Part shown: positions 1 through 64,000 of the stretch, piece by piece
How the letters are laid out: each line of letters begins with the position of its first letter
Position numbering within the stretch: the stretch's first letter is position 1
Assembly: GCA_014055525.1 (NCBI GenBank)
Contig: WIAH01000019.1
Span: 1 to 64,000 of the forward strand
Source: Nitrospira sp. CR1.3
GTDB taxonomy: Bacteria > Nitrospirota > Nitrospiria > Nitrospirales > Nitrospiraceae
Reading direction: 5' to 3'
DNA length: 64,000 nt
Translations under genes and position numbers: made by a program
Notes under the pieces: model-generated
What the model saw: the letters and a program-made list of their open reading frames with translations, nothing else
Database searches by the model: none
Told to the model about the DNA's origin: nothing

Positions 1-1275
1 GTCCATGCCTTCCATCTTCCCCTCATACGCCCCACGCATCTGCCAATCGGCCATGCCGATTCGGCCCATCATGCCCTGCATGCTCGAGGCCGATGTCAAT
101 TTGCTCTCCGCGTCCAGCAGGAAATTGGCCGACGTGGAGACGCGCTCTCCTGCTTGGAGTCCTTCGATCACTTCCACGTAATCCTGGCTTCGACGACCCA
201 ACTTGACCGAGGCCGGCTCGTAACGATCTCGTCCCCGATCCACAAACACCAATTGACGAAGCCCGGTTTCCAACACCGCTTCCTTCGGCACGGCCAAGGT
301 TTTGACTGAATCCGTCCGGACAGTCACAGTCCCGTACATGCCTGGTTTCAGCTTCAGCCCAGGATTCGACAGTTCAAACCGCACTCGCACCGTGCGTGCC
401 TCGACGTTCAACGACGGATACACGTAGCCCACCCTCCCGCGAAAAGTTTCTCCCGGATAAGCGGCGAACGCGATCGTTGCCGGCTGATTCAGTTTCACCG
501 CCGCGACTTCGGACTCATAGATGTCGGCAATGATCCAGACCTTGGAGAGGTCCACTATCTCGTACAGCGTCGTCCCTGGCTCGACATATTTCCCCGGCAA
601 GGCCTCTCGCGTGAGCACGACTCCGGAAGAAGGGGCGTAGACCGTGAGAACCGGCTCCGCCCTGCCTCGGTGCTCCAACGCGGCAATTTGCGCATCGGTC
701 AGATCCCAGAGTCGCAGGCGATCCCGCGCACCCGCCACGAGGGAAGCGGCGTTGGCTTTCACCTCGGCGAGCGGACTGTCAGACAATTGGGCCTGGGTGT
801 TCAATGCGAGAAGATATTCGTCTTGCGTGGCCAAGAGATCCGGTGAGTAGAAGGTCAAGAGAGGTTCGCCTTTCCGTACCGGGCGCCCGATCGAATCGAC
901 GAAGACCTCTCGCACCCATCCGGAGGTTTTGAGCGTGACCTGCGTCAACCCGCGCTCGTCGTAGCCGACCGCGCCGACCGCACGAATCTCTTGCTTCAAC
1001 GTCGCGTAGGCCGCAGGCGCGCTCCGCACGCCGATCAACTGTCTGGCCACGGTCGGAATGGCCACCGCCCCGGCCGGATCGCCGGACATGCCCGGCATGC
1101 CCATACCTTTCATCGGCATGTCGTTCATCTCTCCCTTCTTCATCTCGTGGCCGTTTGTCTCGTCCATGCCGCCTAGCAATTGACGGGCGACGAGAAGGCC
1201 GGTGACGACGCCGACGATCAGGCCGATCGCCGCGGCGACCACCGTCAAACTGTATCGGCTCCTGCGCTGGTTCAT
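1..1275 (-). CDS. cusB: CusB-like RND efflux periplasmic adaptor (3' end cut by window edge)
   Basis: Membrane-fusion subunit that would link an inner-membrane RND pump to the TolC channel encoded just upstream. 425 codons are visible; the C-terminus lies beyond base 1. The N-terminus has one membrane segment (residues 9-31) and then a Met-rich stretch with eight Met between residues 37 and 63, as expected for a protein handling Cu+/Ag+. A barrel-sandwich and beta-barrel core typical of HlyD/CusB proteins follows (motifs VYAPSSGVV and GKYVEPGTTLYEIVDLSKVW). The ATG overlaps the stop of the TolC gene as ATGA, so translation is probably coupled. The copper assignment is inference from the Met-rich segment and the neighbouring Cu+ ATPase; a cusA-type gene is expected past the left edge. 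Confidence 0.85.
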   Translation of the reverse strand, partial: MNQRRSRYSLTVVAAAIGLIVGVVTGLLVARQLLGGMDETNGHEMKKGEMNDMPMKGMGMPGMSGDPAGAVAIPTVARQLIGVRSAPAAYATLKQEIRAVGAVGYDERGLTQVTLKTSGWVREVFVDSIGRPVRKGEPLLTFYSPDLLATQDEYLLALNTQAQLSDSPLAEVKANAASLVAGARDRLRLWDLTDAQIAALEHRGRAEPVLTVYAPSSGVVLTREALPGKYVEPGTTLYEIVDLSKVWIIADIYESEVAAVKLNQPATIAFAAYPGETFRGRVGYVYPSLNVEARTVRVRFELSNPGLKLKPGMYGTVTVRTDSVKTLAVPKEAVLETGLRQLVFVDRGRDRYEPASVKLGRRSQDYVEVIEGLQAGERVSTSANFLLDAESKLTSASSMQGMMGRIGMADWQMRGAYEGKMEGMD

Positions 1276-2585
1276 GGATGTTTCTCCTCTAGGTCTTTTC
1301 GACTTGGCCGATCGAGATCGATTCCGACGACCTGCTCAAGTTCGGCCAATCGATGCTGTCGGTCCACGAGCGCCTTGAAATACTCGATCTGAAATCCTCG
1401 TAACGCCCGCTCGGTTTCAATCAGATCCAGGAATCCCGCCTTTCCCGCGCGATAGCCGGCCCGTGCCGACTCCACGCTCTGCTTGGCCTGAGGCAGAATC
1501 GTGCTGTGATACAACCCCGCCACCTGGTCGGTCGCCCGCACCTTGGCCAGAAGGTCTTTGATTTGATAGCGGGTTTGATTTTCCAACGTATGGTGCTGCG
1601 CGCGCGCGGCTGCGACCGCCGACGCGGCTTCCTGCACGCCTGCGTCGTACTTCGGCTTTGACCAGAACGCGAAGGGAATACTCATCGCCACATAGGCGCC
1701 GAATCCGTCGTTCGCTTGAAAATTCTGGAAGCGCTGAAAGGCGACATTGAAGTCCGGGTAGTACTGACGCTGAGCCAACTGGTGAGACTGCTCGTTCCGT
1801 TGCACCGCCAGTTCGGCTGCTTTCAACTCCGGTCTGCGGCCCAGCGCGAAACGCTGCAGGTCGTCGACGGTCTTGTCTATCGGAATCGGAAACGGTTTCT
1901 GAGCGAGACCCAAGGGCGTGGCCGGGTCTCGATCCAACAGCGTATTCAACATCGCGCCGGCGGTCTCGCGGCGTTGTTCCAGCACGGGCAGGTGTTGATG
2001 GAGCAAGGACAACTCGACCTGGGCTTTGAGCACATCGGCCTGGGACCCCTTCCCGGCTCGGAACCTCGCCGTGGCGATTTCGACAAACTGTCTGAGCAGA
2101 TCCACTTGCTCGTGATGGATCTGGAGCGCCTTCTGCGCGAGAAACAAATCGTAGTAGGCCTGCTTGAGCCGGGCGACCAGTTCTCGTTCCTTCGCCCTCA
2201 ACGCCTGCTCGGCCATCTCGGCCGAGCGGTTCGCCACTTCGCCTTTGCGCGCCAACTTCCCGGGAAAGGGAAAATTCTGCGAAAGGCCGAAAATACTGTT
2301 CTGCGCCTGCGTCACATTGAACGTCTGCGGAAAATTCCACAGGTGGACGGACAGGGTCGGGTCATCCAGCGACCGAACCTGGGCAATCCGGCTCGAAGCG
2401 CCTTCCCACTGCTTATGCGCTGCTACGATCTCGGGATTCCGAGCGAGGGCTTCTTGGATCAATTCCTGCAACGCCAACGGTTTGCCTGTACGATCTGCAT
2501 CCTGGGCCATCGACAGCCCACCGTTGGCCGGTATGGCAAGCACGATCGCAACGGCCAGACGTGAGACCGGTCCATTCCATGTCAT
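1272..2585 (-). CDS. cusC: TolC-family outer-membrane efflux channel (CusC-like)
   Basis: 437-aa outer-membrane factor forming the exit duct of the tripartite pump with the adaptor that follows. The start is set at 2585 because a GGAGGAGGG Shine-Dalgarno lies 7-8 nt upstream; an in-frame ATG 21 nt earlier would contain that site and lacks its own. A signal peptide (about residues 1-30, ending in ...LSMAQDA) precedes two long helical repeats rich in Gln, Ala and Arg, the usual OEP architecture. Length fits the family. It is transcribed with the small exported protein and the ATPase upstream on the same strand and overlaps the adaptor by 4 bp. Confidence 0.9.
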   Translation of the reverse strand: MTWNGPVSRLAVAIVLAIPANGGLSMAQDADRTGKPLALQELIQEALARNPEIVAAHKQWEGASSRIAQVRSLDDPTLSVHLWNFPQTFNVTQAQNSIFGLSQNFPFPGKLARKGEVANRSAEMAEQALRAKERELVARLKQAYYDLFLAQKALQIHHEQVDLLRQFVEIATARFRAGKGSQADVLKAQVELSLLHQHLPVLEQRRETAGAMLNTLLDRDPATPLGLAQKPFPIPIDKTVDDLQRFALGRRPELKAAELAVQRNEQSHQLAQRQYYPDFNVAFQRFQNFQANDGFGAYVAMSIPFAFWSKPKYDAGVQEAASAVAAARAQHHTLENQTRYQIKDLLAKVRATDQVAGLYHSTILPQAKQSVESARAGYRAGKAGFLDLIETERALRGFQIEYFKALVDRQHRLAELEQVVGIDLDRPSRKDLEEKHP

Positions 2586-2699
2586 GTAAAGGCCCTCCTC
2601 CAGCAAATCCGCATTCGTCTGCGCGCCGGGTATGAGCGCTGAAACGAACGGGCGACGGAACCTATGACAAAAGGATCGACGACGCGGATAGAGGAGGAA

Positions 2700-3065
2700 T
2701 CAGATGCGGAACACGGAGATTTTCAGCAGAAGATCTTGGGGAGGACGTTGTGTGGGATGATCGTACAGGTTGCTGCGGTGCGTGATGAGAATCACGAGGG
2801 GAGATACCGACGCGGCGCCTTGTGACCAGACCGTTTGGCAGTCAATGGCCGGAGAGACTTCGGAAGCCGACTGCAGGCCGAGCGTCTTAAAGGCATCGCA
2901 GAGTTGGCGTACCGGCTGTTCATCCGGAGGCGAACAACCGTTTTCCATCTTGGCGGCGGCGATGCCGTTCACCGGTAAGAGGCAGGCATAGGCGTTGAAG
3001 CTCAATCCGATAAAAAGAAGGATGAGCGCGACGGCCATCACCGTTCGCACGCGATTGGTCTTCAT
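2700..3065 (-). CDS. Small exported Cys-containing protein of unknown function
   Basis: 121-aa protein with an N-terminal hydrophobic segment (residues 8-27, ending near NAYA-C) that looks like a signal peptide, followed by a soluble part with further Cys residues (motifs ENGCSPPDEQPVRQLCDAFK and AIDCQTVW). I chose the ATG at 3065 because the hydrophobic leader then starts at the N-terminus; longer in-frame starts give an uncharacteristic Arg-rich preface inside the ATPase gene. It lies between the Cu+ ATPase and the TolC channel on the same strand, so a role in periplasmic metal handling is plausible, but no family function is recognised. Confidence 0.7.
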   Translation of the reverse strand: MKTNRVRTVMAVALILLFIGLSFNAYACLLPVNGIAAAKMENGCSPPDEQPVRQLCDAFKTLGLQSASEVSPAIDCQTVWSQGAASVSPLVILITHRSNLYDHPTQRPPQDLLLKISVFRI

Positions 3066-3127
3066 GCGTCCAACCTTAACGCCTTGCCTCCCAGCTGTCA
3101 ATCCATGCGGCCGGATCGATTGAAACG

Positions 3128-5668
<2,541 letters not shown>

Positions 5669-5720
5669 TGTCAACTCATGGGGCAGAAGGATAGCGGGGC
5701 AACGGAGTTGTGCGGTAACG

Positions 5721-5857
5721 AGGTACAGGGGCAAAGGGGTAGAGGTATAAAAGAGTTCGGATCCTACCGATACCCCCATCCTGTTTATTCTGATGTCTTC
5801 CTATCCCTTTGTCCCCACCCTTATCCCTCTCCTCTACCCCTCTATCCCAATACCCCC
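5721..5857. repeat. Intergenic short-word repeat with complementary G-rich and C-rich arms
   Basis: Between the ATPase start and the DsbA-like gene stop. A G-rich arm (5721-5752, words like GGGGCAAAGGGGTAGAGG) faces a C-rich arm (5801-5857, words like CCTATCCCTTTGTCCCC and CTCTACCCCTCTATCCC). The arms are imperfect reverse complements, so a long bulged hairpin is possible. No gene is seen. It resembles the spacer repeats found elsewhere in the window in construction but not in sequence. Confidence 0.55.
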
Positions 5858-5858
5858 A

Positions 5859-6515
5859 TCATTTCTTCCCGTCCGCCTCGAGGATGCTTCGAATGACGGC
5901 GATGATATTGTCCGTCTTCATATTCTCACCTTCGATCTTGATATTCCCGTCCAATAACAGCGTCGGCGTGGACTGGACCTTAATTCGTTCGCCCCACTGC
6001 TTCCCCTCTTCGAAGGCCTTCGCTGGCTTTCCACTGGCCAGTCCATCCTCGAACGTCTTGGGATTGAGCCCCACTTCCTTGATCAGTCCTTCGCGCAGGC
6101 TCCGATCCAGCACGCCGGTAACCTTGTCTTGGTGAATGGTCCGAAAGAGCACCTTTTTCATCTCGTTGCCTTTGCCCATGCTCCTCGCCTGTTCATACAT
6201 GTCGAACGGAGTCGGGAGCTTGTTGCGAAAAACCGGAAAGCCAACCATGGTCGCTTCAAGCTTGTTGCCGAATTCCTTTTGAATTACGGGAAGCCCGGCC
6301 TCTTCAAAGTGATGGCAGTGCGGACAGTAAAAGTCGGCAAATTCGACAAGTTTTACCTTTCCCGGCGCATGGGTCGAGGCTTCCTCCTTCAAGATTTCGA
6401 ACTTCCCCTTCAACTCCGGCGTCCCTGCTATCGCAACGCCGTTCCAAAGGACGCCGGCCCCCAACCACATCGCCAAAAAAATAAATGCCCACCCGCCATG
6501 AAGTCTCTTCACCAT
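5859..6515 (-). CDS. DsbA-family periplasmic thiol-disulfide oxidoreductase
   Basis: 218-aa exported thioredoxin-fold protein. A hydrophobic leader (about residues 9-30, ending VAIAG) is followed by the active site FYCPHCHHF with Cys64 and Cys67, and near the C-terminus the cis-Pro loop VQSTPTLLLDG. CPHC is the DsbA dithiol. The start at 6515 has an AGGAG 8 nt upstream; an in-frame ATG at 6626 would run into the divergent slp gene and lacks a leader at its N-terminus. It probably oxidises cysteines in exported proteins; the copper block downstream on the same strand suggests, but does not prove, a part in maturing metal proteins. Confidence 0.88.
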   Translation of the reverse strand: MVKRLHGGWAFIFLAMWLGAGVLWNGVAIAGTPELKGKFEILKEEASTHAPGKVKLVEFADFYCPHCHHFEEAGLPVIQKEFGNKLEATMVGFPVFRNKLPTPFDMYEQARSMGKGNEMKKVLFRTIHQDKVTGVLDRSLREGLIKEVGLNPKTFEDGLASGKPAKAFEEGKQWGERIKVQSTPTLLLDGNIKIEGENMKTDNIIAVIRSILEADGKK

Positions 6516-6586
6516 ATCATCCGCTCCTTTCCTTCCTCCGAATCCGTCGCAGCTCATTATATCGAACGGTTCACCAACATACTCTC

Positions 6587-6595
6587 TGATATACT
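6587..6595 (+). promoter_or_regulatory. Extended -10 promoter for slp, predicting a leaderless transcript
   Basis: TG-A-TATACT fits the extended -10 pattern. Its last base is 7 nt before the A of the slp ATG at 6602, and no Shine-Dalgarno precedes that ATG. No convincing -35 is visible, which is usual for extended -10 promoters. Confidence 0.45.
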
Positions 6596-6601
6596 GTCGC
6601 C

Positions 6602-7135
6602 ATGTTCGCATGGTCCGCTCCGGCAACGCTTCTGCTTCTCGTCACGCTGGGTTGCGCCTCGACTGAGGAGGCCGGAACCGGCCTCGGCGCAGCCAGCCCG
6701 CTCACGTTTCAACAGGTTAAGGCCGCACCGGACTCTTTCAAGGGACAATCGGTCGTCTTCGGCGGCGAGGTGCTCACGGCCAGACGAATGAAAGAGAGCA
6801 CGAGGATCGAAATACTTCAGCTGCCGCTCGACAGTTCCGGCTCTCCCGGCTACGACCTCTCACAATCGCAAGGCCGGTTTGTCGCCGTCCAGAAGGAGTT
6901 TCTTGACCCGGCGACACTGCCCTACGGCACCAGAGTCACGGTGGCCGGAGAGTTGACAGGAACGATCACCCTTCCCCTAGACGAAACAGAATACCTCTAC
7001 CCGGTCGTTGAGGCTAAGCGCCTACAGGTCTGGCCCCCTGCGGATCAGGCAATCCCCCGTGGCCGGCCTTACTATGGTCCCAGCCCCTACTCAGGACCAT
7101 ACTGGAACCCGTACTGGCGGCATTGGCCCTATTGA
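6602..7135 (+). CDS. slp: Slp-family outer-membrane lipoprotein
   Basis: 177-aa lipoprotein. The N-terminus is a lipoprotein signal peptide with lipobox LVTLGC (Cys18 would be acylated). The middle matches the Slp pattern: a short LTFQQVKAAPDSFKGQSVVFGGEV segment broken by variable residues, and later TRIEILQLPLD and EYLYPVVEAKRLQVWP. The tail is rich in Pro, Tyr and Trp. Slp proteins are starvation- or stationary-phase-induced outer-membrane lipoproteins of unclear role. It is divergent from the dsbA-like gene over 86 bp and convergent with the TPR gene downstream. No ribosome-binding site is seen before the ATG; see the promoter at 6587-6595. Confidence 0.85.
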   Translation: MFAWSAPATLLLLVTLGCASTEEAGTGLGAASPLTFQQVKAAPDSFKGQSVVFGGEVLTARRMKESTRIEILQLPLDSSGSPGYDLSQSQGRFVAVQKEFLDPATLPYGTRVTVAGELTGTITLPLDETEYLYPVVEAKRLQVWPPADQAIPRGRPYYGPSPYSGPYWNPYWRHWPY

Positions 7136-7136
7136 T

Positions 7137-7220
7137 GAAAGGTTGAGGTTCAGGCTTAGGTTGAGCAACCGAAAAAATCTCCGAGCTGTCCCTTAACCTG
7201 AGCCTCGACCTTAACCTTTC
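7137..7220. terminator. Bidirectional hairpin between convergent slp and TPR genes
   Basis: Two 29-nt arms (7137-7165 and 7192-7220) are inverted copies: 24 of 29 positions match and most of the rest allow G-U pairing. The words are of the type GAAAGGTTGAGGTTCAGG. It fills the whole gap between the two convergent genes, so a shared transcription stop is the simplest reading. The loop holds an A-rich run (GAAAAAATC). Confidence 0.65.
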
Positions 7221-7223
7221 CGG

Positions 7224-8285
7224 TCACCGTCCCGCCGTTCCCACAATCCGTTCGACTCGATCGTCCCGCCCGCCGAGATTTCGGTACTTATGATACTGAG
7301 CCAGCGCTTTCGGCATGTCCTTGCGATGGAGTTCGTAAAAGACGCCCAAGTTGTAATGGGCCTCCGCGTACTCCGGTTTCAACTGCACGGCCTTCTCGTA
7401 TTCCTGCTCCGCCTCTTCCAGCCTGTTCAGGCTTGTGTAGATGACCCCCAGATTCATATGGGCTTCGGCATACTCGGGACGATAGCGGATGACTTCGAGA
7501 AATTCCTTTTCCGCCTCCCCTGGCTTGCCTTGGCTCCGGAGGATAAATCCCAGATTGTAGTGAGCATCGACCAGATCCGGCTTGGCCGCGATCGCCTGCC
7601 GGTAGGCGTAGGCCGCCTCGAGCAGATCGTTGCTTCGCTCAGCCAAACGGCCGGCCTGGTACCATCCATCGGCATGTTTAGGGTTCGCCTTCGTCAGGCG
7701 GCTGAGCGTCTCGCGAGCCAGCTTGTTCTCCCCTTGTCCCTCGTACAGCAGCGCCAGACCAAAGAGTCCGTCCTGATTGGAGGGACGTAGCGCCAGTAAG
7801 CTCTGATAGGTCTTCATGGCCGCCGGGACATCGCGTCGACTTTCATACAGCCTGGCCAAGTCGACATAGGAATCCTCGTGCTTCGGATCGACCTCGATCG
7901 CCCGCTTGAGCGTCTGTTCCGCCTCCGCAGTTTTCCCCTGCGCCAGATAGACCTCCGCGAGATCGTTCAACGCTTCCGGATAGGCCGGCTTCAGTTTAAG
8001 AGCATGGGTCAGCGCTTCAGCTGCTTCCTGAGGTCTCTTCTTGCCTTTGAAGTAGATCCGTCCCAGAAGATGATAGGCCTCGGCGGAAGACGGATGTGCC
8101 TCGATCACCTTGTTTACTGCAGCGATCGCGCCATCCACGTCGCCGGCCCTGAATAGCTCCGAAGCCCGTTCAAGCGACCGCTTGCCGGAGTCGGTCGGCG
8201 CAGCCGCTGAACTCCCGATAAAGGCTGCAATGAGCAAGCTGGTCAGTCCGAGACAGAGAAGACTGTGCCATCGCGTAAGGGACAT
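7224..8285 (-). CDS. Exported tetratricopeptide-repeat protein
   Basis: 353-aa protein with a signal peptide (residues 1-28, LLIAAFIGSSAAAP) and then nine or so TPR units from about residue 40 to 340 (repeated pattern G-x-x-x-x-A-x-x-x-(F/Y)-x-x-A-(I/L)-x-L-x-P). Examples are AVQLKPEYAEAHYNLGVFYE and AIEVDPKHEDSYVDLARLYE. TPR arrays bind other proteins; no catalytic part is present. The start at 8285 has GGGAG about 10 nt upstream and places the leader at the N-terminus, unlike the longer in-frame start at 8321. It follows the receptor operon on the same strand by 108 bp and could be its last gene, but the function is unknown. Confidence 0.85.
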   Translation of the reverse strand: MSLTRWHSLLCLGLTSLLIAAFIGSSAAAPTDSGKRSLERASELFRAGDVDGAIAAVNKVIEAHPSSAEAYHLLGRIYFKGKKRPQEAAEALTHALKLKPAYPEALNDLAEVYLAQGKTAEAEQTLKRAIEVDPKHEDSYVDLARLYESRRDVPAAMKTYQSLLALRPSNQDGLFGLALLYEGQGENKLARETLSRLTKANPKHADGWYQAGRLAERSNDLLEAAYAYRQAIAAKPDLVDAHYNLGFILRSQGKPGEAEKEFLEVIRYRPEYAEAHMNLGVIYTSLNRLEEAEQEYEKAVQLKPEYAEAHYNLGVFYELHRKDMPKALAQYHKYRNLGGRDDRVERIVGTAGR

Positions 8286-8393
8286 GAGCCGGCGCTCCCG
8301 AATGAGGAAAATCCGGCCCAACTATACGGTGCGTCACCTACGAAATCAACGCAGCCGGGCCGTGTTGAGCACCGTCCTCAGACTTCACGATGT

Positions 8394-10745
8394 CTAAAAC
8401 AATCCGATTGTCACACCGCCGTAAATCGCCCGTCCATAGCCGGTGAAGAAGGCCTGTTGCCCCGCAGCTTGCGCTGTGGTTTCCCCGGTGACCACCTGCC
8501 CGGAGGCTACGTATTTCATATCGGCGATGTTGTCCACTTGGAGATAGAACTTGGCGAACCGGAACCAGGAATTCTTCACTTCCACAGTCTTGTGGACGTT
8601 CACCGTACCAATGAAATAAGAGGGAATTCCGAATGTATTGTTGTTGTTCAAGAAATAGCTGTTGAGATAATTGCCCTCTATCCAACCTCCCCACCCGGTT
8701 GGTTCATGGTCGTACTCCATTTTCAAATTCAACACATCGGTCGGCACGTTGGGCACATTCTTACCGTCTCGGGACAGAAAACCGGCCGCTGTCCGGTCGG
8801 AAAAATTGATGTACTTGGCTTGAATGTGAGTATAGGCGCCGGAGAGTCGCAAGCCGGTCGTCGGGCGCCAATCATAGCTGGCTTCGATGCCGCGATACTG
8901 CGACGAGTCCGCATTAACGGACGCCGTGTTTCCGCCGGAAATCGTCTGCGTAATAATCTCGTTTTTAAAGAACGTCCAGAACCCGACGAGTTGGATCAGG
9001 AGATCAGGTCTGAGCCTCGATTCGGTGCCTATTTCATTGTTCCAATTTTTCTGCGGCTTCAAATTGAAGTTTGATCCGGGAAGTCCGGTGACAGGATCCC
9101 TCGTCAGATTACCGAATGTCGGAATGGCATATCCTGTCGAGCTCCGGACCCAATGCCGGTAACCTTCAGCCGGCTTCCAGGTGAGCGACGCTTCTGGAGC
9201 CCAGTTTGTAAAGTCGCGGGTGGCGCTCGGCCTCGAAGCCACAGCCCCAGTATTGTCGTAGTTGATCGTGTCAATGCTGACCTGCGACTGTTCGAAACCG
9301 AGTCCGGCGGCCAGAATCCATTTGGGGACAAACTCCAGTTCTTCACGGAAACGGCCGCCGATGTTATTGATTCTTCCCCGGTTGTTCTGAAGCAAGGTTC
9401 CCCTGGTTCCAAACCCGGTGGCGAGATTCTGGAACGTTTGCCCTTCTTGCTCCATGTTGTTGGCGAAAAAACCCGCATAACTTTTGAGCGGCATCTCCCC
9501 GAGCCGGCCGTCGTGCCGTAGATCACTATACATCTTGTAGTTAGGATTGACGTTATCGGTGATTTGGGAAAAATATTGATTGATATCCTTCACATCGTAG
9601 TCGGCTTCCACGGTCCATACCGTGCTGGCGTCGAGCTGCCGTTCGTACATTCCTCCGACGATAGTCCGTCGATCAACCCGCCCTTGATTCAGAGCCACGG
9701 CATTGGCGCACCCGGCATTGTATTGACCGGAGACACAGGTGGTTTGCGTGCCTCCTGCCTGTCGTTCATCGCTAATCCACTGGGCCTGGGTCAAGCGGGT
9801 CGGCACTCTGGTGTTGAGCCAGTTCGTGATGGCCTTGAAATAGAAATTCTGCTTGTCGTCGACCTTGAAACGAAAGTTGAAGTTGAGCGTCTGCGTATTG
9901 TAATTGCTGTGTTGGATAAAGCCGTCCTCAGCCACGTTGCTGGCAAACATGGAAAGATCGAGTCGGTCAGTATGCTGGCCGATGGCAAACGCTTGCTTGA
10001 AATAACCGAAGGACCCGCCTGATAGAAAGGTTTCAAACCCATTGATGTCGCTGCCACGCCTGGTCCTGAAATGGACCATGCCGCCGAGCGCATAGTTGTC
10101 GTAGAGCGAAGAGGACGCCCCACGGGTGACTTCGACCGTCCGCATAAACCAGGGATCGTGAATATCGAGCCGGGACAAGCCGTCGGACTGGGTTTGGATG
10201 AACCCGTCCTCATACAGTTTGATGTCACGAACCGCGAACGTGGTTTTGGCGCCTTGACCGCGGATCGAGATGCTAAAGTCTCTCGGCCCGTTCGCCTGCC
10301 GAAGCACGATGCCAGGCAGCGACTGAAGGGACTCCTGCATCGTCCTGGTGGGTTGTGAATCAGTTTCAGCTTGAACGGTTGACGACAAAGAAATGCCTTC
10401 AGGCCGTTTTTGAAGTCGATCGCTCACGATGCTCATGTCGGCCAGTTCGAATTCCGGAATCGACTCCTGCGCGGCCTGCGGCTCTGCCGGCAGGGTCTTC
10501 TCCTTCACGATAGCGGGGCGTTCCTCTTCCGGAATGGCACGTTCTTTCTTATGCTGCAGATCTTCGAGTTCCTGGAGAATCCCCTTGAGTTGCTCGCGCA
10601 ATTCCCGCTCGCGCTGAGTGGGTGCCGGTTCAGCAGAAGGCGAATCCTGAGCCCAAATCGGGTCCGCACCCATAATGAAGATTACCGTCGCTATTACCAA
10701 CCTCACCACGCGGAGCCATCGTAGAACATACCGCCGAAAAGACAT
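8394..10745 (-). CDS. TonB-dependent outer-membrane receptor without a signalling domain
   Basis: 783-aa receptor. A signal peptide (about 1-30) is followed by a helical, charged linker (residues 35-65, Glu/Arg/Gln rich) and then the plug (TMQESLQSLPGIVLRQANGP, SIRGQGAKTTFAVRDIKLYE, VTRGASSSLYDNYALGG) and a 22-strand type barrel ending in the aromatic GVTIGLF. There is no N-terminal STN domain, so it should not signal through FecR. AAGGAG lies 9 nt before the ATG at 10745. It is the last or second-last gene of an operon with TonB, a sialidase-fold protein, TlpA and two His/Cys small proteins. The substrate is unknown; the neighbouring His/Cys proteins make a metal such as copper as likely as an iron chelate. 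Confidence 0.88.
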   Translation of the reverse strand: MSFRRYVLRWLRVVRLVIATVIFIMGADPIWAQDSPSAEPAPTQRERELREQLKGILQELEDLQHKKERAIPEEERPAIVKEKTLPAEPQAAQESIPEFELADMSIVSDRLQKRPEGISLSSTVQAETDSQPTRTMQESLQSLPGIVLRQANGPRDFSISIRGQGAKTTFAVRDIKLYEDGFIQTQSDGLSRLDIHDPWFMRTVEVTRGASSSLYDNYALGGMVHFRTRRGSDINGFETFLSGGSFGYFKQAFAIGQHTDRLDLSMFASNVAEDGFIQHSNYNTQTLNFNFRFKVDDKQNFYFKAITNWLNTRVPTRLTQAQWISDERQAGGTQTTCVSGQYNAGCANAVALNQGRVDRRTIVGGMYERQLDASTVWTVEADYDVKDINQYFSQITDNVNPNYKMYSDLRHDGRLGEMPLKSYAGFFANNMEQEGQTFQNLATGFGTRGTLLQNNRGRINNIGGRFREELEFVPKWILAAGLGFEQSQVSIDTINYDNTGAVASRPSATRDFTNWAPEASLTWKPAEGYRHWVRSSTGYAIPTFGNLTRDPVTGLPGSNFNLKPQKNWNNEIGTESRLRPDLLIQLVGFWTFFKNEIITQTISGGNTASVNADSSQYRGIEASYDWRPTTGLRLSGAYTHIQAKYINFSDRTAAGFLSRDGKNVPNVPTDVLNLKMEYDHEPTGWGGWIEGNYLNSYFLNNNNTFGIPSYFIGTVNVHKTVEVKNSWFRFAKFYLQVDNIADMKYVASGQVVTGETTAQAAGQQAFFTGYGRAIYGGVTIGLF

Positions 10746-10852
10746 GGTCAAAGACTCCTTAATTGAGCCTACACGAATAGTGACCGACCGCACTCGCGCG
10801 TGGAGTCCGAGCGAGGAGCGACCGTGATCTAAGGTGATGATTAAGGAGACGG

Positions 10853-11161
10853 TCAGCGTGGAGGAGCGCGGGAAAGAGGAACGGAGGCAGACAAACGAGT
10901 ATTGAGAGCAGTGACCAGCAAGGGTAACAGCAACAGGAGTGCGAGAACGACCTTTGTCGGAGCGATCGAGAAAACCGTAGCCGTCGGATTGGCCTGGCAG
11001 GCCCAGGCGCACAGGGCCGAGTGAGCGACGTCAGACTGACTATGGTGGTGGGCGGCAGTCGATGGTCCAGAGTGAAGGGACAGACATCCGGCCGCACCGA
11101 TGGCAAGCGCCAGGTAGAGCACTGTCATCCCGATAGCCAGGGGTGCGACGATGCGTCTCAT
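10853..11161 (-). CDS. Small membrane protein with HxxLCxWxC motif
   Basis: 102-aa protein with a hydrophobic N-terminus (residues 5-27), a short His-rich exported loop (AAHHHSQSDVAHSALCAWAC) and a second hydrophobic stretch (about 66-88). The loop has four His and two Cys in about 20 residues, a likely metal site. The ATG overlaps the TlpA stop as ATGA. The same signature (HHxSQ ... AH-x-x-x-LC-x-W-x-C) recurs in the first protein of this operon at 14206-14511, so the two look like paralogues flanking the transport genes. No named family is recognised with certainty; DUF2946-like small copper-associated proteins are a possible relation. Confidence 0.75.
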   Translation of the reverse strand: MRRIVAPLAIGMTVLYLALAIGAAGCLSLHSGPSTAAHHHSQSDVAHSALCAWACQANPTATVFSIAPTKVVLALLLLLPLLVTALNTRLSASVPLSRAPPR

Positions 11162-11721
11162 GGTGTCCCTTCTAGAACGTGGCGAACGAGCGCGACCGAT
11201 TCGTCGCTGTCCCAGGCTCGAGGCCCGACAGCGCGACCCAACAACCGGCCGTCGGGCCCGATCAGCACCGTGGTGGGCAATCCGCGCACCATGAAGGTCC
11301 TTGAGACTTCCTGATCATCATCGAACAAGACCGGCAACGTGATACCAAGGTGCGTCAGAAACTGTCTGATGCCTTGCGGGTACATATCAGTCGTCACCGT
11401 GATCACACGAACCTTCATGGGATCGAACTGCGTCTGAAGCCGCGCAAGCGACGGCATTTCCTCTTTACAGGGACCGCACCAGGTCGCCCAAAAATTGAGT
11501 AGCACCACTTTCCCTGCAAAATCTTGCGAGCGGAACGACTCTCCGTCGAGCGCTTTGAGATCGAAGGTGACAGGGACACCTGCTGCAATACGCGTGATTT
11601 GAAGGGCCACGAACGGATCTTTGGTTGCCGGAGTATCGCTGTATGCAGGATCTCCTGCGCCGACGAAGAATGCGCATCCGATCATCGCCAAAGTAAGCGA
11701 GGCAAGGTCTTTACGGTCCAT
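11158..11721 (-). CDS. TlpA/ResA-type exported thioredoxin
   Basis: 187-aa thioredoxin-fold protein with an N-terminal hydrophobic leader (residues 7-25) and the reducing active site FWATWCGPCKEEMPSL (Cys82, Cys85); the cis-Pro loop is VRGLPTTVLIGPDG. TlpA/ResA proteins reduce disulfides in the periplasm, often on haem- or copper-protein cysteines. It overlaps the upstream sialidase-fold gene by 11 bp and the downstream small gene by 4 bp, so it sits in a tightly coupled operon. A role in keeping the Cys residues of the neighbouring proteins reduced is inference. Confidence 0.9.
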   Translation of the reverse strand: MDRKDLASLTLAMIGCAFFVGAGDPAYSDTPATKDPFVALQITRIAAGVPVTFDLKALDGESFRSQDFAGKVVLLNFWATWCGPCKEEMPSLARLQTQFDPMKVRVITVTTDMYPQGIRQFLTHLGITLPVLFDDDQEVSRTFMVRGLPTTVLIGPDGRLLGRAVGPRAWDSDESVALVRHVLEGTP

Positions 11722-13012
11722 GAGGAGAGTCTACCTTCTCAGCGACAATCTTCACCGGCGCCAGGTACATGGTTTGAAGAACGAGGCGATGAGCCGGCAT
11801 AACATGTTCTTTCCAGCCTAATACGGCCGTTCCCTGCTTATTAACCGCCACCGTCGGCGTCTGCCCGTTCTTCTCGTTCAGCTTGACCGGTGCACTGAAC
11901 GACTGGCCCCGGTCGAGGGAATGGCTGACGACGACTTCGCGGCGGACCGGCGATTGTTCTTCCCAGACCACCACCACTCGTCCCTCATGATCAACCGCCA
12001 TCTGCGGATGATCCGGGAATGTACCCTTTGAGCGATTCAATTGCGTCTTCTGAGAAAACGTCCTGCCCTGATCATCGGAATAGGCAAGATAAATCGATGG
12101 AGTTTCGTCGTCGCCCTCTGTGTACCATACGACATAGAGACGCCCACGCCGATCCACGCCGAGCGAAGCCGGGCGATGGGGGCAGGCAGGATACACCCAT
12201 CGATCGTTTCCCACGATGGTCGGAGAGGAAAAGGTCATCCCGCCGTCCGTCGAGCGGGACACCACGATCTCGCGGACATTACCGTCAAGAATTTTTCGCC
12301 AGGCCAAGTAGACGATCCCGTCGGTCGACGTCGCCAGCGCCGTTCGGCAGCATACACAGGTGTTTTCATCGACTTTCCGGTTCTGGGTGAAGGTATGTCC
12401 CTGATCCGTAGACTTCGCCACGAATGTGCCGGGGTCTTTCTTCCCCTCGCGTCCATCGATCCAAGCCACGTGTACCCCACCGTCCGGAGCGACTTGCATC
12501 GCATCGAACGTATGATTGATCACTTGTCCATCATCATTCACCAAAGTTGAAGGAGCGAACGAGCGCCCTCCGTCGTTGGAACGACTCAACCGCAACTCGC
12601 TGGAAAATGGTTTGTCGGGCGTGAGCTTGGGATGAGTCAGCGACCAGGTGATGAAAACCTCATTCCCTCGCGTGGCCACTGCCGGAGATTCCTGGCGATA
12701 GTAGGGATTCTCGGACGGGCCGTTGACTCGAACCGGTGAGCTGAGCGGTCCGCCAGGTTTCTCGGATTTTGCGAACAAGATCGCGCGTGTTTCTTTTTCT
12801 TCTTCGACCCACGCAGCCGAGATTACACCCTCGTCGTCGATCTGGACAGATGGGCCGACGACATTCTTCACTTGATGTACCGTCACATGCTTTGGGCCGA
12901 AGGTCACCAACGAACCGGAATCGTCCGCCCAGACCAGCGAGGCGAGCATCGGAAAGATCGACAGGCCTATGACCCACCGTCTTCGCGAGCTGGTTCTTTG
13001 TTGAAACCTCAT
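11711..13012 (-). CDS. Exported sialidase-fold (BNR repeat) protein with Cys-rich loop
   Basis: 433-aa exported beta-propeller. A signal peptide (about 1-30, ending LVWADD) is followed by repeated S-x-D-x-G-x-(T/S)-F Asp-box motifs: SNDGGRSF, STDQGHTF, STDGGMTF, SDDQGRTF, SLDRGQSF. These build the sialidase propeller, but the catalytic Arg triad of true sialidases cannot be confirmed by eye. Odd features are the motif ENTCVCCRTA near residue 220 and YPACPHRP near residue 280, which place four Cys and a His on propeller loops, an arrangement that could bind metal. The start at 13012 follows the TonB stop by 40 bp. Its place between TonB and TlpA in a receptor operon favours a substrate-binding or metal-handling job over sugar cleavage. 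Confidence 0.75.
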   Translation of the reverse strand: MRFQQRTSSRRRWVIGLSIFPMLASLVWADDSGSLVTFGPKHVTVHQVKNVVGPSVQIDDEGVISAAWVEEEKETRAILFAKSEKPGGPLSSPVRVNGPSENPYYRQESPAVATRGNEVFITWSLTHPKLTPDKPFSSELRLSRSNDGGRSFAPSTLVNDDGQVINHTFDAMQVAPDGGVHVAWIDGREGKKDPGTFVAKSTDQGHTFTQNRKVDENTCVCCRTALATSTDGIVYLAWRKILDGNVREIVVSRSTDGGMTFSSPTIVGNDRWVYPACPHRPASLGVDRRGRLYVVWYTEGDDETPSIYLAYSDDQGRTFSQKTQLNRSKGTFPDHPQMAVDHEGRVVVVWEEQSPVRREVVVSHSLDRGQSFSAPVKLNEKNGQTPTVAVNKQGTAVLGWKEHVMPAHRLVLQTMYLAPVKIVAEKVDSPHGP

Positions 13013-13052
13013 GACCTGTTCTCTTTCAGTTTCGCCCAGATCTTCTTTATGG

Positions 13053-14114
13053 TTAGTTAGCCAGACTGTATACAATTGGAAGATTTACGACGATCTGGGG
13101 CTTCCCCAATTCGTGCTTCATGTGGAGGGGGCAGGCGAGCCTCACCGCCTCCATCGCTGCAGCGTCGAGCACACTGTGTCCAGAGCTTTTTTGGACTGTC
13201 ACTTCTGCCAAGTGTCCATCGGACCGAATGACCGCCTTCAGCACCACTTTCCCTTCCAGTCCGTTCAAGCGGGCCGAGCTGGGATAACGCTTCAATTCCG
13301 CCACCCGGCGCCAAAGAGATTCGGCCAGCCAACGGTGATCGACTTTGGCTTCGAGACTGGGAGCTGTAGCCTTCGCAACCTGAACGGGCGCGTCCGCTAC
13401 GGCGGGGCCGGGAGAAGCAGCAACGGTGGTAGAGACGACCGTCGGTTCCGTGGTCCGAGGACTATCTGCAGCCGCTTGAGTAGAGGCCGTGGAGGTGGAG
13501 GGCACCTCAGCCGAGGGCGCGACGGCGGTTTCTCGGACAGTCGACTCATGGTGAGCAGGACGATCCTCGAGCGTTTCAGTCGGAGCAGCCTCAGTAACCG
13601 GTTGATTCTGTGCGATGAGCGGCTCGGCGCTCACCACCGCTTCGACTTTCGGCTGGCGTGTTTCCACCTTCTGCTCAACGGGGTTGACTTTTTGCTGAAC
13701 GACTTCGACTCTTTGCTCCACTGGCTCGACCTTCGGTTCAGGCAGTGGCTCAGACTTCTGCTCGACCGGTTTGACCTGCTCGATCACCGGATGCACCATC
13801 TGCACACTCTCTTGCGGCGCCACGCGAGGCATGACGGTCTCCGGGAACGGTTCGATAGGTGGAGCTGGGGTCGCCCGCGCTACGGTTTGTGCGGGGGTGG
13901 CCACGGGCTCCGCTCGCTCGACAGCCCTCTCCTCCTGTACCATCTCTACCAAAGACACCTCCCATCGGAAGGGGTCTTGTTTCAACTCCGGCTTCATCTG
14001 AACTGCGACGGCGAACGCAAGCCCAACCGCTACCACGTGAAGAGCAAGGGATGCCCCCCACCCTGCGATGTGGAGCCGGTTTTCATGTGCCGATTTCGTC
14101 GTTGACATATCCAT
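13053..14114 (-). CDS. tonB: TonB energy transducer
   Basis: 353-aa TonB protein. One membrane helix (residues 18-37) is followed by the motif DPFRWEVSLVEM, a long Pro/Glu/Val-rich spacer with irregular VEQK-x-(E/N)-P-type repeats (about residues 85-160), and the C-terminal TonB domain (LKRYPSSARLNGLEGKVVLK ... SGHSVLDAAAMEAV ... PIVYSLAN). The start at 14114 has AGGTGA 9 nt upstream; longer in-frame starts lack a site. It would pass proton-motive energy from ExbB/ExbD, not present in this window, to the receptor downstream in the same operon. Two more TonB proteins lie at 46012-46917 and 48696-49535 and share the PFxWxVSL motif. Confidence 0.9.
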   Translation of the reverse strand: MDMSTTKSAHENRLHIAGWGASLALHVVAVGLAFAVAVQMKPELKQDPFRWEVSLVEMVQEERAVERAEPVATPAQTVARATPAPPIEPFPETVMPRVAPQESVQMVHPVIEQVKPVEQKSEPLPEPKVEPVEQRVEVVQQKVNPVEQKVETRQPKVEAVVSAEPLIAQNQPVTEAAPTETLEDRPAHHESTVRETAVAPSAEVPSTSTASTQAAADSPRTTEPTVVSTTVAASPGPAVADAPVQVAKATAPSLEAKVDHRWLAESLWRRVAELKRYPSSARLNGLEGKVVLKAVIRSDGHLAEVTVQKSSGHSVLDAAAMEAVRLACPLHMKHELGKPQIVVNLPIVYSLAN

Positions 14115-14205
14115 GTGAAGGATCACCTGACAACCTGTTGGAATCATCCGTCGGCCGAACTGGGTTCGGGCCCGACTGATTCGCACTGGTCAGATAGAGC
14201 TAATT

Positions 14206-14511
14206 CTAGGTATAGACCGGAGGCCCGCGGGACGTAACGATAGTGGCGAGAACAGAAGGAATGTGTCGAATCGTATCCTGCTCGGCCTGTGCAACCGGGG
14301 ACCGTTCAACGGGATAGGGGGCGACGACCGTATCCAGCACCTGCCCCGCGGCGCACATCCAGGAGCAGAGGACCGTTCCATGAGCGGCCTTCTGATGGTG
14401 TGTGTGCTGCGAATGGTGGTTGATGGACTGGGCGGAGGCGATGCTGCCGACCAGGAGGACACACAGGACCAACAGAACGGCAAGAGATCGCGTGATCAAG
14501 TTGCTTGTCAT
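14206..14511 (-). CDS. Small exported His-rich protein with HxxxLCxWxC motif
   Basis: 101-aa protein with a signal-like hydrophobic segment (residues 8-27, ending IASAQ), then a His cluster and Cys pair (INHHSQHTHHQKAAHGTVLC, then SWMC). Seven His and two Cys within 30 residues strongly suggest metal binding. It resembles the protein at 10853-11161 in this segment and is the first gene of the same operon, 91 bp before tonB. The start is the ATG at 14511; an upstream in-frame ATG at 14703 lies inside the divergent secA start region. Function is unknown; copper or another transition metal is the best guess for the ligand. Confidence 0.7.
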   Translation of the reverse strand: MTSNLITRSLAVLLVLCVLLVGSIASAQSINHHSQHTHHQKAAHGTVLCSWMCAAGQVLDTVVAPYPVERSPVAQAEQDTIRHIPSVLATIVTSRGPPVYT

Positions 14512-14691
14512 TGCCCACTCACTAACAGAACTGACGCGCTGATGGTACTGGAGCGGGCCGGATGGAGTCAAGGCAACCGTTTGCCAAGACTCTTGTCTTC
14601 CCGATAGGATTCGGAAAATGTTTACTGTATACTTCGCAGATAACCTCTGATCGCGATCGCCACCGCACAAGCGTTTCGCTCGGGAAAAGGC

Positions 14692-17412
<2,721 letters not shown>

Positions 17413-17684
17413 GAAGACTCGGCTGGCGCAGGAGTGAAGCTTCGGCGTCGCCATAATGCGACCAACGTCCTCGGGAACTTACCCTGCTAGCTGATCCCAC
17501 GCACTCCTATAAGGCTGCGCCGATGCGTCGCAACGCCGTCGTGCGTGGAACTTTGTGCGTTCTTGAATAGGGCTGACGCTATGTCGCCACCTCAGCTCAC
17601 TTCCCTTCCAGCCGAGATCAAGGGCAACTGTAACGGTACCCGAATTGCCGTAACGGTCGAGAGACGGCGCAGCGGCCCCGACCG
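17413..17684. other. Intergenic region after secA, no gene seen
   Basis: No credible coding sequence or clear intrinsic terminator. A 27-nt segment at 17590-17616 (CCTCAGCTCACTTCCCTTCC, then AGCCGAG) matches 18509-18535 beyond vapBC at 23 of 27 positions, and TAACGGT occurs twice around 17630-17658. These may be remnants of a repeat that brackets the toxin-antitoxin pair. Confidence 0.4.
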
Positions 17685-17724
17685 TTGACAGACAAACCGC
17701 CCATGTATATCATCAAGTATATAC
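17685..17724 (+). promoter_or_regulatory. vapBC promoter with overlapping operator palindrome
   Basis: TTGACA (17685-17690), a 17-bp spacer and TATCAT (17708-17713) make a near-consensus sigma-70 promoter. The inverted repeat GTATAT (17705-17710) / ATATAC (17719-17724) overlaps the -10 and the expected start, as expected for an operator bound by a VapBC complex. AAAAGG then lies 7 nt before the vapB ATG at 17750. Confidence 0.7.
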
Positions 17725-17749
17725 GAACAAGCTACGAAAAGGTCTCGTC

Positions 17750-17995
17750 ATGGCGTCAAAGAAGAAGACCAAATTGTTTATGAGCGGCAACAGTCAGGCC
17801 GTGAGAATCCCACGGGAGTTTCAGTTGGAGGGCGACGAAGTCGAGATCCAGCGGCGGGGCAATGCGCTCGTCATCCGGCCAAAGAAGCAAACCTGGCAGC
17901 CCTTCACGGAGAGTCTCGCCAGATTTACCCCCGATTTCATGGAGGAAGGCAGAGTGCAGCCTCCGCCGCAAAAGCGCAAGCGGACCTACGCATGA
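17750..17995 (+). CDS. vapB: VapB-type antitoxin (AbrB/MazE fold)
   Basis: 81-aa antitoxin. The N-terminal half is an AbrB/MazE swapped-hairpin DNA-binding domain (KLFMSGNSQAVRIPREFQL, then EIQRRGNALVIRP). The C-terminal half (about residues 48-81, Phe/Pro/Arg rich) would wrap the toxin and block its site. It is followed by vapC with a 4-bp ATGA overlap. The complex should repress the promoter at 17685-17724. Standard size. Confidence 0.92.
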   Translation: MASKKKTKLFMSGNSQAVRIPREFQLEGDEVEIQRRGNALVIRPKKQTWQPFTESLARFTPDFMEEGRVQPPPQKRKRTYA

Positions 17996-18390
17996 AGGTG
18001 ATGCTGGACACCAACATCTGCATCTACCTAATCAAGCAACAACCTCCTGCGGTCATTGAGCGATTCCTTGCCCATCCAGTCGGAGACATTGGGATCTCCA
18101 GTATCACGGTCGCGGAGCTAGCGTTCGGTGTAAGCAAGAGCCGCCATGCGACAAAGAATCGCCTCGCGCTGGAACAATTTCTCGCGCCACTAGTGGTGAC
18201 CCCATTCGGCCAAGAAGCAGCCTTCTCGTACGGTCGATTGCGATCCCAACTCGAACTGAAGGGAACACCTATCGGCTCGATGGACATGCTCATCGCCGCC
18301 CATGCGCTCAGTCTGGGAGTCCGGCTCGTCACCAACAACCTGAATGAGTTCCGGCGCGTCCCTGGGCTACGGGTCGAAAATTGGGTATAA
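17992..18390 (+). CDS. vapC: VapC-type PIN-domain ribonuclease toxin
   Basis: 132-aa PIN toxin. The acidic residues are in place: MLDTNICIYLI (Asp5), SSITVAELAFG (Glu in helix 3), GSMDMLIAAHAL (Asp near residue 97) and the final VTNNLNEFRRVPGL where Asn replaces the Asp of the common TND motif, as in some active members. Such toxins cut tRNA or rRNA when freed from the antitoxin. It is coupled to vapB by ATGA. Complete. Confidence 0.92.
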   Translation: MKVMLDTNICIYLIKQQPPAVIERFLAHPVGDIGISSITVAELAFGVSKSRHATKNRLALEQFLAPLVVTPFGQEAAFSYGRLRSQLELKGTPIGSMDMLIAAHALSLGVRLVTNNLNEFRRVPGLRVENWV

Positions 18391-18594
18391 CTGAGAATCG
18401 CTGCACTCCACTCGCTCGGCGCGGCAATCCTGTTTGGGGTAAGGGAATGGCTGTGCGGTCGGGCGTGGACGCATTCGTCTGCTGCGCAACGTTAACACCA
18501 TGTCCAACGCCTCAGCTTACAACCCTTTCAGCCGAGCCGAAGACAGAAAGAATGGATAAACGAATGCGGCGCCCGAGCCTCCGCAATTCGCTGG
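18391..18594. other. Intergenic region between vapC and the RND pump gene
   Basis: The two genes converge here. No gene is seen. It contains the second copy (18509-18535) of the 27-nt segment found before vapBC. Confidence 0.4.
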
Positions 18595-21500
18595 CTACAG
18601 AGGTTCGGACGTCGGCAGGTCGCGCCGCGACACAATCGCATAGGCAGCGGGGACGAGAAAGAGCGTGACAAGGGTTGAAACGATGAGCCCTCCTATCAGC
18701 ACCACCCCGATTTGACGACGGCCGGCTGCTCCGGCGCCGGTCGCGAGCGCCAACGGAAGCGCGCCGAGAATCGTGGCCATGGTCGTCATCAAAATCGGGC
18801 GGAGCCGCTTTGTCGCCGCTTCAATGACCGCATCGGCCAGGTCCATGCCTCGCTCACGAAGTTGATTGGCGAATTCCACAATCAGTATCGCGTTCTTGGT
18901 GACGAGCCCGATCAGAATCACCAAACCGATCTGACTGTAGATCGTGAGGGTGCCGCTGGTCGCAGTCAATGCGAGCAACGATCCTGAGACGGCCGGCGGA
19001 ACCGCCAGGAGAATGGTCCAGGGATGCCGGAAGCTCTCGAACTGCGCCGCGAGCACCAAAAAGATCACCGCCAAAGCCAGCGCGAACGTGACATAGAGGT
19101 TCGTATTGCTTTCCACGAACGTTTTGGATTCTCCGGCATAAGCGGTTCGCATGCCCGGCGCAAGGATCTCCTTCGACGCGTCGTTGAGATAGGTCAATGC
19201 CTGTCCCAGCGTAAACCCGTCGGCGAGTCCCGCGCTGATGGTAACGGCGCGCATGCGATCAAAATGGTGCAAGGCTTCGGGAGCCGTCACTTCCTTCACC
19301 GTCACAACATTGCTGAGTTGAACCAATTCTCCTTCTTTCCCCCGCACATAGAGCGAGCCGATGTCCGACGGTTTTTCGCGATGCCGATCATCGACTTTCA
19401 CGATCACTTTGTACTGACGTCCGTTCTGGGTGAACGTGTTCACCGGCCTCCCGCTCAGCAGGGTCTCCAGCGTCCGCCCGATGGTGGCCACCGACAGACC
19501 GAGGTCCGCCCCCTTGTCGCGCTGCGTTTCGACGGCCAGGTGCGGGGTATTCAGCGCCACATCCATGTCGGGCGTCACAAAGCCCGGATGATCGGCCAAT
19601 CGAGCGATCATTTTTTCGGCGGCCTGTTGCAACTCCTGATAGTCCAACCCTCCGATCACGAACTGCACAGGAGTTTTCTCCGACCATTCTTCGATGGAAG
19701 GAGGGTTGAGCAGATAGGCTTTCACGCCGGTCAGAGCGCGCAGTTCACGATTCAGCGCGGCGACGATGTCCTGCTGCGACCTTGTGCGGTCGTTCCAGTC
19801 CCGGAGCGTGACCCAGCTGGCGGCGCGATTGACGATGGTGGGGCGGTCTCCGCGCGCCACGACCGTATAGTTGATGGCAATCTCAGGAATCGCCTTGAGC
19901 AAGGATTCCAACTCTCTCGCATAGGTGTCGGTATAGCGGATCGTGGCGCCCTGAGGTGCGGTGAGAAAGCCTGAAAACCACCCGGCATCTTCAAGCGGAG
20001 CCAATTCGGAGGGCAAGTGGTTCAAGAGGGTCAGGCTTGCGAGACTGGCTCCGACTGCCACGATCACGACGGCCGCCTTCGCTTGCATGGCCCACTCAAG
20101 CCCGCGCCGATACCCCGAGGCGATCCGTTCCGATACCAGCCCAATCAACCGGCTCCAGCTCGACTGGCGCGGCTCTTGGCGGAGCATCCGGCCACACATC
20201 ATCGGCGTCAAGGTCAGCGCCACAAATCCTGACAGGAGCACGGCTGATGCGACGGCGATGGCCAATTCGGCAAACAGTCGTCCCACCAAGCCGGTCAGAA
20301 ACGCGATCGGCACAAATACCGTCACAAGCGAGATCGTCGTCGCCACGACGGCAAAGGCAATCTCGTTCGTGCCTTCGATGGCCGCCCGCAAGGGCGGCAT
20401 ACCGTCCGCGATCCGACGATGGATATTTTCGAGCACGATGATGGCGTCATCCACCACCAGTCCGACCGCCAGCACAAGACCCAGTAAGGTCAGCACGTTC
20501 AAGGAGCAACCGGTGACCGCCATCACGGTGAACGTCCCGACGATCGAGGCTGGGATCGCCACAGCCGGCACGACGGTCGCGCGTGCGCTGCCCAGGAATC
20601 CGAATATCACCAGCACGACCAGGATCAGTGAGAGCCCCAACGCCACATAGACCTCATGGAGCGATCGCTCGATCGGGACCGAGATGTCCCAGGCGATCGT
20701 CATCGACATCCCGTTCGGCAGGCCGGCGGCGATGTCGGGCAGCTGCCGCTTGATCTCGCGAACAACGGCCAGCGTGTTGGCAGTAGACTGCTTCAGGATG
20801 CCGATGCCGATGCAGGGCGTTCCGTTCAGACGGCCGAGCTTGCGGGTGTCCTCAGCGCCCAATTCAACCCGCGCGACGTCTCTTACGCGAATTGGATAGC
20901 CCTCTCGATTGGCCACGATCAGATTTTCGAACTCTTGAGGCGTCTCCAACGTGCCCTTCAGCGAGACGCCGAACTCCATCCGGTCGCCTTCGATCCGCCC
21001 CGAGGGGATTGAGGCGTTCTGATTTCGAATCGCCTCTTCGACGTCCTGCACGGTCAGACGGCGCGCAGCTAGTCGATCGGGGTCTACCCAAATCCGCATG
21101 GCATAGCGGCGTTCCCCGTCCAAATAGGCGTTGGACACACCCGCCACTCGCACCAACCGAGGCTTGATGAGCCGATCGGCGATATCCGAGAGCTCCAACT
21201 CGGAATGGCGCTCGCTCGACAGCGCCACCCACATCACCTCGGTATTGTCCGACGCGGCGCGGGACACGAGTGGTTCCTGCATGCCGAGAGGGAACAGGGG
21301 GCGAATCGAGGCAATGCGATCCCGCACGTCGTTGGCGGCCTCTCCGAGATTCCGCCCGAGTTCCATCTCCAACACCACCTCCGAGACCTCCTCTCGGCTC
21401 TTGGAGATCAGTGTTCTGAGCCCTTCGATACCGCTCAGCGTGTCTTCCAGTGGGGTCGTGACATCTGTTTCGATGACGGCAGCGCTGGCGCCCGGATAGA

Positions 21501-21648
21501 CGGTGCGTACCGACAGGATGGGCGGCTTGACGTCGGGATATTCGCGCACCGGCAACCGCAGGAAACTCAACAGCCCGAAGAGGACCAGCAGCAGCGTCAT
21601 GACGACTGCGAACACCGGACGGTGGATGGATGTTTCGGGGAGTCTCAT
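18595..21648 (-). CDS. RND efflux pump, inner-membrane permease (AcrB/HAE1 type)
   Basis: 1017-aa RND permease. It starts MRLPETSIHRPVFAVVM with the first helix, then a porter loop, a central helix block (GLSLILVVLVIFGFLGSARA, VVDDAIIVLENIHRRIADG with the proton-relay Asp pair), a second porter loop and a final helix block (NAILIVEFANQLRERG). This is the hydrophobe/amphiphile class, not the heavy-metal CusA class. The adaptor gene is 56 bp upstream on the same strand; no OMF gene is adjacent, so it probably uses a TolC encoded elsewhere. It lies at the end of the iron operon headed by FecI at 28604, which raises the option of siderophore or metal-chelate export; this is inference. Confidence 0.93.
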   Translation of the reverse strand: MRLPETSIHRPVFAVVMTLLLVLFGLLSFLRLPVREYPDVKPPILSVRTVYPGASAAVIETDVTTPLEDTLSGIEGLRTLISKSREEVSEVVLEMELGRNLGEAANDVRDRIASIRPLFPLGMQEPLVSRAASDNTEVMWVALSSERHSELELSDIADRLIKPRLVRVAGVSNAYLDGERRYAMRIWVDPDRLAARRLTVQDVEEAIRNQNASIPSGRIEGDRMEFGVSLKGTLETPQEFENLIVANREGYPIRVRDVARVELGAEDTRKLGRLNGTPCIGIGILKQSTANTLAVVREIKRQLPDIAAGLPNGMSMTIAWDISVPIERSLHEVYVALGLSLILVVLVIFGFLGSARATVVPAVAIPASIVGTFTVMAVTGCSLNVLTLLGLVLAVGLVVDDAIIVLENIHRRIADGMPPLRAAIEGTNEIAFAVVATTISLVTVFVPIAFLTGLVGRLFAELAIAVASAVLLSGFVALTLTPMMCGRMLRQEPRQSSWSRLIGLVSERIASGYRRGLEWAMQAKAAVVIVAVGASLASLTLLNHLPSELAPLEDAGWFSGFLTAPQGATIRYTDTYARELESLLKAIPEIAINYTVVARGDRPTIVNRAASWVTLRDWNDRTRSQQDIVAALNRELRALTGVKAYLLNPPSIEEWSEKTPVQFVIGGLDYQELQQAAEKMIARLADHPGFVTPDMDVALNTPHLAVETQRDKGADLGLSVATIGRTLETLLSGRPVNTFTQNGRQYKVIVKVDDRHREKPSDIGSLYVRGKEGELVQLSNVVTVKEVTAPEALHHFDRMRAVTISAGLADGFTLGQALTYLNDASKEILAPGMRTAYAGESKTFVESNTNLYVTFALALAVIFLVLAAQFESFRHPWTILLAVPPAVSGSLLALTATSGTLTIYSQIGLVILIGLVTKNAILIVEFANQLRERGMDLADAVIEAATKRLRPILMTTMATILGALPLALATGAGAAGRRQIGVVLIGGLIVSTLVTLFLVPAAYAIVSRRDLPTSEPL

Positions 21649-21704
21649 ATCGATGATCGATGGCTGCGAGCGGTGAAAGGCGGCATGGGAGAGGGTGCCT
21701 GTGT

Positions 21705-22772
21705 CTAGTCGGACGTTTTGATCGAGACTCGGATCCCATCGTGCAACTTGTGGGTACCGGTTCGTACCACGCGATCGCCCTCCTTCAAGCCTGTGCGAAC
21801 CTGGACCATTCCCCGTTCGCGAACGCCGAGGGTGACCTCCGTTAGCCGGGCAGTCTGTTCCTCCATGCGAAACACCATCGCCTTGTCCCGTTGCAGAAAC
21901 TCGGCCTCTTCAGGGATCAGCAGCGCGCGGGGGTCCTGGCCTAGGGTCAACCGAATGGTGGCGAAAAGACCGGGTCGCAATTTTCCCTCGGGGTTGGGAA
22001 CCGCCGCGCGCACCGCCACGGTGCGATTGACCGCGTCGACTCTCGGATCGATTGCTGAGACTTGCCCCTCGAATATCGCATTAGGAAACGCGTCAGTCGT
22101 CACAATGAGCCGCTGTCCGACAACGAGATGACTCAGCCACAATTCAGCCACCTTGAAGTCCACGTGTAGCGTGCGCAAGTCTTCAAGATTAACAAGATCC
22201 TGTCCCGGTTGAACGTAGTCCCCGACCGAGACGTGACGGAGGCCCACCGTGCCGCTGAACGATGCGCGAATGACGGTTTTCTTCAGGCGCGTCGCGAAGA
22301 GCACGCTGTTCGCCGCGGCAGCCTGCCAGGCCAACCTAGCTTCATCGACCTGCTGGGCCGGCACAATGGTGGTTTGCTGGCCTGCAAGCCGCTTCAGTCG
22401 CTCATAGGTCACCTGCGCCATTTTCTCCTGAGCCGCCGCCTGGTTGGCCTGAGCTTGAAGTTCTTCCTGGTCCAATTCCACCAGGGAGGCTCCGCGCTCG
22501 ACGAACTGGCCGTCCGCAAAATCGATCCGGCGGACCACCCCGGCGATTTCTGGTCTCACCACGATAGAAGCGACCGCCTGTAGCGTTCCGACGGCCTGAA
22601 TCGATTCCGTGATCGAACCGACAATGACAGGCGCGACTTCGACTAGGACACCCTGTTCGGAGGCCGGCGTGCCGGTTGACGACTCACTGGTCGACCGTGC
22701 TCCCAGCTTGATCGCAATCACAGCTGCCACGGCGCAGATCCCGACGATTCCTGCAATGCTTCTGTATTTCAT
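21705..22772 (-). CDS. RND efflux periplasmic adaptor
   Basis: 355-aa HlyD/AcrA-type adaptor with an N-terminal membrane segment (residues 5-23), a lipoyl/coiled-coil hairpin (VRRIDFADGQFVERGASLVE ... VPAQQVDEARLAWQAA) and a beta-barrel (RLIVTTDAFPNAIFEGQVSA, LRPGLFATIRLTLG). It would join the permease downstream to an outer-membrane channel. I took the ATG at 22772 because it opens the membrane segment; no strong Shine-Dalgarno is seen. The 266 bp upstream could hold its own promoter, so membership of the FecI operon is uncertain. Confidence 0.9.
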   Translation of the reverse strand: MKYRSIAGIVGICAVAAVIAIKLGARSTSESSTGTPASEQGVLVEVAPVIVGSITESIQAVGTLQAVASIVVRPEIAGVVRRIDFADGQFVERGASLVELDQEELQAQANQAAAQEKMAQVTYERLKRLAGQQTTIVPAQQVDEARLAWQAAAANSVLFATRLKKTVIRASFSGTVGLRHVSVGDYVQPGQDLVNLEDLRTLHVDFKVAELWLSHLVVGQRLIVTTDAFPNAIFEGQVSAIDPRVDAVNRTVAVRAAVPNPEGKLRPGLFATIRLTLGQDPRALLIPEEAEFLQRDKAMVFRMEEQTARLTEVTLGVRERGMVQVRTGLKEGDRVVRTGTHKLHDGIRVSIKTSD

Positions 22773-23038
22773 GTGCACAGTCTTGTACTTATGCCGGCCA
22801 TGAGTCGCATGAGTCCATGCCGGTTCGGTCGATCGTACTGAACCCCATCTAGTATGTGACGGATGAACGGCCGTAAACCTCACCCACGCATTCGGCACTA
22901 CGAGAGGAAAGACTAAGAATTTGCAAGGATCTACGAGATACTGACAGCCTCGGATATCCGCAAGAGGCCGATGACCGACAACAAGACAGATAGTCCGTTG
23001 GGCTCAGGGCATCGACAAAGGGCAAACGTTCCGGCGAT
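22773..23038. other. Gap between small membrane gene and RND adaptor gene
   Basis: About 266 bp without a supported gene. No Fur-type palindrome and no copy of the leader element was found here. No convincing -35/-10 pair stands out. Confidence 0.4.
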
Positions 23039-23227
23039 TCAGGACGAGTGAGAAGCGGGATGTGCGATGGACCATAGGACGACGGCAGTGGGGGCTGCGA
23101 GAGCAAACCAGGACATGACATCCCAGATGCCGTCGCCAAGGAGGGCCGAGACCAGTCCAACAGCACTGATCAGCGCAAGGATCACCGGCATGCCCCAGAT
23201 TTGACGGGCTGAAAGCGGCTGTCTCAT
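23039..23227 (-). CDS. Small conserved membrane protein linked to PepSY reductase gene
   Basis: 62-aa protein with two hydrophobic helices (about residues 14-30 and 37-55) around the motif LGDGIWDVMSW. Very similar small proteins often follow PepSY-type genes in siderophore clusters; their function is not known to me. The ATG overlaps the PepSY stop as ATGA, which supports translation and co-function. Confidence 0.75.
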   Translation of the reverse strand: MRQPLSARQIWGMPVILALISAVGLVSALLGDGIWDVMSWFALAAPTAVVLWSIAHPASHSS

Positions 23228-24390
23228 CGTGAAGCCCCTTCAAGAGTTGGAGTTTCGAGAGCAGTGCCTTGAGGTACTGTCTCTGCCAGCCACTGCTCAG
23301 GCAACATTTCCCGTTTCTTCCACCAGAGATGCAGACCGCTCCACAGGACGACGATGGTGATCGCGTCCAAAGCGGCCCAGACGATCTTGAGCGGCAGGCC
23401 GCCATAGTCGCCGAAATGAAGTGGCTGGCTGACCAGGAGCGTGGTGAGATACCAGGGCAGATCTCTGCTGTCGCTCACCTTCCCCGTTTCCGCATCGACC
23501 AGAACGGGCTTGAGTAGGCGAGCCGTGAGCGGTGTCTTACCGCGCATGAACACCATATAATGGTGGGAGCCGGCGAAGGGGGTGCCGGGAAATGCGATGA
23601 ATCGCACGAGCATGTCCGACGCCGCAGATTCCGCCGCTCTGACCGCATCATCCACCGGTCTCAGTACCGGAGGGCGGGGCTTATCCTTCCAGGCGGTGAT
23701 CATCGCGCCGATCTCTGTCATCTGCCAATAGCCCAGGAGCGGGCGATCCAAGGTATTCACCACACCGGTGATGCCGACGACAAGCACCCAGAGCACCGTC
23801 ACGATGCCGAGGAGATTGTGCAGATCCAGCCAACGAAGGCGGGGGCTGCGATCATTGCGCACCACGCCGAACGGCAGTTTGCGCATGAAGGGTCCGTACA
23901 CCACCACACCGGACACGACCGATGCGACGAAGACCAGCCCCATGACACCGAGAAACAGAGTCCCAGGCAGTCCGGCAAGAAGGTCGACATGCAGCCTAAA
24001 GAGAAAATTCACGATACCCTCATTTTGCGGAAGAGAGTAGAGGAACTCACCCGTTCGCGAGTCAAACATGAACGTGGCGCTATTGTCCTGCGCCGTGGGT
24101 GTGTTCCCCATGAACACGAACCAGGCGGGACCGTCATCGTCGCGGACGAGCAACTTGACGTAGTCGTTCGGCCGACGAGACTGCGCATCCTTGATCAGGG
24201 CATCGAGGACCACGGGGGTGGTGATCTCGGTATGCTCGGGCGGCTCGACTGCTTCGCCCAGCCACAGGCGCAGTTCGTCGCTGAACACCAACGGCAGGCC
24301 AGTCAGGCAAAGCAGCAGCAGGAAAATCGTGCAGACGAGGCTGGTCCACTTATGGAACCAGTACCAGCGCTTAAAAGAATTGATCGTCAT
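23224..24390 (-). CDS. PepSY-associated membrane protein (siderophore-iron reductase type)
   Basis: 388-aa inner-membrane protein with four main helices: residues 13-33 after FKRWYWFHKW, then about 140-160, 185-205 and 335-355 near DAITIVVLWSGLHLWWKKRE. Conserved His residues sit at helix ends (YWFHKW, FRLHVDLL, WLDLHNLLG, LHLWW), as expected for di-haem PepSY proteins. Members of this family next to TonB-dependent siderophore receptors reduce Fe3+-siderophores after import. It follows the receptor by 16 bp and overlaps the small membrane gene by 4 bp. Iron-siderophore reduction is a family-based inference. Confidence 0.85.
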   Translation of the reverse strand: MTINSFKRWYWFHKWTSLVCTIFLLLLCLTGLPLVFSDELRLWLGEAVEPPEHTEITTPVVLDALIKDAQSRRPNDYVKLLVRDDDGPAWFVFMGNTPTAQDNSATFMFDSRTGEFLYSLPQNEGIVNFLFRLHVDLLAGLPGTLFLGVMGLVFVASVVSGVVVYGPFMRKLPFGVVRNDRSPRLRWLDLHNLLGIVTVLWVLVVGITGVVNTLDRPLLGYWQMTEIGAMITAWKDKPRPPVLRPVDDAVRAAESAASDMLVRFIAFPGTPFAGSHHYMVFMRGKTPLTARLLKPVLVDAETGKVSDSRDLPWYLTTLLVSQPLHFGDYGGLPLKIVWAALDAITIVVLWSGLHLWWKKREMLPEQWLAETVPQGTALETPTLEGASR

Positions 24391-24406
24391 GCGGTATCTT
24401 GAGCTC

Positions 24407-26887
24407 TCAAAAGAATTCCAATTTGATGGAACCGAGGAATGTCAGCGGTGCACCGACAAACCCGGCGGAGGCACGGCTTTGCCCGCCACTGTAGAAGTAG
24501 TCCTGATTGAGCAAATTCTGTGCATTCAGCTGCGCGATCAAATTGGTATGTGGAAAGATCTCCCGCTTGCGATAGTAGAGTGCCGCGTCGGTCCGCACGT
24601 ATCCGGGAAGCTCGAATGAATTGGCCAGATCGCCTGCCCGCTCGCCGACGGCAAAAATACCGCCGCCGACTCCGAATCCTTTCAATGGATCGACTTGGAA
24701 ATCGTAGGTCGTCCAGAAGCTTCCGGTATTGCGAGCCACGAGCGGCAAGCGATTGCCGACGATTGATCTGGTGTCTTCCGTAACCCGGGCATCCGTATAG
24801 GCGTACGTCGCGATGACCTTCCACCCATCCGCCAGCTGCGCGGTCAGATCGAACTCAACTCCTTGGCTTCGCTGGGCGCCGGTTTGAATGAAAAAGAGGG
24901 GGTTGGCGGGATCAGGCGCAAGGACGTTCGTTTTGTCAATACGATACACGGCCAGTGTGGAAGTCAGTCGTCCCGGGACGATGACGCTCTTAACTCCGGC
25001 TTCATATTGGGTCCCTGTCGTCGGGTCAAATTGATTTCTTGCCGCGGTGAACGGGCCGAAGTTTGGGAGGAACGACTTTGTAAAGTTCGCATAGACCGAA
25101 ACTGGCGGCAGCGGCTGGTAGGTCAGGCCAACTCTGGGACTGAAAGCATAGTTTTCCGCGGTCGTGTCCGCGCCGTTGACTCCGCTATGCTGGTAGAAGT
25201 AATCGCCGCGTGCGCCGAGCAGCAGATGAAGATTGTACGGCAGGGAGATCTGATCTTGCACGTAACCGCCCAGCGCATTCGCAAAACTGTGGCTGAAAGG
25301 CGTTTTCTGGAGCACCGGCTCAGGAGTCTGGCCGTAGACGGGGTTAAAGATGCTGATTGTATCGAACGGCACCGCGGCTTGATTGTAGGAGGCGTATTGT
25401 CTGCCGAGCTCCACGCCGGTAAGGACTTCATGCTTGATTGAGCCGGTTGAGACTTTGCCTATGACATCGTTGCGCCAATAATAGCTGGAGATCGGAGCCA
25501 GTTGATCGAAGAAAAACCGCGCCAACGACTGATTGGCCACTACGGCGAGGGGAACGGTGCGGGCGGCTGTCGCGGTGGATATATCGGCCCTGAATCGACT
25601 CTCGATGCGCCAGGCGTCATTGAATTGGTGCAGCACGGCGAGAGCCGCGCGGCCCTCCTCGAATGCCATCGTATCGAACCGCTCGCCGAAGAACCGGCTG
25701 TCGGGCACCGCCGCGAGACCGGTTCCGATCGCCGGGAGTCCGGTGTCCGGTGTCCGGCGATCGCGGATGTACTCCCCTTCCACAACGACCGTCGTATGGT
25801 TGCTCGCCTGCCAGGTAAATACCGGCGCAACGAAATAGCGAAAGCCGTGGACCACGTCACGGAAACTCTCCGTATTCTCGTAAGCGCCGTTCACGCGAAA
25901 GAGCAGCTTTTTCCCCTCGTCAAGCGGGCCAGTGACATCGATCATCGTGCGGTAGTAGTTGTAGCTTCCGATGATCTGATCGATCGACGCATACCGGTCC
26001 GCCTGCGGCTGTTTTGTCAGGATGTTGACGATGCCGCCCGGTTCGCTCCGGCCGTAGAGCACCGAGGCAGGTCCTTTCAATACTTCAATCCGCTGCATGT
26101 TGGCGACATCCCTGAACGTCAACACCTGGTTTTGATCGTCGTTCCTGAGATAGTTCTTGAAATACCCGCAGGGGAATCCTCGGCAGTAGGCGACGTCGGC
26201 TGCGATCCCGGACTGTCCGACATCGCCCAACGCCACACCGCTGACGTTGCGCAAGGCTTGTTCGACACGGACGGCCCGCTGGTCCTGAATCACATTCTGC
26301 GTTACCACGGCGATGGACTGAGGGACTTGAATGATCGGTGTATCGGTACGCGTGGCTGTATTCGCCTCCGGCGCCACGTAGTTGTTGTAGTCATCGCGTT
26401 CTTTCACATCCTTCACGACGATCTCCGGCACCTTGACCGGCTTCTGCTTTTCCGTCGAAGCCGCCGATGGCGGCTCATCGGATGAGGCTTGCGCCTGCGC
26501 AAGCACGGGCGCTGCCGCGACCGCCCCCCCCTGCACCAACGTCACCGTAGCAGCCTCCGTAAAGCTATAGGCGAGCCCCGTTCCGCTTAACAGCACGTTC
26601 AACCCCGCTTGAGGCGTGTACGCGCCGACGAGAGAACTCGATGTCAGCCCGGAGGCCATCTCAGACGGATAGCTCACCTGCAGACCGGATGTTTCGGCAA
26701 ACGTATTCAAGGCCGATGGCAATGGTTGGGCGGGAATATTGAACTCAATCGGCGCGATACCGCTCGCTCCTGCCGCAGTTGGCTGTGCCCATGAGGACAA
26801 CGGCAGAGACTGAACGAGGGCGGTGAGCAGAATGAGAATCCCTGCCGTCCATGTGCGTTCCGTCGTACACCGCGTTTTCGGCTCCAT
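24407..26887 (-). CDS. TonB-dependent siderophore receptor with STN signalling domain
   Basis: 826-aa FpvA/FecA-type transducing receptor. After a signal peptide (about 1-35) comes the STN domain (FNIPAQPLPSALNTFAETSG ... LNVLLSGTGLAYSF, about residues 48-118) that contacts FecR. Next are a short linker containing VPEIVVKDVKER (the TonB-box area), the plug (PIIQVPQSIAVVTQNVIQDQ, VLKGPASVLYGRSEPGGIVN) and the barrel ending LGSIKLEFF. GAGGAGG sits close before the ATG. It is downstream of its own fecR and fecI, the standard surface-signalling order. The ligand is probably a ferric siderophore; which one cannot be read. Confidence 0.93.
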   Translation of the reverse strand: MEPKTRCTTERTWTAGILILLTALVQSLPLSSWAQPTAAGASGIAPIEFNIPAQPLPSALNTFAETSGLQVSYPSEMASGLTSSSLVGAYTPQAGLNVLLSGTGLAYSFTEAATVTLVQGGAVAAAPVLAQAQASSDEPPSAASTEKQKPVKVPEIVVKDVKERDDYNNYVAPEANTATRTDTPIIQVPQSIAVVTQNVIQDQRAVRVEQALRNVSGVALGDVGQSGIAADVAYCRGFPCGYFKNYLRNDDQNQVLTFRDVANMQRIEVLKGPASVLYGRSEPGGIVNILTKQPQADRYASIDQIIGSYNYYRTMIDVTGPLDEGKKLLFRVNGAYENTESFRDVVHGFRYFVAPVFTWQASNHTTVVVEGEYIRDRRTPDTGLPAIGTGLAAVPDSRFFGERFDTMAFEEGRAALAVLHQFNDAWRIESRFRADISTATAARTVPLAVVANQSLARFFFDQLAPISSYYWRNDVIGKVSTGSIKHEVLTGVELGRQYASYNQAAVPFDTISIFNPVYGQTPEPVLQKTPFSHSFANALGGYVQDQISLPYNLHLLLGARGDYFYQHSGVNGADTTAENYAFSPRVGLTYQPLPPVSVYANFTKSFLPNFGPFTAARNQFDPTTGTQYEAGVKSVIVPGRLTSTLAVYRIDKTNVLAPDPANPLFFIQTGAQRSQGVEFDLTAQLADGWKVIATYAYTDARVTEDTRSIVGNRLPLVARNTGSFWTTYDFQVDPLKGFGVGGGIFAVGERAGDLANSFELPGYVRTDAALYYRKREIFPHTNLIAQLNAQNLLNQDYFYSGGQSRASAGFVGAPLTFLGSIKLEFF

Positions 26888-26997
26888 GCATCCTCCTCGT
26901 CTGTCATGCTCTAGGCAAGCGAGTCAGCCTGGCCCTCTGTAGACGGAGGAGTGAAGGCGTTCCTCACATACGTGGAAATAAATTTGATATGGAAAGG

Positions 26998-27999
26998 CTA
27001 GAAGAGAATGACGATGCGGCCGGTGAACTGCGCCATACGTACAGGCAGGGTCTCTGCCAGCGCGAGCAGCGCTGCTGCGGGATCGGTGATATTGTAACTG
27101 CCGCTGACGCGAATCTCATTGACCGCACTATTCCAAACCTGGATCGTGCCGGAATGGTATCGACGGAGTTCCTCGATCACGTCGCCGAGCCGGGCATCCT
27201 CGACGACAAGACGCCCCCTGAGCCAGGCGGTGACCTGATCCAGATCCACCTCGCGAACAGACCCTGGGCCGTCTGGTGCAACCGAGACTTGTTGTCCGGC
27301 GGTCAATTGGATGGGTGGCCAGACAGGCTGGATGGGCGCCAGCTCCACCACGCCTTCAGTCACCGTCACGCGGATGCCGTCCGACTCCTCGCGGACCAGA
27401 AATTCCGTTCCCACGGCGCGTGTCGTGATCTGTCTGTTGTACACCACAAACGGCTTTTCTTTGTCCGGCGCGACTTGGAAGAAGGCCTCCCCTTTGAGTA
27501 AGTTCACGCGGCGGGTCTGGTCGTCAAATGTTGACCCGATTGCGCTGCGCGTATTGAGCGTGACGCTTGACCGATCCGATAGTCGGACGACCTGCTGTTC
27601 TCCAGTCGAGGTCCGGTAGTCGGAGGTCAGACGCAGCGGAATGTCTATTTCCAGATCAACCAGCGCGACAAGCCCCGCAATCGTGGCGGCGACCGCGGCA
27701 TATCTGAGCCAAGACTGCGACCATCGACGAACCGGAGCATGTCGCTCCAGGCCGATGGATGCTCTCGCCGCCTTTGTCGCCGCCAATCGCAGAGCAGGAT
27801 CGTTCCAGAGCGCGGAGACTTCTTCATAGGCGGCAGCATGGGCGGGGGTTTGATTGCGCCAGGATTCAAACGCGCGCCGGTCGTCGGGGGAACAGCGTTC
27901 AGACCGAAGCCGCGCGAACCAGGCGATCGCTTCTTCCGAGAGCGCCGAGGCCGGATCGGTCACCGTGGGCGGAAGGTAGTGGTTGTCGGAATCGGGCAT
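26998..27999 (-). CDS. fecR: FecR-type anti-sigma/sigma-activating regulator
   Basis: 333-aa inner-membrane regulator. The N-terminal cytoplasmic part (EEAIAWFARLRSERCSPDDR, then AFESWR; DUF4880 type) binds the sigma factor. One membrane helix lies at about residues 103-121. The periplasmic FecR domain (TSTGEQQVVRLSDRSSVTLN, then FFQVAPDKEKPFVVYN) follows, and a C-terminal STN-like segment (LPVRMAQFTGRIVILF) contacts the receptor. It lies between fecI (89 bp upstream) and the receptor (110 bp downstream). No strong Shine-Dalgarno is visible before the ATG. Confidence 0.92.
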   Translation of the reverse strand: MPDSDNHYLPPTVTDPASALSEEAIAWFARLRSERCSPDDRRAFESWRNQTPAHAAAYEEVSALWNDPALRLAATKAARASIGLERHAPVRRWSQSWLRYAAVAATIAGLVALVDLEIDIPLRLTSDYRTSTGEQQVVRLSDRSSVTLNTRSAIGSTFDDQTRRVNLLKGEAFFQVAPDKEKPFVVYNRQITTRAVGTEFLVREESDGIRVTVTEGVVELAPIQPVWPPIQLTAGQQVSVAPDGPGSVREVDLDQVTAWLRGRLVVEDARLGDVIEELRRYHSGTIQVWNSAVNEIRVSGSYNITDPAAALLALAETLPVRMAQFTGRIVILF

Positions 28000-28088
28000 G
28001 ATCGCAGACCGACCATTGGAAAGTGGGCCACAATGAAAGAAACGGCCGGAGTATATCCTGTGACGGATAACCCTGCCAGTCCCTCACA

Positions 28089-28604
28089 TCACTCTGCGTC
28101 ATGTCGTTGAAAGGCCGTGCGGCAGTGAAGCAACGCCCGCATGATGAGCTTCTCCACCGCACTCTCTGAAATCGAGAGCCGGGAGGCGATATCACGATAG
28201 GAGCACTCGTGAACACGGTGCAGCAGAAACGCCTCCCGGCAGCGAGGGGAAAGCGTGTCAATGGCTTGCAAAAAGATTTGAAACCGCTGCTTGTCCAGCA
28301 AGGCCCGTTCGACGGACGGAGCCCCGGACGGCATTTCCAGTACAGCGTCCAGGGTTTCACCTCCCTGCCGTTCGTACTTCCCCTTCCGCAGATAGTCGAT
28401 TGCCAAGTTCGTCGCGGTTCGAAACAACAACGCGCGCGGGTAAGAAACTGAGGCCGATTGTCCCAAGTTCACGAGGCGCACGAAGGTTTCTTGCGCCAAA
28501 TCTGCCGCCGCCTGCTCGCATCGCACAATGCGGTAGATGGACCGGGTCAGTTCATGGCGATGCTCAATGAACAGATGCTCGATGTCTTCGCAGGTTAGAT
28601 TCAT
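28089..28604 (-). CDS. fecI: FecI-type ECF sigma factor
   Basis: 171-aa ECF sigma factor with region 2 (ADLAQETFVRLVNL, ALLFRTATNLAIDYLRK) and region 4 (LSPRCREAFLLHRVHECSYR, DIASRLSISESAVEKLIMRA). It should direct transcription of the receptor gene after the FecR signal. I set the start at the ATG opening MNLTCEDIEHLF; upstream in-frame ATGs lie inside the leader hairpin. Upstream come the leader RNA (28632-28686) and a Fur-type site (28708-28722), so fecI itself looks iron-controlled. The divergent neighbour is a Fur-family gene. Confidence 0.92.
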   Translation of the reverse strand: MNLTCEDIEHLFIEHRHELTRSIYRIVRCEQAAADLAQETFVRLVNLGQSASVSYPRALLFRTATNLAIDYLRKGKYERQGGETLDAVLEMPSGAPSVERALLDKQRFQIFLQAIDTLSPRCREAFLLHRVHECSYRDIASRLSISESAVEKLIMRALLHCRTAFQRHDAE

Positions 28605-28631
28605 GATGCAGGGTCGGCTCAAAACGAAAAT

Positions 28632-28686
28632 GCCCACAGGCATCATCAGATGCCGTGGGCTCTGTTCGAAAAGAACGCTGGCCTCA
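28632..28686 (-). ncRNA. Leader RNA element, copy 1 (GAGGCCA-N16-GAGCCC), upstream of fecI
   Basis: Read on the minus strand: GAGGCCA, a 16-nt spacer in which GTTC (positions 3-6) pairs with GAAC (12-15), then GAGCCC opening a long hairpin (GCCCAC + GGCAT pairing with ATGCC + GTGGGC across a 1-nt bulge). The hairpin is followed by ATTTTCGTTTT, so it looks like an intrinsic terminator 27 nt before the fecI ATG. Four other copies in the window keep the two boxes and the 16-nt spacing with different stem bases. Confidence 0.75.
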
Positions 28687-28707
28687 GGGATTGCGCTTAT
28701 TTGATAT

Positions 28708-28722
28708 TGAGAATTGGTTTCA
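28708..28722. promoter_or_regulatory. Fur-type 7-1-7 site upstream of fecI
   Basis: TGAGAAT-T-GGTTTCA, an imperfect inverted repeat with the Fur 7-1-7 layout (E. coli core TGATAAT-n-ATTATCA). It is 21 bp from the leader element and matches the site at 36415-36429 at 13 of 15 positions. Confidence 0.65.
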
Positions 28723-28889
28723 GATTGCGATCATACCGCCATTGGCTATCAGATGTCCAGCCCCGCCGGTCAATCCGTTGATCTGCCAACACGACGGCCG
28801 AAAACTGGGGAGACCACAAATAGCAGGCGCGCTAGAGGTGGGGGAATGGTCGATTCATACGTCCTCTATTTATACAGGACCCCGATGGA

Positions 28890-29330
28890 ATGCCGTATCG
28901 CTTGAACCACAGCAGACAACGCAACCTCATTCTTGCCATCTTGGCAGAACGGGATCATGCCAGCGCTCGAGATTTGCACGGTGTATTGGCCGAACAAGGG
29001 CATCGCGTCTCCCTGGGAACCGTGTACCGGAACATGAGACTCTTCTGTAAGATGGGTTTGGCCGAGGCTCGTTACTTCGGCGATCAAGTCCAATATGATT
29101 ACACCGCCTCAAAAGGGCGCCATGATCATTTGATTTGCACTTTATGCGGCCAGATTGTGGAATTCGACGATCCGGAGATCGGACGGCTGCGACGAGCCGT
29201 CGCGGAGACTCACGGTTTCAGCTTGTTGAAAGAGAAACTGGACCTCTACGGACTCTGTGCGGTTTGTCGTGAACGGAAAGGGCCCCGGCCAGTCCGTCAA
29301 GGGGTTTTGAGACCGGCGGCTTTGACATAG
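28890..29330 (+). CDS. fur: Fur-family metal-responsive repressor
   Basis: 146-aa Fur protein. The N-terminal winged helix (RNLILAILAERDHASARDLH, VSLGTVYRNMRLFCKMGLAE) is followed by the dimer domain with KGRHDHLICTLCGQIVEFDD (His and the first CxxC), and LDLYGLCAVCRERKGP supplies the second CxxC, a structural zinc site. It could be Fur, PerR or Zur; its position divergent from a Fur-box-controlled fecI operon favours iron. An AGGA lies upstream of the ATG. The 137 bp after the gene hold a near-palindrome (CGCGCATGCATGTGCG at about 29362-29377) and no other feature. Confidence 0.9.
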   Translation: MPYRLNHSRQRNLILAILAERDHASARDLHGVLAEQGHRVSLGTVYRNMRLFCKMGLAEARYFGDQVQYDYTASKGRHDHLICTLCGQIVEFDDPEIGRLRRAVAETHGFSLLKEKLDLYGLCAVCRERKGPRPVRQGVLRPAALT

Positions 29331-29467
29331 CCACCGGAGCCTCTTTCACGTCAACCGACCACGCGCATGCATGTGCGTCAATCCATCATCTTGCGGAGGA
29401 TCTCCATAAGTCAGGCGCGTCGTGGCCTATTATTGTGGAGCTCTGGGGCTTTTGGCATGGAGACTTT

Positions 29468-29632
29468 CTACGGAACCTCCGAGCTGTCCACGGAGACGAC
29501 CGTTCCTCTATTGTCCGCTGCGATCGTCCCCATCCACACCGCTGCAATAGCCCCGACAAGCATCCCCAGCGCCACTGCCAGACTGATGAAGACCGCGAAT
29601 TCGCCGTCGCATCGGGATGCATCATGGTTCAT
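29468..29632 (-). CDS. 54-aa single-pass membrane protein of the small iron operon
   Basis: Short gene with a strong Shine-Dalgarno (GAAGGAGG, 7 nt before the ATG). One hydrophobic helix spans about residues 12-38 (FAVFISLAVALGMLVGAIAA). A short polar N-terminus has one Cys and a polar tail ends in SSEVP. It is the last of five close genes on the minus strand (30835 to 29468) that follow a Fur-type site and a leader RNA. No family recognised. Confidence 0.7.
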   Translation of the reverse strand: MNHDASRCDGEFAVFISLAVALGMLVGAIAAVWMGTIAADNRGTVVSVDSSEVP

Positions 29633-29649
29633 GTCTGGTCCTCCTTCAT

Positions 29650-29820
29650 TCAGAATCCGGATGCCGAGGGGACGGATGGGATCGGATTCTTTGCGGACCG
29701 CGCCTCATCGACCGCTAACGCGCTCTGGGTGATCCAATAACCGCAATCGGCGCAGGCCCAAAAGGCCCCGGTCTGAAACAGGCGATGACCTCGGCAACGA
29801 GGGCAGTGACGTACTTTCAT
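29650..29820 (-). CDS. 56-aa zinc-ribbon protein
   Basis: Two CxxC knuckles (HCPRCRGHRLF, Cys7/Cys10, and WACADCGYWI, Cys23/Cys26) form a compact zinc ribbon, followed by a polar tail. GGGGAG lies 7 nt before the ATG. The gene is 16 bp from the next small gene upstream and 17 bp from the one downstream. Such ribbons bind zinc, and sometimes nucleic acid or iron; no specific function is recognised. Confidence 0.72.
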   Translation of the reverse strand: MKVRHCPRCRGHRLFQTGAFWACADCGYWITQSALAVDEARSAKNPIPSVPSASGF

Positions 29821-29836
29821 CGTGCGACTCCCCTTT

Positions 29837-30043
29837 TCAATGGCAGATATGCACGTTGGATGTCGGTTTGAGCGCCAGCGCGTGATTCAACGCAGACTGT
29901 TTCAGCATGGCGGCCAGTCGTCCGATCGACTCCGCAAACAGCACGAACTCCTCCCGCTCAAAATGGAGCGTGACGGAACCATAGGTCACATGAAGTTTTC
30001 CACATCCGCACAAGACCAGTTTCGTCTGCCCGTCACCTTGCAT
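29837..30043 (-). CDS. 68-aa soluble protein with LCGCGKLHV motif, function unknown
   Basis: GGAGGAGG lies just before the ATG. The sequence has LVLCGCGKLHVTYGSVTLHF (two Cys at 12 and 14), a central FVLFAESIGRLAAML helix and a His-containing tail ending NVHICH. It has no membrane segment. Third gene of the small iron operon. I do not recognise a family; the Cys-Gly-Cys and His residues would suit metal binding. Confidence 0.68.
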   Translation of the reverse strand: MQGDGQTKLVLCGCGKLHVTYGSVTLHFEREEFVLFAESIGRLAAMLKQSALNHALALKPTSNVHICH

Positions 30044-30126
30044 AGCCTCCTCCTTGGATTCTCGGATTGTTGATTTGAATGACTCACATTGGTCTCCGAC
30101 CCCGTTCCGAGGCTGCCTCTGCCAGG

Positions 30127-30639
30127 CTATACCGGCAAGTATTCTCCTTTGGCGGCCATTTCGGTTTCCGTCGACGGGACGCCTTCGGCGAGGTGAAGCC
30201 GGTTCAGCGCCACGAGATGGCGGATGGCCGCCAGGTCGTGATCGATGAAACCATGCGTGAATCGCAGCCGCAACACACCCCCGCCGTCGATGACGAAGGT
30301 GCGACAGCGCGGCGACGGCTCTTCGGCGACAACACCGAACATCCGATGGAGCCGACCGCAGGGGTCCGCCATGACCGGCGTGCGCGGTGTCTCTTCTTGA
30401 TCATTCCAGGCGCGATGGAAGGGCCGCGCACCTGAGATGGCGATCAGGAAGCCGACGCCGATCCGGCGAAACTCCTCTGTCTGACGATCGAGCGTCCCCG
30501 CCGCCACAATGCCGGGATAGGGCAGGAAGCAGATGACCGCCACGCGACCCAGAAATTGTTTGCCGGACAGGTACGTGAGCCTCCCATCCACCAGGGCCGG
30601 CGCGCGAAAATTCAACATGTTTGTGCCCTGTCGATTCAT
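30127..30639 (-). CDS. Peroxiredoxin-like (AhpC/TSA fold) protein lacking the usual peroxidatic Cys
   Basis: 170-aa redoxin-fold protein: NFRAPALVDGRLTYLSGKQF, VAVICFLPYPGIVAAGTLDR, then FLIAISGARPFHRAWNDQ and VMADPCGRLHRMFGVV. In ordinary peroxiredoxins a Cys follows the FxPxxxTxxC stretch; here the corresponding segment reads PYPGIVAAGTLD with no Cys, so peroxidase activity is doubtful. Two other Cys remain (in ADPCGRL and SPRCRTF). AGGAG lies 7 nt before the ATG. Second gene of the small iron operon, 25 bp after a zinc-ribbon gene. It may be a binding or regulatory relative of AhpC. Confidence 0.75.
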   Translation of the reverse strand: MNRQGTNMLNFRAPALVDGRLTYLSGKQFLGRVAVICFLPYPGIVAAGTLDRQTEEFRRIGVGFLIAISGARPFHRAWNDQEETPRTPVMADPCGRLHRMFGVVAEEPSPRCRTFVIDGGGVLRLRFTHGFIDHDLAAIRHLVALNRLHLAEGVPSTETEMAAKGEYLPV

Positions 30640-30664
30640 CGTAAATCTCCTTTGATTGAGCGAT

Positions 30665-30835
30665 TCATTTGTACGCGCCTCTCTTCAACGGATGGTTCTC
30701 CATGCGAGGAGTCGGTGGCAGATTGCGGCAATGCCACCCACAGTTCACACAGCGCAGTCCCCCATCCGGCCCGTAGTAATCCAGCACTTTGTCGACGACC
30801 ACCAACCCGCCGCACTTCTGACACATTCCGTTCAT
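30665..30835 (-). CDS. 56-aa zinc-ribbon protein heading the small iron operon
   Basis: Two CxxC knuckles (MCQKCGGLV, Cys5/Cys8, and LRCVNCGWHC, Cys29/Cys32 with an extra Cys36) form a zinc ribbon. The start at 30835 has AAGGA 7 nt upstream; an in-frame ATG at 30862 directly abuts a GGAGG and is less likely. It is the first gene after the Fur-type site (31052-31066) and leader copy 5 (30897-30950). No specific function is recognised. Confidence 0.72.
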   Translation of the reverse strand: MNGMCQKCGGLVVVDKVLDYYGPDGGLRCVNCGWHCRNLPPTPRMENHPLKRGAYK

Positions 30836-30896
30836 CGTCAATCCTTTCGTTCGAAATCTCATCCTCCTTTTCCCGTAGCGGGCAGGCCAAGAATAA

Positions 30897-30950
30897 AGCC
30901 CAAGGCATCCTGGGATACCTTGGGCTCCGGTCGCGAAGACCTCTGGCCTC
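30897..30950 (-). ncRNA. Leader RNA element, copy 5, upstream of the small iron operon
   Basis: Minus strand: GAGGCCA, 16-nt spacer with GGTC (3-6) pairing GACC (12-15), GAGCCC, then hairpin GCCCAAGGTATCC / GGATGCCTTGGGC with one mismatch, followed by TTTATTCTT. It lies 62 nt before the zinc-ribbon ATG. The 304-bp gap 30836-31139 otherwise holds only the Fur-type site. Confidence 0.72.
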
Positions 30951-31051
30951 GTTGTGGTTCTGGACGTTACCGAGCCACCCGGGATTCCTTTTCAGGAGAA
31001 ATCGTTCGTGGCGCACGTCCTGAGAGCATGGCGACCGTTATTACATGATAC

Positions 31052-31066
31052 TGAGTTAAGTTCTCA
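31052..31066. promoter_or_regulatory. Fur-type 7-1-7 site upstream of the small iron operon
   Basis: On the minus strand TGAGAAC-T-TAACTCA, inside a longer inverted repeat (GATACTGAG at 31047 facing CTCAATATC at 31063-31071). It shares the half GATATTGAGAAC with the site before fecI at 36415. Confidence 0.65.
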
Positions 31067-31139
31067 ATATCATCTATTGAGCTGATCTGTCAAGCCCTAT
31101 TCTTTGGAATCCCCGATTATTTTTTTCTGGTTGAAACCT

Positions 31140-31892
31140 TCACGTTCGCAGGCCCCCCATCAGGGTCAGGATCATGGAGGTCACGAACATGAGGCTGATG
31201 CCGATCAGGATGCCGAAAGCGACTTGCACCCTTCTGGTTGCCGTATAGGAAATCGCAGTGAGCGAGAGAATGACATACAAGAGTGACCCTGCGGCGAGGG
31301 TATAAAATGCGATCGACAGGTATGGTGAAACCCCCTGCCCGCTCAGCAAAGTCCCGATACAGGTCGGAGCGCCAGCCAGGAGGCCGAGGAGCAATACATC
31401 CCTCCATTGCACCGGGGTTTTCCCCGCAGCGCCGACAATGCCGAACCCCTCTGTGCCGTTGTGCAGTGCAAATCCGGCCACCAGCAGGAGGCTGAGCGCC
31501 CACTCGCCGTTGGCATAACTGGCGCCGATCGCCAGCCCTTCACCCAGATTGTGAAAGCCCATGCCCAGGGCGATCATATAAGGAAGAGACAGCAGTTTTG
31601 CTGCGTGATGACTCCCCAGGATGTGGCTGGCCTCAAGCTTGACGAGCCCGACGAGGCTCAGACCAAGGCCCCCGAGAAACACCATCCAGGAGAGCAGGTC
31701 GCGAGCCCCGCTGAGTTCGACCGCTTCGTGCATCAGGTCGAAGAAGAGGTAGAGCAGCACACCGGTGGCGACGCCGATCAGCCCGCCTTCCCAGGATCGC
31801 GGCAGCACTTTCCCCAGCAACAGTGCGGCAGCGATTCCCAAGTAGACGGGAATGACGCCCGCGATCACGCCTAAACCGACCAGGCCCAACAT
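31140..31892 (-). CDS. zupT: ZIP-family divalent metal transporter (ZupT-like)
   Basis: 250-aa membrane protein with eight predicted helices. The metal-site helices are IALGMGFHNLGEGLAIGASY (helix 4, HNxxEG) and LLVAGFALHNGTEGFGIVGA (helix 5, HNxxEG), the hallmarks of ZIP transporters. A His-rich cytosolic loop is short (GSHHAAK). It would import Fe2+, Zn2+ or Mn2+. It follows the receptor at 32060-34627 on the same strand after 167 bp containing a short-word repeat, and has no clear Shine-Dalgarno. Co-regulation with iron uptake is likely from position only. Confidence 0.88.
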   Translation of the reverse strand: MLGLVGLGVIAGVIPVYLGIAAALLLGKVLPRSWEGGLIGVATGVLLYLFFDLMHEAVELSGARDLLSWMVFLGGLGLSLVGLVKLEASHILGSHHAAKLLSLPYMIALGMGFHNLGEGLAIGASYANGEWALSLLLVAGFALHNGTEGFGIVGAAGKTPVQWRDVLLLGLLAGAPTCIGTLLSGQGVSPYLSIAFYTLAAGSLLYVILSLTAISYTATRRVQVAFGILIGISLMFVTSMILTLMGGLRT

Positions 31893-32022
31893 GGATGTCT
31901 TGTACCAGAACAGCCTGTGAAGACGAAAGATGCTCCCTCAGCGACATAGCCGCTACCAGTAAGACGGATGAGCCGCGTGAAACCGCATCTCGGCCTCCGA
32001 TGGATTGCTCGTTTCTACCATC

Positions 32023-32059
32023 TGTCTCGCTTTTCCCGCTTGTCCCGCTCGTCTCGCTC
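32023..32059. repeat. Short-word intergenic repeat (TCTCGC/CCCGCT words)
   Basis: The words CTCGCTTTTCCCGCTTGTCC and CGCTCGTCTCGCTC follow each other directly before the receptor stop codon. Only one clear arm is visible. It resembles the other spacer repeats of this window in its word structure. Confidence 0.4.
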
Positions 32060-34627
32060 TCAATTGAACTCCAGCTTGATCGAGCCGAGGACGGTCAACG
32101 GCGCGCCGGTGTAAACAATCTCCCGGAAATTCTGCGAGCCGGTGAAGTACCGCTGATCGAGCAGATTCGTGAAATTGATCGCGGCGAGCAGGTTGGTCTT
32201 ATTGAATACCTCCGGTTTGCGATAGTACAAGGCCGCGTCCATGCGCACAAAACCCGGCAACTCAAACTGCGCCTGACAGGCGGTCGGGTCCTGACATTGG
32301 AAGATGCCGTTGCGTTGACTTTGCGCATACATCCCGACACCTGCTCCGAACCCCTTCACGATCCCCTCCTGAAAGAAGTAGGTTGCCCAAAGGCTCCCTT
32401 GGTTCAAAGGGGCATTAGGCAAACGGCTGCCCACGGCGAACGTATTGTCTTGGCTGACTCGTGCCTTGATGTAGGCGTAGTTGGCGATAATTTCAAACCC
32501 AGGAAAGACCTGCCCTGCCACATCGAACTCAAAGCCTGTGCTCTGTTGCTCACCTGTCGCGATCGAAAATCCAGACCCGGGCCCCTGGCTAACATCGGCG
32601 GTCAAGACGTTTTTCTTTTTAATGTCGAACGCGGCTAACGTGGACCGAAGTTTTCCCTCAAAAAACTGGAACTTGAATCCACCCTCGACCTGCTCCCCTG
32701 TTTCAGGCTTGAACAACTGTCCGCTGGCGCTTCGAGAGATAGTGGGTTGGGGCGCAAATGACTGGGTATAGTTGGCGAAGATCGCCACCTGTTTAATGGG
32801 TTGGTAATTCAGGCCGACAGAGGGGCTGAAGTGATTGTCGGTTTGTTTATCCGTACCGCCTGTCTCATTGAACAGGCTCGGATCCTGAGACTGCTTCTGG
32901 TAGAAGTAGTCGTATCGGCCGCCCACATGCATGTGCAAGTTCTCAAGCAGGTCGATTTGATCTCCGGCGTAGACGCCGACGATTTGGTTCCTGGTCGAGC
33001 CGTTAAACTGTGATACCAGCTGATTGCTTCTGAACGAATAGCTGGGATTATAGATGTCGATCGTGTTCAAATTGGCAAAATCAGCGGAGTCGGACAGAAC
33101 GTTCTGTTTTGAATACTCCCACCCGAGTTCCACGCCCGCCAACAGCTTATGTTTGATGGACCCGGTTGAGAATTTTCCGTGGACTTCGTTCTGCATGTAG
33201 TTGCTTTGCACGAGGGTCGGGATATGAAACTGCGCCAACGAGAGAATTCCCGACGCATCATCCATGAACCAGGACTCAAGACTGTTGTAGTCTTCCGCTG
33301 TAACAGCCACGCGCAGTGCGGTGCGCCATTTCCACATGGCATTGAACTCATGCAGATAGACCAGCGTGGCTTTCCCCTGGTTGATCGTGTCTTGCTTCGT
33401 CGGATCTCCGAGGAAGCGGCTGATCGGGATATTCGCCGGACCATCGCCCACCGCGACGATGCCTCGATCAATCGGCGATCGATCATAGAGATACTCGAGC
33501 TCCAGCCGAAAGGTATCGCGGGAACTCGCTTCCCAACCGAAGGTCGGCGCAAGAAAGACGCGTTCGCTCTTGACTCCTTCGCGATAGCTCTGCGCATTTT
33601 CGTAGACCCCGTTGAACCGGTAGGTCAGAGTCTTGCTGTCATTCATCGGGCCGCCGATATCGACATTCGGCCGGTAGAGACCGTAGCTGCCGAAGATCAA
33701 CTCCCCTGAATAGTAGCGAGTTCGAAGGGGATCCTTCGTGATCTGATTGATGACACCGCCCGGATCTGACCGACCATAGAGATAGGAGGGCGGCCCCTTG
33801 ATGACTTCAATATTCTGCAGATTGGCCACGTCCCGCGAGGCCCTGGCGCCGAACGTGCTGTCTTCCCGGAAGCCGTTCTTAAACACGTTCAGATCAGACC
33901 GGAAACCACGAATCATGAAGTCGCCCGCTCGGCCTCCCTGCGTACTGGGCATGGAAGTTCCGCTCACGTTCCGGAGGGCTTGGTCCATCCGTATAATCTT
34001 CTGATCATCCATCACCTGTCGCGTGACGGTCTCGACGGAGCGGGGCACATCCTGAATCGGCACAGGAATTCTGGTGGCCGTGCTGGTGTCGTCCGCGGTG
34101 TAGGACTCACTTCGCTCCTTCATGTCCTTCACGACAATTTCCGGGACTTTCACCGGCTTCTGGGCGCTCTGACCCTGTTCAAGCATTCCCTCATTGGGAG
34201 ATGCCGACCCTTCACCTTGAGCCATCATAACGGTGGGCGGCGCAGCGAGAAGGGGCCCCGGTCCGATGGTCACCATCTGGGAGCCAGCCATATGATAAGT
34301 GAGGCCCGTTCCGATCAATAGGGTTTGCAATCCTTCTTCCGGAGTATGCCCGCCAGCGAGGCCGGGCGACTGCGCTCCGGCCGCAATCTCCGTCGGAACA
34401 CTGACTTGCCATCCGGTCGCGTCGGCGAATGCGTTCAATGCCGACCCAACCGGCTGCGAGGGAATATTGAAATTGACCGCCGACTGCTTCTGCTGAAGCG
34501 TTGTCGCGCTTTGAGCCTGTGTTGTGTCGGCCATTGAGCCGCAGATCGCCAGCAAGAGGAGCCCCATGCTGATGCGGTGCCGGCGATAGGCGCTACTGAA
34601 TGCTGCGAGTGGTTTGCCCTGTGACAT
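32060..34627 (-). CDS. TonB-dependent siderophore receptor with STN signalling domain
   Basis: 855-aa transducing receptor. The start at 34627 has AAGGAGG 6 nt upstream, better than the in-frame ATGs at 34651 and 34687. A signal peptide (about 10-38) precedes STN (FNIPSQPVGSALNAFADATG ... LQTLLIGTGLTYHM). The linker holds VPEIVVKDMKER. The plug (PIQDVPRSVETVTRQVMDDQ, VIKGPPSYLYGRSDPGGVIN) and a barrel ending LGSIKLEFN follow. It is paired with fecR and fecI just upstream. Similar to, but clearly diverged from, the receptor at 24407-26887, so probably a different ferric chelate. Confidence 0.93.
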   Translation of the reverse strand: MSQGKPLAAFSSAYRRHRISMGLLLLAICGSMADTTQAQSATTLQQKQSAVNFNIPSQPVGSALNAFADATGWQVSVPTEIAAGAQSPGLAGGHTPEEGLQTLLIGTGLTYHMAGSQMVTIGPGPLLAAPPTVMMAQGEGSASPNEGMLEQGQSAQKPVKVPEIVVKDMKERSESYTADDTSTATRIPVPIQDVPRSVETVTRQVMDDQKIIRMDQALRNVSGTSMPSTQGGRAGDFMIRGFRSDLNVFKNGFREDSTFGARASRDVANLQNIEVIKGPPSYLYGRSDPGGVINQITKDPLRTRYYSGELIFGSYGLYRPNVDIGGPMNDSKTLTYRFNGVYENAQSYREGVKSERVFLAPTFGWEASSRDTFRLELEYLYDRSPIDRGIVAVGDGPANIPISRFLGDPTKQDTINQGKATLVYLHEFNAMWKWRTALRVAVTAEDYNSLESWFMDDASGILSLAQFHIPTLVQSNYMQNEVHGKFSTGSIKHKLLAGVELGWEYSKQNVLSDSADFANLNTIDIYNPSYSFRSNQLVSQFNGSTRNQIVGVYAGDQIDLLENLHMHVGGRYDYFYQKQSQDPSLFNETGGTDKQTDNHFSPSVGLNYQPIKQVAIFANYTQSFAPQPTISRSASGQLFKPETGEQVEGGFKFQFFEGKLRSTLAAFDIKKKNVLTADVSQGPGSGFSIATGEQQSTGFEFDVAGQVFPGFEIIANYAYIKARVSQDNTFAVGSRLPNAPLNQGSLWATYFFQEGIVKGFGAGVGMYAQSQRNGIFQCQDPTACQAQFELPGFVRMDAALYYRKPEVFNKTNLLAAINFTNLLDQRYFTGSQNFREIVYTGAPLTVLGSIKLEFN

Positions 34628-34722
34628 GCCCCGCCTCCTTGTCCGTTCCATGCATGCGTAGACGGAAGGCGACGGAGATTTCCTCACCTGGCGGGCACTC
34701 GCGCAAGCTAGCTTGGAGGTGT

Positions 34723-35718
34723 TCAGAAGAGGATCGCGAGACGATCGGCCATGCCGACCATGTGGACCGGAACGGTCTGAGTCAGAAGGGACAAGGCTTT
34801 CGAGGGATCTTCCAGATCATAGGTGCCGGTCACCTGCATCTCGCCGATGGCGTGATTCCACAGGACGATCGTGCCTGGATAATACCGGCGCAATTCATCG
34901 ATGACCTGGGCGAAGGAGACGCCATTGACGACGAGCCGCCCTCGCAGCCAGGCTGACGCGGTTGCGATATCGACTGAGTAAGGATGCCCCAAACGGCCCC
35001 CCTCGGCCTGAATCTGCAATCCGGCGGTGACTTGCATGTGCGAATGATCCACCTGTCGAGTCTCGATCTCGACGATTCCTTCGAGCACCGTCACCTGATC
35101 ATGTCCTGGTTGCGTCCGCACGACGAACTGCGTGCCCACCGCGCGAGTGGCGGTCTCCTGACTCTCGACGACGAACGGACGTGTTGAATCCGGCTCTACG
35201 CGAAAGTAGGCTTCGCCCTTCAGTAACCGGACGCGCCGAGTGGTCCCGTCAAACGATGTCGCAATAGCGGTTTGCGTATTGAGCGTCACCGTCGAGCGAT
35301 CGAAAAGCTGAACCGTGCGCCGCTCTCCCGCCACCGTCATATAGTCGGCTTGAAACCGCGTGATGAGATCGAAGTGTCCGGCAGCCATGGCGAGCAGGAT
35401 GGCACAAGCGGCTATCGCGGCGACACGCAGCGCCCAGCCGCGAAACGTCGCCTGCCACGGACCGGGCCTGCGCGGCATTTGATGAGCGATCTCTATCGCC
35501 GCCTGGTGCAAATCCGGATCGTCCCAAACAGCGGATAAGCTCTGAAAGATCCGCGCATGGACCGGGCTCTTCGCCTCCCAGTTCTCGAAGGCGCGCCGGT
35601 CGTCAGAGGTCAGGCTGCTGTTGCGTAGTCGCACCACCCAGGCAATCGCCTCTTTTCTGATCTCAGCATCGACGTCGCTCTGTGACGATAACCCCCCTTG
35701 TTCGTCCCGTGATGGCAT
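34723..35718 (-). CDS. fecR: FecR-type anti-sigma/sigma-activating regulator
   Basis: 331-aa regulator with the same layout as the other two FecR proteins here: an N-terminal sigma-binding part (KEAIAWVVRLRNSSLTSDDR, AFENWEAKSP), one membrane helix (about residues 92-110), the periplasmic FecR domain (VAGERRTVQLFDRSTVTLNT, YFRVEPDSTRPFVVES) and a C-terminal STN-like part ending MVGMADRLAILF. GAGGA is 6 nt before the ATG. It stands 84 bp after fecI and 95 bp before its receptor. Confidence 0.92.
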   Translation of the reverse strand: MPSRDEQGGLSSQSDVDAEIRKEAIAWVVRLRNSSLTSDDRRAFENWEAKSPVHARIFQSLSAVWDDPDLHQAAIEIAHQMPRRPGPWQATFRGWALRVAAIAACAILLAMAAGHFDLITRFQADYMTVAGERRTVQLFDRSTVTLNTQTAIATSFDGTTRRVRLLKGEAYFRVEPDSTRPFVVESQETATRAVGTQFVVRTQPGHDQVTVLEGIVEIETRQVDHSHMQVTAGLQIQAEGGRLGHPYSVDIATASAWLRGRLVVNGVSFAQVIDELRRYYPGTIVLWNHAIGEMQVTGTYDLEDPSKALSLLTQTVPVHMVGMADRLAILF

Positions 35719-35802
35719 CCATCGTCCTCGTCGTCGATAGGTACTGCCTCAAAAAAACCGAAGGGCTAGTATATCGTGTGACGAAGAGGCGAGCCAATCT
35801 CC

Positions 35803-36321
35803 TCACTCCGCAAGAGTGAGTGAATCGAGCATGGCGCAGGACTGCTCCAGCGCGCGCATGAGCAGCTTTTCGACGCCGCTCTCGGAGATGCGCATGCGGG
35901 CGGCAATTTCGCGGTAGGTATACCCATAAACTTTGTAGAGGAGAAAGGCTTCTTTGGTGCGCGGGGGGAGACTGTCGATCGCATGGAGAAACACCTGCAG
36001 CCGCTCCTTGCCGAGCAGAACGCGCTCTTGAGAAGGCATCGCGCAAGGCACGTCCATAGCGGCATCGAACGAATCGGCATGTGGAGGCCGGCTGTGATCT
36101 TTCCGCAGGTAGTCAATCGCCAGGTTGGCCGCAATCCTGTGCAAGAGCGCCCGTGGATGCTCAACAGCCTGCTGATTCACCAGGCCGAGCAATCTGAGGT
36201 AGGTCTCCTGCACGAGGTCCGCTGCGGTGTCCCGAGAGTTGACCATCGCGACAAGACGCCGCGTCAGTTCGTCGCGGTGCCGGTGAAAGAGATCCTCGAT
36301 CTGCGCGTACGAGAGCGTCAT
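35803..36321 (-). CDS. fecI: FecI-type ECF sigma factor
   Basis: 172-aa ECF sigma factor with region 2 (AADLVQETYLRLLGL, ALLHRIAANLAIDYLRK) and region 4 (LPPRTKEAFLLYKVYGYTYR, EIAARMRISESGVEKLLMRA). The start at 36321 (MTLSYAQIEDLF) lies only 17 nt after the base of the leader hairpin; an in-frame ATG at 36354 is inside that hairpin. Upstream are leader copy 2 and a Fur-type site. It probably drives the receptor at 32060-34627. Confidence 0.92.
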   Translation of the reverse strand: MTLSYAQIEDLFHRHRDELTRRLVAMVNSRDTAADLVQETYLRLLGLVNQQAVEHPRALLHRIAANLAIDYLRKDHSRPPHADSFDAAMDVPCAMPSQERVLLGKERLQVFLHAIDSLPPRTKEAFLLYKVYGYTYREIAARMRISESGVEKLLMRALEQSCAMLDSLTLAE

Positions 36322-36338
36322 ATTCCAGCCATGAAAAA

Positions 36339-36394
36339 GCCCGCGGCATCGCACGATGCGCGCGGGCTCTGTCTGAAAAAGACTCTGGCCTCAG
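36339..36394 (-). ncRNA. Leader RNA element, copy 2, upstream of fecI
   Basis: Minus strand: GAGGCCA, 16-nt spacer with GTCT (3-6) pairing AGAC (12-15) around TTTTC, GAGCCC, then hairpin GCCCGCG + GCATC / GATGC + CGCGGGC, immediately followed by TTTTTC. This is the most terminator-like copy, and the fecI ATG is 17 nt beyond it. Confidence 0.78.
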
Positions 36395-36414
36395 TGACAG
36401 CGTATTGATGATAT

Positions 36415-36429
36415 TGAGAACTGGTCTCA
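36415..36429. promoter_or_regulatory. Fur-type 7-1-7 site upstream of fecI
   Basis: TGAGAAC-T-GGTCTCA, an inverted repeat with outer TGAGA/TCTCA perfect. It sits 20 bp from the leader element, almost the same distance as at the fecI gene at 28604. Confidence 0.68.
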
Positions 36430-36494
36430 GGTCAGGATTCTAGCAGCCTGCTCAAGCCAATGTCCAGCCCCGATTTCAGGAGAATGGCTTCGAG

Positions 36495-37727
36495 CTAGGC
36501 CAGTTGTCGCCGATGGGCCTGCCGTTTCAGCCACCACATGCGAAGGGCGGTGACGTAGAGCACGAGCGGGATGAAGCCGGTGAAGAAGACGATCCATCGG
36601 CCCGTGAGCCCGAACGCTTCGCCGTTGTGCAAAGGGAACAGCCAAGCCAGAAAGGTTTCACCGCCGGTAAACTGCCGCCAGTCATGCATGCGAAGTATCT
36701 TACCGCTATATTGATCCAGCCAGACCTGGCTTTGGCCGCTTGACCTCCGCACCTCGTCCGGCTGTCGCAGGAACACCTGATAGATGCCTGTCTCGTCGTG
36801 GGGCATGCCGATATACCGCAGATCCCCTTCGGAAAAGACTTGTCGGGCGAGCGCGGCGGCTTGTTCGGCGGACAGAGGTTGGGCGCCTGCAATCGGAAGA
36901 GATTGTATCGCTTGCTCCTTGGGAAACTCCTGGACGGGGGAAAAAAGCCGGACGATCGGAACCACATAGTTCCCGAACTCCAGATACACCCCCGTGAAGG
37001 CAAGCATGGCCAAGATGACTGCCGCGTAGAACCCGGTGAGTTTATGCCATTCGAAATGCCGTCGGATGACGCTTCCCCTCCCCGACGTGAAGGTGAAAGC
37101 CTGGCGCAACCTGCCGGGCCGCGGCCACCAGAGATAGAGGCCGGTGCTGATCGAAACAAGCAGGAAGAGCGCGACAAAGCCCAGGATGGTTTCACCCGGT
37201 TCTTCGATCAGTAGCGATTGATGCAATTCATAGATGAATGACACGAGGTATCCGCCCCATTCACGGTCCCGACTCAGCACGGTCGCCTTGTAGGGATCGA
37301 CGGCGACCTGGAACCAACGGAACTCCCCGGCTACGTCGGTCGGCACCTTGTGCCAAGCCAGAAAGACGTCGCGCTCGTCGGAGGGCCATTCAACGCCGTC
37401 CAGCCAGCCTTCTGAAGGCGCGGCAGCTTGGGCTACGGCGACAATTTCGTTCAGCGGCCGGTATGGGCCCGCGCCGCTCGTCGTCACTAACGCCGGATTC
37501 AGCCATTCGTCGATGGCCTTATAGAAGACTAAGAAGCTGCCGGTGAGACTCATCAACACGAACAGCCCGCCGCCGAACAGGCCGAGATACAGATGGAGTT
37601 TCAGCCAGAATTTTCTGTGCTTGAGGCGATGCGGCGCGGAGGTGGAGTGAGCGCGAGCTTCACCTGTCTCATCTGAATCAGTCGAGCCGGGCTGCGTGAT
37701 GACAGGATCGAGTGTATCGGTGGGCAT
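36495..37727 (-). CDS. PepSY-domain membrane protein (siderophore-iron reductase type)
   Basis: 410-aa inner-membrane protein. A soluble N-terminus (1-35) is followed by four helices (KLHLYLGLFGGGLFVLMSLT at about 43-62; ILGFVALFLLVSISTGLYLW; LTGFYAAVILAMLAFTGVYL; IVFFTGFIPLVLYVTALRMW) and two PepSY-like periplasmic parts. Conserved His lie in KLHLYLG, YELHQSLL, RRHFEWHKLTG and FPLHNGEAFG, consistent with haem ligation. It is a second, longer relative of the protein at 23224-24390. It ends 65 bp before the Fur-type site of the next operon and probably has its own promoter in 37728-37832, which I cannot define. Confidence 0.85.
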   Translation of the reverse strand: MPTDTLDPVITQPGSTDSDETGEARAHSTSAPHRLKHRKFWLKLHLYLGLFGGGLFVLMSLTGSFLVFYKAIDEWLNPALVTTSGAGPYRPLNEIVAVAQAAAPSEGWLDGVEWPSDERDVFLAWHKVPTDVAGEFRWFQVAVDPYKATVLSRDREWGGYLVSFIYELHQSLLIEEPGETILGFVALFLLVSISTGLYLWWPRPGRLRQAFTFTSGRGSVIRRHFEWHKLTGFYAAVILAMLAFTGVYLEFGNYVVPIVRLFSPVQEFPKEQAIQSLPIAGAQPLSAEQAAALARQVFSEGDLRYIGMPHDETGIYQVFLRQPDEVRRSSGQSQVWLDQYSGKILRMHDWRQFTGGETFLAWLFPLHNGEAFGLTGRWIVFFTGFIPLVLYVTALRMWWLKRQAHRRQLA

Positions 37728-37832
37728 CGTAGTGGCTCGATGATTATGACGAGGGACGGACCTGTCGCCGGACAGACCACACTTTCATAAGACGCGCGAG
37801 CGCGTTGAAACCTCACCCGGCTGGATCCCGTC

Positions 37833-37871
37833 TTGACATGTGATGCACATGCAAGTAGACTCATTGCATGT
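37833..37871 (+). promoter_or_regulatory. Toxin-antitoxin promoter and operator overlapping the start codon
   Basis: TTGACA (37833-37838), 17 bp, TAGACT (37856-37861). A perfect inverted repeat ACATGCAA (37847-37854) / TTGCATGT (37864-37871) lies across the -10 and covers the antitoxin ATG at 37868. The predicted start of transcription, 7 nt after the -10, is the A of that ATG, which would give a leaderless mRNA. Confidence 0.65.
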
Positions 37872-38098
37872 CGCGCATGATTCAACTCCGCCATGTCCCG
37901 GATGACTTGCACCGGAAGCTCAAGGCCCGCGCGGCCTTGGCAGGACTGTCCCTGTCGGATTACCTCATTCAGGAAGTCAAGCGCGTCGCGGAGCGCCCCA
38001 CGCTGGCTGAAGTGAGAAGTCGTCTGGCTCAACGACTTCCTGTCGCCACACACATCCCGCCGGCGAAAGCTGTTCGAGACGAGCGGGACAGTCGGTGA
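37868..38098 (+). CDS. FitA/VapB-type antitoxin (ribbon-helix-helix)
   Basis: 76-aa antitoxin. The N-terminus is a ribbon-helix-helix DNA-binding unit (MIQLRHVPDDLHRKLKARAA, then LAGLSLSDYLIQEVKR); the Arg-rich C-terminus binds the toxin. An internal ATG at 37877 (MIQLRH) is an alternative start. No Shine-Dalgarno precedes either, in line with a leaderless message. It overlaps the toxin gene as GTGA. Confidence 0.88.
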   Translation: MSRMIQLRHVPDDLHRKLKARAALAGLSLSDYLIQEVKRVAERPTLAEVRSRLAQRLPVATHIPPAKAVRDERDSR

Positions 38099-38487
38099 TC
38101 ATCGTCGATGCCTCCGCCCTCTTAGAGATTCTGCTCAACACTCCGTCGGGGGATGCAGTCGCATCGCGGCTCTTTTCCGATGAGGAAGCCCTCCATGCGC
38201 CTCACTTGCTTGATGTCGAAATTGCGCAGGTGCTCCGGCGGTATGCCTTGATCGGTGGCCTGGAGCCCGCACGCGGGCTCCAGGCCATGGAGGACCTCAT
38301 CGATCTTCCGATCACCCGCTATCCGCACGACCTGTTGCTTCCAAGGATCTGGGAACTCCGGCATGATCTCACCGCCTATGATGCCGCTTATGTCGCCCTT
38401 GCCGAGGCGCTCGCCGCGCCGCTCGTGACTCGCGATGCCCGGCTCGCATCGGCCGGTGGTCACCGCGCTCACATCGAACTCGTGTAA
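38095..38487 (+). CDS. VapC/FitB-type PIN-domain toxin
   Basis: 130-aa PIN ribonuclease with a GTG start coupled to the antitoxin stop. Acidic residues are in MIIVDASALLEILL (Asp5), HLLDVEIAQVL (Glu), LTAYDAAYVALAEAL (Asp) and LVTRDARLASAGG (Asp), the full PIN set. Its 3' end overlaps the convergent cysC 3' end by 19 bp. Complete and probably active. Confidence 0.9.
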   Translation: MIIVDASALLEILLNTPSGDAVASRLFSDEEALHAPHLLDVEIAQVLRRYALIGGLEPARGLQAMEDLIDLPITRYPHDLLLPRIWELRHDLTAYDAAYVALAEALAAPLVTRDARLASAGGHRAHIELV

Positions 38488-39077
38488 GGACGAAACTCTT
38501 CTGCAATGCGGAGCAGAATTGTCTCGACGCTCTGTGTGGGTGATTCGCGATCTGTGTCCACGACCACGTCGGGACACACCGGTTCTTCGTACGGATCCGA
38601 GAGGCCTGTGAGGTGTTGCAGTTCACCCCGTTGCGCCCTGGCATAGAGGCCTTTGGGGTCGCGTTCCATGCAGACGGCGAGTGGACAACGGACGTAGACT
38701 TCGACGAAGCGGCCGATGGTCTTCCGGGCCTCGGCACGGGCGTCCGCATAGGGCGCAATCGCGGCCACAATCGCGATGCCGGCGGCGCGCGTGATGCCCG
38801 CGGCGAGATGCGCGATGCGGCGGACGTTCTCCAGCCGATCCTCGCGCGAGAAGCCGAGATCTTTGGTGAGCGAGCGGCGCAGCTCATCGCCGTCCAGCAC
38901 GTGGACCGGTAAACCCTGCTGACGCAGTTCTTCCGCGAGCAGCCATGCGAGCGTGGTCTTCCCCGCTCCCGGTAAACCGGTGAACCAGATGGTAAAACCT
39001 TGTCGGGTCGAACTCGTTCCGTTCCAGCTTGAGGGGCCTGCCGCTTCAATGAGAGAGCGCTCAGGGGGTTCTGTCAT
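38469..39077 (-). CDS. cysC: Adenylylsulfate (APS) kinase
   Basis: 202-aa kinase making PAPS from APS and ATP. P-loop GLPGAGKTTLAWLLAEEL (about residues 34-51), APS-site motif DGDELRRSLTKDLGFSREDR (split by normal spacing) and FVEVYVRCPLAVCMERDPKG are all present. It stands alone, without cysDN. A TPR-sulfotransferase gene lies 450 bp upstream on the same strand, so the PAPS may feed sulfation rather than sulfate reduction; this is inference. The 3' end overlaps the PIN toxin gene by 19 bp. Confidence 0.92.
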   Translation of the reverse strand: MTEPPERSLIEAAGPSSWNGTSSTRQGFTIWFTGLPGAGKTTLAWLLAEELRQQGLPVHVLDGDELRRSLTKDLGFSREDRLENVRRIAHLAAGITRAAGIAIVAAIAPYADARAEARKTIGRFVEVYVRCPLAVCMERDPKGLYARAQRGELQHLTGLSDPYEEPVCPDVVVDTDRESPTQSVETILLRIAEEFRPYTSSM

Positions 39078-39173
39078 TATTGTTCCATTGTTGGCGAAGA
39101 GGTGGTGCCGTTGACCCCTTCAGAATGTTGGTGTAACCTCACACCTATCAGTGTGAACGACAAGGTTGATGAT

Positions 39174-39377
39174 ATGCACGCTGTAAAAAAGAGCAAGACC
39201 TCGCGCCTTCGAAATCTGGCTGGGAGATCCCGTCGGCGAGTCAAGCACCGCCCTGCCCCTGTGTGGCAAGAGCTGCTCAGGATCTCGAAGGCCATTCCTC
39301 ACGCTGATCTGCATAAACTGCCGACGGATCTGGCAGCGCATCATGATCATTATTTGGCAGGTGGCCACGTTTCTTGA
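39174..39377 (+). CDS. Antitoxin-like protein of a decayed toxin-antitoxin pair
   Basis: 67-aa protein: basic N-terminus (VKKSKTSRLRNLAGRSRRR) and a C-terminal half of the kind found upstream of PIN toxins (WQELLRISKAIPHADLHKLP, then TDLAAHHDHYLAGG). AAGG lies 8 nt before the ATG at 39174. Its stop overlaps the TTG start of the toxin remnant at 39374. It may still be expressed although its partner is broken. Confidence 0.65.
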   Translation: MHAVKKSKTSRLRNLAGRSRRRVKHRPAPVWQELLRISKAIPHADLHKLPTDLAAHHDHYLAGGHVS

Positions 39378-39466
39378 GGCACGTCTTTGCCGATACGGCC
39401 TACTGGCTGGCCCTCACCACGGATCGTCACTTCGAGCAAGAAGGGTTTGTCGCGTTGATGCGATAG
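39374..39466 (+). pseudogene. PIN toxin remnant with large internal deletion
   Basis: A 30-codon frame, TTG start. The first 13 residues (RHVFADTAYWLAL) are a PIN N-terminus with its first Asp, and the rest (TTDRHFEQEGFVALMR) is a PIN C-terminus with its last Asp; about 100 codons in between are missing. The join is in frame and ends with a normal stop. The deleted product cannot fold as a PIN domain. Confidence 0.75.
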
Positions 39467-39498
39467 GCCTATCATCTTCCCCGCCGTAACCCAGCACC

Positions 39499-39530
39499 TC
39501 CACTTTCCGACTTTGCTCACTTTCTAACTT
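39499..39530. repeat. Short-word intergenic repeat (ACTTTC words)
   Basis: CCACTTTCCGACTTTGCTCA then CTTTCTAACTTT, directly before the TPR-sulfotransferase stop. The same words appear in the nuo spacers at about 52405-52422 and 61185-61207. Confidence 0.45.
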
Positions 39531-41330
39531 TCACACTACTTCCGCAAAGACGCTTTCTAGCCCCGGCAGATAGTCCCCATAGTGTTTCCACCGACCGACG
39601 GACTTGGAATAGATCGGCTGGCGGACCTGCCAGCGGCTCGGCGTCTGAACCGCTCGTTCTTGTTGGTGGAAATTGAGACAGCGGTCATCCCATGGGGCGC
39701 CGAGAAAGTTGATGAGGCGCCGCGCCTGCCCTTCGAGATCGGCGACCACCTCTTCATAGTGGATCGTCAGGATCGTCAACGGGAGTACGGATTTCCAATG
39801 GTCCATCAGTCGACGTTCCTGCGCGAGAAAGAAGGCCAGGTCCTCGAAGTCCGTGGCATAGCGCTGGTCGGCATTGAAATTCTCCATCCAGATCGAGAGC
39901 GCATTATCCCGCGCGGCCCGCCGGCAGTGGAGGACGCGGGCATTGGGGAACAGCAGCGCGGCGAAGGCCAGGTGAAAGTAATTGAGCGGCTGTTTGTCGC
40001 TGATGCGTGGGCAATCGGGTGGCGCATTCCGCCGGAGCGCCCGCAGATATTCATGGGCCAACAGCCGGCTGGCCCTCTCGTCCAGGTGCGAGGCCGCTTG
40101 CCAGGGCGTTTTCTGGAGCCCGGCCAGCGATTGCACGGCCAAGCGGGCCAAATCGGGCAATTCGCCGGCCCCGTGCATGCCGGGGTGAGCGGAGAGAATT
40201 TGTTCGATGAGTGTGGTACCTGACCGCGGCAATCCCACGATAAACACCGGCTGATCCGTCCCGATCCCGAACCGCTTGCGCTCCGCAAAGAACTCCGTGG
40301 TATAGGTCGCGAGGATCCCGTCCCCCTTCGCCTGCAGGGCCGCCCGGTTCAAGGGCCCGGCCTTCCGCCGGCGGGCCGCGTTGGCCACCAATCCCGCGTG
40401 GGCTGCCTGTTCATACTGCTGACGGCGGTCGAAATACTTGGCGAGCCCATAGCCCACGAGCGCCTGGGCCTCATCAGGCGTCTCTCTCCGTGTCAGCGCC
40501 TCCTGCGCATGGGCCACCCACGGGGCCGCCTCGGTCTCATCCTTCACGAAAGTCAGATACTGCCCGAGCGCCAGCCCATGGCCCGGCTGCCGTTCGAGGA
40601 CCTTGAGATAGCACGTCGGGGCTAAGTCGGCCCGGCCCAAATCTTCCATGGCATGCCCCAGGCCGAACCAGGCGTCGAGATCATCCGGATTGCCCCTGAG
40701 AGAGGACCGGAACAGGGCTTCCGCCTGGTCCACCTGGCCGCAGTCGGAGAGTGCCTGCGCCAACCGATGGCGCGCCCGCGAGGAGTCCGGCGCATGAGCC
40801 GCGGCTCGCTCGAAGCACCAGAGGGCTTCATCCAGTTGCCCGTCTTCAATCAAGAGCCCGCCCATCGCCAGATAGGTCTCGGCGCGCGTGGGCTCGATCG
40901 CAAGCGCCCGTTGCAGGCAGGCTAACGCCCGCTCCTGCTCCCCGGTCTGTTTGAGCGCGGCGCCCAAGTTATGCCAGCCATCGGCATAGTCGGCCTTGAG
41001 ACCGACGGCCTGACGGAAACAGCGCACCGCCGCCGGCCAGTCACGGGACAGCACCCACACCCGTCCGAGATCGGACCAGGTGCGGGGATCGTGAGGCGCC
41101 AGTTCCGTCGCGCGGCGGGCAGCCGCACGAGCGGCGCCCAGCTCACCCTGCCGCGCATAAATCTGGCCGAGATAACGGTGCGCATCCGGATCGTCCGGCG
41201 TCCTGGCCAGCCGGTCTTCGCACAGGCGCAGGGCGAAGACCGCATCATCGGAGCCCAGCGCGGCGTTGATGGAATCCAGCAGGGATGCTGGAGGAGGATG
41301 CCGGTCGGTTGTCGTTGTGGACGGCAACAT
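39531..41330 (-). CDS. TPR-repeat sulfotransferase
   Basis: 599-aa protein. The N-terminal half (about residues 20-300) is an array of TPR units (for example HRYLGQIYARQGELGAARAA, WHNLGAALKQTGEQERALAC). The C-terminal half is a PAPS-dependent sulfotransferase with the 5'-phosphosulfate loop FIVGLPRSGTTLIEQILSAH (about residue 362) and the 3'-phosphate region CRRAARDNALSIWMENF. Proteins of this build (sulfotransferase_3 type) sulfate unknown acceptors. cysC nearby on the same strand would supply PAPS. The start ATG at 41330 is divergent from the next toxin-antitoxin pair. Confidence 0.88.
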   Translation of the reverse strand: MLPSTTTTDRHPPPASLLDSINAALGSDDAVFALRLCEDRLARTPDDPDAHRYLGQIYARQGELGAARAAARRATELAPHDPRTWSDLGRVWVLSRDWPAAVRCFRQAVGLKADYADGWHNLGAALKQTGEQERALACLQRALAIEPTRAETYLAMGGLLIEDGQLDEALWCFERAAAHAPDSSRARHRLAQALSDCGQVDQAEALFRSSLRGNPDDLDAWFGLGHAMEDLGRADLAPTCYLKVLERQPGHGLALGQYLTFVKDETEAAPWVAHAQEALTRRETPDEAQALVGYGLAKYFDRRQQYEQAAHAGLVANAARRRKAGPLNRAALQAKGDGILATYTTEFFAERKRFGIGTDQPVFIVGLPRSGTTLIEQILSAHPGMHGAGELPDLARLAVQSLAGLQKTPWQAASHLDERASRLLAHEYLRALRRNAPPDCPRISDKQPLNYFHLAFAALLFPNARVLHCRRAARDNALSIWMENFNADQRYATDFEDLAFFLAQERRLMDHWKSVLPLTILTIHYEEVVADLEGQARRLINFLGAPWDDRCLNFHQQERAVQTPSRWQVRQPIYSKSVGRWKHYGDYLPGLESVFAEVV

Positions 41331-41352
41331 GCGTGCTATCGCTCCCCACTAT

Positions 41353-41382
41353 TTGACAGCGTCATACATATGAAGGTACAGT
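41353..41382 (+). promoter_or_regulatory. Probable promoter/operator of the third toxin-antitoxin pair
   Basis: TTGACA (41353-41358), 18 bp, TACAGT (41377-41382). Between them is a short palindrome TCATA-CA-TATGA (41362-41373) that may be the operator. AAGAGGA follows just before the ATG at 41402. Confidence 0.45.
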
Positions 41383-41401
41383 GTCCGACAAGAGGACCGT
41401 C

Positions 41402-41593
41402 ATGGCATTAGTCCAAGTGTCGGCCAGATTAAACCCTCAGAAGCTGCGACAGGCTCAGAAAGCCCTCGGCGCGAAGACGACCAGCGAAACGATCCAAAAG
41501 GCGTTGGACTTGGTCACCGAAAAAGCTGCGCACGACGCAATTATCCAACGCTATAGCGGCGTCGGAACGCCCCATGCGTTCGAAGACCGCTAG
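41402..41593 (+). CDS. vapB: VapB-type antitoxin
   Basis: 63-aa protein. It looks like a short ribbon-helix-helix/DUF2191-type antitoxin (VQVSARLNPQKLRQAQKALG, then KTTSETIQKALDLVTEKA) with a C-terminal toxin-binding tail. The ATG at 41402 is preceded by AAGAGGA; a GTG at 41381 is an alternative. It overlaps the toxin gene by 20 bp. Confidence 0.85.
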   Translation: MALVQVSARLNPQKLRQAQKALGAKTTSETIQKALDLVTEKAAHDAIIQRYSGVGTPHAFEDR

Positions 41594-41996
41594 ATTCGCC
41601 GTCCTCGACACGTCGCTGTATATCGACAACTTTCGGACCGGCCGCTTCACCTTTCGTCTCCTGCAATCTTCGTTCATCGTCCGCTGTTCCTCGGTAGTCT
41701 TGCACGAGCTGCTGCGCGGCGCGCGCAGCCCGCTGGAACGGAAGTTCGTGACCGAGTTGAGCAGGCGCTGTCGCGTGCTGACGCCGACGGAACGACAGTG
41801 GAGCCAGGCGGCGGAGATTCTGAGCCGCATGCGGCGCGCCGAGCATTATGAGGCCGGCAAGATCCGCGATCTCGCGTTTGACGTCTTGATCGCACTCTCC
41901 GCCAGAAGCATCGGCGCGACCGTCGTGACCACCAACCGGGACGATTTCCAGATCATCCAGCGGTATGTCTCCTTTCACCTCATCTGTTGGGAATAA
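41574..41996 (+). CDS. vapC: VapC-type PIN-domain toxin
   Basis: 140-aa PIN toxin: FAVLDTSLYIDNFRTG (Asp12), SSVVLHELLRGARS (Glu), KIRDLAFDVLIALSARSIG (Asp) and VVTTNRDDFQII (Asn/Asp). Complete. Convergent with the receptor gene at 42165 across a strong hairpin. Confidence 0.9.
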   Translation: MRSKTARFAVLDTSLYIDNFRTGRFTFRLLQSSFIVRCSSVVLHELLRGARSPLERKFVTELSRRCRVLTPTERQWSQAAEILSRMRRAEHYEAGKIRDLAFDVLIALSARSIGATVVTTNRDDFQIIQRYVSFHLICWE

Positions 41997-42128
41997 CGGC
42001 TCTTCTCTTTTGTAATTCCACTCCTTTCCTGAACCTCCACCGTCCCGCTCTGGGGACTGGCCTCTTTCCGGGGGACTGTCGCCCTTCCGGCTCGCGGCGA
42101 GCTGGCGACTGTCCCCGCTGCCCGAACC

Positions 42129-42164
42129 GGGACTGGCTCCGTCGCGGACGACGGAGCCAGTCCC
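42129..42164. terminator. Perfect 16-bp hairpin between convergent vapC and receptor genes
   Basis: Arms 42129-42144 (GGGACTGGCTCCGTCG) and 42149-42164 are exact reverse complements around CGGA. The receptor stop codon abuts the arm. Related GGGGACTG...CAGTCCCC-type words occur at about 42050-42115, a style shared with REP-like dispersed repeats. Likely a bidirectional stop, though without a U-run. Confidence 0.6.
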
Positions 42165-44891
42165 CTAGAACGTCAGCCGCAGCATGCCGATCACGTGCCG
42201 CGGGGGTCCGAAATGGTTGAACCCAGAATAGTAGAAAGGCCCTTCGACGTACCGGGCATCGAAGAGATTGTTGAGATTCAATTGTAAGCTCAACCATTTG
42301 AGCGGTGCATAGATGGCAAAGAGGTCTGCCCTCGTGTAACCGGGATATGTTTGATTCGCGAACCCTGGAATAGCTGAGACTTCACCCCGGTAGTAGACCA
42401 CCGCGCCAAGCTTCAACCCCTTGGTGAGCAGTTCCGAGAAATCGTAGCTTCCGAAAGCACTGACGGTGTGCGTCGGCGCATTAAACGCCCTTGTCCCGAC
42501 GATATCGGGATCGTTGCTCGCCGTGAACTTTGTATCTAGATAGGTATAGGCGAGGTTCACTTCCAACTTGGGGATGAGCGCGCCCCGCGCTTCGAACTCA
42601 AAGCCTTGATTACGCTGGCTCTGGCCACCAATGACGAAGAAAGCTGGACTGGCCGGGTCAGGAGTGGCGACGTTGTCCAGCTCGGTACGGAAGAGCGCAG
42701 CAGTCAGGCGAACTCGGCCACCGAGCGGTTCCCACTTACTTCCGACCTCGACGGTCTTTCCGGTCATGGGATCCAATAATTCGCCGCTCTTGACCAGGCC
42801 GAAGTTAGGCTGGAAGCTTTCGCCATAGGAGGCATAGACGTTGAGTCCCTCAACGATGCGCTGGGATATGCCGATCTGCGGCGTCAGGGCACTATCATTA
42901 AGCCCGCTAGTTCTGTTTCCGGAAGCAGCGAAGTTAGCCTGTGTGATGAAATTCTGCCGGAGGGCGACCATCAGCGTCGTGCCAGCGAAAGGCCGAAGCA
43001 GGCCTTGCAGGAAGACGCCGGTTTGATAATAGCGTGCGTCTCTAAAAAAATTTGTTGCTGGATCGGTGAACCCCGGTGGGAATGCTAGATTATTATCTGG
43101 GCTGGCGATATTTCCCGTCCCAAGAAACGGAAAAGCCGTACGGTAAGCTAGCTGACGGCCGATAGAATAGTCCATGCCAGCGGCCACAGAGCTGATGTTT
43201 CCAAAGAACGAAAACTCCTTGGTGAGGTTCACTTCTCCCGCAAAGGATTCCCGTTTGAAGTCACGGCCGTAGGCGTAGATGCTGAAGTTTCCGTCCGGAC
43301 CTATACCACTTATCGGGGGATAAACGTAGCCAAAGTTATATCGATAGCTCGAGTCATCATGGCTATATTGGCCTTTCACTTTGAGCCGAAAACCTTGGGC
43401 AAATTTCTTCTCGGCCTCGACGTGGACACTCTGGTAATCGATCTTCAGTGAATTGCCGTTTCCCAGTAAACTGTCCTCAATCCCAGCAGGGATTCGGCCT
43501 TCGGTATTGGTCGGTGTGCCATAGTTGCCTTTCCCCCTCAGATGCTGCACATTGCCTGTCACGGTCAGAGTGAAATCGTTCTCCGTGGCGAAACGCACAG
43601 AGGGCAGAAACGAAAACCGTTGATTGCCGGTATTGCGGAAAAACTCGGGATCATTGTTTTGAGTGAACACGAAGCGGCCGGAGAGCTGCGGGATCGTCGG
43701 CATGACGCCGTTGGCATCGAGGGTCGTCCTATAGTGTCCGTAGGAACCAGCACCGGCTTCGGCGACAACGAAGTTGTCCTTCTGCGGCGCCTTCAAGAGC
43801 CGGTTGACAAAACCTCCCGCGGCGACCAGGCCGCTTGTAAAGGAGGCAGGACCCTTAATGACCTCGATGCGTTCGTACAGGGTAGGGTCGCCGACGTAAT
43901 TGTTGAAGGCCGATAATCCATTGTCGCGGTTATAACCAGGTGATCGCACTTCTGCCTGAAAACCTCGCAGGACATAGTCGTCGGCCGAGAGCCCGGCGGT
44001 TTGATTGGTTTTTGCAAAGCCGGCGACGGCCTCTAACGCCTCGTTCTGCGTGACTGCCCGTCGCTCTCGGATGCTGTCTTTGGAAACGACACTCACCGAC
44101 ATCGGCAGCTCTTGAATCGGCGCGGGAAAGCGCAGCACCGCCTCTGACGAGACGTCGGCCTTGTAGCCGTCCGGAGAATCAACCGCCAGCGCGAACTCCT
44201 TCTTCTCCTTCACCACCACTTCCGGCACCTTCACCGGTTTCGTCTCCTCACTTGCCTGCGCCATCCCCGGAGCCACGGCTCCTTGCACGCCCGCGAGCTG
44301 AAGGGTCACGGTCCCGGCGTCCGAGAAGAAGGCCGCAAGGCCGGTGCCGGCCAACAGGCCCTTGAGTCCTTCCTCCGGCGTGTAGTCGCCCTGAAGGCCT
44401 TGCGTCGTCCGGCCATCGGCCAGTTCAGAGAGGTAGAGCAACTGCAAGTCGGTCTGCCGCGAAAAAGCCGACAGAGCAGGACGCAACTCGCCCGGCGGGA
44501 TTTCAAAATGTTGTTTTGGAGTCGCGCTGATGTCCTGCTGTGCCATAAGACGAGCAGGGCCCATAAGATTCCGGCGGCGATGGTCGGGCCAGAGGGCATT
44601 GTCGAGGGGATCAGGCTCGGGCTTGATGGCCGGAAATTTATTCCAAGGACCGAATCCCCGCTCCGGCTCGCGCGGAGGCTGGCGGTCCCGGCCCGGCTCA
44701 TCCTGCGCCATGGCCGGGTGGTACAGCCCGAGCGCCAGCGAAGAGACGCCGACGAGCAGTCCCCAGAGGAGGCGCACCCTTGAAGATCGCACCTCTGCCG
44801 CTTCCTGCTGGAGCAGCGCCGCGCAGATCCGCTCAATGGCTGTACTCTCTATTTTTGGCTTACGATCCCGCTTCACTCTGATTCGACTCAT
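42165..44891 (-). CDS. TonB-dependent siderophore receptor with STN domain and N-terminal extension
   Basis: 908-aa transducing receptor. The N-terminus is long and basic (RIRVKRDRKPK) before a hydrophobic signal segment (about residues 41-61). A Pro/Arg-rich stretch (about 63-118) with DRQPPREPERGFGPWN comes next, not usual in the family. STN (FEIPPGELRPALSAFSRQTD ... LKGLLAGTGLAAFF), VPEVVVKEKKE, the plug (PIQELPMSVSVVSKDSIRER, VIKGPASFTSGLVAAGG) and a barrel ending RHVIGMLRLTF follow. GGGGAGAAGGG precedes the ATG. Leader copy 3 lies 64 nt upstream. It probably pairs with the FecI/FecR at 47004-48690. Confidence 0.92.
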   Translation of the reverse strand: MSRIRVKRDRKPKIESTAIERICAALLQQEAAEVRSSRVRLLWGLLVGVSSLALGLYHPAMAQDEPGRDRQPPREPERGFGPWNKFPAIKPEPDPLDNALWPDHRRRNLMGPARLMAQQDISATPKQHFEIPPGELRPALSAFSRQTDLQLLYLSELADGRTTQGLQGDYTPEEGLKGLLAGTGLAAFFSDAGTVTLQLAGVQGAVAPGMAQASEETKPVKVPEVVVKEKKEFALAVDSPDGYKADVSSEAVLRFPAPIQELPMSVSVVSKDSIRERRAVTQNEALEAVAGFAKTNQTAGLSADDYVLRGFQAEVRSPGYNRDNGLSAFNNYVGDPTLYERIEVIKGPASFTSGLVAAGGFVNRLLKAPQKDNFVVAEAGAGSYGHYRTTLDANGVMPTIPQLSGRFVFTQNNDPEFFRNTGNQRFSFLPSVRFATENDFTLTVTGNVQHLRGKGNYGTPTNTEGRIPAGIEDSLLGNGNSLKIDYQSVHVEAEKKFAQGFRLKVKGQYSHDDSSYRYNFGYVYPPISGIGPDGNFSIYAYGRDFKRESFAGEVNLTKEFSFFGNISSVAAGMDYSIGRQLAYRTAFPFLGTGNIASPDNNLAFPPGFTDPATNFFRDARYYQTGVFLQGLLRPFAGTTLMVALRQNFITQANFAASGNRTSGLNDSALTPQIGISQRIVEGLNVYASYGESFQPNFGLVKSGELLDPMTGKTVEVGSKWEPLGGRVRLTAALFRTELDNVATPDPASPAFFVIGGQSQRNQGFEFEARGALIPKLEVNLAYTYLDTKFTASNDPDIVGTRAFNAPTHTVSAFGSYDFSELLTKGLKLGAVVYYRGEVSAIPGFANQTYPGYTRADLFAIYAPLKWLSLQLNLNNLFDARYVEGPFYYSGFNHFGPPRHVIGMLRLTF

Positions 44892-44954
44892 CCCTTCTCC
44901 CCTTCATCATTCGCCATGATCGATCACCGTGATCCATCCCACGCTGAACGCAGC

Positions 44955-45010
44955 AGAGCCCACGACTGCTCGCGCAGCGGTGGGCTCTGGACTCGCGATC
45001 CGTTGGCCTC
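44955..45010 (-). ncRNA. Leader RNA element, copy 3, between com-like gene and receptor gene
   Basis: Minus strand: GAGGCCA, 16-nt spacer with GGAT (3-6) pairing GTCC (12-15, one U-G), GAGCCC, then hairpin AGAGCCCAC + CTGC / GCAG + GTGGGCTCT. Unlike the other copies it is not followed by a U-run, and no Fur-type site lies next to it. The receptor ATG is 64 nt further on. Confidence 0.72.
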
Positions 45011-45039
45011 TTACAGGAGTTGTCTGTCTGTGGAAGGGG

Positions 45040-45228
45040 TTACCGGCGCGGGCCCGATGTGAATTCGGGAGGCGGCGTGCCGCCGATGGCCGATGAGCGA
45101 ATCTGGACGAGGCGTCCGCAGCGCGTGCACTTGATGACCAGACTGTCGCCTTGCCAGCGGGCGATCAGTTTGCCGCAATGGCACCGCACATCCGTGCCGG
45201 ATACTGCCGGCGCGCGCGATTCACTCAT
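45040..45228 (-). CDS. Com-like zinc-ribbon protein
   Basis: 62-aa protein with the knuckles RCHCGKLIARW and IKCTRCGRLVQIR, the pattern of Mu-like Com proteins (C-x-C or CxxC + K-L-(I/L) ... L-x-IKCxRCG). Phage Mu Com binds an mRNA hairpin and switches on translation of mom. The ATG at 45228 has GAGGCGAG upstream. It is immediately followed by leader copy 3 and a receptor gene, so an RNA-binding control role is an attractive, untested idea. It could also be an ordinary zinc ribbon. Confidence 0.75.
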   Translation of the reverse strand: MSESRAPAVSGTDVRCHCGKLIARWQGDSLVIKCTRCGRLVQIRSSAIGGTPPPEFTSGPRR

Positions 45229-45364
45229 GGTCTCGCCTCGCTCCGGATCCTGGGTCTGACCCCCCACTTGCTGGATGCGGAGAGACCACATTCCATCCAC
45301 GGGAGGTGTGACGCACGAATGCGCGCGAACCTGACGTGCGATGGGCAAATCCAGATAATGATGG

Positions 45365-45408
45365 CGACTGAAGACTGAAGGCGGAGGGGTGAAGGTTGAA
45401 GGGACATA
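45365..45408. repeat. Short-word intergenic repeat (GAAG/GGTTGAAG words)
   Basis: ACTGAAGACTGAAGGCGGAG then GGGTGAAGGTTGAAGGG, one arm only. Part of the 271-bp gap 45229-45499, which otherwise holds the hairpin at 45420-45447 and no gene. Confidence 0.4.
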
Positions 45409-45419
45409 TGGTTCCCTTT

Positions 45420-45447
45420 CTTCGCGCGGCATCCGTGCCGCGCGAAG
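45420..45447. terminator. Perfect 12-bp hairpin after the 152-aa exported protein gene
   Basis: CTTCGCGCGGCA / TGCCGCGCGAAG around TCCG. Read on the minus strand it follows the stop at 45500 by about 50 nt and is followed by AAAGGG rather than Us. Probable transcription stop or processing hairpin. Confidence 0.5.
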
Positions 45448-45499
45448 ACAAGATCGGGACAGATCGAGCAGGCCGGAAAGGTCTCTGAGAGCAGGAGTG

Positions 45500-45958
45500 T
45501 TATTTGAACGTCAGCTTCTTGAGCTCCGCCGCCGGCAATTCGACTTCTCCGAAATCGGATTGCCCTTTGAAACTGCCGGCGATAGCGAGGACGAACTCGC
45601 CCGTCTTGCCGTCGTGGAGCGTAATGGCGACATGCGGCGGCGTGCCGTTGCCGGAGGGCTTGAGGTCGATATGCTTGATGCCCTCGAACTTGATTTTGAC
45701 CGTGGCGGTGCCGCGCTTCACCGGCACCTCGCGAAGCTCGTGAGGCACAAACGCGGTTTCACTGATCTTTTCTTCATAGTAGAAGATGACGTTCTTCACA
45801 TCCGTTTCGACGCCCTTGGCATCCACAGCCACGGCGTGGAACGCTTTCTCGTTCTTGCTCTCGGCCCAGGCGGGGCTGCCGAGGAGACACATCACCGCTA
45901 TCGCGTTCATGAGGGCGGAGAGTCGGCTTGTTGAGCGCACGATCGTCTGGCGATTCAT
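45500..45958 (-). CDS. Exported protein of unknown function in the iron cluster
   Basis: 152-aa protein with a signal peptide (about 1-32, ending GSPAWAES) and a beta-rich mature part (VIFYYEEKISETAFVPHELR, KIKFEGIKHIDLKPSG, VAITLHDGKTGEFVLAIAGS). The start at 45958 has AAAGGAG 7 nt upstream; an ATG at 46015 overlapping the tonB stop (ATGA) is an alternative but would hide the signal peptide. It follows tonB by 53 bp. No family recognised. Confidence 0.72.
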   Translation of the reverse strand: MNRQTIVRSTSRLSALMNAIAVMCLLGSPAWAESKNEKAFHAVAVDAKGVETDVKNVIFYYEEKISETAFVPHELREVPVKRGTATVKIKFEGIKHIDLKPSGNGTPPHVAITLHDGKTGEFVLAIAGSFKGQSDFGEVELPAAELKKLTFK

Positions 45959-46011
45959 CGTCATTCTCCTTTGTGTGTTTTCCACTCGACCAGAGAGCCT
46001 TTCCTGTTCAC

Positions 46012-46917
46012 TCATCCATCCAAGCGATAACTGATCGGAACCAGAATGGTAATCTGTGGTTTCTCTAACTGATATTTCATGGTCAGGGGCGAGGCTTTCC
46101 TCATGACAACCAGGGCCTCTTGATCCAACAGCGCGTGCCCTGAGCTTTCCGCTACCCGCACATCGCCCACCGTGCCATCGGACCGGATGACCGCCAAGAC
46201 GACGACTTTACCCTCCCAATGGTTGGTTCTCGCCATGGCCGGATAGCGCTTCAATTCTTCGATCCTCTTCCAGAGCGCGTCTCTCAACCAGCCGTAGTCC
46301 GCCTGGGTCCGGCGGTACTTGACGACCCGGTGCTGGACCGCGAGATGTTCAACGGCGGGGAGATCGGGACCAGGGCTCACCGTTTCCTTCTCCACGACCG
46401 GCTCGGTGCGCGACTGGACCGGATGCGATACGGCGGCAACGGCCTGGTGTTCCACGACTGCCGCATGTTCCACCGGGGCCGCATCTTGAATCGCCACCTC
46501 CTGCGTGACAGCTGTCGGGCTTTCGAGGGCTGTCACAGCCGGCCGCTCGATGACGGCGGCCACAGGAGTCGCCGTAGACTGCTCGATCGGCGTCGCCACA
46601 TCCCTTGTCTGTTGCGGTACGGTCTCAACCGTTTCCACAGTGTGGCGAGACTCGACGGTCCGTTGGACCTGGCGCGGTTGAACGGGAACCGGTGTGGGAG
46701 GACTTGGGGCAGGCGGCACCGGCTCGACGGTCTGTGGCGCTTCCACCATCGAGACTTCCCAGGTGAAGGGCGGGAGCGGGACGGGTTTCTCGATCTCGGC
46801 GATCAAGAATAGTCCGCACCAGGCAGCCAGTGCGTGACAGAGTAACGACACCGTCCAACTATGGGCGTGATGCAATTCGCCGCTGCTGGTCATCCGGCTG
46901 AACTCCACGGTCGTCAC
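46012..46917 (-). CDS. tonB: TonB energy transducer
   Basis: 301-aa TonB with a membrane helix (about residues 23-40), motif PPFTWEVSMVEAPQ, a Pro/Val/Glu-rich spacer and the C-terminal TonB domain (LKRYPAMARTNHWEGKVVVL ... SGHALLDQEALVVM ... VPISYRLDG). It uses a GTG start with GAGGGGAA 10 nt upstream. Same cluster as fecI/fecR at 47004-48690 and a second tonB at 48696, so this cluster carries two different TonB proteins for one receptor. Confidence 0.88.
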   Translation of the reverse strand: MTTVEFSRMTSSGELHHAHSWTVSLLCHALAAWCGLFLIAEIEKPVPLPPFTWEVSMVEAPQTVEPVPPAPSPPTPVPVQPRQVQRTVESRHTVETVETVPQQTRDVATPIEQSTATPVAAVIERPAVTALESPTAVTQEVAIQDAAPVEHAAVVEHQAVAAVSHPVQSRTEPVVEKETVSPGPDLPAVEHLAVQHRVVKYRRTQADYGWLRDALWKRIEELKRYPAMARTNHWEGKVVVLAVIRSDGTVGDVRVAESSGHALLDQEALVVMRKASPLTMKYQLEKPQITILVPISYRLDG

Positions 46918-47003
46918 GATCGAGAACTTCCCCTCAATAAGACAAACGGACGACCTGCCGAACCGGCCGCCCTAGCTAGAAGACGAATCAGACTGACAAA
47001 ACC

Positions 47004-48047
47004 TCACCTACGAGAGGAAGAAATTCTCAGTTCCTCCATCACGATCAAGTCCGCGTTGACACGGGTCAATTTCACCGGCGCGGTGGCCTCCACAGCTCGC
47101 AGGAACCCTTCGCGATCGTGCAGGCCGAACCGGCCGCTGATCTTCAGCTCGCCGAGATGGGGATCGAGGACGCGTATCTCCACTTGTTGATACCGTCCGA
47201 GTTCGCGTATGACCTCGGCCAAGGGACGCTGCTCGAACATAATTTGGCCCACCGTCCAGGCGGTAGAAGCAGGAATATCGACCATCGCCACAGGAGAGAG
47301 CCCGCCCTCTTCACCATAACTAACCCGCTCACCGGCCGTGAGGACGCGTCCTCGCTGCGTTTGCGCTCGCTCAATCGAACTTTGGACTTCGACTGCCCCT
47401 TCAACCACTGTGACGGTTACCTGCTCCGGCTCCCGTCGCACGGCAAACTGCGTGCCGATATCCCGGACCATTCCACCCCCTGCCACAACCTCGAAAGGGC
47501 GCCTCGTTTCGTGCGCCACGACAAACAGCGCTTCTCCCTTGTGAAGCATCATGGTTCTGCGGAATAGGGACGTTTCCGCGGTCACTGCCGTCTCGGTATT
47601 CAGGACCATCCGGGACCCGTCCGGAAGAGCTACTGTCTGCTGTTCGCCCTTGGCCGTTCGATACTCCGTGATCTCTGCTCGACCGGCAAACCACCAGCCG
47701 CCCGCGATCACTAAGAGAAGAGAGGCAGCTAGCGCCGTCGAAAGGCCGTAGACGCTCCAGCGTCTTTTACATGGGACCGACGGGTTCTCTGCCAACTTCA
47801 ATTCGGCATCGGCTCGGTCTAATTCTTGCTCGAGCAACGGCCCTGCTTCGTCAAGTTCGCTCCAGAGTCCGGTTAGCTTGTCGAACTCCTCCCTGTGGGA
47901 TTGCTGTTTCTTAAGCCAGGCCTGAAACCGCCTCCGGTCTTCGTCCGTCGCGTCGCCGGACCGTAGACGCACGAACCAACGCAGCGATTCGTCTGCCGCC
48001 GATGGCTGGTCATGCGGTCCGGATCGGCCCGTGCTTGCTCTCTCCAT
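47004..48047 (-). CDS. fecR: FecR-type anti-sigma/sigma-activating regulator
   Basis: 347-aa regulator: N-terminal sigma-binding part (ESLRWFVRLRSGDATDEDRR, then RFQAWLKKQQ), membrane helix at about residues 103-121, FecR domain (TAKGEQQTVALPDGSRMVLN, ALFVVAHETRRPFEVV) and C-terminal STN-like part (KLTRVNADLIVMEELR). GGAGAG is 8 nt before the ATG at 48047. It follows fecI by 133 bp, a longer gap than usual, with no gene in it. Confidence 0.9.
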   Translation of the reverse strand: MERASTGRSGPHDQPSAADESLRWFVRLRSGDATDEDRRRFQAWLKKQQSHREEFDKLTGLWSELDEAGPLLEQELDRADAELKLAENPSVPCKRRWSVYGLSTALAASLLLVIAGGWWFAGRAEITEYRTAKGEQQTVALPDGSRMVLNTETAVTAETSLFRRTMMLHKGEALFVVAHETRRPFEVVAGGGMVRDIGTQFAVRREPEQVTVTVVEGAVEVQSSIERAQTQRGRVLTAGERVSYGEEGGLSPVAMVDIPASTAWTVGQIMFEQRPLAEVIRELGRYQQVEIRVLDPHLGELKISGRFGLHDREGFLRAVEATAPVKLTRVNADLIVMEELRISSSRR

Positions 48048-48180
48048 GTCTGGAACTCTCCGGAGGCTTGTGATACCTATCTCTGTCGTAAGACGTAGGA
48101 ACGACAGGAAACCTGACACCGGAGCTTGTCGATTTCCTAGTGATGGTTGGGGGCATGAAGGATCGCCGGAGGACTCTTGC

Positions 48181-48690
48181 TCAGGCCTCTTCAACCCGTC
48201 GTCGACAATGGCCCATTGCTTTCATCACGTGCTTTTCCACCATGTTCTTGGAAATGCCCAGCCGCCTGGCAATTTCCGCATGGGGTAGTTCCTTGAACTT
48301 GTGTAGTAGAAAAACCTGTCGGCATTTTGGGGGCAGCTCCTCGATCGCGGCATAGAGCAGCCGCACCCGCTCCTTGGCCTCGACTTCGCAGTCCTGACGG
48401 GGGATCGTGGACGGCATCTCTTCGATCGCATCCAACTGAGTCGTCCCCTCTGATCGAACTCGTTGACGGCGAAACAGGTCGACCGTGAGATTCAGGGCAG
48501 TCTTGTAGAGAAAGGCGCGAGGCTGGACGACAGTCGTTAAATCTTTTTGTGACCGGAGGCGGACAAATGTATCTTGCGCCACGTCGGCCGCCTGCTCGCG
48601 ACAACCTAGCTTGGCGGTGAGAAATCGCAGCAGCTCGCCGTAGTACTGCTGATAGAGAGAGGTTTCGAGCGCGAGCCGCTGGTCCTGCAT
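48181..48690 (-). CDS. fecI: FecI-type ECF sigma factor
   Basis: 169-aa ECF sigma factor: region 2 (AADVAQDTFVRLRSQ, AFLYKTALNLTVDLFRRQR) and region 4 (LPPKCRQVFLLHKFKELPHA, EIARRLGISKNMVEKHVMKA). It starts 5 bp after the stop of tonB at 48696. Unlike the other two fecI genes here, it has no leader element directly upstream; the leader precedes the tonB gene instead. Confidence 0.92.
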   Translation of the reverse strand: MQDQRLALETSLYQQYYGELLRFLTAKLGCREQAADVAQDTFVRLRSQKDLTTVVQPRAFLYKTALNLTVDLFRRQRVRSEGTTQLDAIEEMPSTIPRQDCEVEAKERVRLLYAAIEELPPKCRQVFLLHKFKELPHAEIARRLGISKNMVEKHVMKAMGHCRRRVEEA

Positions 48691-48695
48691 CGGAC

Positions 48696-49535
48696 TTATT
48701 CCAATCGGTAGCTTATGGGAACGGACATGGCGACCCGATCACTTTGCAACCCGTGCGCGAGCGTCAATGGCGACGCGGCGAGAAGCGCCTCCAGCGCAGC
48801 TCGATCCAGCGCCGGATATCCGGAGCTTTCCTCAATCCGGAGATTCACCAATCGACCGTCACTCTCCACGCTGACCATCACCACCACACGACCCTGCATG
48901 TGGTTGGTTTTCGCCAACCTCGGATAGGTCTTCACCTGCTCCAGCCGGGCCCGGAGCTGATCCATCAGCCATCCATAGTCGGGACGTACGGGTCTATGGA
49001 CCGCCGGCTGTACGATCGGCTGCGGGCGTTGCAACACGGCGAGATGCTCCAGTTCGGTCGCGACCTGAACCAGGCTTGACTCGCTCCGGCTCTCGACTTC
49101 ATGAGGCGGGAGGACCGATTGTGAGGGACTGGGAACCGACATCGCAGCGGCAGTGTCAGCATCTACCGACTGGGCGCCGGACCTGGGAGAAACCTGTTGC
49201 CGAGCCGACGTTCGCGCAGACATCAAGGCTGGTTGCGAGATCTCAGAATCCTGAATCGGTTTTATTGACTGCGGTAGAGACTGGGAGGCCGGTTCCGCTG
49301 ACGGCTCATCAACCGCCTGCCTTGTGTCCACCGCTGAGGATGTGGCGGACTCTTGGGATTCCGGACTGTCGGCCACATACACATCCGCCTGCGGCGCGGC
49401 CATCAAGGACACGTCCCATCGGAAGGGCTCCTTTTGCAACTGAACCGGCAATGACGGCGCGTGTAGATTGAACGCGACCGCGAGGGTGAGAATCGTTCCG
49501 TGAAATAACGCTGAAATGCTCCAGGCGAGACGCAT
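48696..49535 (-). CDS. tonB: TonB energy transducer heading a fecIR operon
   Basis: 279-aa TonB with a membrane helix (about residues 6-22), motif EPFRWDVSLMAAPQ, a Ser/Gln/Pro-rich spacer and C-terminal domain (VKTYPRLAKTNHMQGRVVVM ... SGYPALDRAALEALLAASPL ... VPISYRLE). The ATG at 49535 has AAGGAG close upstream. It is the first gene after the Fur-type site (49876) and leader copy 4 (49774-49829); 238 bp of non-coding sequence, in which I see nothing, separate leader and ATG. Confidence 0.88.
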   Translation of the reverse strand: MRLAWSISALFHGTILTLAVAFNLHAPSLPVQLQKEPFRWDVSLMAAPQADVYVADSPESQESATSSAVDTRQAVDEPSAEPASQSLPQSIKPIQDSEISQPALMSARTSARQQVSPRSGAQSVDADTAAAMSVPSPSQSVLPPHEVESRSESSLVQVATELEHLAVLQRPQPIVQPAVHRPVRPDYGWLMDQLRARLEQVKTYPRLAKTNHMQGRVVVMVSVESDGRLVNLRIEESSGYPALDRAALEALLAASPLTLAHGLQSDRVAMSVPISYRLE

Positions 49536-49773
49536 CGTCTCCTTCGTTTCATATGCTTCTTCGCTGTTGGTCGGCGACAATCTTGGCGGAGAAACTGAGC
49601 CCAACTCCAGCCGGTAACACGAAACGACCCTCTCCTGTACTTCAGGTCCGAGACCTGCACGGCGCCGGGACGCGAGCAGAGTATTGTGCCCATGAGACTT
49701 GGATCTTCTCGTCTCAGGTCGCCCGGATAGTTCTTGTTGCAGTCCGATCACGATGCTTCGCACCAAATAGAAA

Positions 49774-49829
49774 AGCCCGAAGTCGCCGGATGGCGACCTC
49801 GGGCTCTGGACTTGAAGTGCTCTGGCCTC
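49774..49829 (-). ncRNA. Leader RNA element, copy 4, upstream of tonB-fecI-fecR
   Basis: Minus strand: GAGGCCA, 16-nt spacer with GCAC (3-6) facing GTCC (12-15; three of four pairs) or alternatively ACTT/AAGT, GAGCCC, then hairpin GCCCGA + GTCGCC / GGCGAC + TCGGGC (one internal mismatch), followed by TTTTCTATTT. The next gene starts 238 nt further on. Confidence 0.72.
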
Positions 49830-49875
49830 TTGCCGATGCTGCACGTGCGTGGCAGCGCCGGCTATTTTCTGAATT

Positions 49876-49890
49876 TGATAACTAGTATCA
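49876..49890. promoter_or_regulatory. Fur-type 7-1-7 site upstream of tonB-fecI-fecR
   Basis: TGATAAC-T-AGTATCA, outer TGATA/TATCA perfect; the closest of the four to the E. coli consensus. It is 46 bp from the leader element. Confidence 0.7.
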
Positions 49891-49922
49891 ATACATGTCT
49901 TTTGTTGCGTCTGTCAAGGCTC

Positions 49923-49953
49923 CGTCACGCGCATGCGGCACACGCGCGTGACG
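49923..49953. repeat. 10-bp inverted repeat near the iron-cluster/nuo boundary
   Basis: CGTCACGCGC (49923-49932) and its exact complement (49944-49953), with 11 nt between, which contains GCATGC-like sequence. It has no U-run. It could be an operator or a hairpin. The gap 49891-50148 has no gene. Confidence 0.4.
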
Positions 49954-50148
49954 CATGTCGATTTTCTCTGGTCCGGCTTTTCCATGACGGCTCCCGCTCT
50001 TGGCTAAATTGCTCTGGCTTTGCCTTGACTTAGCACGCTCCCCAAGGCTACTCTAGCCCACTTTTCTCCCGATCGTGATGGGTAAAGTCCACCCGTCGTG
50101 TATTGGTGTCTCTGCGGGGTTGAACAGAGGAAAAGATGGCGTGATGTC

Positions 50149-51336
50149 ATGACCACTGGCCACCCAGCGCTCATTGATGCAATTGTCTCAGAAATCACTG
50201 CCTCCGGCGCGATTCCATTCGTTCGCTTTATGGAACTCGCTCTGTACCATCCTCAACATGGTTACTACATGCGTCCGCCGGAATCCGGCGCCGAGCGGAT
50301 CGGCTGGTCCGGCGATTTCTATACAAGCTCCGACGTCCATCCGATTCTCGGGCAGGCTCTTGCCAAACAAGCTGAACAGATCGATGCCCTCCTAGGCCAT
50401 CCCGATCCCTTTACCGTCGTCGAGATGGGGCCAGGTAAGGGCCTGCTGGCAGCTCACTTTCTGTCAGCCTGTCAGTCTGCATCTCCCTCATTCCGTCGTC
50501 GGCTGAGTTACGTACTGATCGAACGTAGCCCCGCCATGCGTGCGGCGCAACAGCAACAGCTCCGGCCCTGGCTGGATCAGCCGGGGCTTGTGACCTGGGT
50601 CGAAGAAATGAGCAGTCTTGCTCCAACGAGCGTGGTCGGACTGATATTCAGCAACGAACTGCCCGATGCCTTTCCCGTCCATCGGGTTCAGGTGGCTGGA
50701 GGAGAGTTGCAGGAACTGTTCGTGGATTATCAGAACGGGCGGTTCGTCGAATTTCTTAAGCCATTGTCCCTGCCCGCGCTCAGCGGGTATTTCGCCCGAC
50801 TCGGAATCACGTTGCCGGAGGGATACCGAACGGAAATCAATCTGCACGCGCTCGACTGGATCAAGCAAGTGGCCGACAGTCTCTGCCGTGGTGTCGTTGT
50901 GACCATAGACTACGGACATTCCGCCCAGGACCTCTATGGAATGAATCGATCGAAAGGCACGTTGCTCTGTTACTACTCTCAAATGGCGTCGGAAGACCCC
51001 TACGTACGAGTCGGTCTGCAGGACATGACCGCCCATGTAGATTTCACCAGTCTGGCCTCGATTGGAGAAGAGGCAGGTCTCTCCGCGACAGGCTTTACGA
51101 ACCAGATGAGTTTTCTCATGGGACTCGGCGTGGAAGAGATGCTCGACCGGTTGGAGCCGGAAAGTCCGCAGTTTCGCGCGGCAATCCATCTGTTGAAGCC
51201 CGAAGGCATGGGCCGCACGTTTAAGATCCTGGTGCAACACAAAGGCATTGAACGACCCTCACTCGATGGATTGAAATTCAAGCCGTTTTTCGGCGAGGCG
51301 CTGGCAAGGAACGAGTTACAAGTTGGCAAGTTGTAA
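50149..51336 (+). CDS. NDUFAF7/MidA-type SAM-dependent methyltransferase
   Basis: 395-aa class I methyltransferase of the DUF185/NDUFAF7 family. It shows FMELALYHPQHGYYM and GDFYTSSDVHPILGQALAKQ (family signature), the SAM loop FTVVEMGPGKGLLAAHFL, and LIFSNELPDAFPVHRV. Human NDUFAF7 dimethylates an Arg of NDUFS2, the NuoD homologue, during complex I assembly. Here the gene directly precedes nuoA by 62 bp and probably shares its transcript, so a complex I assembly role is well supported by family and place. I chose the ATG at 50149, where homology begins; the Shine-Dalgarno is not strong. Confidence 0.88.
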   Translation: MTTGHPALIDAIVSEITASGAIPFVRFMELALYHPQHGYYMRPPESGAERIGWSGDFYTSSDVHPILGQALAKQAEQIDALLGHPDPFTVVEMGPGKGLLAAHFLSACQSASPSFRRRLSYVLIERSPAMRAAQQQQLRPWLDQPGLVTWVEEMSSLAPTSVVGLIFSNELPDAFPVHRVQVAGGELQELFVDYQNGRFVEFLKPLSLPALSGYFARLGITLPEGYRTEINLHALDWIKQVADSLCRGVVVTIDYGHSAQDLYGMNRSKGTLLCYYSQMASEDPYVRVGLQDMTAHVDFTSLASIGEEAGLSATGFTNQMSFLMGLGVEEMLDRLEPESPQFRAAIHLLKPEGMGRTFKILVQHKGIERPSLDGLKFKPFFGEALARNELQVGKL

Positions 51337-51337
51337 C
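51315..51337. repeat. Hairpin over the methyltransferase stop codon
   Basis: GTTACAA (51315-51321) / TTGTAAC (51331-51337), with direct AAGTTG words between. More short-word sequence of the ACTTTT/ACTTGAC type fills the spacer up to nuoA at 51399. Confidence 0.5.
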
Positions 51338-51398
51338 GTTATCACGTGCTCGGACTTGACGACTTTTTGACTTTTACACTTTTCGACTGGTTGTTTTT

Positions 51399-51770
51399 AT
51401 GGGTACCGAATCGGTCCCGACAAACTATCTGCCGATTTTACTCTTCATCGGCATCGCGGTCGCCTTCGGAGCCCTGTCGCTCCTGGCCGGCCGAATCGTT
51501 CGCCCCAGCCGGCCTTATCGCGCCAAGCTCAACCCCTACGAGAGCGGCAGCCCTTTGTTTTCGGACGCCCGCATTCCGTTTCCGATGCGGTACTACATTA
51601 TCGCCATGCTGTTCGTGATCTTCGACATCGAAGTCATCTTCATCATTCCCTGGGCTGTGCGGTTTCAAACGCTCGGACTGCTGGGCCTTGTAGAAATGCT
51701 GGTGTTCATCGCGATCTTGTTGGTGGGGCTCTGGTACGCATGGAAGAAGGGTGCGCTCGAATGGGACTGA
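51399..51770 (+). CDS. nuoA: NADH-quinone oxidoreductase subunit A
   Basis: 123-aa membrane subunit of complex I with three helices (about residues 10-30, 66-85 and 93-113). The family motifs [20 protein letters not shown] and [15 protein letters not shown] are present. The acidic residue in FDIEV is the conserved one in helix 2. First gene of the nuo run. The nuoB gene follows after 88 bp. Confidence 0.95.
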
Positions 51771-51823
51771 GCGGGGGACCCCGCTGCAGGCGGCGGGGCT
51801 TTCAGCTCGGCGCCACCCGTTCA

Positions 51824-51843
51824 ACCCATTCTTCGGAGTGGGT
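51824..51843 (+). repeat. cUUCGg-capped hairpin just before nuoB
   Basis: ACCCATTC-TTCG-GAGTGGGT pairs over 8 bp (one G-U) and closes with the very stable C(UUCG)G loop, ending 15 nt before the nuoB ATG and close to its GAGGGA ribosome-binding site. It may tune nuoB translation or mark an RNA end. Confidence 0.5.
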
Positions 51844-51858
51844 GGAAAACGAGGGACG

Positions 51859-52338
51859 ATGAGTTTTTTAGAGAGACAGTTCGAGGCGAATATCATCACG
51901 ACGAATCTGGATGCAGTCGTGAACTGGGCGCGGAAATCTGCGCTCTGGCCGATGACGTTCGGCCTGGCCTGTTGCGCCATTGAAATGATCGCCAGCGTGT
52001 CGTCGCGCTACGATCTCGATCGATTCGGCGCCGGCGTATTCCGCGCGTCGCCCCGCCAGTCCGATCTCATGATCGTGGCCGGTACCGTGACGCGTAAAAT
52101 GGCCCCCGTCATTCGCCGCATCTACGATCAGATGCCGGAGCCCCGCTATGTGATTTCCATGGGCTCCTGCGCCACGTCAGGCAATCATTACAACAGCTAC
52201 GCGGTCGTGCAGGGAGTCGACCAGATTGTACCGGTCGATGTCTATGTCCCGGGATGCCCCCCTCGCCCTGAGGCGCTCCTCGACGGCCTGCTGAAGCTGC
52301 AAGAAAAGATTCAGCGGGAAAAGGTGTTTGTGAAATGA
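51859..52338 (+). CDS. nuoB: NADH-quinone oxidoreductase subunit B
   Basis: 159-aa peripheral subunit that holds cluster N2. The Cys ligands are visible: [12 protein letters not shown] (tandem Cys), [13 protein letters not shown] and [13 protein letters not shown]. The start at 51859 ([12 protein letters not shown]) has GAGGGA upstream; in-frame ATG codons further up lie in the nuoA end or the spacer. Complete. Confidence 0.96.
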
Positions 52339-52340
52339 GT

Positions 52341-52422
52341 TCACACGTGTGAAGGTTGGAAAGTGTGCAAGTTGATGCTCCTGCAAAAACTTTACAACTT
52401 TTCTACTTTCACACTTTTCAAC
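52341..52422. repeat. Short-word inverted arms in the nuoB-nuoCD spacer
   Basis: Left arm 52341-52374 (words GTGTGAAGGTTGGAAAGTGTG) and right arm 52389-52422 (words AACTTTTCTACTTTCACAC) are imperfect complements, enough for a long bulged hairpin. It covers almost the whole spacer. Confidence 0.55.
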
Positions 52423-52432
52423 TGATACTTCG

Positions 52433-54184
52433 ATGCAATCGTTGATCGAAACCTTGATGACACGATTCCCCAATGCGGTGCTGTCCATTGAAGCGGACAC
52501 CGAACGGTCCGAGGTTTCGGTCAACGTCGCCGCCGACCGCCTTGTCGATGTGGCCAGATTCCTCCACGATGCGCCGGAAGCGTCGTTCAATCATCTTACC
52601 GACATCTGCTCGGTGGATTATCCGGAGGATCAACTGCGGTTTGAAGTGGTCTATCACCTCCATTCGCTTCCGCATAACCGCCGCCTTCGCCTGAAAGCCC
52701 GCCTCGCCGAGGATAGTCCCGCGATCGCCTCCGTCACCGGCATTTGGAAAGGCGCGGAATTTCTGGAGCGTGAGGTCTATGACATGATGGGCATCCGGTT
52801 TTCCGATCACCCGGATCTCCGGAGGATCCTCATGCCGGAGGATTATGCGGAAGGATTTCCGTTGAGGAAAGATTTTCCGACCGAAGGCCGAGGCTGGCGC
52901 AGCCAGTTCGACTTCATTCCCCGGCTGGATGAGCCGCCGGCTGAAGCAGTTGGCGGCGAGATCCCCGAAAATCAGAAGCAGGTTTTCCGTGCCGAAACCC
53001 CTCCGTCAGGCTCGCGACGCCGCGAGGAACTGTTGCTGAACATGGGGCCACAACACCCGAGCACGCACGGCGTGTTGCGCGTCGTGCTCGAACTGGACGG
53101 GGAACGGATCGTCAAAGCGACTCCGGACCTGGGCTATCTGCACCGGGGCGTCGAGAAGCTGTCAGAGGGATTGGCCTACATGCAGATCATTCCTCATACG
53201 GACCGGCTCGACTACGTCTGCGCAATGGCGAACAACTACGCCTATGTGCGCGCCGTGGAGAAATTGCTCGGCATCAGTATTCCGGAGCGGGCCGAGTACA
53301 TCCGCACGATCGTGGCGGAGATGCAGCGGATCATCGGCCATCTCTTCTGGCTCGGAACGCAGGCGCTGGATATCGGCGCCATGACGGTCTTTTTCTGGAC
53401 TTTTCGCGAGCGTGAGGTGCTGCTCGATATGTTCGAAAAACTCTGCGGCGCCCGGCTGACCCTGAACTACTATCGTATCGGCGGCGTCGATAGCGACTTC
53501 ACGCCTGATCTGGTTCAGCGGCTCAAGACCTTTCTGGATACGTTTCCGGACAAGGTCAAGGAATACGACTCCCTGATCGCCTCTAATCGCATCTGGCTCG
53601 GACGGACGAAGAACGTGGCCGTGATCTCGGCTGAAGACGCCATCAACTTCGGCTGCACCGGACCAGTCCTGCGCGGATCAGGGGTTGCCTACGACATCCG
53701 AAAGGTGGAGCCTTACGGCGTCTATGACAAGGTGGATTGGGAGGTCCCCGTCGGCAAGAACGGCGACACCTATGATCGCTATTGGATTCGCATGGAGGAA
53801 ATGCGCCAGAGCGCCAGAATCATCAGGCAATGCCTGGATCAGATGCCGCCCGGTCCGATCATCGCGGATGTGCCGCAATATATCCCGCCGCCGAAGCAGC
53901 AAGTGATGCGGGATATGGAAAGCCTGATCCACCATTTCATTATCTTCACGCAGGGGTTCAAGCCGCCGAAAGCGGAAACCTACTGCGCCACCGAAGCGCC
54001 GAAGGGCGAGCTGGGATTTTTTATCGTGAGCGACGGCAGCGCGAGACCCTATCGCTTGAAGATCCGTTCTCCGTCGTTCGTGCATATGGGCGCCTTCGAT
54101 CATATGGCGCGAGGCTATTTGATTTCCGACATCATCACGATCTTCGGCACCTACGATATCGTGATGGGAGAGTGCGACCGATGA
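52433..54184 (+). CDS. nuoCD: NADH-quinone oxidoreductase fused subunit C/D
   Basis: 583-aa fusion. NuoC (about residues 1-165) has WKGAEFLEREVYDMMGIRFS and RILMPEDYAEGFPLRKDFP. A linker follows, then NuoD with NMGPQHPSTHGVLRVVLELD, DLGYLHRGVEKLSEG (the segment that corresponds to the NDUFS2 site methylated by NDUFAF7, as I recall), YNYLD-type AMANNYAY and the C-terminal GTYDIVMGECDR. Quinone-site and N2-side residues look normal. Fused CD is common in many bacteria. No strong Shine-Dalgarno before the ATG at 52433. Confidence 0.95.
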   Translation: MQSLIETLMTRFPNAVLSIEADTERSEVSVNVAADRLVDVARFLHDAPEASFNHLTDICSVDYPEDQLRFEVVYHLHSLPHNRRLRLKARLAEDSPAIASVTGIWKGAEFLEREVYDMMGIRFSDHPDLRRILMPEDYAEGFPLRKDFPTEGRGWRSQFDFIPRLDEPPAEAVGGEIPENQKQVFRAETPPSGSRRREELLLNMGPQHPSTHGVLRVVLELDGERIVKATPDLGYLHRGVEKLSEGLAYMQIIPHTDRLDYVCAMANNYAYVRAVEKLLGISIPERAEYIRTIVAEMQRIIGHLFWLGTQALDIGAMTVFFWTFREREVLLDMFEKLCGARLTLNYYRIGGVDSDFTPDLVQRLKTFLDTFPDKVKEYDSLIASNRIWLGRTKNVAVISAEDAINFGCTGPVLRGSGVAYDIRKVEPYGVYDKVDWEVPVGKNGDTYDRYWIRMEEMRQSARIIRQCLDQMPPGPIIADVPQYIPPPKQQVMRDMESLIHHFIIFTQGFKPPKAETYCATEAPKGELGFFIVSDGSARPYRLKIRSPSFVHMGAFDHMARGYLISDIITIFGTYDIVMGECDR

Positions 54185-54209
54185 CGCTTGACAAGAGCTG
54201 AAGATTGCC

Positions 54210-54743
54210 ATGAATCTTGCGGAAAAATACAAGGACGAGATAGCCGACATCCTCAGCCGGTACCCGGTCAGGCGGTCCGCGCTGATTCCACTGCTCTATC
54301 TGGCACAGCAGGAGAACGGTTTCATCACCGAAGGAGCGATGATCGAGATCGCAGGGATGCTTAAATTGACGCCGCCTCAAGTGTATGAAACCGCCACCTT
54401 CTATACGATGTTGAATCTGAAGAAGGTGGGAAAGTTCCACATTCAGATTTGCAAGTCGCTGATGTGCGCGCTCGTGGGATCAGATACCGTCATCGGCTGG
54501 ATGAAAACGAAACTTGGCATCGGTCCAGGCGAAACCACGGCCGACGGTCTGTTCACGCTGACTGCGGTGGAATGTCTTGCTGCGTGCGGCACCGGTCCCA
54601 TGATGCAAATCAACGACGACTATTACGAGCGGCTGACGGAAGAGAAAGTGGACCGGATCCTGGCTGATCTTCGCACGACCGGCACCAGCTCCATGAAAAG
54701 TGGTCCGTTCATGTGGCCTGATCGAGCAGGGGCGAGAGTCTAG
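54210..54743 (+). CDS. nuoE: NADH-quinone oxidoreductase subunit E
   Basis: 177-aa thioredoxin-like [2Fe-2S] subunit. Cluster N1a ligands are in IQICKSLMCALVG (C-x4-C) and VECLAACGTGPMMQIN (C-x3-C). The N-terminal helical bundle (SALIPLLYLAQQENGFITEG) is typical. It starts 25 bp after nuoCD. Normal length. Confidence 0.95.
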   Translation: MNLAEKYKDEIADILSRYPVRRSALIPLLYLAQQENGFITEGAMIEIAGMLKLTPPQVYETATFYTMLNLKKVGKFHIQICKSLMCALVGSDTVIGWMKTKLGIGPGETTADGLFTLTAVECLAACGTGPMMQINDDYYERLTEEKVDRILADLRTTGTSSMKSGPFMWPDRAGARV

Positions 54744-54778
54744 CAGTGGTCACTTCATCGCAATAACACGTGAGCACG

Positions 54779-56092
54779 ATGGCGGCACAAAAATACGAAT
54801 TGATCTTACTGAAGAACATGTCGCAGCCGGGCTACACCGGTTCCCTGGCCGACTACGAACAGACGGGCGGGTATCAGGCGCTGCGAAAGATTCTCGGCAA
54901 GGTTCCTCCCGCCGAAGTCACGGCAACCGTCATGAAATCCGGATTGCGCGGGCGCGGTGGAGCGGGTTTTCCGACCGGCGTGAAATGGGGGTTTCTCCCG
55001 AAGGATTATCAGGGCACGCGCTACCTCTGTTGCAACGCCGACGAGAGCGAGCCCGGCACGTTTAAAGACCGACAGTTGATGGAGCGCGACCCGCATCAGT
55101 TGCTGGAAGGGATCGTCCTGGCCGGCTATGCGATCGGAGCGGAGAGCACCTACATTTATATACGCGGCGAGATGGTCCTGGGCTCGCGCATTCTCGAGCA
55201 GGCTCTTGCCGAAGCGCGAAAGGCCGGTTACGTCGGGAAGAACATCTTGGGCACCGGCGTCCATGTGGATATCTGGGTGCATCGCGGAGCCGGCGCCTAT
55301 ATCTGCGGCGAGGAGACGGCGCTGCTCGAATCGCTGGAAGGCAAGCGCGGCCTCCCGCGCGTCAAACCGCCGTTTCCGGCAACGCACGGTCTCTATGACA
55401 AACCGACGGTCGTGAACAACGTCGAAACCCTGGCAAACCTTCCGCACATTATCAATCGCGGCCCCGAATGGTTCGCCTCGATCGGCTCGCCGCCCAAGAG
55501 CACCGGCACGAGAATCTTCTGCGTCAGCGGGCACGTAAAGCGCCCCGGCAACTACGAAGTACCGATGGGCGTCACCTTCCGCGAACTGATCTACGATCAG
55601 GCCGGCGGGATGCGGGGAGAGAAGCCTCTCAAAGCCTTCATTCCGGGCGGCGCGTCGGCGCCCTTTCTGACGCCGGAGCACCTCGACGTGAAATTGGATT
55701 TTGAATCGGTGGCTGCCGCGGGATCCATGCTCGGCTCAGGCGGGGTCACGATAATGGAAGAAGGCACCAGCATGGTGTGGGCAGCGCTGCGGCTCATGGA
55801 GTTTTTCTACCACGAGTCCTGCGGGAAGTGCAGTCCCTGCCGCGAAGGCAGTTCCTGGCTGGTGCAGACCATGCGCCGTATCGTGGCCAAGCAAGGCAGG
55901 GCACAGGACCTTGAAACCCTGTCGGATCTGTGCAAGAACATCGCCGGCCGCACGGTTTGCGCCTTCGGAGATGCCGAGGTCGCTCCCATCATGAGCACGT
56001 TGAAGCACTGGCGCCAGGAGTATGTGGCGCTCATTCACGAGGCGGAGGCGGCCAATCTCATCAAATCGATACCGGTGGGAGCAAGACATTGA
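54779..56092 (+). CDS. nuoF: NADH-quinone oxidoreductase subunit F (NADH/FMN site)
   Basis: 437-aa subunit that oxidises NADH. GLRGRGGAGFPTGVKWGF and CCNADESEPGTFKDR bind FMN/NADH, GAGAYICGEETALLESLEGK lies in the nucleotide site, and HESCGKCSPCREGSSW plus the later TVCAFG Cys bind [4Fe-4S] N3. An in-frame GTG at 54770 is an alternative start; I prefer the ATG at 54779. Complete. Confidence 0.96.
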   Translation: MAAQKYELILLKNMSQPGYTGSLADYEQTGGYQALRKILGKVPPAEVTATVMKSGLRGRGGAGFPTGVKWGFLPKDYQGTRYLCCNADESEPGTFKDRQLMERDPHQLLEGIVLAGYAIGAESTYIYIRGEMVLGSRILEQALAEARKAGYVGKNILGTGVHVDIWVHRGAGAYICGEETALLESLEGKRGLPRVKPPFPATHGLYDKPTVVNNVETLANLPHIINRGPEWFASIGSPPKSTGTRIFCVSGHVKRPGNYEVPMGVTFRELIYDQAGGMRGEKPLKAFIPGGASAPFLTPEHLDVKLDFESVAAAGSMLGSGGVTIMEEGTSMVWAALRLMEFFYHESCGKCSPCREGSSWLVQTMRRIVAKQGRAQDLETLSDLCKNIAGRTVCAFGDAEVAPIMSTLKHWRQEYVALIHEAEAANLIKSIPVGARH

Positions 56093-56099
56093 GGATGGT

Positions 56100-56166
56100 C
56101 GAACGTCAAAAAGTCGTCACGTCGCAACGTCGGGAGCCTCGCACGTTCCGACTTGAAGACTTTCGG
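56100..56166. repeat. Short-word inverted arms in the nuoF-nuoG spacer
   Basis: Left arm 56100-56132 (GAACGTCAAAAAGTCGTCAC, GTCGCAACGTC) and right arm 56137-56166 (CTCGCACGTTCCGACTTGAA, GACTTTCGGA) are imperfect complements. It fills most of the 89-bp spacer. Confidence 0.5.
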
Positions 56167-56181
56167 ACATGATGACACACA

Positions 56182-58851
56182 ATGGCTAATACCACTACAG
56201 AGACAGTCCGGCTCACGATTGACGGCATCCCCGTTACAGTGCCCAAGGGCACGCTCGTGATCGAAGCAGCGCGCCGGGTCGGCGTCATGGTTCCGCATTT
56301 CTGTTATCACCCCAAATTGAAGCCGGACGCCAACTGCCGCATGTGCCTGGTGGAGGTCGAGAAGATGCCCAAGTTGCAGACCTCCTGCAGTACGGTCGCG
56401 ACCGAGGGTATGGCCGTTCGCACAGCGACGACGGTGGTGAACGACGCGCATAAGTCGGTCCTCGAATTCATTCTGGCGAACCACCCGCTGGACTGCCCGG
56501 TCTGCGATCAAGGCGGCCGCTGCGACCTCCAGGATTTTTCGCATCAGTACACGGCCACCTCCAGCCGGTTCACCGAAACGAAGCGCATTTTTCAAAAAGA
56601 ATACTTCAGCCCGCTCATCGAAACGCAGATGAACCGTTGCGTTCAATGCCTGCGTTGCGTCCGCTATTGCGACGAAGTGATGGACGTCAAAGCGCTGGCG
56701 CCGTCCGGCCGCGGCACCATGACGGAAATCAAATCGTTCGCCGCGCATCCTCTCGATTGCGAATTCTGCGGCGGGTGCGTGCAGATCTGCCCGGTGGGCG
56801 CCATTACCAGTCGGTTGTCGATGTACGAGTACCGCCCCTGGATGCTCAAACGCGCCGACACGATCTGCCACTACTGTGGAGACGGGTGCCAGATCACGGT
56901 CCAGACCAAGGACAACGACCTCATTGAAGTCATGTCGGCCCACGGATCCGGCCGCAACAACGGCGATCTCTGCGCCAGGGGTTTCTTCGGATTCCACGCA
57001 GCCAGCCACCCTGAACGATTGACAAGACCGCTGATCAGACGGGATGGAACTTTGGTCGAAGCGACCTGGGAAGAGGCCCTGGAAAGGACGGCGGAACAGA
57101 TCGCGCAGGTAAAGAACGCCCACGGCCCACGGGCGTTCGGAGGGTTGATCTCCGGCCGCCTGACCAATGAGGAACTGTATTTATTTCAAAAGTTCATGCG
57201 ACTCGCCATCGGGACGAACAACCTGGACAGCAGCGCGCGATATGGACAGCTTAACGCGGTACAGGCCATGCGCAGGGTGCAAGGCACCCACCGCTGGACG
57301 ATCGCCTTCGAAGACATCAGCCAGGCCGACGTCCTGTTGCTGATCGGAACGAACATCACGGAAACCAATCCGATCACCGGGCTCAACGTGAAAGAAGCGG
57401 TGAAGAAACACCACGCCACGCTATCGACCATTGATTCGATGCAGCCTGCAATCGGGACGATCAGCAATATCGCCAATTTATCTCATCAGCATGTCTGTGT
57501 GGCGCCGGAACAGTTCGGGACAGCCGTCCTCGCACTCCTCAAAGCTGTGGTCGAAGGCCGCCATGTCGATCAGAACTTGAGCAGACAGGCTCCAGACTAT
57601 GTTTCCACAATCTCCCGAGCAGTCGAACAACTGTCGTGGCAGGACCTGACGGCCGACACGGGAGCATCACGGGAGCAATTCGTCGAGATGGCGGAGAGTC
57701 TCAGCAAGGGACGCCGCGTGGTCATCCTTGCCGGCCAGGAACTCTTGCGAAGTGCTGGAGGTTATCATGCCAGCCTCAATCTCCTGGATCTGCTCCTGCT
57801 TTTGGGGAAACTGACCACTCCTGGTTGCGGCTTCGCACCCCTCGCAGAAGAAAACAACGATCAAGGCGCAGTGGAAATGGGAGCCGTTGCAGAATTCCTT
57901 CCAGGAGCCTGCGATCTCTCGGACCAGGAAGCACGGACCAGAATCGCCCAGGCATGGAAGGGACCGTTGCCCAGCGAAGCCGGGGTCACACTGATGGACA
58001 TGATTGATCAGGCAAAGGTCGGTCAGCTCAAGGGCATGGTGGTTGTCGGGGAGAATCCGGTGGGCAGCCTTCCCGCTCATCTCGGAGTGAAGGAAGCCTT
58101 TCAGAAGCTGGATTTCCTTGTCTGCCAGGAGCTGTTCCTCACGGAAACTGCAGCGTTGGCCCATGTCGTGTTGCCCGCTGCGTCCGCGCTGGAGAAAGCC
58201 GGTACCTTCACGAACTCAGAGGGTCACGTCCAAGCTGTCCGTCCGGCGATCGAACCGATCGGCGAGAGCCGTCCGGATTGGGAAATCCTCTCGGCGCTTT
58301 CGGTGCTTCTCGGCGCGGAGCTGGATTACGCGGACGCCAAGGACCTGTTGAAGGAAATTCGTGGCATCATCCCCGGATACGGACTTTTGGGCCCTGCCCC
58401 CGTTCCACCCAAGGTGGATCAACAAACCCTTACTCGATACATCACGGAGGGGTTTCACCAGGACCTCGCAGGTCGGTATACTTTACCCCCCCGATCGGAA
58501 CGCCAGACAGGTACGATCCGCCTCGGACTCGTTCAGAGCCTGTTCCATTCGGGAAAATTTTCCACCCGTTCGAAAGGATTGGTCCAGCTTGAAGCGGGTG
58601 GGACACTGCGACTGAACCCCATTGATGCGGCTAAACTGGGGGTAACAGACGGCGACCGTGTCAGGCTTTTCAATGGACGGGGGGAGTTCACCACAACCGT
58701 GAAACTCGTGGAGCGTGTCCCCCAAGGCTCTGCCTGGTTTCCCGATCACTTCGCTCAGGATGTGACCAGGCTATTTGATGTCGCAATTGACCGCGACACC
58801 AAAGTTCCGTCGTTCCGAAGGGCGTCCGTTTCGATCGCCAAAATTTCGTGA
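56182..58851 (+). CDS. nuoG: NADH-quinone oxidoreductase subunit G
   Basis: 889-aa iron-sulfur subunit. It has an N-terminal [2Fe-2S] domain (FCYHPKLKPDANCRMCLVEV), the His-ligated N5 segment (HPLDCPVCDQGGRCDLQDF), a pair of [4Fe-4S] segments (CVQCLRCVRYC, CEFCGGCVQICPVG), then CHYCGDGCQITVQTKDN ... GDLCARG, the extra N7 cluster of the long molybdopterin-type NuoG. The large C-terminal part is the molybdopterin-oxidoreductase fold without an active cofactor, typical for NuoG. Presence of N7 ligands places it with E. coli/Thermus-type subunits. Confidence 0.95.
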   Translation: MANTTTETVRLTIDGIPVTVPKGTLVIEAARRVGVMVPHFCYHPKLKPDANCRMCLVEVEKMPKLQTSCSTVATEGMAVRTATTVVNDAHKSVLEFILANHPLDCPVCDQGGRCDLQDFSHQYTATSSRFTETKRIFQKEYFSPLIETQMNRCVQCLRCVRYCDEVMDVKALAPSGRGTMTEIKSFAAHPLDCEFCGGCVQICPVGAITSRLSMYEYRPWMLKRADTICHYCGDGCQITVQTKDNDLIEVMSAHGSGRNNGDLCARGFFGFHAASHPERLTRPLIRRDGTLVEATWEEALERTAEQIAQVKNAHGPRAFGGLISGRLTNEELYLFQKFMRLAIGTNNLDSSARYGQLNAVQAMRRVQGTHRWTIAFEDISQADVLLLIGTNITETNPITGLNVKEAVKKHHATLSTIDSMQPAIGTISNIANLSHQHVCVAPEQFGTAVLALLKAVVEGRHVDQNLSRQAPDYVSTISRAVEQLSWQDLTADTGASREQFVEMAESLSKGRRVVILAGQELLRSAGGYHASLNLLDLLLLLGKLTTPGCGFAPLAEENNDQGAVEMGAVAEFLPGACDLSDQEARTRIAQAWKGPLPSEAGVTLMDMIDQAKVGQLKGMVVVGENPVGSLPAHLGVKEAFQKLDFLVCQELFLTETAALAHVVLPAASALEKAGTFTNSEGHVQAVRPAIEPIGESRPDWEILSALSVLLGAELDYADAKDLLKEIRGIIPGYGLLGPAPVPPKVDQQTLTRYITEGFHQDLAGRYTLPPRSERQTGTIRLGLVQSLFHSGKFSTRSKGLVQLEAGGTLRLNPIDAAKLGVTDGDRVRLFNGRGEFTTTVKLVERVPQGSAWFPDHFAQDVTRLFDVAIDRDTKVPSFRRASVSIAKIS

Positions 58852-58872
58852 AAGAAGAAAGGGAGCGCCATT

Positions 58873-59946
58873 GTGACTGAACTCAGCCTTCGCCTCGCCA
58901 TCTCAGTCGCCCAGATCGCCGCGGTCATGGGCGTCGTCATGTTGACGGTGATGATCCTGACGCTGGCCGAGCGAAAGGTCCTCGGCTGGATGCAGGACCG
59001 GATGGGTCCGATGGAAGTCGGTCCCTACGGAGTGCTACAACCGATCGCCGACGGCCTGAAGCTCTTCTTCAAGGAAGACATCGTGCCGGCCGGAGCGAAC
59101 AAGTTCATGTTCACGCTCGCGCCCATCCTCGCGATGGTTCCCGCGCTGATCGGCTTTGCCGTAATTCCCTTCGGTCCCAGCCAGCCGTTCGAGTTTTTCG
59201 GGATCACGGTCAAGCCCTTTGTAATCAGCGACATCAACATCGGCATCCTGTACATTCTCGCGTTTACCTCCATCGGCGCTTACGGCATCATCCTCGGAGG
59301 CTGGGCGTCGAACAGCAAGTATTCCCTCCTGGGCGGATTGCGTTCGGCGGCTCAGGTCATCAGCTATGAATTGAACGTCGGCCTTGCGATCGTCGGCGTC
59401 TTGATTCTTGCAGGTTCCCTGAGCCTCGTGAAGATTACCGAAGCGCAGGGAGGCGGGTTCTGGCACTGGTATGTGTTCGCGCTTCCGGCTCCTCAGATCT
59501 TCGCATTCGTGGTCTACGTGATCTCCGCCGTGGCGGAAACCAACCGCGTGCCCTTTGACCTGCCCGAAGCGGAAAGCGAACTGGTCGCCGGGTTTTTTAC
59601 GGAGTACAGCGGCATGCGCTTCGCCTTCTTCTTCATCGCCGAGTACGCCAACATGGTGCTGGTTTCCTGCGTCGCCGCGGCGATGTTCCTGGGAGGATGG
59701 AACGCGCCCTATCCGGGAACGATCCTGGGGCACATGGGGCTGGAGCAGTTCGCCTGGGCCGAGAACATCGCCTGGTTCACCGTCAAGGCTTACGCGTTTC
59801 TGTTCCTCTTTTTCTGGCTGCGCGCCACGCTACCGCGCCTGCGTTATGACCAATTGATGAAATTCGGCTGGAAGGTGATGCTGCCGATCGCGCTCGGGAA
59901 CATCGTCGTCACATCCATTGCCGCGTATTTGTTTCCGAAAGGATGA
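58873..59946 (+). CDS. nuoH: NADH-quinone oxidoreductase subunit H
   Basis: 357-aa membrane subunit with eight helices forming part of the quinone chamber. Motifs: [28 protein letters not shown]-type [15 protein letters not shown], and [20 protein letters not shown] followed by [16 protein letters not shown]. It uses a GTG start with GGGAG 7 nt upstream. Complete. Confidence 0.95.
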
Positions 59947-59948
59947 AT

Positions 59949-60056
59949 TGGTTTATTTGGTTTGTCTGGTTGATTTGGTTTCTTTGGTTAGAGAGCTGGT
60001 TGTAGTCGACCTATGCATCGAATTCAACGAGATTAACTGAACAAACCAGACAAACG
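59949..60056. repeat. Short-word inverted arms in the nuoH-nuoI spacer
   Basis: Left arm 59949-59989 (GGTTTATTTGGTTTGTCTGG repeats) and right arm 60032-60056 (ATTAACTGAACAAACCAGAC) are imperfect complements. The 118-bp spacer is otherwise empty. Confidence 0.5.
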
Positions 60057-60064
60057 GCACGATC

Positions 60065-60604
60065 ATGAAGTTCAAAGAGTGGTTCAAGACCATCATCTTC
60101 TACGAAATTTTCGTAGGGATGAAGGCCACTATGTCACACCTGCTCCGCTACAAACCGATCACCCTGCAGTACCCGCACGAAAAGCGCGCCCTGCCGGATA
60201 ACTATCGCGGCATGCTGGCCCTCCTCCGCTACGACGATGGAACCGAAAAATGCGTGGGCTGCGACCTCTGCGAAGCGGCCTGTCCATCGCGAGTAATCCG
60301 TGTCGTCAGCGCGGAGGTTCCCGGCGAGCCGACCAAGCGTTACTCCAAAGAATATTACATGGACATGACCCGATGCCTCTTCTGCGGCATGTGCGTCGAC
60401 GCCTGTCCGGTCGATGCCCTCGGCATGACCCAGGAATTCGAGTGGGCGGTGTACGATAAGCGGCAGTTGCATCTCAACAAGCAGCAGTTGCTCGCCATCG
60501 GCGACCGGTCTTTCCCGGTGCGTGAGAAGCGGCTGGAGCTGCAGCATCCGAACGTGGCCTTCTTCAACGTCTCGTTCGGACACGTTCCACAGAAACCGAG
60601 CTGA
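60065..60604 (+). CDS. nuoI: NADH-quinone oxidoreductase subunit I
   Basis: 179-aa ferredoxin-type subunit with two [4Fe-4S] clusters, N6a and N6b: KCVGCDLCEAACPSRVIRV and RCLFCGMCVDACPVDALGMT. The amphipathic N-terminal helix (EWFKTIIFYEIFVGM) anchors it to the membrane arm. nuoJ follows after 5 bp. Normal length. Confidence 0.95.
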   Translation: MKFKEWFKTIIFYEIFVGMKATMSHLLRYKPITLQYPHEKRALPDNYRGMLALLRYDDGTEKCVGCDLCEAACPSRVIRVVSAEVPGEPTKRYSKEYYMDMTRCLFCGMCVDACPVDALGMTQEFEWAVYDKRQLHLNKQQLLAIGDRSFPVREKRLELQHPNVAFFNVSFGHVPQKPS

Positions 60605-60609
60605 ACGGC

Positions 60610-61158
60610 ATGGAGTTAATTTTCTTTTTCTATTTCGCCCTCGTCATCGCGCTTGCCTCGGTACTGGTGGTCGCCCTGAGAAATCCCATCTATAGCGCCC
60701 TCTCCCTGTTGATCATGTTTTTTCACGTGGCGGGGCTCTATGTGACCCTGCATGCAGAATTTCTCGCCGCCGTGCAGATTATTGTCTATGCGGGCGCAAT
60801 CCTGGTGCTGTACCTCTTCGTCGTGATGCTGCTCAACCTCAGGCACGACGAACGGTATCACCGGCAGTGGCCCGTCGCCGGACTGATCGGTTTGACACTG
60901 GTCATCGAGGGCCTGGTCTTGGCGATCTTCAGCCGACGCACCGCATCCTCTGGGCCGACATCGACGGAAACGGCGGTGGAAGGACTCGGCAATACAGAAG
61001 CCATCGGCGACGTGCTCTACTCGACCTATCTCTTCCCGTTCGAGGTCGCCTCGTTGATCCTGCTTGTCGCCATGATCGGCGCCATCATTCTCGCGAAAAG
61101 AAACATCGGACAGGATGACGGGTTGCACGTTGCAAATGCGCAAGTTGAAACGCGTTAA
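60610..61158 (+). CDS. nuoJ: NADH-quinone oxidoreductase subunit J
   Basis: 182-aa membrane subunit with five helices; the conserved helix-3 stretch AVQIIVYAGAILVLYLFVVM carries the pi-bulge glycine. The C-terminus is short and polar. It is coupled to nuoI by a 5-bp gap. Normal. Confidence 0.94.
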   Translation: MELIFFFYFALVIALASVLVVALRNPIYSALSLLIMFFHVAGLYVTLHAEFLAAVQIIVYAGAILVLYLFVVMLLNLRHDERYHRQWPVAGLIGLTLVIEGLVLAIFSRRTASSGPTSTETAVEGLGNTEAIGDVLYSTYLFPFEVASLILLVAMIGAIILAKRNIGQDDGLHVANAQVETR

Positions 61159-61212
61159 CTCTGGCGGCGAGAACCGCCGCCTCTCCACTTTCTAACTTTA
61201 TGACTTTCGAAC
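61124..61212. repeat. Short-word inverted arms and GC hairpin at the nuoJ end/nuoK spacer
   Basis: Left words (GTTGCAAATGCGCAAGTTGA, overlapping the nuoJ stop) and right words (CCACTTTCTAACTTTATGAC) are imperfect complements around an inner perfect hairpin GGCGG (61163-61167) / CCGCC (61174-61178). Confidence 0.5.
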
Positions 61213-61225
61213 ATTTCACCAACCG

Positions 61226-61531
61226 ATGACTGTCCCGCTCTCATACTATCTGATGCTCAGCGGCGTGGTGTTCCTGACCGGAGTGGTCGGCGTCCTGATC
61301 CGGCGGAACATCATCATCATTCTCTTGTCCGTGGAACTCATGCTGAACGCGACGAACATCAACTTCGTCGCGTTCTCGGAGTACTTCCACCATGTCGCAG
61401 GGCAGGTCTTCGTCTTTTTTGCCCTGACGGTCGCCGCGGCGGAAGTGGCGGTCGGTCTGGCCATTATCCTTGCGCTCCACCGGACCAAGTCCACGATCAA
61501 CGTGGACGAGTTCCAGCTACTGAGATGGTAA
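61226..61531 (+). CDS. nuoK: NADH-quinone oxidoreductase subunit K
   Basis: 101-aa three-helix proton-channel subunit. [20 protein letters not shown] has the essential helix-2 Glu, and [20 protein letters not shown] has the helix-3 Glu. Normal length. Followed by a 155-bp spacer with a large hairpin. Confidence 0.95.
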
Positions 61532-61570
61532 TGCTTCATGGGTAACTGCTCTCGTAACGGTTTGATCATT

Positions 61571-61667
61571 GCGGGTGGCGCCGATCTGGGAGCCCGTCCG
61601 CCCACAGCGGGGTCCCTACACCGGGCGGCGTGCGAGGACGGACGGGCTGATCGGCGACAGGACCCGC
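61571..61667. repeat. Large nested hairpin in the nuoK-nuoL spacer
   Basis: Nested arms: GCGGGT (61571-61576) / ACCCGC (61662-61667); CGCCGATC (61579-61586) / GATCGGCG (61649-61656); AGCCCGTCCG (61591-61600) / CGGACGGGCT (61639-61648); a possible inner CGCCC/GGGCG pair. All listed arms are perfect. It ends 20 nt before the nuoL ATG. Confidence 0.6.
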
Positions 61668-61686
61668 ACGATGGTCTACACCTATC

Positions 61687-63579
61687 ATGACGTACGAACT
61701 TATCCCCCTTCTTCCCTTGGCCTCCTTTCTCATCCTCGGCCTCGGTGGTCGCTGGATCAAGGACAAGGCCCATCTGGTCGCAGTGCCGGCGGTCGTGGTG
61801 TCGTTTCTCCTGTCCGTCCTGGCATTCCTTGATGTCGCCGAGGGACACCATACGACGCTGCGCCTCTATACCTGGCTCACTTCTGGCTCACTCGACCTGC
61901 ACATCGGCTTGACCGTCGACCGGCTCACCGCCGTGATGCTGCTGCTTGTCACCGCCGTCAGCGCGCTCGTTCATATCTATACGATCGGCTATATGCAGGG
62001 GGAACCGGGCTACGCCCGCTTCTTCAGCTACATCGCCCTCTTTACCTTCTCAATGCTCATGCTGGTCCTCGCCGACAATTTTCTCCAGCTCTTCGTGTTC
62101 TGGGAAGCGGTCGGACTTTGTTCCTATCTCCTGATCGGCCACTGGTACGAGCGCCCCTCGGCCTGCTCCGCCGCGACAAAAGCGTTCATCGTAAATCGCG
62201 TGGGAGACTTCGGCTTTCTCCTCGGTCTCCTGCTGGTCTGGACGACGTTCGGCTCGCTCGACTATTCCGATGTCTTCGCAAAGGCCCGCGATTCGGCCGG
62301 GACGATGCTGAATCTGCTTCATCCGCTCGGTGGAAGCTGGGATCTGTCCGCGCTGACCGTCATCTGCCTCCTGCTTTTCACAGGCGCGATCGGTAAATCC
62401 GCACAGGTACCGTTGCACGTCTGGCTGCCGGACGCGATGGAAGGCCCGACGCCGATTTCAGCCCTCATTCACGCGGCGACGATGGTCACCGCCGGCGTGT
62501 TTCTGGTCGCGCGACTGGCCCCGTTGTACGATCTGTCTCCGGCTGCCATGACCGTCGTGGCCGTTGTCGGCGGCTTGACGATGGTGCTCGGCGCGACGAT
62601 CGCGCTTACACAGACCGATATCAAACGTGTGGTGGCCTATTCGACCATGAGCCAGCTCGGCTACATGATGATGGCCTGCGGCCTGGGCGCCTACTCAGCC
62701 GGCATCTATCATCTGCTGACGCACGGCGCGTTCAAAGCCCTGCTGTTTCTCGGATGCGGCTCCGTCATCATTGCGCTGCATCACGAGCAGGACATGCGGC
62801 ATATGGGTGGCCTGAAAAACAAGCTGCCCGTCACCTATTGGACCTTCCTGATCGGTTCGCTGGCCCTCGCGGGGTTTCCCCTGACCGCCGGATTCTTCAG
62901 CAAGGACGAGATCCTCGTTTCCGCATGGGTTTCCGGCCCGCTCGGGCAGGCGCTCGCGGCGTGCGGTTTGCTCACGGCCTTGTTGACGGCCTTCTACAGC
63001 TTTCGATTGGTCTTCGTCACGTTTTGGGGACCGTCTCGCGTCGATCATCATCATGCGGCGCACGTCCATGAACCGACTCAGACCATAACGGTTCCTCTGG
63101 TGATTCTGGCGGTTCTGAGCATCGCGACCGGGTACCTGGGCATTCCAGCTTTTCTGGAACCGATGTTTGCCGCCGGCGACACGACGCATCACGAAAGCGC
63201 CGCAATCGGTGTCATGGTTGTGGCTACCGTGATGGGGCTGCTCGGTATCGTCGGAGCCTACTACCTTTACGTGCTGAACCCGACACTTCCGGACCGTTGG
63301 GCAGAGCGATGGAAGACGGCCTATCAGCTCTCGCTCAACAAATGGTATGTGGACGAAGCCTACGATCGAACGATTGTCCGTCCGACCTTTACCGCCGCAA
63401 CGGACCTCTGGAAGCGTGTTGATGTCGCGGTCATCGATGGTGCGGTGAACGGCATCGGACGGGCCGTCGCCTGGGGAGGCTGGCTCTTGCGGCTCATTCA
63501 AAGCGGACAGGCTCAGCATTATGCGCTGGGCATGGCGCTCGGGGTGGTTGTGATTTTGACCCTGTTCTTGGTCTTCTAG
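61687..63579 (+). CDS. nuoL: NADH-quinone oxidoreductase subunit L
   Basis: 630-aa antiporter-like subunit with about 15-16 helices. The proton-path residues are in FWEAVGLCSYLLIGHWYERP (Glu), GKSAQVPLHVWLPDAMEGPT (Lys region) and HGAFKALLFLGCGS (Lys). The long lateral helix near the C-terminus (residues about 520-590) is present. Normal for NuoL. A TTG-started nuoM follows after 13 bp. Confidence 0.95.
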   Translation: MTYELIPLLPLASFLILGLGGRWIKDKAHLVAVPAVVVSFLLSVLAFLDVAEGHHTTLRLYTWLTSGSLDLHIGLTVDRLTAVMLLLVTAVSALVHIYTIGYMQGEPGYARFFSYIALFTFSMLMLVLADNFLQLFVFWEAVGLCSYLLIGHWYERPSACSAATKAFIVNRVGDFGFLLGLLLVWTTFGSLDYSDVFAKARDSAGTMLNLLHPLGGSWDLSALTVICLLLFTGAIGKSAQVPLHVWLPDAMEGPTPISALIHAATMVTAGVFLVARLAPLYDLSPAAMTVVAVVGGLTMVLGATIALTQTDIKRVVAYSTMSQLGYMMMACGLGAYSAGIYHLLTHGAFKALLFLGCGSVIIALHHEQDMRHMGGLKNKLPVTYWTFLIGSLALAGFPLTAGFFSKDEILVSAWVSGPLGQALAACGLLTALLTAFYSFRLVFVTFWGPSRVDHHHAAHVHEPTQTITVPLVILAVLSIATGYLGIPAFLEPMFAAGDTTHHESAAIGVMVVATVMGLLGIVGAYYLYVLNPTLPDRWAERWKTAYQLSLNKWYVDEAYDRTIVRPTFTAATDLWKRVDVAVIDGAVNGIGRAVAWGGWLLRLIQSGQAQHYALGMALGVVVILTLFLVF

Positions 63580-63592
63580 GGGGAACAGTCAC

Positions 63593-64000
63593 TTGGCGAA
63601 CTCCTTTCCATGGCTCACTGTGCTGGTTTTTCTGCCGCTCGCCGGCGCAGCCACGCTCTGCCTGGTGAAGGATTCGACCGCCCGTTGGATTGCGCTGGCT
63701 GTGACGCTCGCCGATTTCGCGGCAGCGCTTCCCTTGTGGTGGCTGTTCGACCAGCAATCGAGCCAGATGCAGTTCACCGAGCACATCGCCTGGATTACCG
63801 CTCCTCCGATCCACTACAGTCTGGGAGTCGACGGCATCAGCCTGCCGCTCGTGCTCATGACCGCCGCGCTCATGCCGCTCTGCGTTCTGGCCTCCTGGAC
63901 CTCCGTCACCACTCGGGTCAATGGTTTCATGGCAACGCTGCTCGTCATGGAAACCGCCATGCTCGGCGTGTTCGTCGCCCTGGACTTCGTCTTGTTCTAC
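63593..64000 (+). CDS. nuoM: NADH-quinone oxidoreductase subunit M (cut by window edge)
   Basis: 136 codons visible. The start is a TTG at 63593 with GGGGGA 8 nt upstream. Translation begins with a hydrophobic helix (LTVLVFLPLAGAATLCLV) and runs through FTEHIAWITAPPIHYSLGVD, then GISLPLVLMTAALMPLCVL, the NuoM/antiporter pattern. Whether a second nuoM or nuoN follows is outside the window; Nitrospira are known for a two-NuoM complex I. Confidence 0.88.
   Translation, partial: MANSFPWLTVLVFLPLAGAATLCLVKDSTARWIALAVTLADFAAALPLWWLFDQQSSQMQFTEHIAWITAPPIHYSLGVDGISLPLVLMTAALMPLCVLASWTSVTTRVNGFMATLLVMETAMLGVFVALDFVLFY

Follow-up and report, generated by a model that had tools for sequence, protein, structure and literature searches.

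A two-box leader element linked to Com-like zinc-finger genes points to a protein-controlled RNA switch in Nitrospira-type bacteria

Five element copies in an iron-uptake cluster

The window analysed here, a 64,000-nt stretch of Nitrospira sp. CR1.3 (contig WIAH01000019.1, positions 1 to 64,000), holds one iron-uptake cluster in which five copies of a short two-box element lie, all on the minus strand (Table 1). A sequence-only reading had reported five minus-strand copies of GAGGCCA, 16 nt, GAGCCC and a long hairpin, and each was found at the place it had given, with downstream genes of the kinds it had named (fecI, small Zn-ribbon plus AhpC-like, a second fecI, TonB receptor and tonB). A pattern scan of the 3.46-Mb genome for the exact two-box arrangement returned 5 occurrences, all of them within the window, while a reversed control pattern returned 0; a divergent sixth copy lies on a different contig (G000:C13:256850-256917). 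Fur-box-like sites precede about half of the element units, and those in the window were located by eye and compared with a consensus scan for which the cut-off was 13 of 19.

Table 1. Element copies, associated genes and Fur-box-like sites in the window
Feature	Coordinates	Strand	Remarks
Copy 1	28632..28686	-	box1 (5′ end 28685), hairpin 1, box2, intrinsic terminator; 5′ of fecI
Copy 2	30897..30950	-	5′ of small Zn-ribbon and AhpC-like genes
Copy 3	36339..36394	-	5′ of second fecI
Copy 4	44955..45010	-	between Com-like gene and TonB-dependent receptor gene
Copy 5	49774..49829	-	5′ of tonB
fecI-type ECF sigma factor	28089..28604	-	behind copy 1
Small Zn-ribbon protein	30665..30835	-	behind copy 2; Pfam search without match
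AhpC/TSA-family protein	30127..30639	-	behind Zn-ribbon gene
fecI-type ECF sigma factor	35803..36321	-	behind copy 3
TonB-dependent receptor with STN domain	42165..44891	-	behind copy 4
Com-like Cys4 zinc-finger protein, 62 aa	45040..45228	-	proposed RNA-binding partner; Pfam Zn_ribbon_Com, E 1.2e-5
tonB	48696..49535	-	behind copy 5; start codon inferred
Fur-box-like site	28702..28721	-	upstream of copy 1; by eye and consensus scan
Fur-box-like site	31046..31074	-	upstream of copy 2; by eye; scan score 12/19, under the cut-off
Fur-box-like site	36409..36428	-	upstream of copy 3; by eye; scan score 12/19, under the cut-off
Fur-box-like site	49871..49893	-	upstream of copy 5; by eye and consensus scan

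Conserved boxes, covarying hairpin and terminator

The spacing of the boxes had been described as invariant at 16 nt, which is true of the five window copies and not of the family: it was 16 nt in 33 of 69 fetched copies and ranged from 8 to 21 nt in the others. These 69 copies are 76 matches minus 7 partial antisense matches, from loci that were picked by element score and spread, independently of Com, and several of which come from one genome. Both boxes carried GAG(N)CC in 54 of the 69, CCAGAG was present in 58, and CC(N)1GAG at box2 in 52; box1 lacked GAG in 15 copies, as did box2 in some outgroup copies.

The pairing of the short hairpin between the boxes (hairpin 1) was assessed on 26 distinct 16-nt spacers, all from outside the window. 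Of the 104 pairs that these could make, 94 are formed; shuffling lowers the figure to 73.6, and none of 2000 shuffles reached 94. All 26 spacers have G-C as their outermost pair, which therefore carries no information. In another comparison, the number of pairs changed on both sides (11) was not above that of shuffles (mean 10.0; 141 of 500 as high). By the pairing excess, the covariation that had been claimed for hairpin 1 is borne out on independent copies outside the window; the main hairpin likewise changes in sequence while its pairing is kept, and the one mismatch reported among the four hairpin 1 pairs of copy 5 is present. A DNA repeat was rejected, as the hairpins vary in sequence yet remain paired, and the earlier view that this is a selected RNA structure is supported in the form of a covarying leader.

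When folded alone, the 29-nt unit from box1 to box2 is closed by GGC/GCC and takes the same form in copies 1–4; this closing pairing never varies and so has no support from covariation. Hairpin 1 as such appears in the full-length minimum free energy (MFE) fold only of copies 1 and 2. The long hairpin, previously described as closed by GGGC, was recovered, and it is followed by a T-rich tract that the description had omitted, such that the two read as an intrinsic terminator in which GAGCCC pairs with GGGCTY. This terminator is the MFE structure in all five window copies. Its 5′ arm contains box2, while the conserved boxes in part lie beyond its stem. With a main hairpin of this kind, the unit has the look of a transcription attenuator in which terminator and box overlap; the anatomy expected of an attenuator (alternative pairing of an intrinsic terminator that is placed in a leader or between the genes of an operon) fits, and the switching itself is predicted.

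Consistent with the earlier failure to recognise a named family, Rfam 15 gave no match at the gathering score in the window or in nine loci of relatives, for which reason a known riboswitch was rejected; at E up to 10 it gave just one snoRNA match, below the cut-off and overlapping the flank of copy 1. A strand exchange of the box1 GAGGCC with GGCTTT, noticed by eye only, was dropped as unsuited to copies with GGGCTC, and an ANTAR-type site was set aside (the loop of hairpin 1 is 5 nt in the 16-nt form). Literature searches, mostly at the level of titles and abstract openings, turned up no paper describing the element or a Com regulon.

Distribution of the element and linkage to a Com-like gene

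A covariance-model search of relatives, which had been suggested as a check, found many more copies with the same kinds of gene downstream. Using models R1 and R2, the E-values of which are rough, we detected the element in 144 of 175 genomes of its own family and in 134 of 395 genomes sampled across the phylum; these counts include weak or spurious-looking elements in G226, G234, G265 and G435 and a similarly weak element and Com in G179. Model R1 was also applied to 80 loci. On 69 of these, among the pattern matches listed, four reached E 0.05 or better, the best of them with 25.8 bits, and we took these as chance; on the remaining 11 it matched six Nitrospira loci and L124 but not L059, L064, L096 or L110. 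The targets of the element comprise FecI, TonB, receptors, ExbB, multicopper oxidase and an HD-domain gene. The assignment to iron uptake holds for most targets and not for all, as some are not plainly related to iron, including the HD-domain gene, the commonest target in the fetched set.

The gene between copies 3 and 5 that stands just upstream of copy 4 encodes a Com-like protein with the Com-type Cys4 zinc-finger spacing, from which G338 deviates in the first knuckle. A profile of the Com-like family matched phage Mu Com at E 9.8e-8, with 37% identity over 30 columns and the four cysteines aligned, and these cysteines are invariant in a 17-row alignment of the family. Among 20 members searched at E up to 0.01, 16 matched the PHROG 6417 translational regulator, 8 PHROG gpCom, 7 Pfam Zn_ribbon_Com and none an NCBIfam model. 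PF10122 was found in 17 of 395 genomes across the phylum and is too narrow to serve as a detector. A tblastn comparison with phages gave no match for the protein, and solved structures gave no convincing one (best E 0.16); its predicted structure has three strands (mean pLDDT 76.6).

Across the 395 genomes, with counts made by hand and compared by Fisher test, 123 had both the element and a Com-like gene, 11 the element only, 20 Com only and 241 neither; outside the element's own family the corresponding counts were 29, 7, 17 and 232. We also examined 118 Com-like genes among the matches listed, which are neither a complete nor a random sample, since the element list, compiled by hand, covered part of the detected elements, and Com-like genes of genomes lacking an entry in it were left out. 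An element lay within 6 kb of 93 of them, always on the same strand, and no listed element within 6 kb of the other 25; in 4 of the 93 close pairs, the nearest element was at most 250 nt upstream of com. Of 40 element loci that were fetched, 25 contained a Com-like ORF, in every case on the strand of the element, and among near-element ORF clusters the Com-like one was shared by the largest number of genomes (20 of 30). Of 11 relatives inspected at class and phylum level, 7 had element and Com-like gene side by side (21–254 nt apart), and in one deltaproteobacterial MAG the two lay near each other. Another family of small proteins, with CxCGKL, was found close to elements in 13 of the 30 genomes. 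A few genomes had elements but no good Com match; two of them, G069 and G134, are nearly complete and carry theirs away from contig edges. Taken as sequence evidence, the element and the Com-like gene point to an undescribed protein-controlled RNA switch in Nitrospira-type bacteria.

A probable protein-dependent attenuator and its alternatives

Building on the observed structure, covariation, terminator anatomy, distribution and Com linkage, and inferring the binding, its antiterminating direction and an iron signal through Fur, we think that each copy is probably a protein-dependent transcription attenuator, in which a Com-family protein binds box1, hairpin and box2 and blocks the terminator. 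Transcription from a promoter that in many cases has a Fur-box-like site would yield a leader whose box1, short hairpin and box2 could close into the 29-nt hairpin with its GGC/GCC closing pairs. As box2 also forms the 5′ arm of a stable terminator, unaided polymerase would be expected to stop before the gene. A Com-family protein from the same regulon, often encoded just upstream of an element, would then bind box1-hairpin-box2 and keep box2 off the terminator, allowing transcription to read on. A broader proposal, of a Com regulon in which Mu-type zinc-finger proteins, in Nitrospira-type bacteria and also outside them, serve as dedicated antiterminators of iron uptake and form a second gate at the RNA level behind Fur, with the Cys4 finger perhaps sensing metal, is plausible and more tentative.

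Antiterminators of the BglG/SacY/LicT type act through RAT hairpins and a CAT-PRD protein. The element shares with these a hairpin of about 29 nt that overlaps the 5′ arm of a terminator (in the window copies, box1 through box2 measures 29 nt), but its boxes differ in sequence and a zinc finger would take the place of the CAT-PRD protein. The HMP-PP (thiS) type is a small terminator-coupled riboswitch, similar in having few conserved bases about one hairpin merged with a terminator; unlike it, the element is without an Rfam match and is tied to the gene of an RNA-binding-type protein. Mu com/mom has a Cys4 zinc finger of the same family and com just upstream of its regulated gene. In PMC6483171, the Com RNA motif is GAG(N)2CC twice, or CC(N)2-3GAG, about a short stem, and an inhibitory stem is melted, which resembles, though inexactly, the GAG and CC cores found here round a short stem beside an inhibitory one. 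The element's GAG(N)1CC differs from the SELEX motif by one base of spacing (one N rather than two), and RNA binding is here predicted; moreover, Mu Com governs translation of one gene, whereas in the present element a transcription terminator takes the role of the inhibitory stem, and genomes have several copies.

The same linkage would also suit a feedback brake, in which the Com-like protein favours the terminator fold and so turns the operons off, and the elements lying close upstream of com in the four listed pairs would allow autoregulation. We consider this unlikely, because the terminator, whose 5′ arm takes in part of the presumed site, is already the MFE structure unaided, and because Mu Com works as an activator by melting an inhibitory stem (PMC6483171). 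A riboswitch for metal, haem or a siderophore-derived compound, with Com simply a member of the regulon, has a comparably small probability. Its appeal lies in the invariant short boxes that flank a single variable hairpin and run into a terminator, and in targets that are mostly iron-related; the conserved part is very small, however, Rfam has no match for it, and a riboswitch leaves unexplained that Com-like genes and the element go together in different lineages. The strong link between the element and Com-family genes makes a protein-dependent switch likelier than a riboswitch. Linkage could also reflect com merely being an iron-operon gene. Somewhat more doubtful is that the element responds to another trans factor (a small RNA or a different RNA-binding protein) and Com is only a neighbour: the genomes lacking a good Com match, G069 and G134 included, and the CxCGKL family speak for it, yet in the set examined no other near-element family occurs in as many genomes as the Com-like one. 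That the copies are plain unregulated intrinsic terminators or a terminator-like DNA repeat is very improbable, for although a stable terminator is the MFE structure in every window copy, the copies follow a promoter or a preceding gene and come before the next one, have conserved boxes beyond the terminator stem and hairpins that change while staying paired, and are strongly tied to one protein family.

If attenuation by a Com-family protein is correct, the element would constitute an RNA family outside Rfam with a candidate protein partner, given by conserved gene linkage. Com would then extend from the mom operon of phage Mu to a chromosomal regulator of transcription, not translation, with several targets per genome, and these bacteria, which are nitrite oxidisers, would control iron at two levels, through Fur and through attenuation.

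Structure and spread of the leader element

The sequence-only reading had described five structured leaders sharing GAGGCCA (box1) and GAGCCC (box2). A pattern search found the exact two-box pattern at these five window sites and nowhere else in the 3.46-Mb genome, and each copy lies, as described, on the minus strand 5′ of the gene named in that reading. In each copy, GAGGCCA leads into a short hairpin of 4 bp and a 5-nt loop (hairpin 1; copy 5 has one mismatch); GAGCCC comes next, then what remains of a second stem, followed by a T-rich tract. The pairing of GAGCCC with GGGCTY directly before this tract makes the second hairpin an intrinsic terminator. The terminator is the predicted fold of the full-length copies (−25.9 to −33.6 kcal/mol), with hairpin 1 alongside it in just two of them, copies 1 and 2. 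Folded alone, the 29 nt up to box2 gave a GGC/GCC-closed hairpin of the same form in copies 1–4 (−6.1 to −9.6 kcal/mol); for copy 5 the result was a weaker variant (−3.1 kcal/mol).

Elements and associated features
Feature	Sequence	Positions	Strand	Remarks
Copy 1	window	28632-28686	minus	
Copy 2	window	30897-30950	minus	
Copy 3	window	36339-36394	minus	
Copy 4	window	44955-45010	minus	
Copy 5	window	49774-49829	minus	
Com-like gene, 62 aa	window	45040-45228	minus	directly upstream of copy 4; Pfam Zn_ribbon_Com match
Fur-family regulator gene	window	28890-29330	plus	divergent from copy 1
68-aa protein	window	29837-30043	minus	CGCGKLHVTYG, like first knuckle of Com-like protein; no Pfam match; 13 of 30 genomes have its ORF cluster close to an element
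56-aa double-CxxC protein	window	30665-30835	minus	right behind copy 2; no Pfam match; relatives behind elements in other genomes
APS kinase and a TPR-sulfotransferase gene	window	38469-41330	minus	lie inside the iron cluster
Second own-genome Com-like locus	L329 (contig C13)	1820-6151		com, porin-like gene (our reading), FMN-binding-domain gene, membrane protein, sixth element, HD_5 gene
Com-like ORF	L184	11130-11225		cysteines lost
Partial second Com-like copy	L168	10820-10870		next to intact copy

No Rfam 15 family reached its gathering score in the window or in nine loci of relatives. The expectation that a covariance model would recover copies in relatives was borne out: R1, built from the five window copies, matched 144 of the 175 family genomes (E up to 0.05), with no more than eight matches in any one of them. 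The family is apparently Nitrospiraceae, to judge from named loci, such as those of Nitrospira MAGs, that are identical to members. R2, built from 73 copies, matched 134 of 395 genomes in a phylum-wide sample (E up to 0.001). Nitrospira defluvii FP929003 has three matches. GGC[C/T]A and GAGCCC are kept in all 69 counted copies, which were picked by the models themselves; the 16-nt spacer, reported as invariant, is so within the window but occurs in only 33 of the 69. Outgroup copies are more variable, some having AAAGCCC as box2.

The covariation claimed for hairpin 1 held in 16-nt spacers that lie outside the window and had not been fitted to a model: 94 of 104 pairs form, compared with 73.6 after shuffling. 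In A3, an alignment of copies fitted to R1, 97.1% of cells pair (75.0% after shuffling), and three of the four hairpin 1 pairs show two-sided changes; over the alignment, pairs with two-sided changes were not in excess (11, against 10.0 in shuffles). At the base of the terminator, three pairs are the same in all 71 sequences, though most of the stem varies. Such constancy agrees with box2 having a second use, and may instead reflect a terminator preference, an alternative we retain because the control terminator scan was too noisy.

Downstream genes and Fur-box matches

The first ORFs downstream of the 69 copies, clustered and assigned by Pfam on representatives, encode HD-domain proteins (15), ECF sigma factors (13), TonB receptors (7), TonB (6), AhpC-like proteins (4) and ExbB (3), together with small Zn-ribbon and BFD-like proteins (4 each), names that are our own readings of representatives lacking a Pfam match. 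Smaller clusters include AraC-type, cytochrome c and multicopper oxidase genes. Fur-box matches of at least 13 of 19 positions lie within 200 nt upstream of 35 of the 69 copies, compared with 56 of 1380 control stretches. Inspection by eye places many of the remaining copies behind a Com-like gene or within an operon.

Association with a Com-like gene

Relatives of the 62-aa Com-like protein occur in 148 of 175 family genomes. Among 40 fetched element loci, chosen regardless of Com, 25 carry a Com-like ORF on the element's strand, L184 included. Com-like ORFs also formed the cluster found near elements in most genomes (20 of 30), followed by the largest receptor cluster (17) and the HD gene (16), a rough ranking based on single-linkage clusters and a chosen set of loci. 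By hand count, the 395 genomes comprise 123 with both element and Com-like gene, 11 with the element only, 20 with the gene only and 241 with neither (29, 7, 17 and 232 outside the family); Fisher p is 2e-66 overall and 2e-21 outside the family, with genomes that are related and so not independent trials.

Among the matches listed, an element lies no more than 6 kb from 93 of 118 Com-like genes (75 of 79 genomes), always on the same strand; it is 35–100 nt downstream of 22 genes and ~3.3–3.6 kb downstream of 44, the latter being the arrangement of the own genome's second Com-like locus. There, inspection by eye shows a Fur-box-like site in front of com. Seven family genomes have the element without a good Com match: in G079, G062 and G148 it lies <3 kb from a contig start, completeness is 72% for G010 and 67% for G073, and G069 and G134 have neither excuse.

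Of 11 class- or phylum-level genomes, seven (G301, G370, G296, G180, G338, G286, G353) have Com and element 21–254 nt apart, the Com of G338 being strongly diverged (E 8e-4 only). G389 has them on separate contigs; G226, G265 and G179 showed no pair and weak element matches. By eye, a deltaproteobacterial MAG (L124) has a Fur box, com and, 218 nt on at the contig end, an element; another of its contigs holds a full element (E 1.5e-10) 5′ of a porin-like gene, with contamination possible for both.

Comparison with Mu Com and a possible mechanism

A profile match indicates homology to phage Mu Com across the zinc finger, and Mu com likewise lies just upstream of the gene it regulates, mom. According to PMC6483171, a Com protein selects in SELEX either GAG(N)2CC cores arranged around a short stem or a loop carrying CC(N)2-3GAG, whose GA is essential. 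The paper proposes that Com melts an inhibitory stem; it also gives contrary binding results by others. Both boxes contain GAG(N)1CC in 54 of 69 element copies, and CCAGAG occurs in 58; this hexamer is also part of I and IA, two test RNAs bound by Com (PMC6483171). At the sequence level, this inexact resemblance to the published motif is suggestive.

Controlled attenuators are already known as a kind; this RNA family with a Com-type partner was absent from Rfam 15 and from the openly licensed papers searched. Antitermination by the Com-like protein, acting at its presumed site on the element, would be the simplest direction of control, since the terminator is the predicted, stable default fold and its 5′ arm partly coincides with that site.
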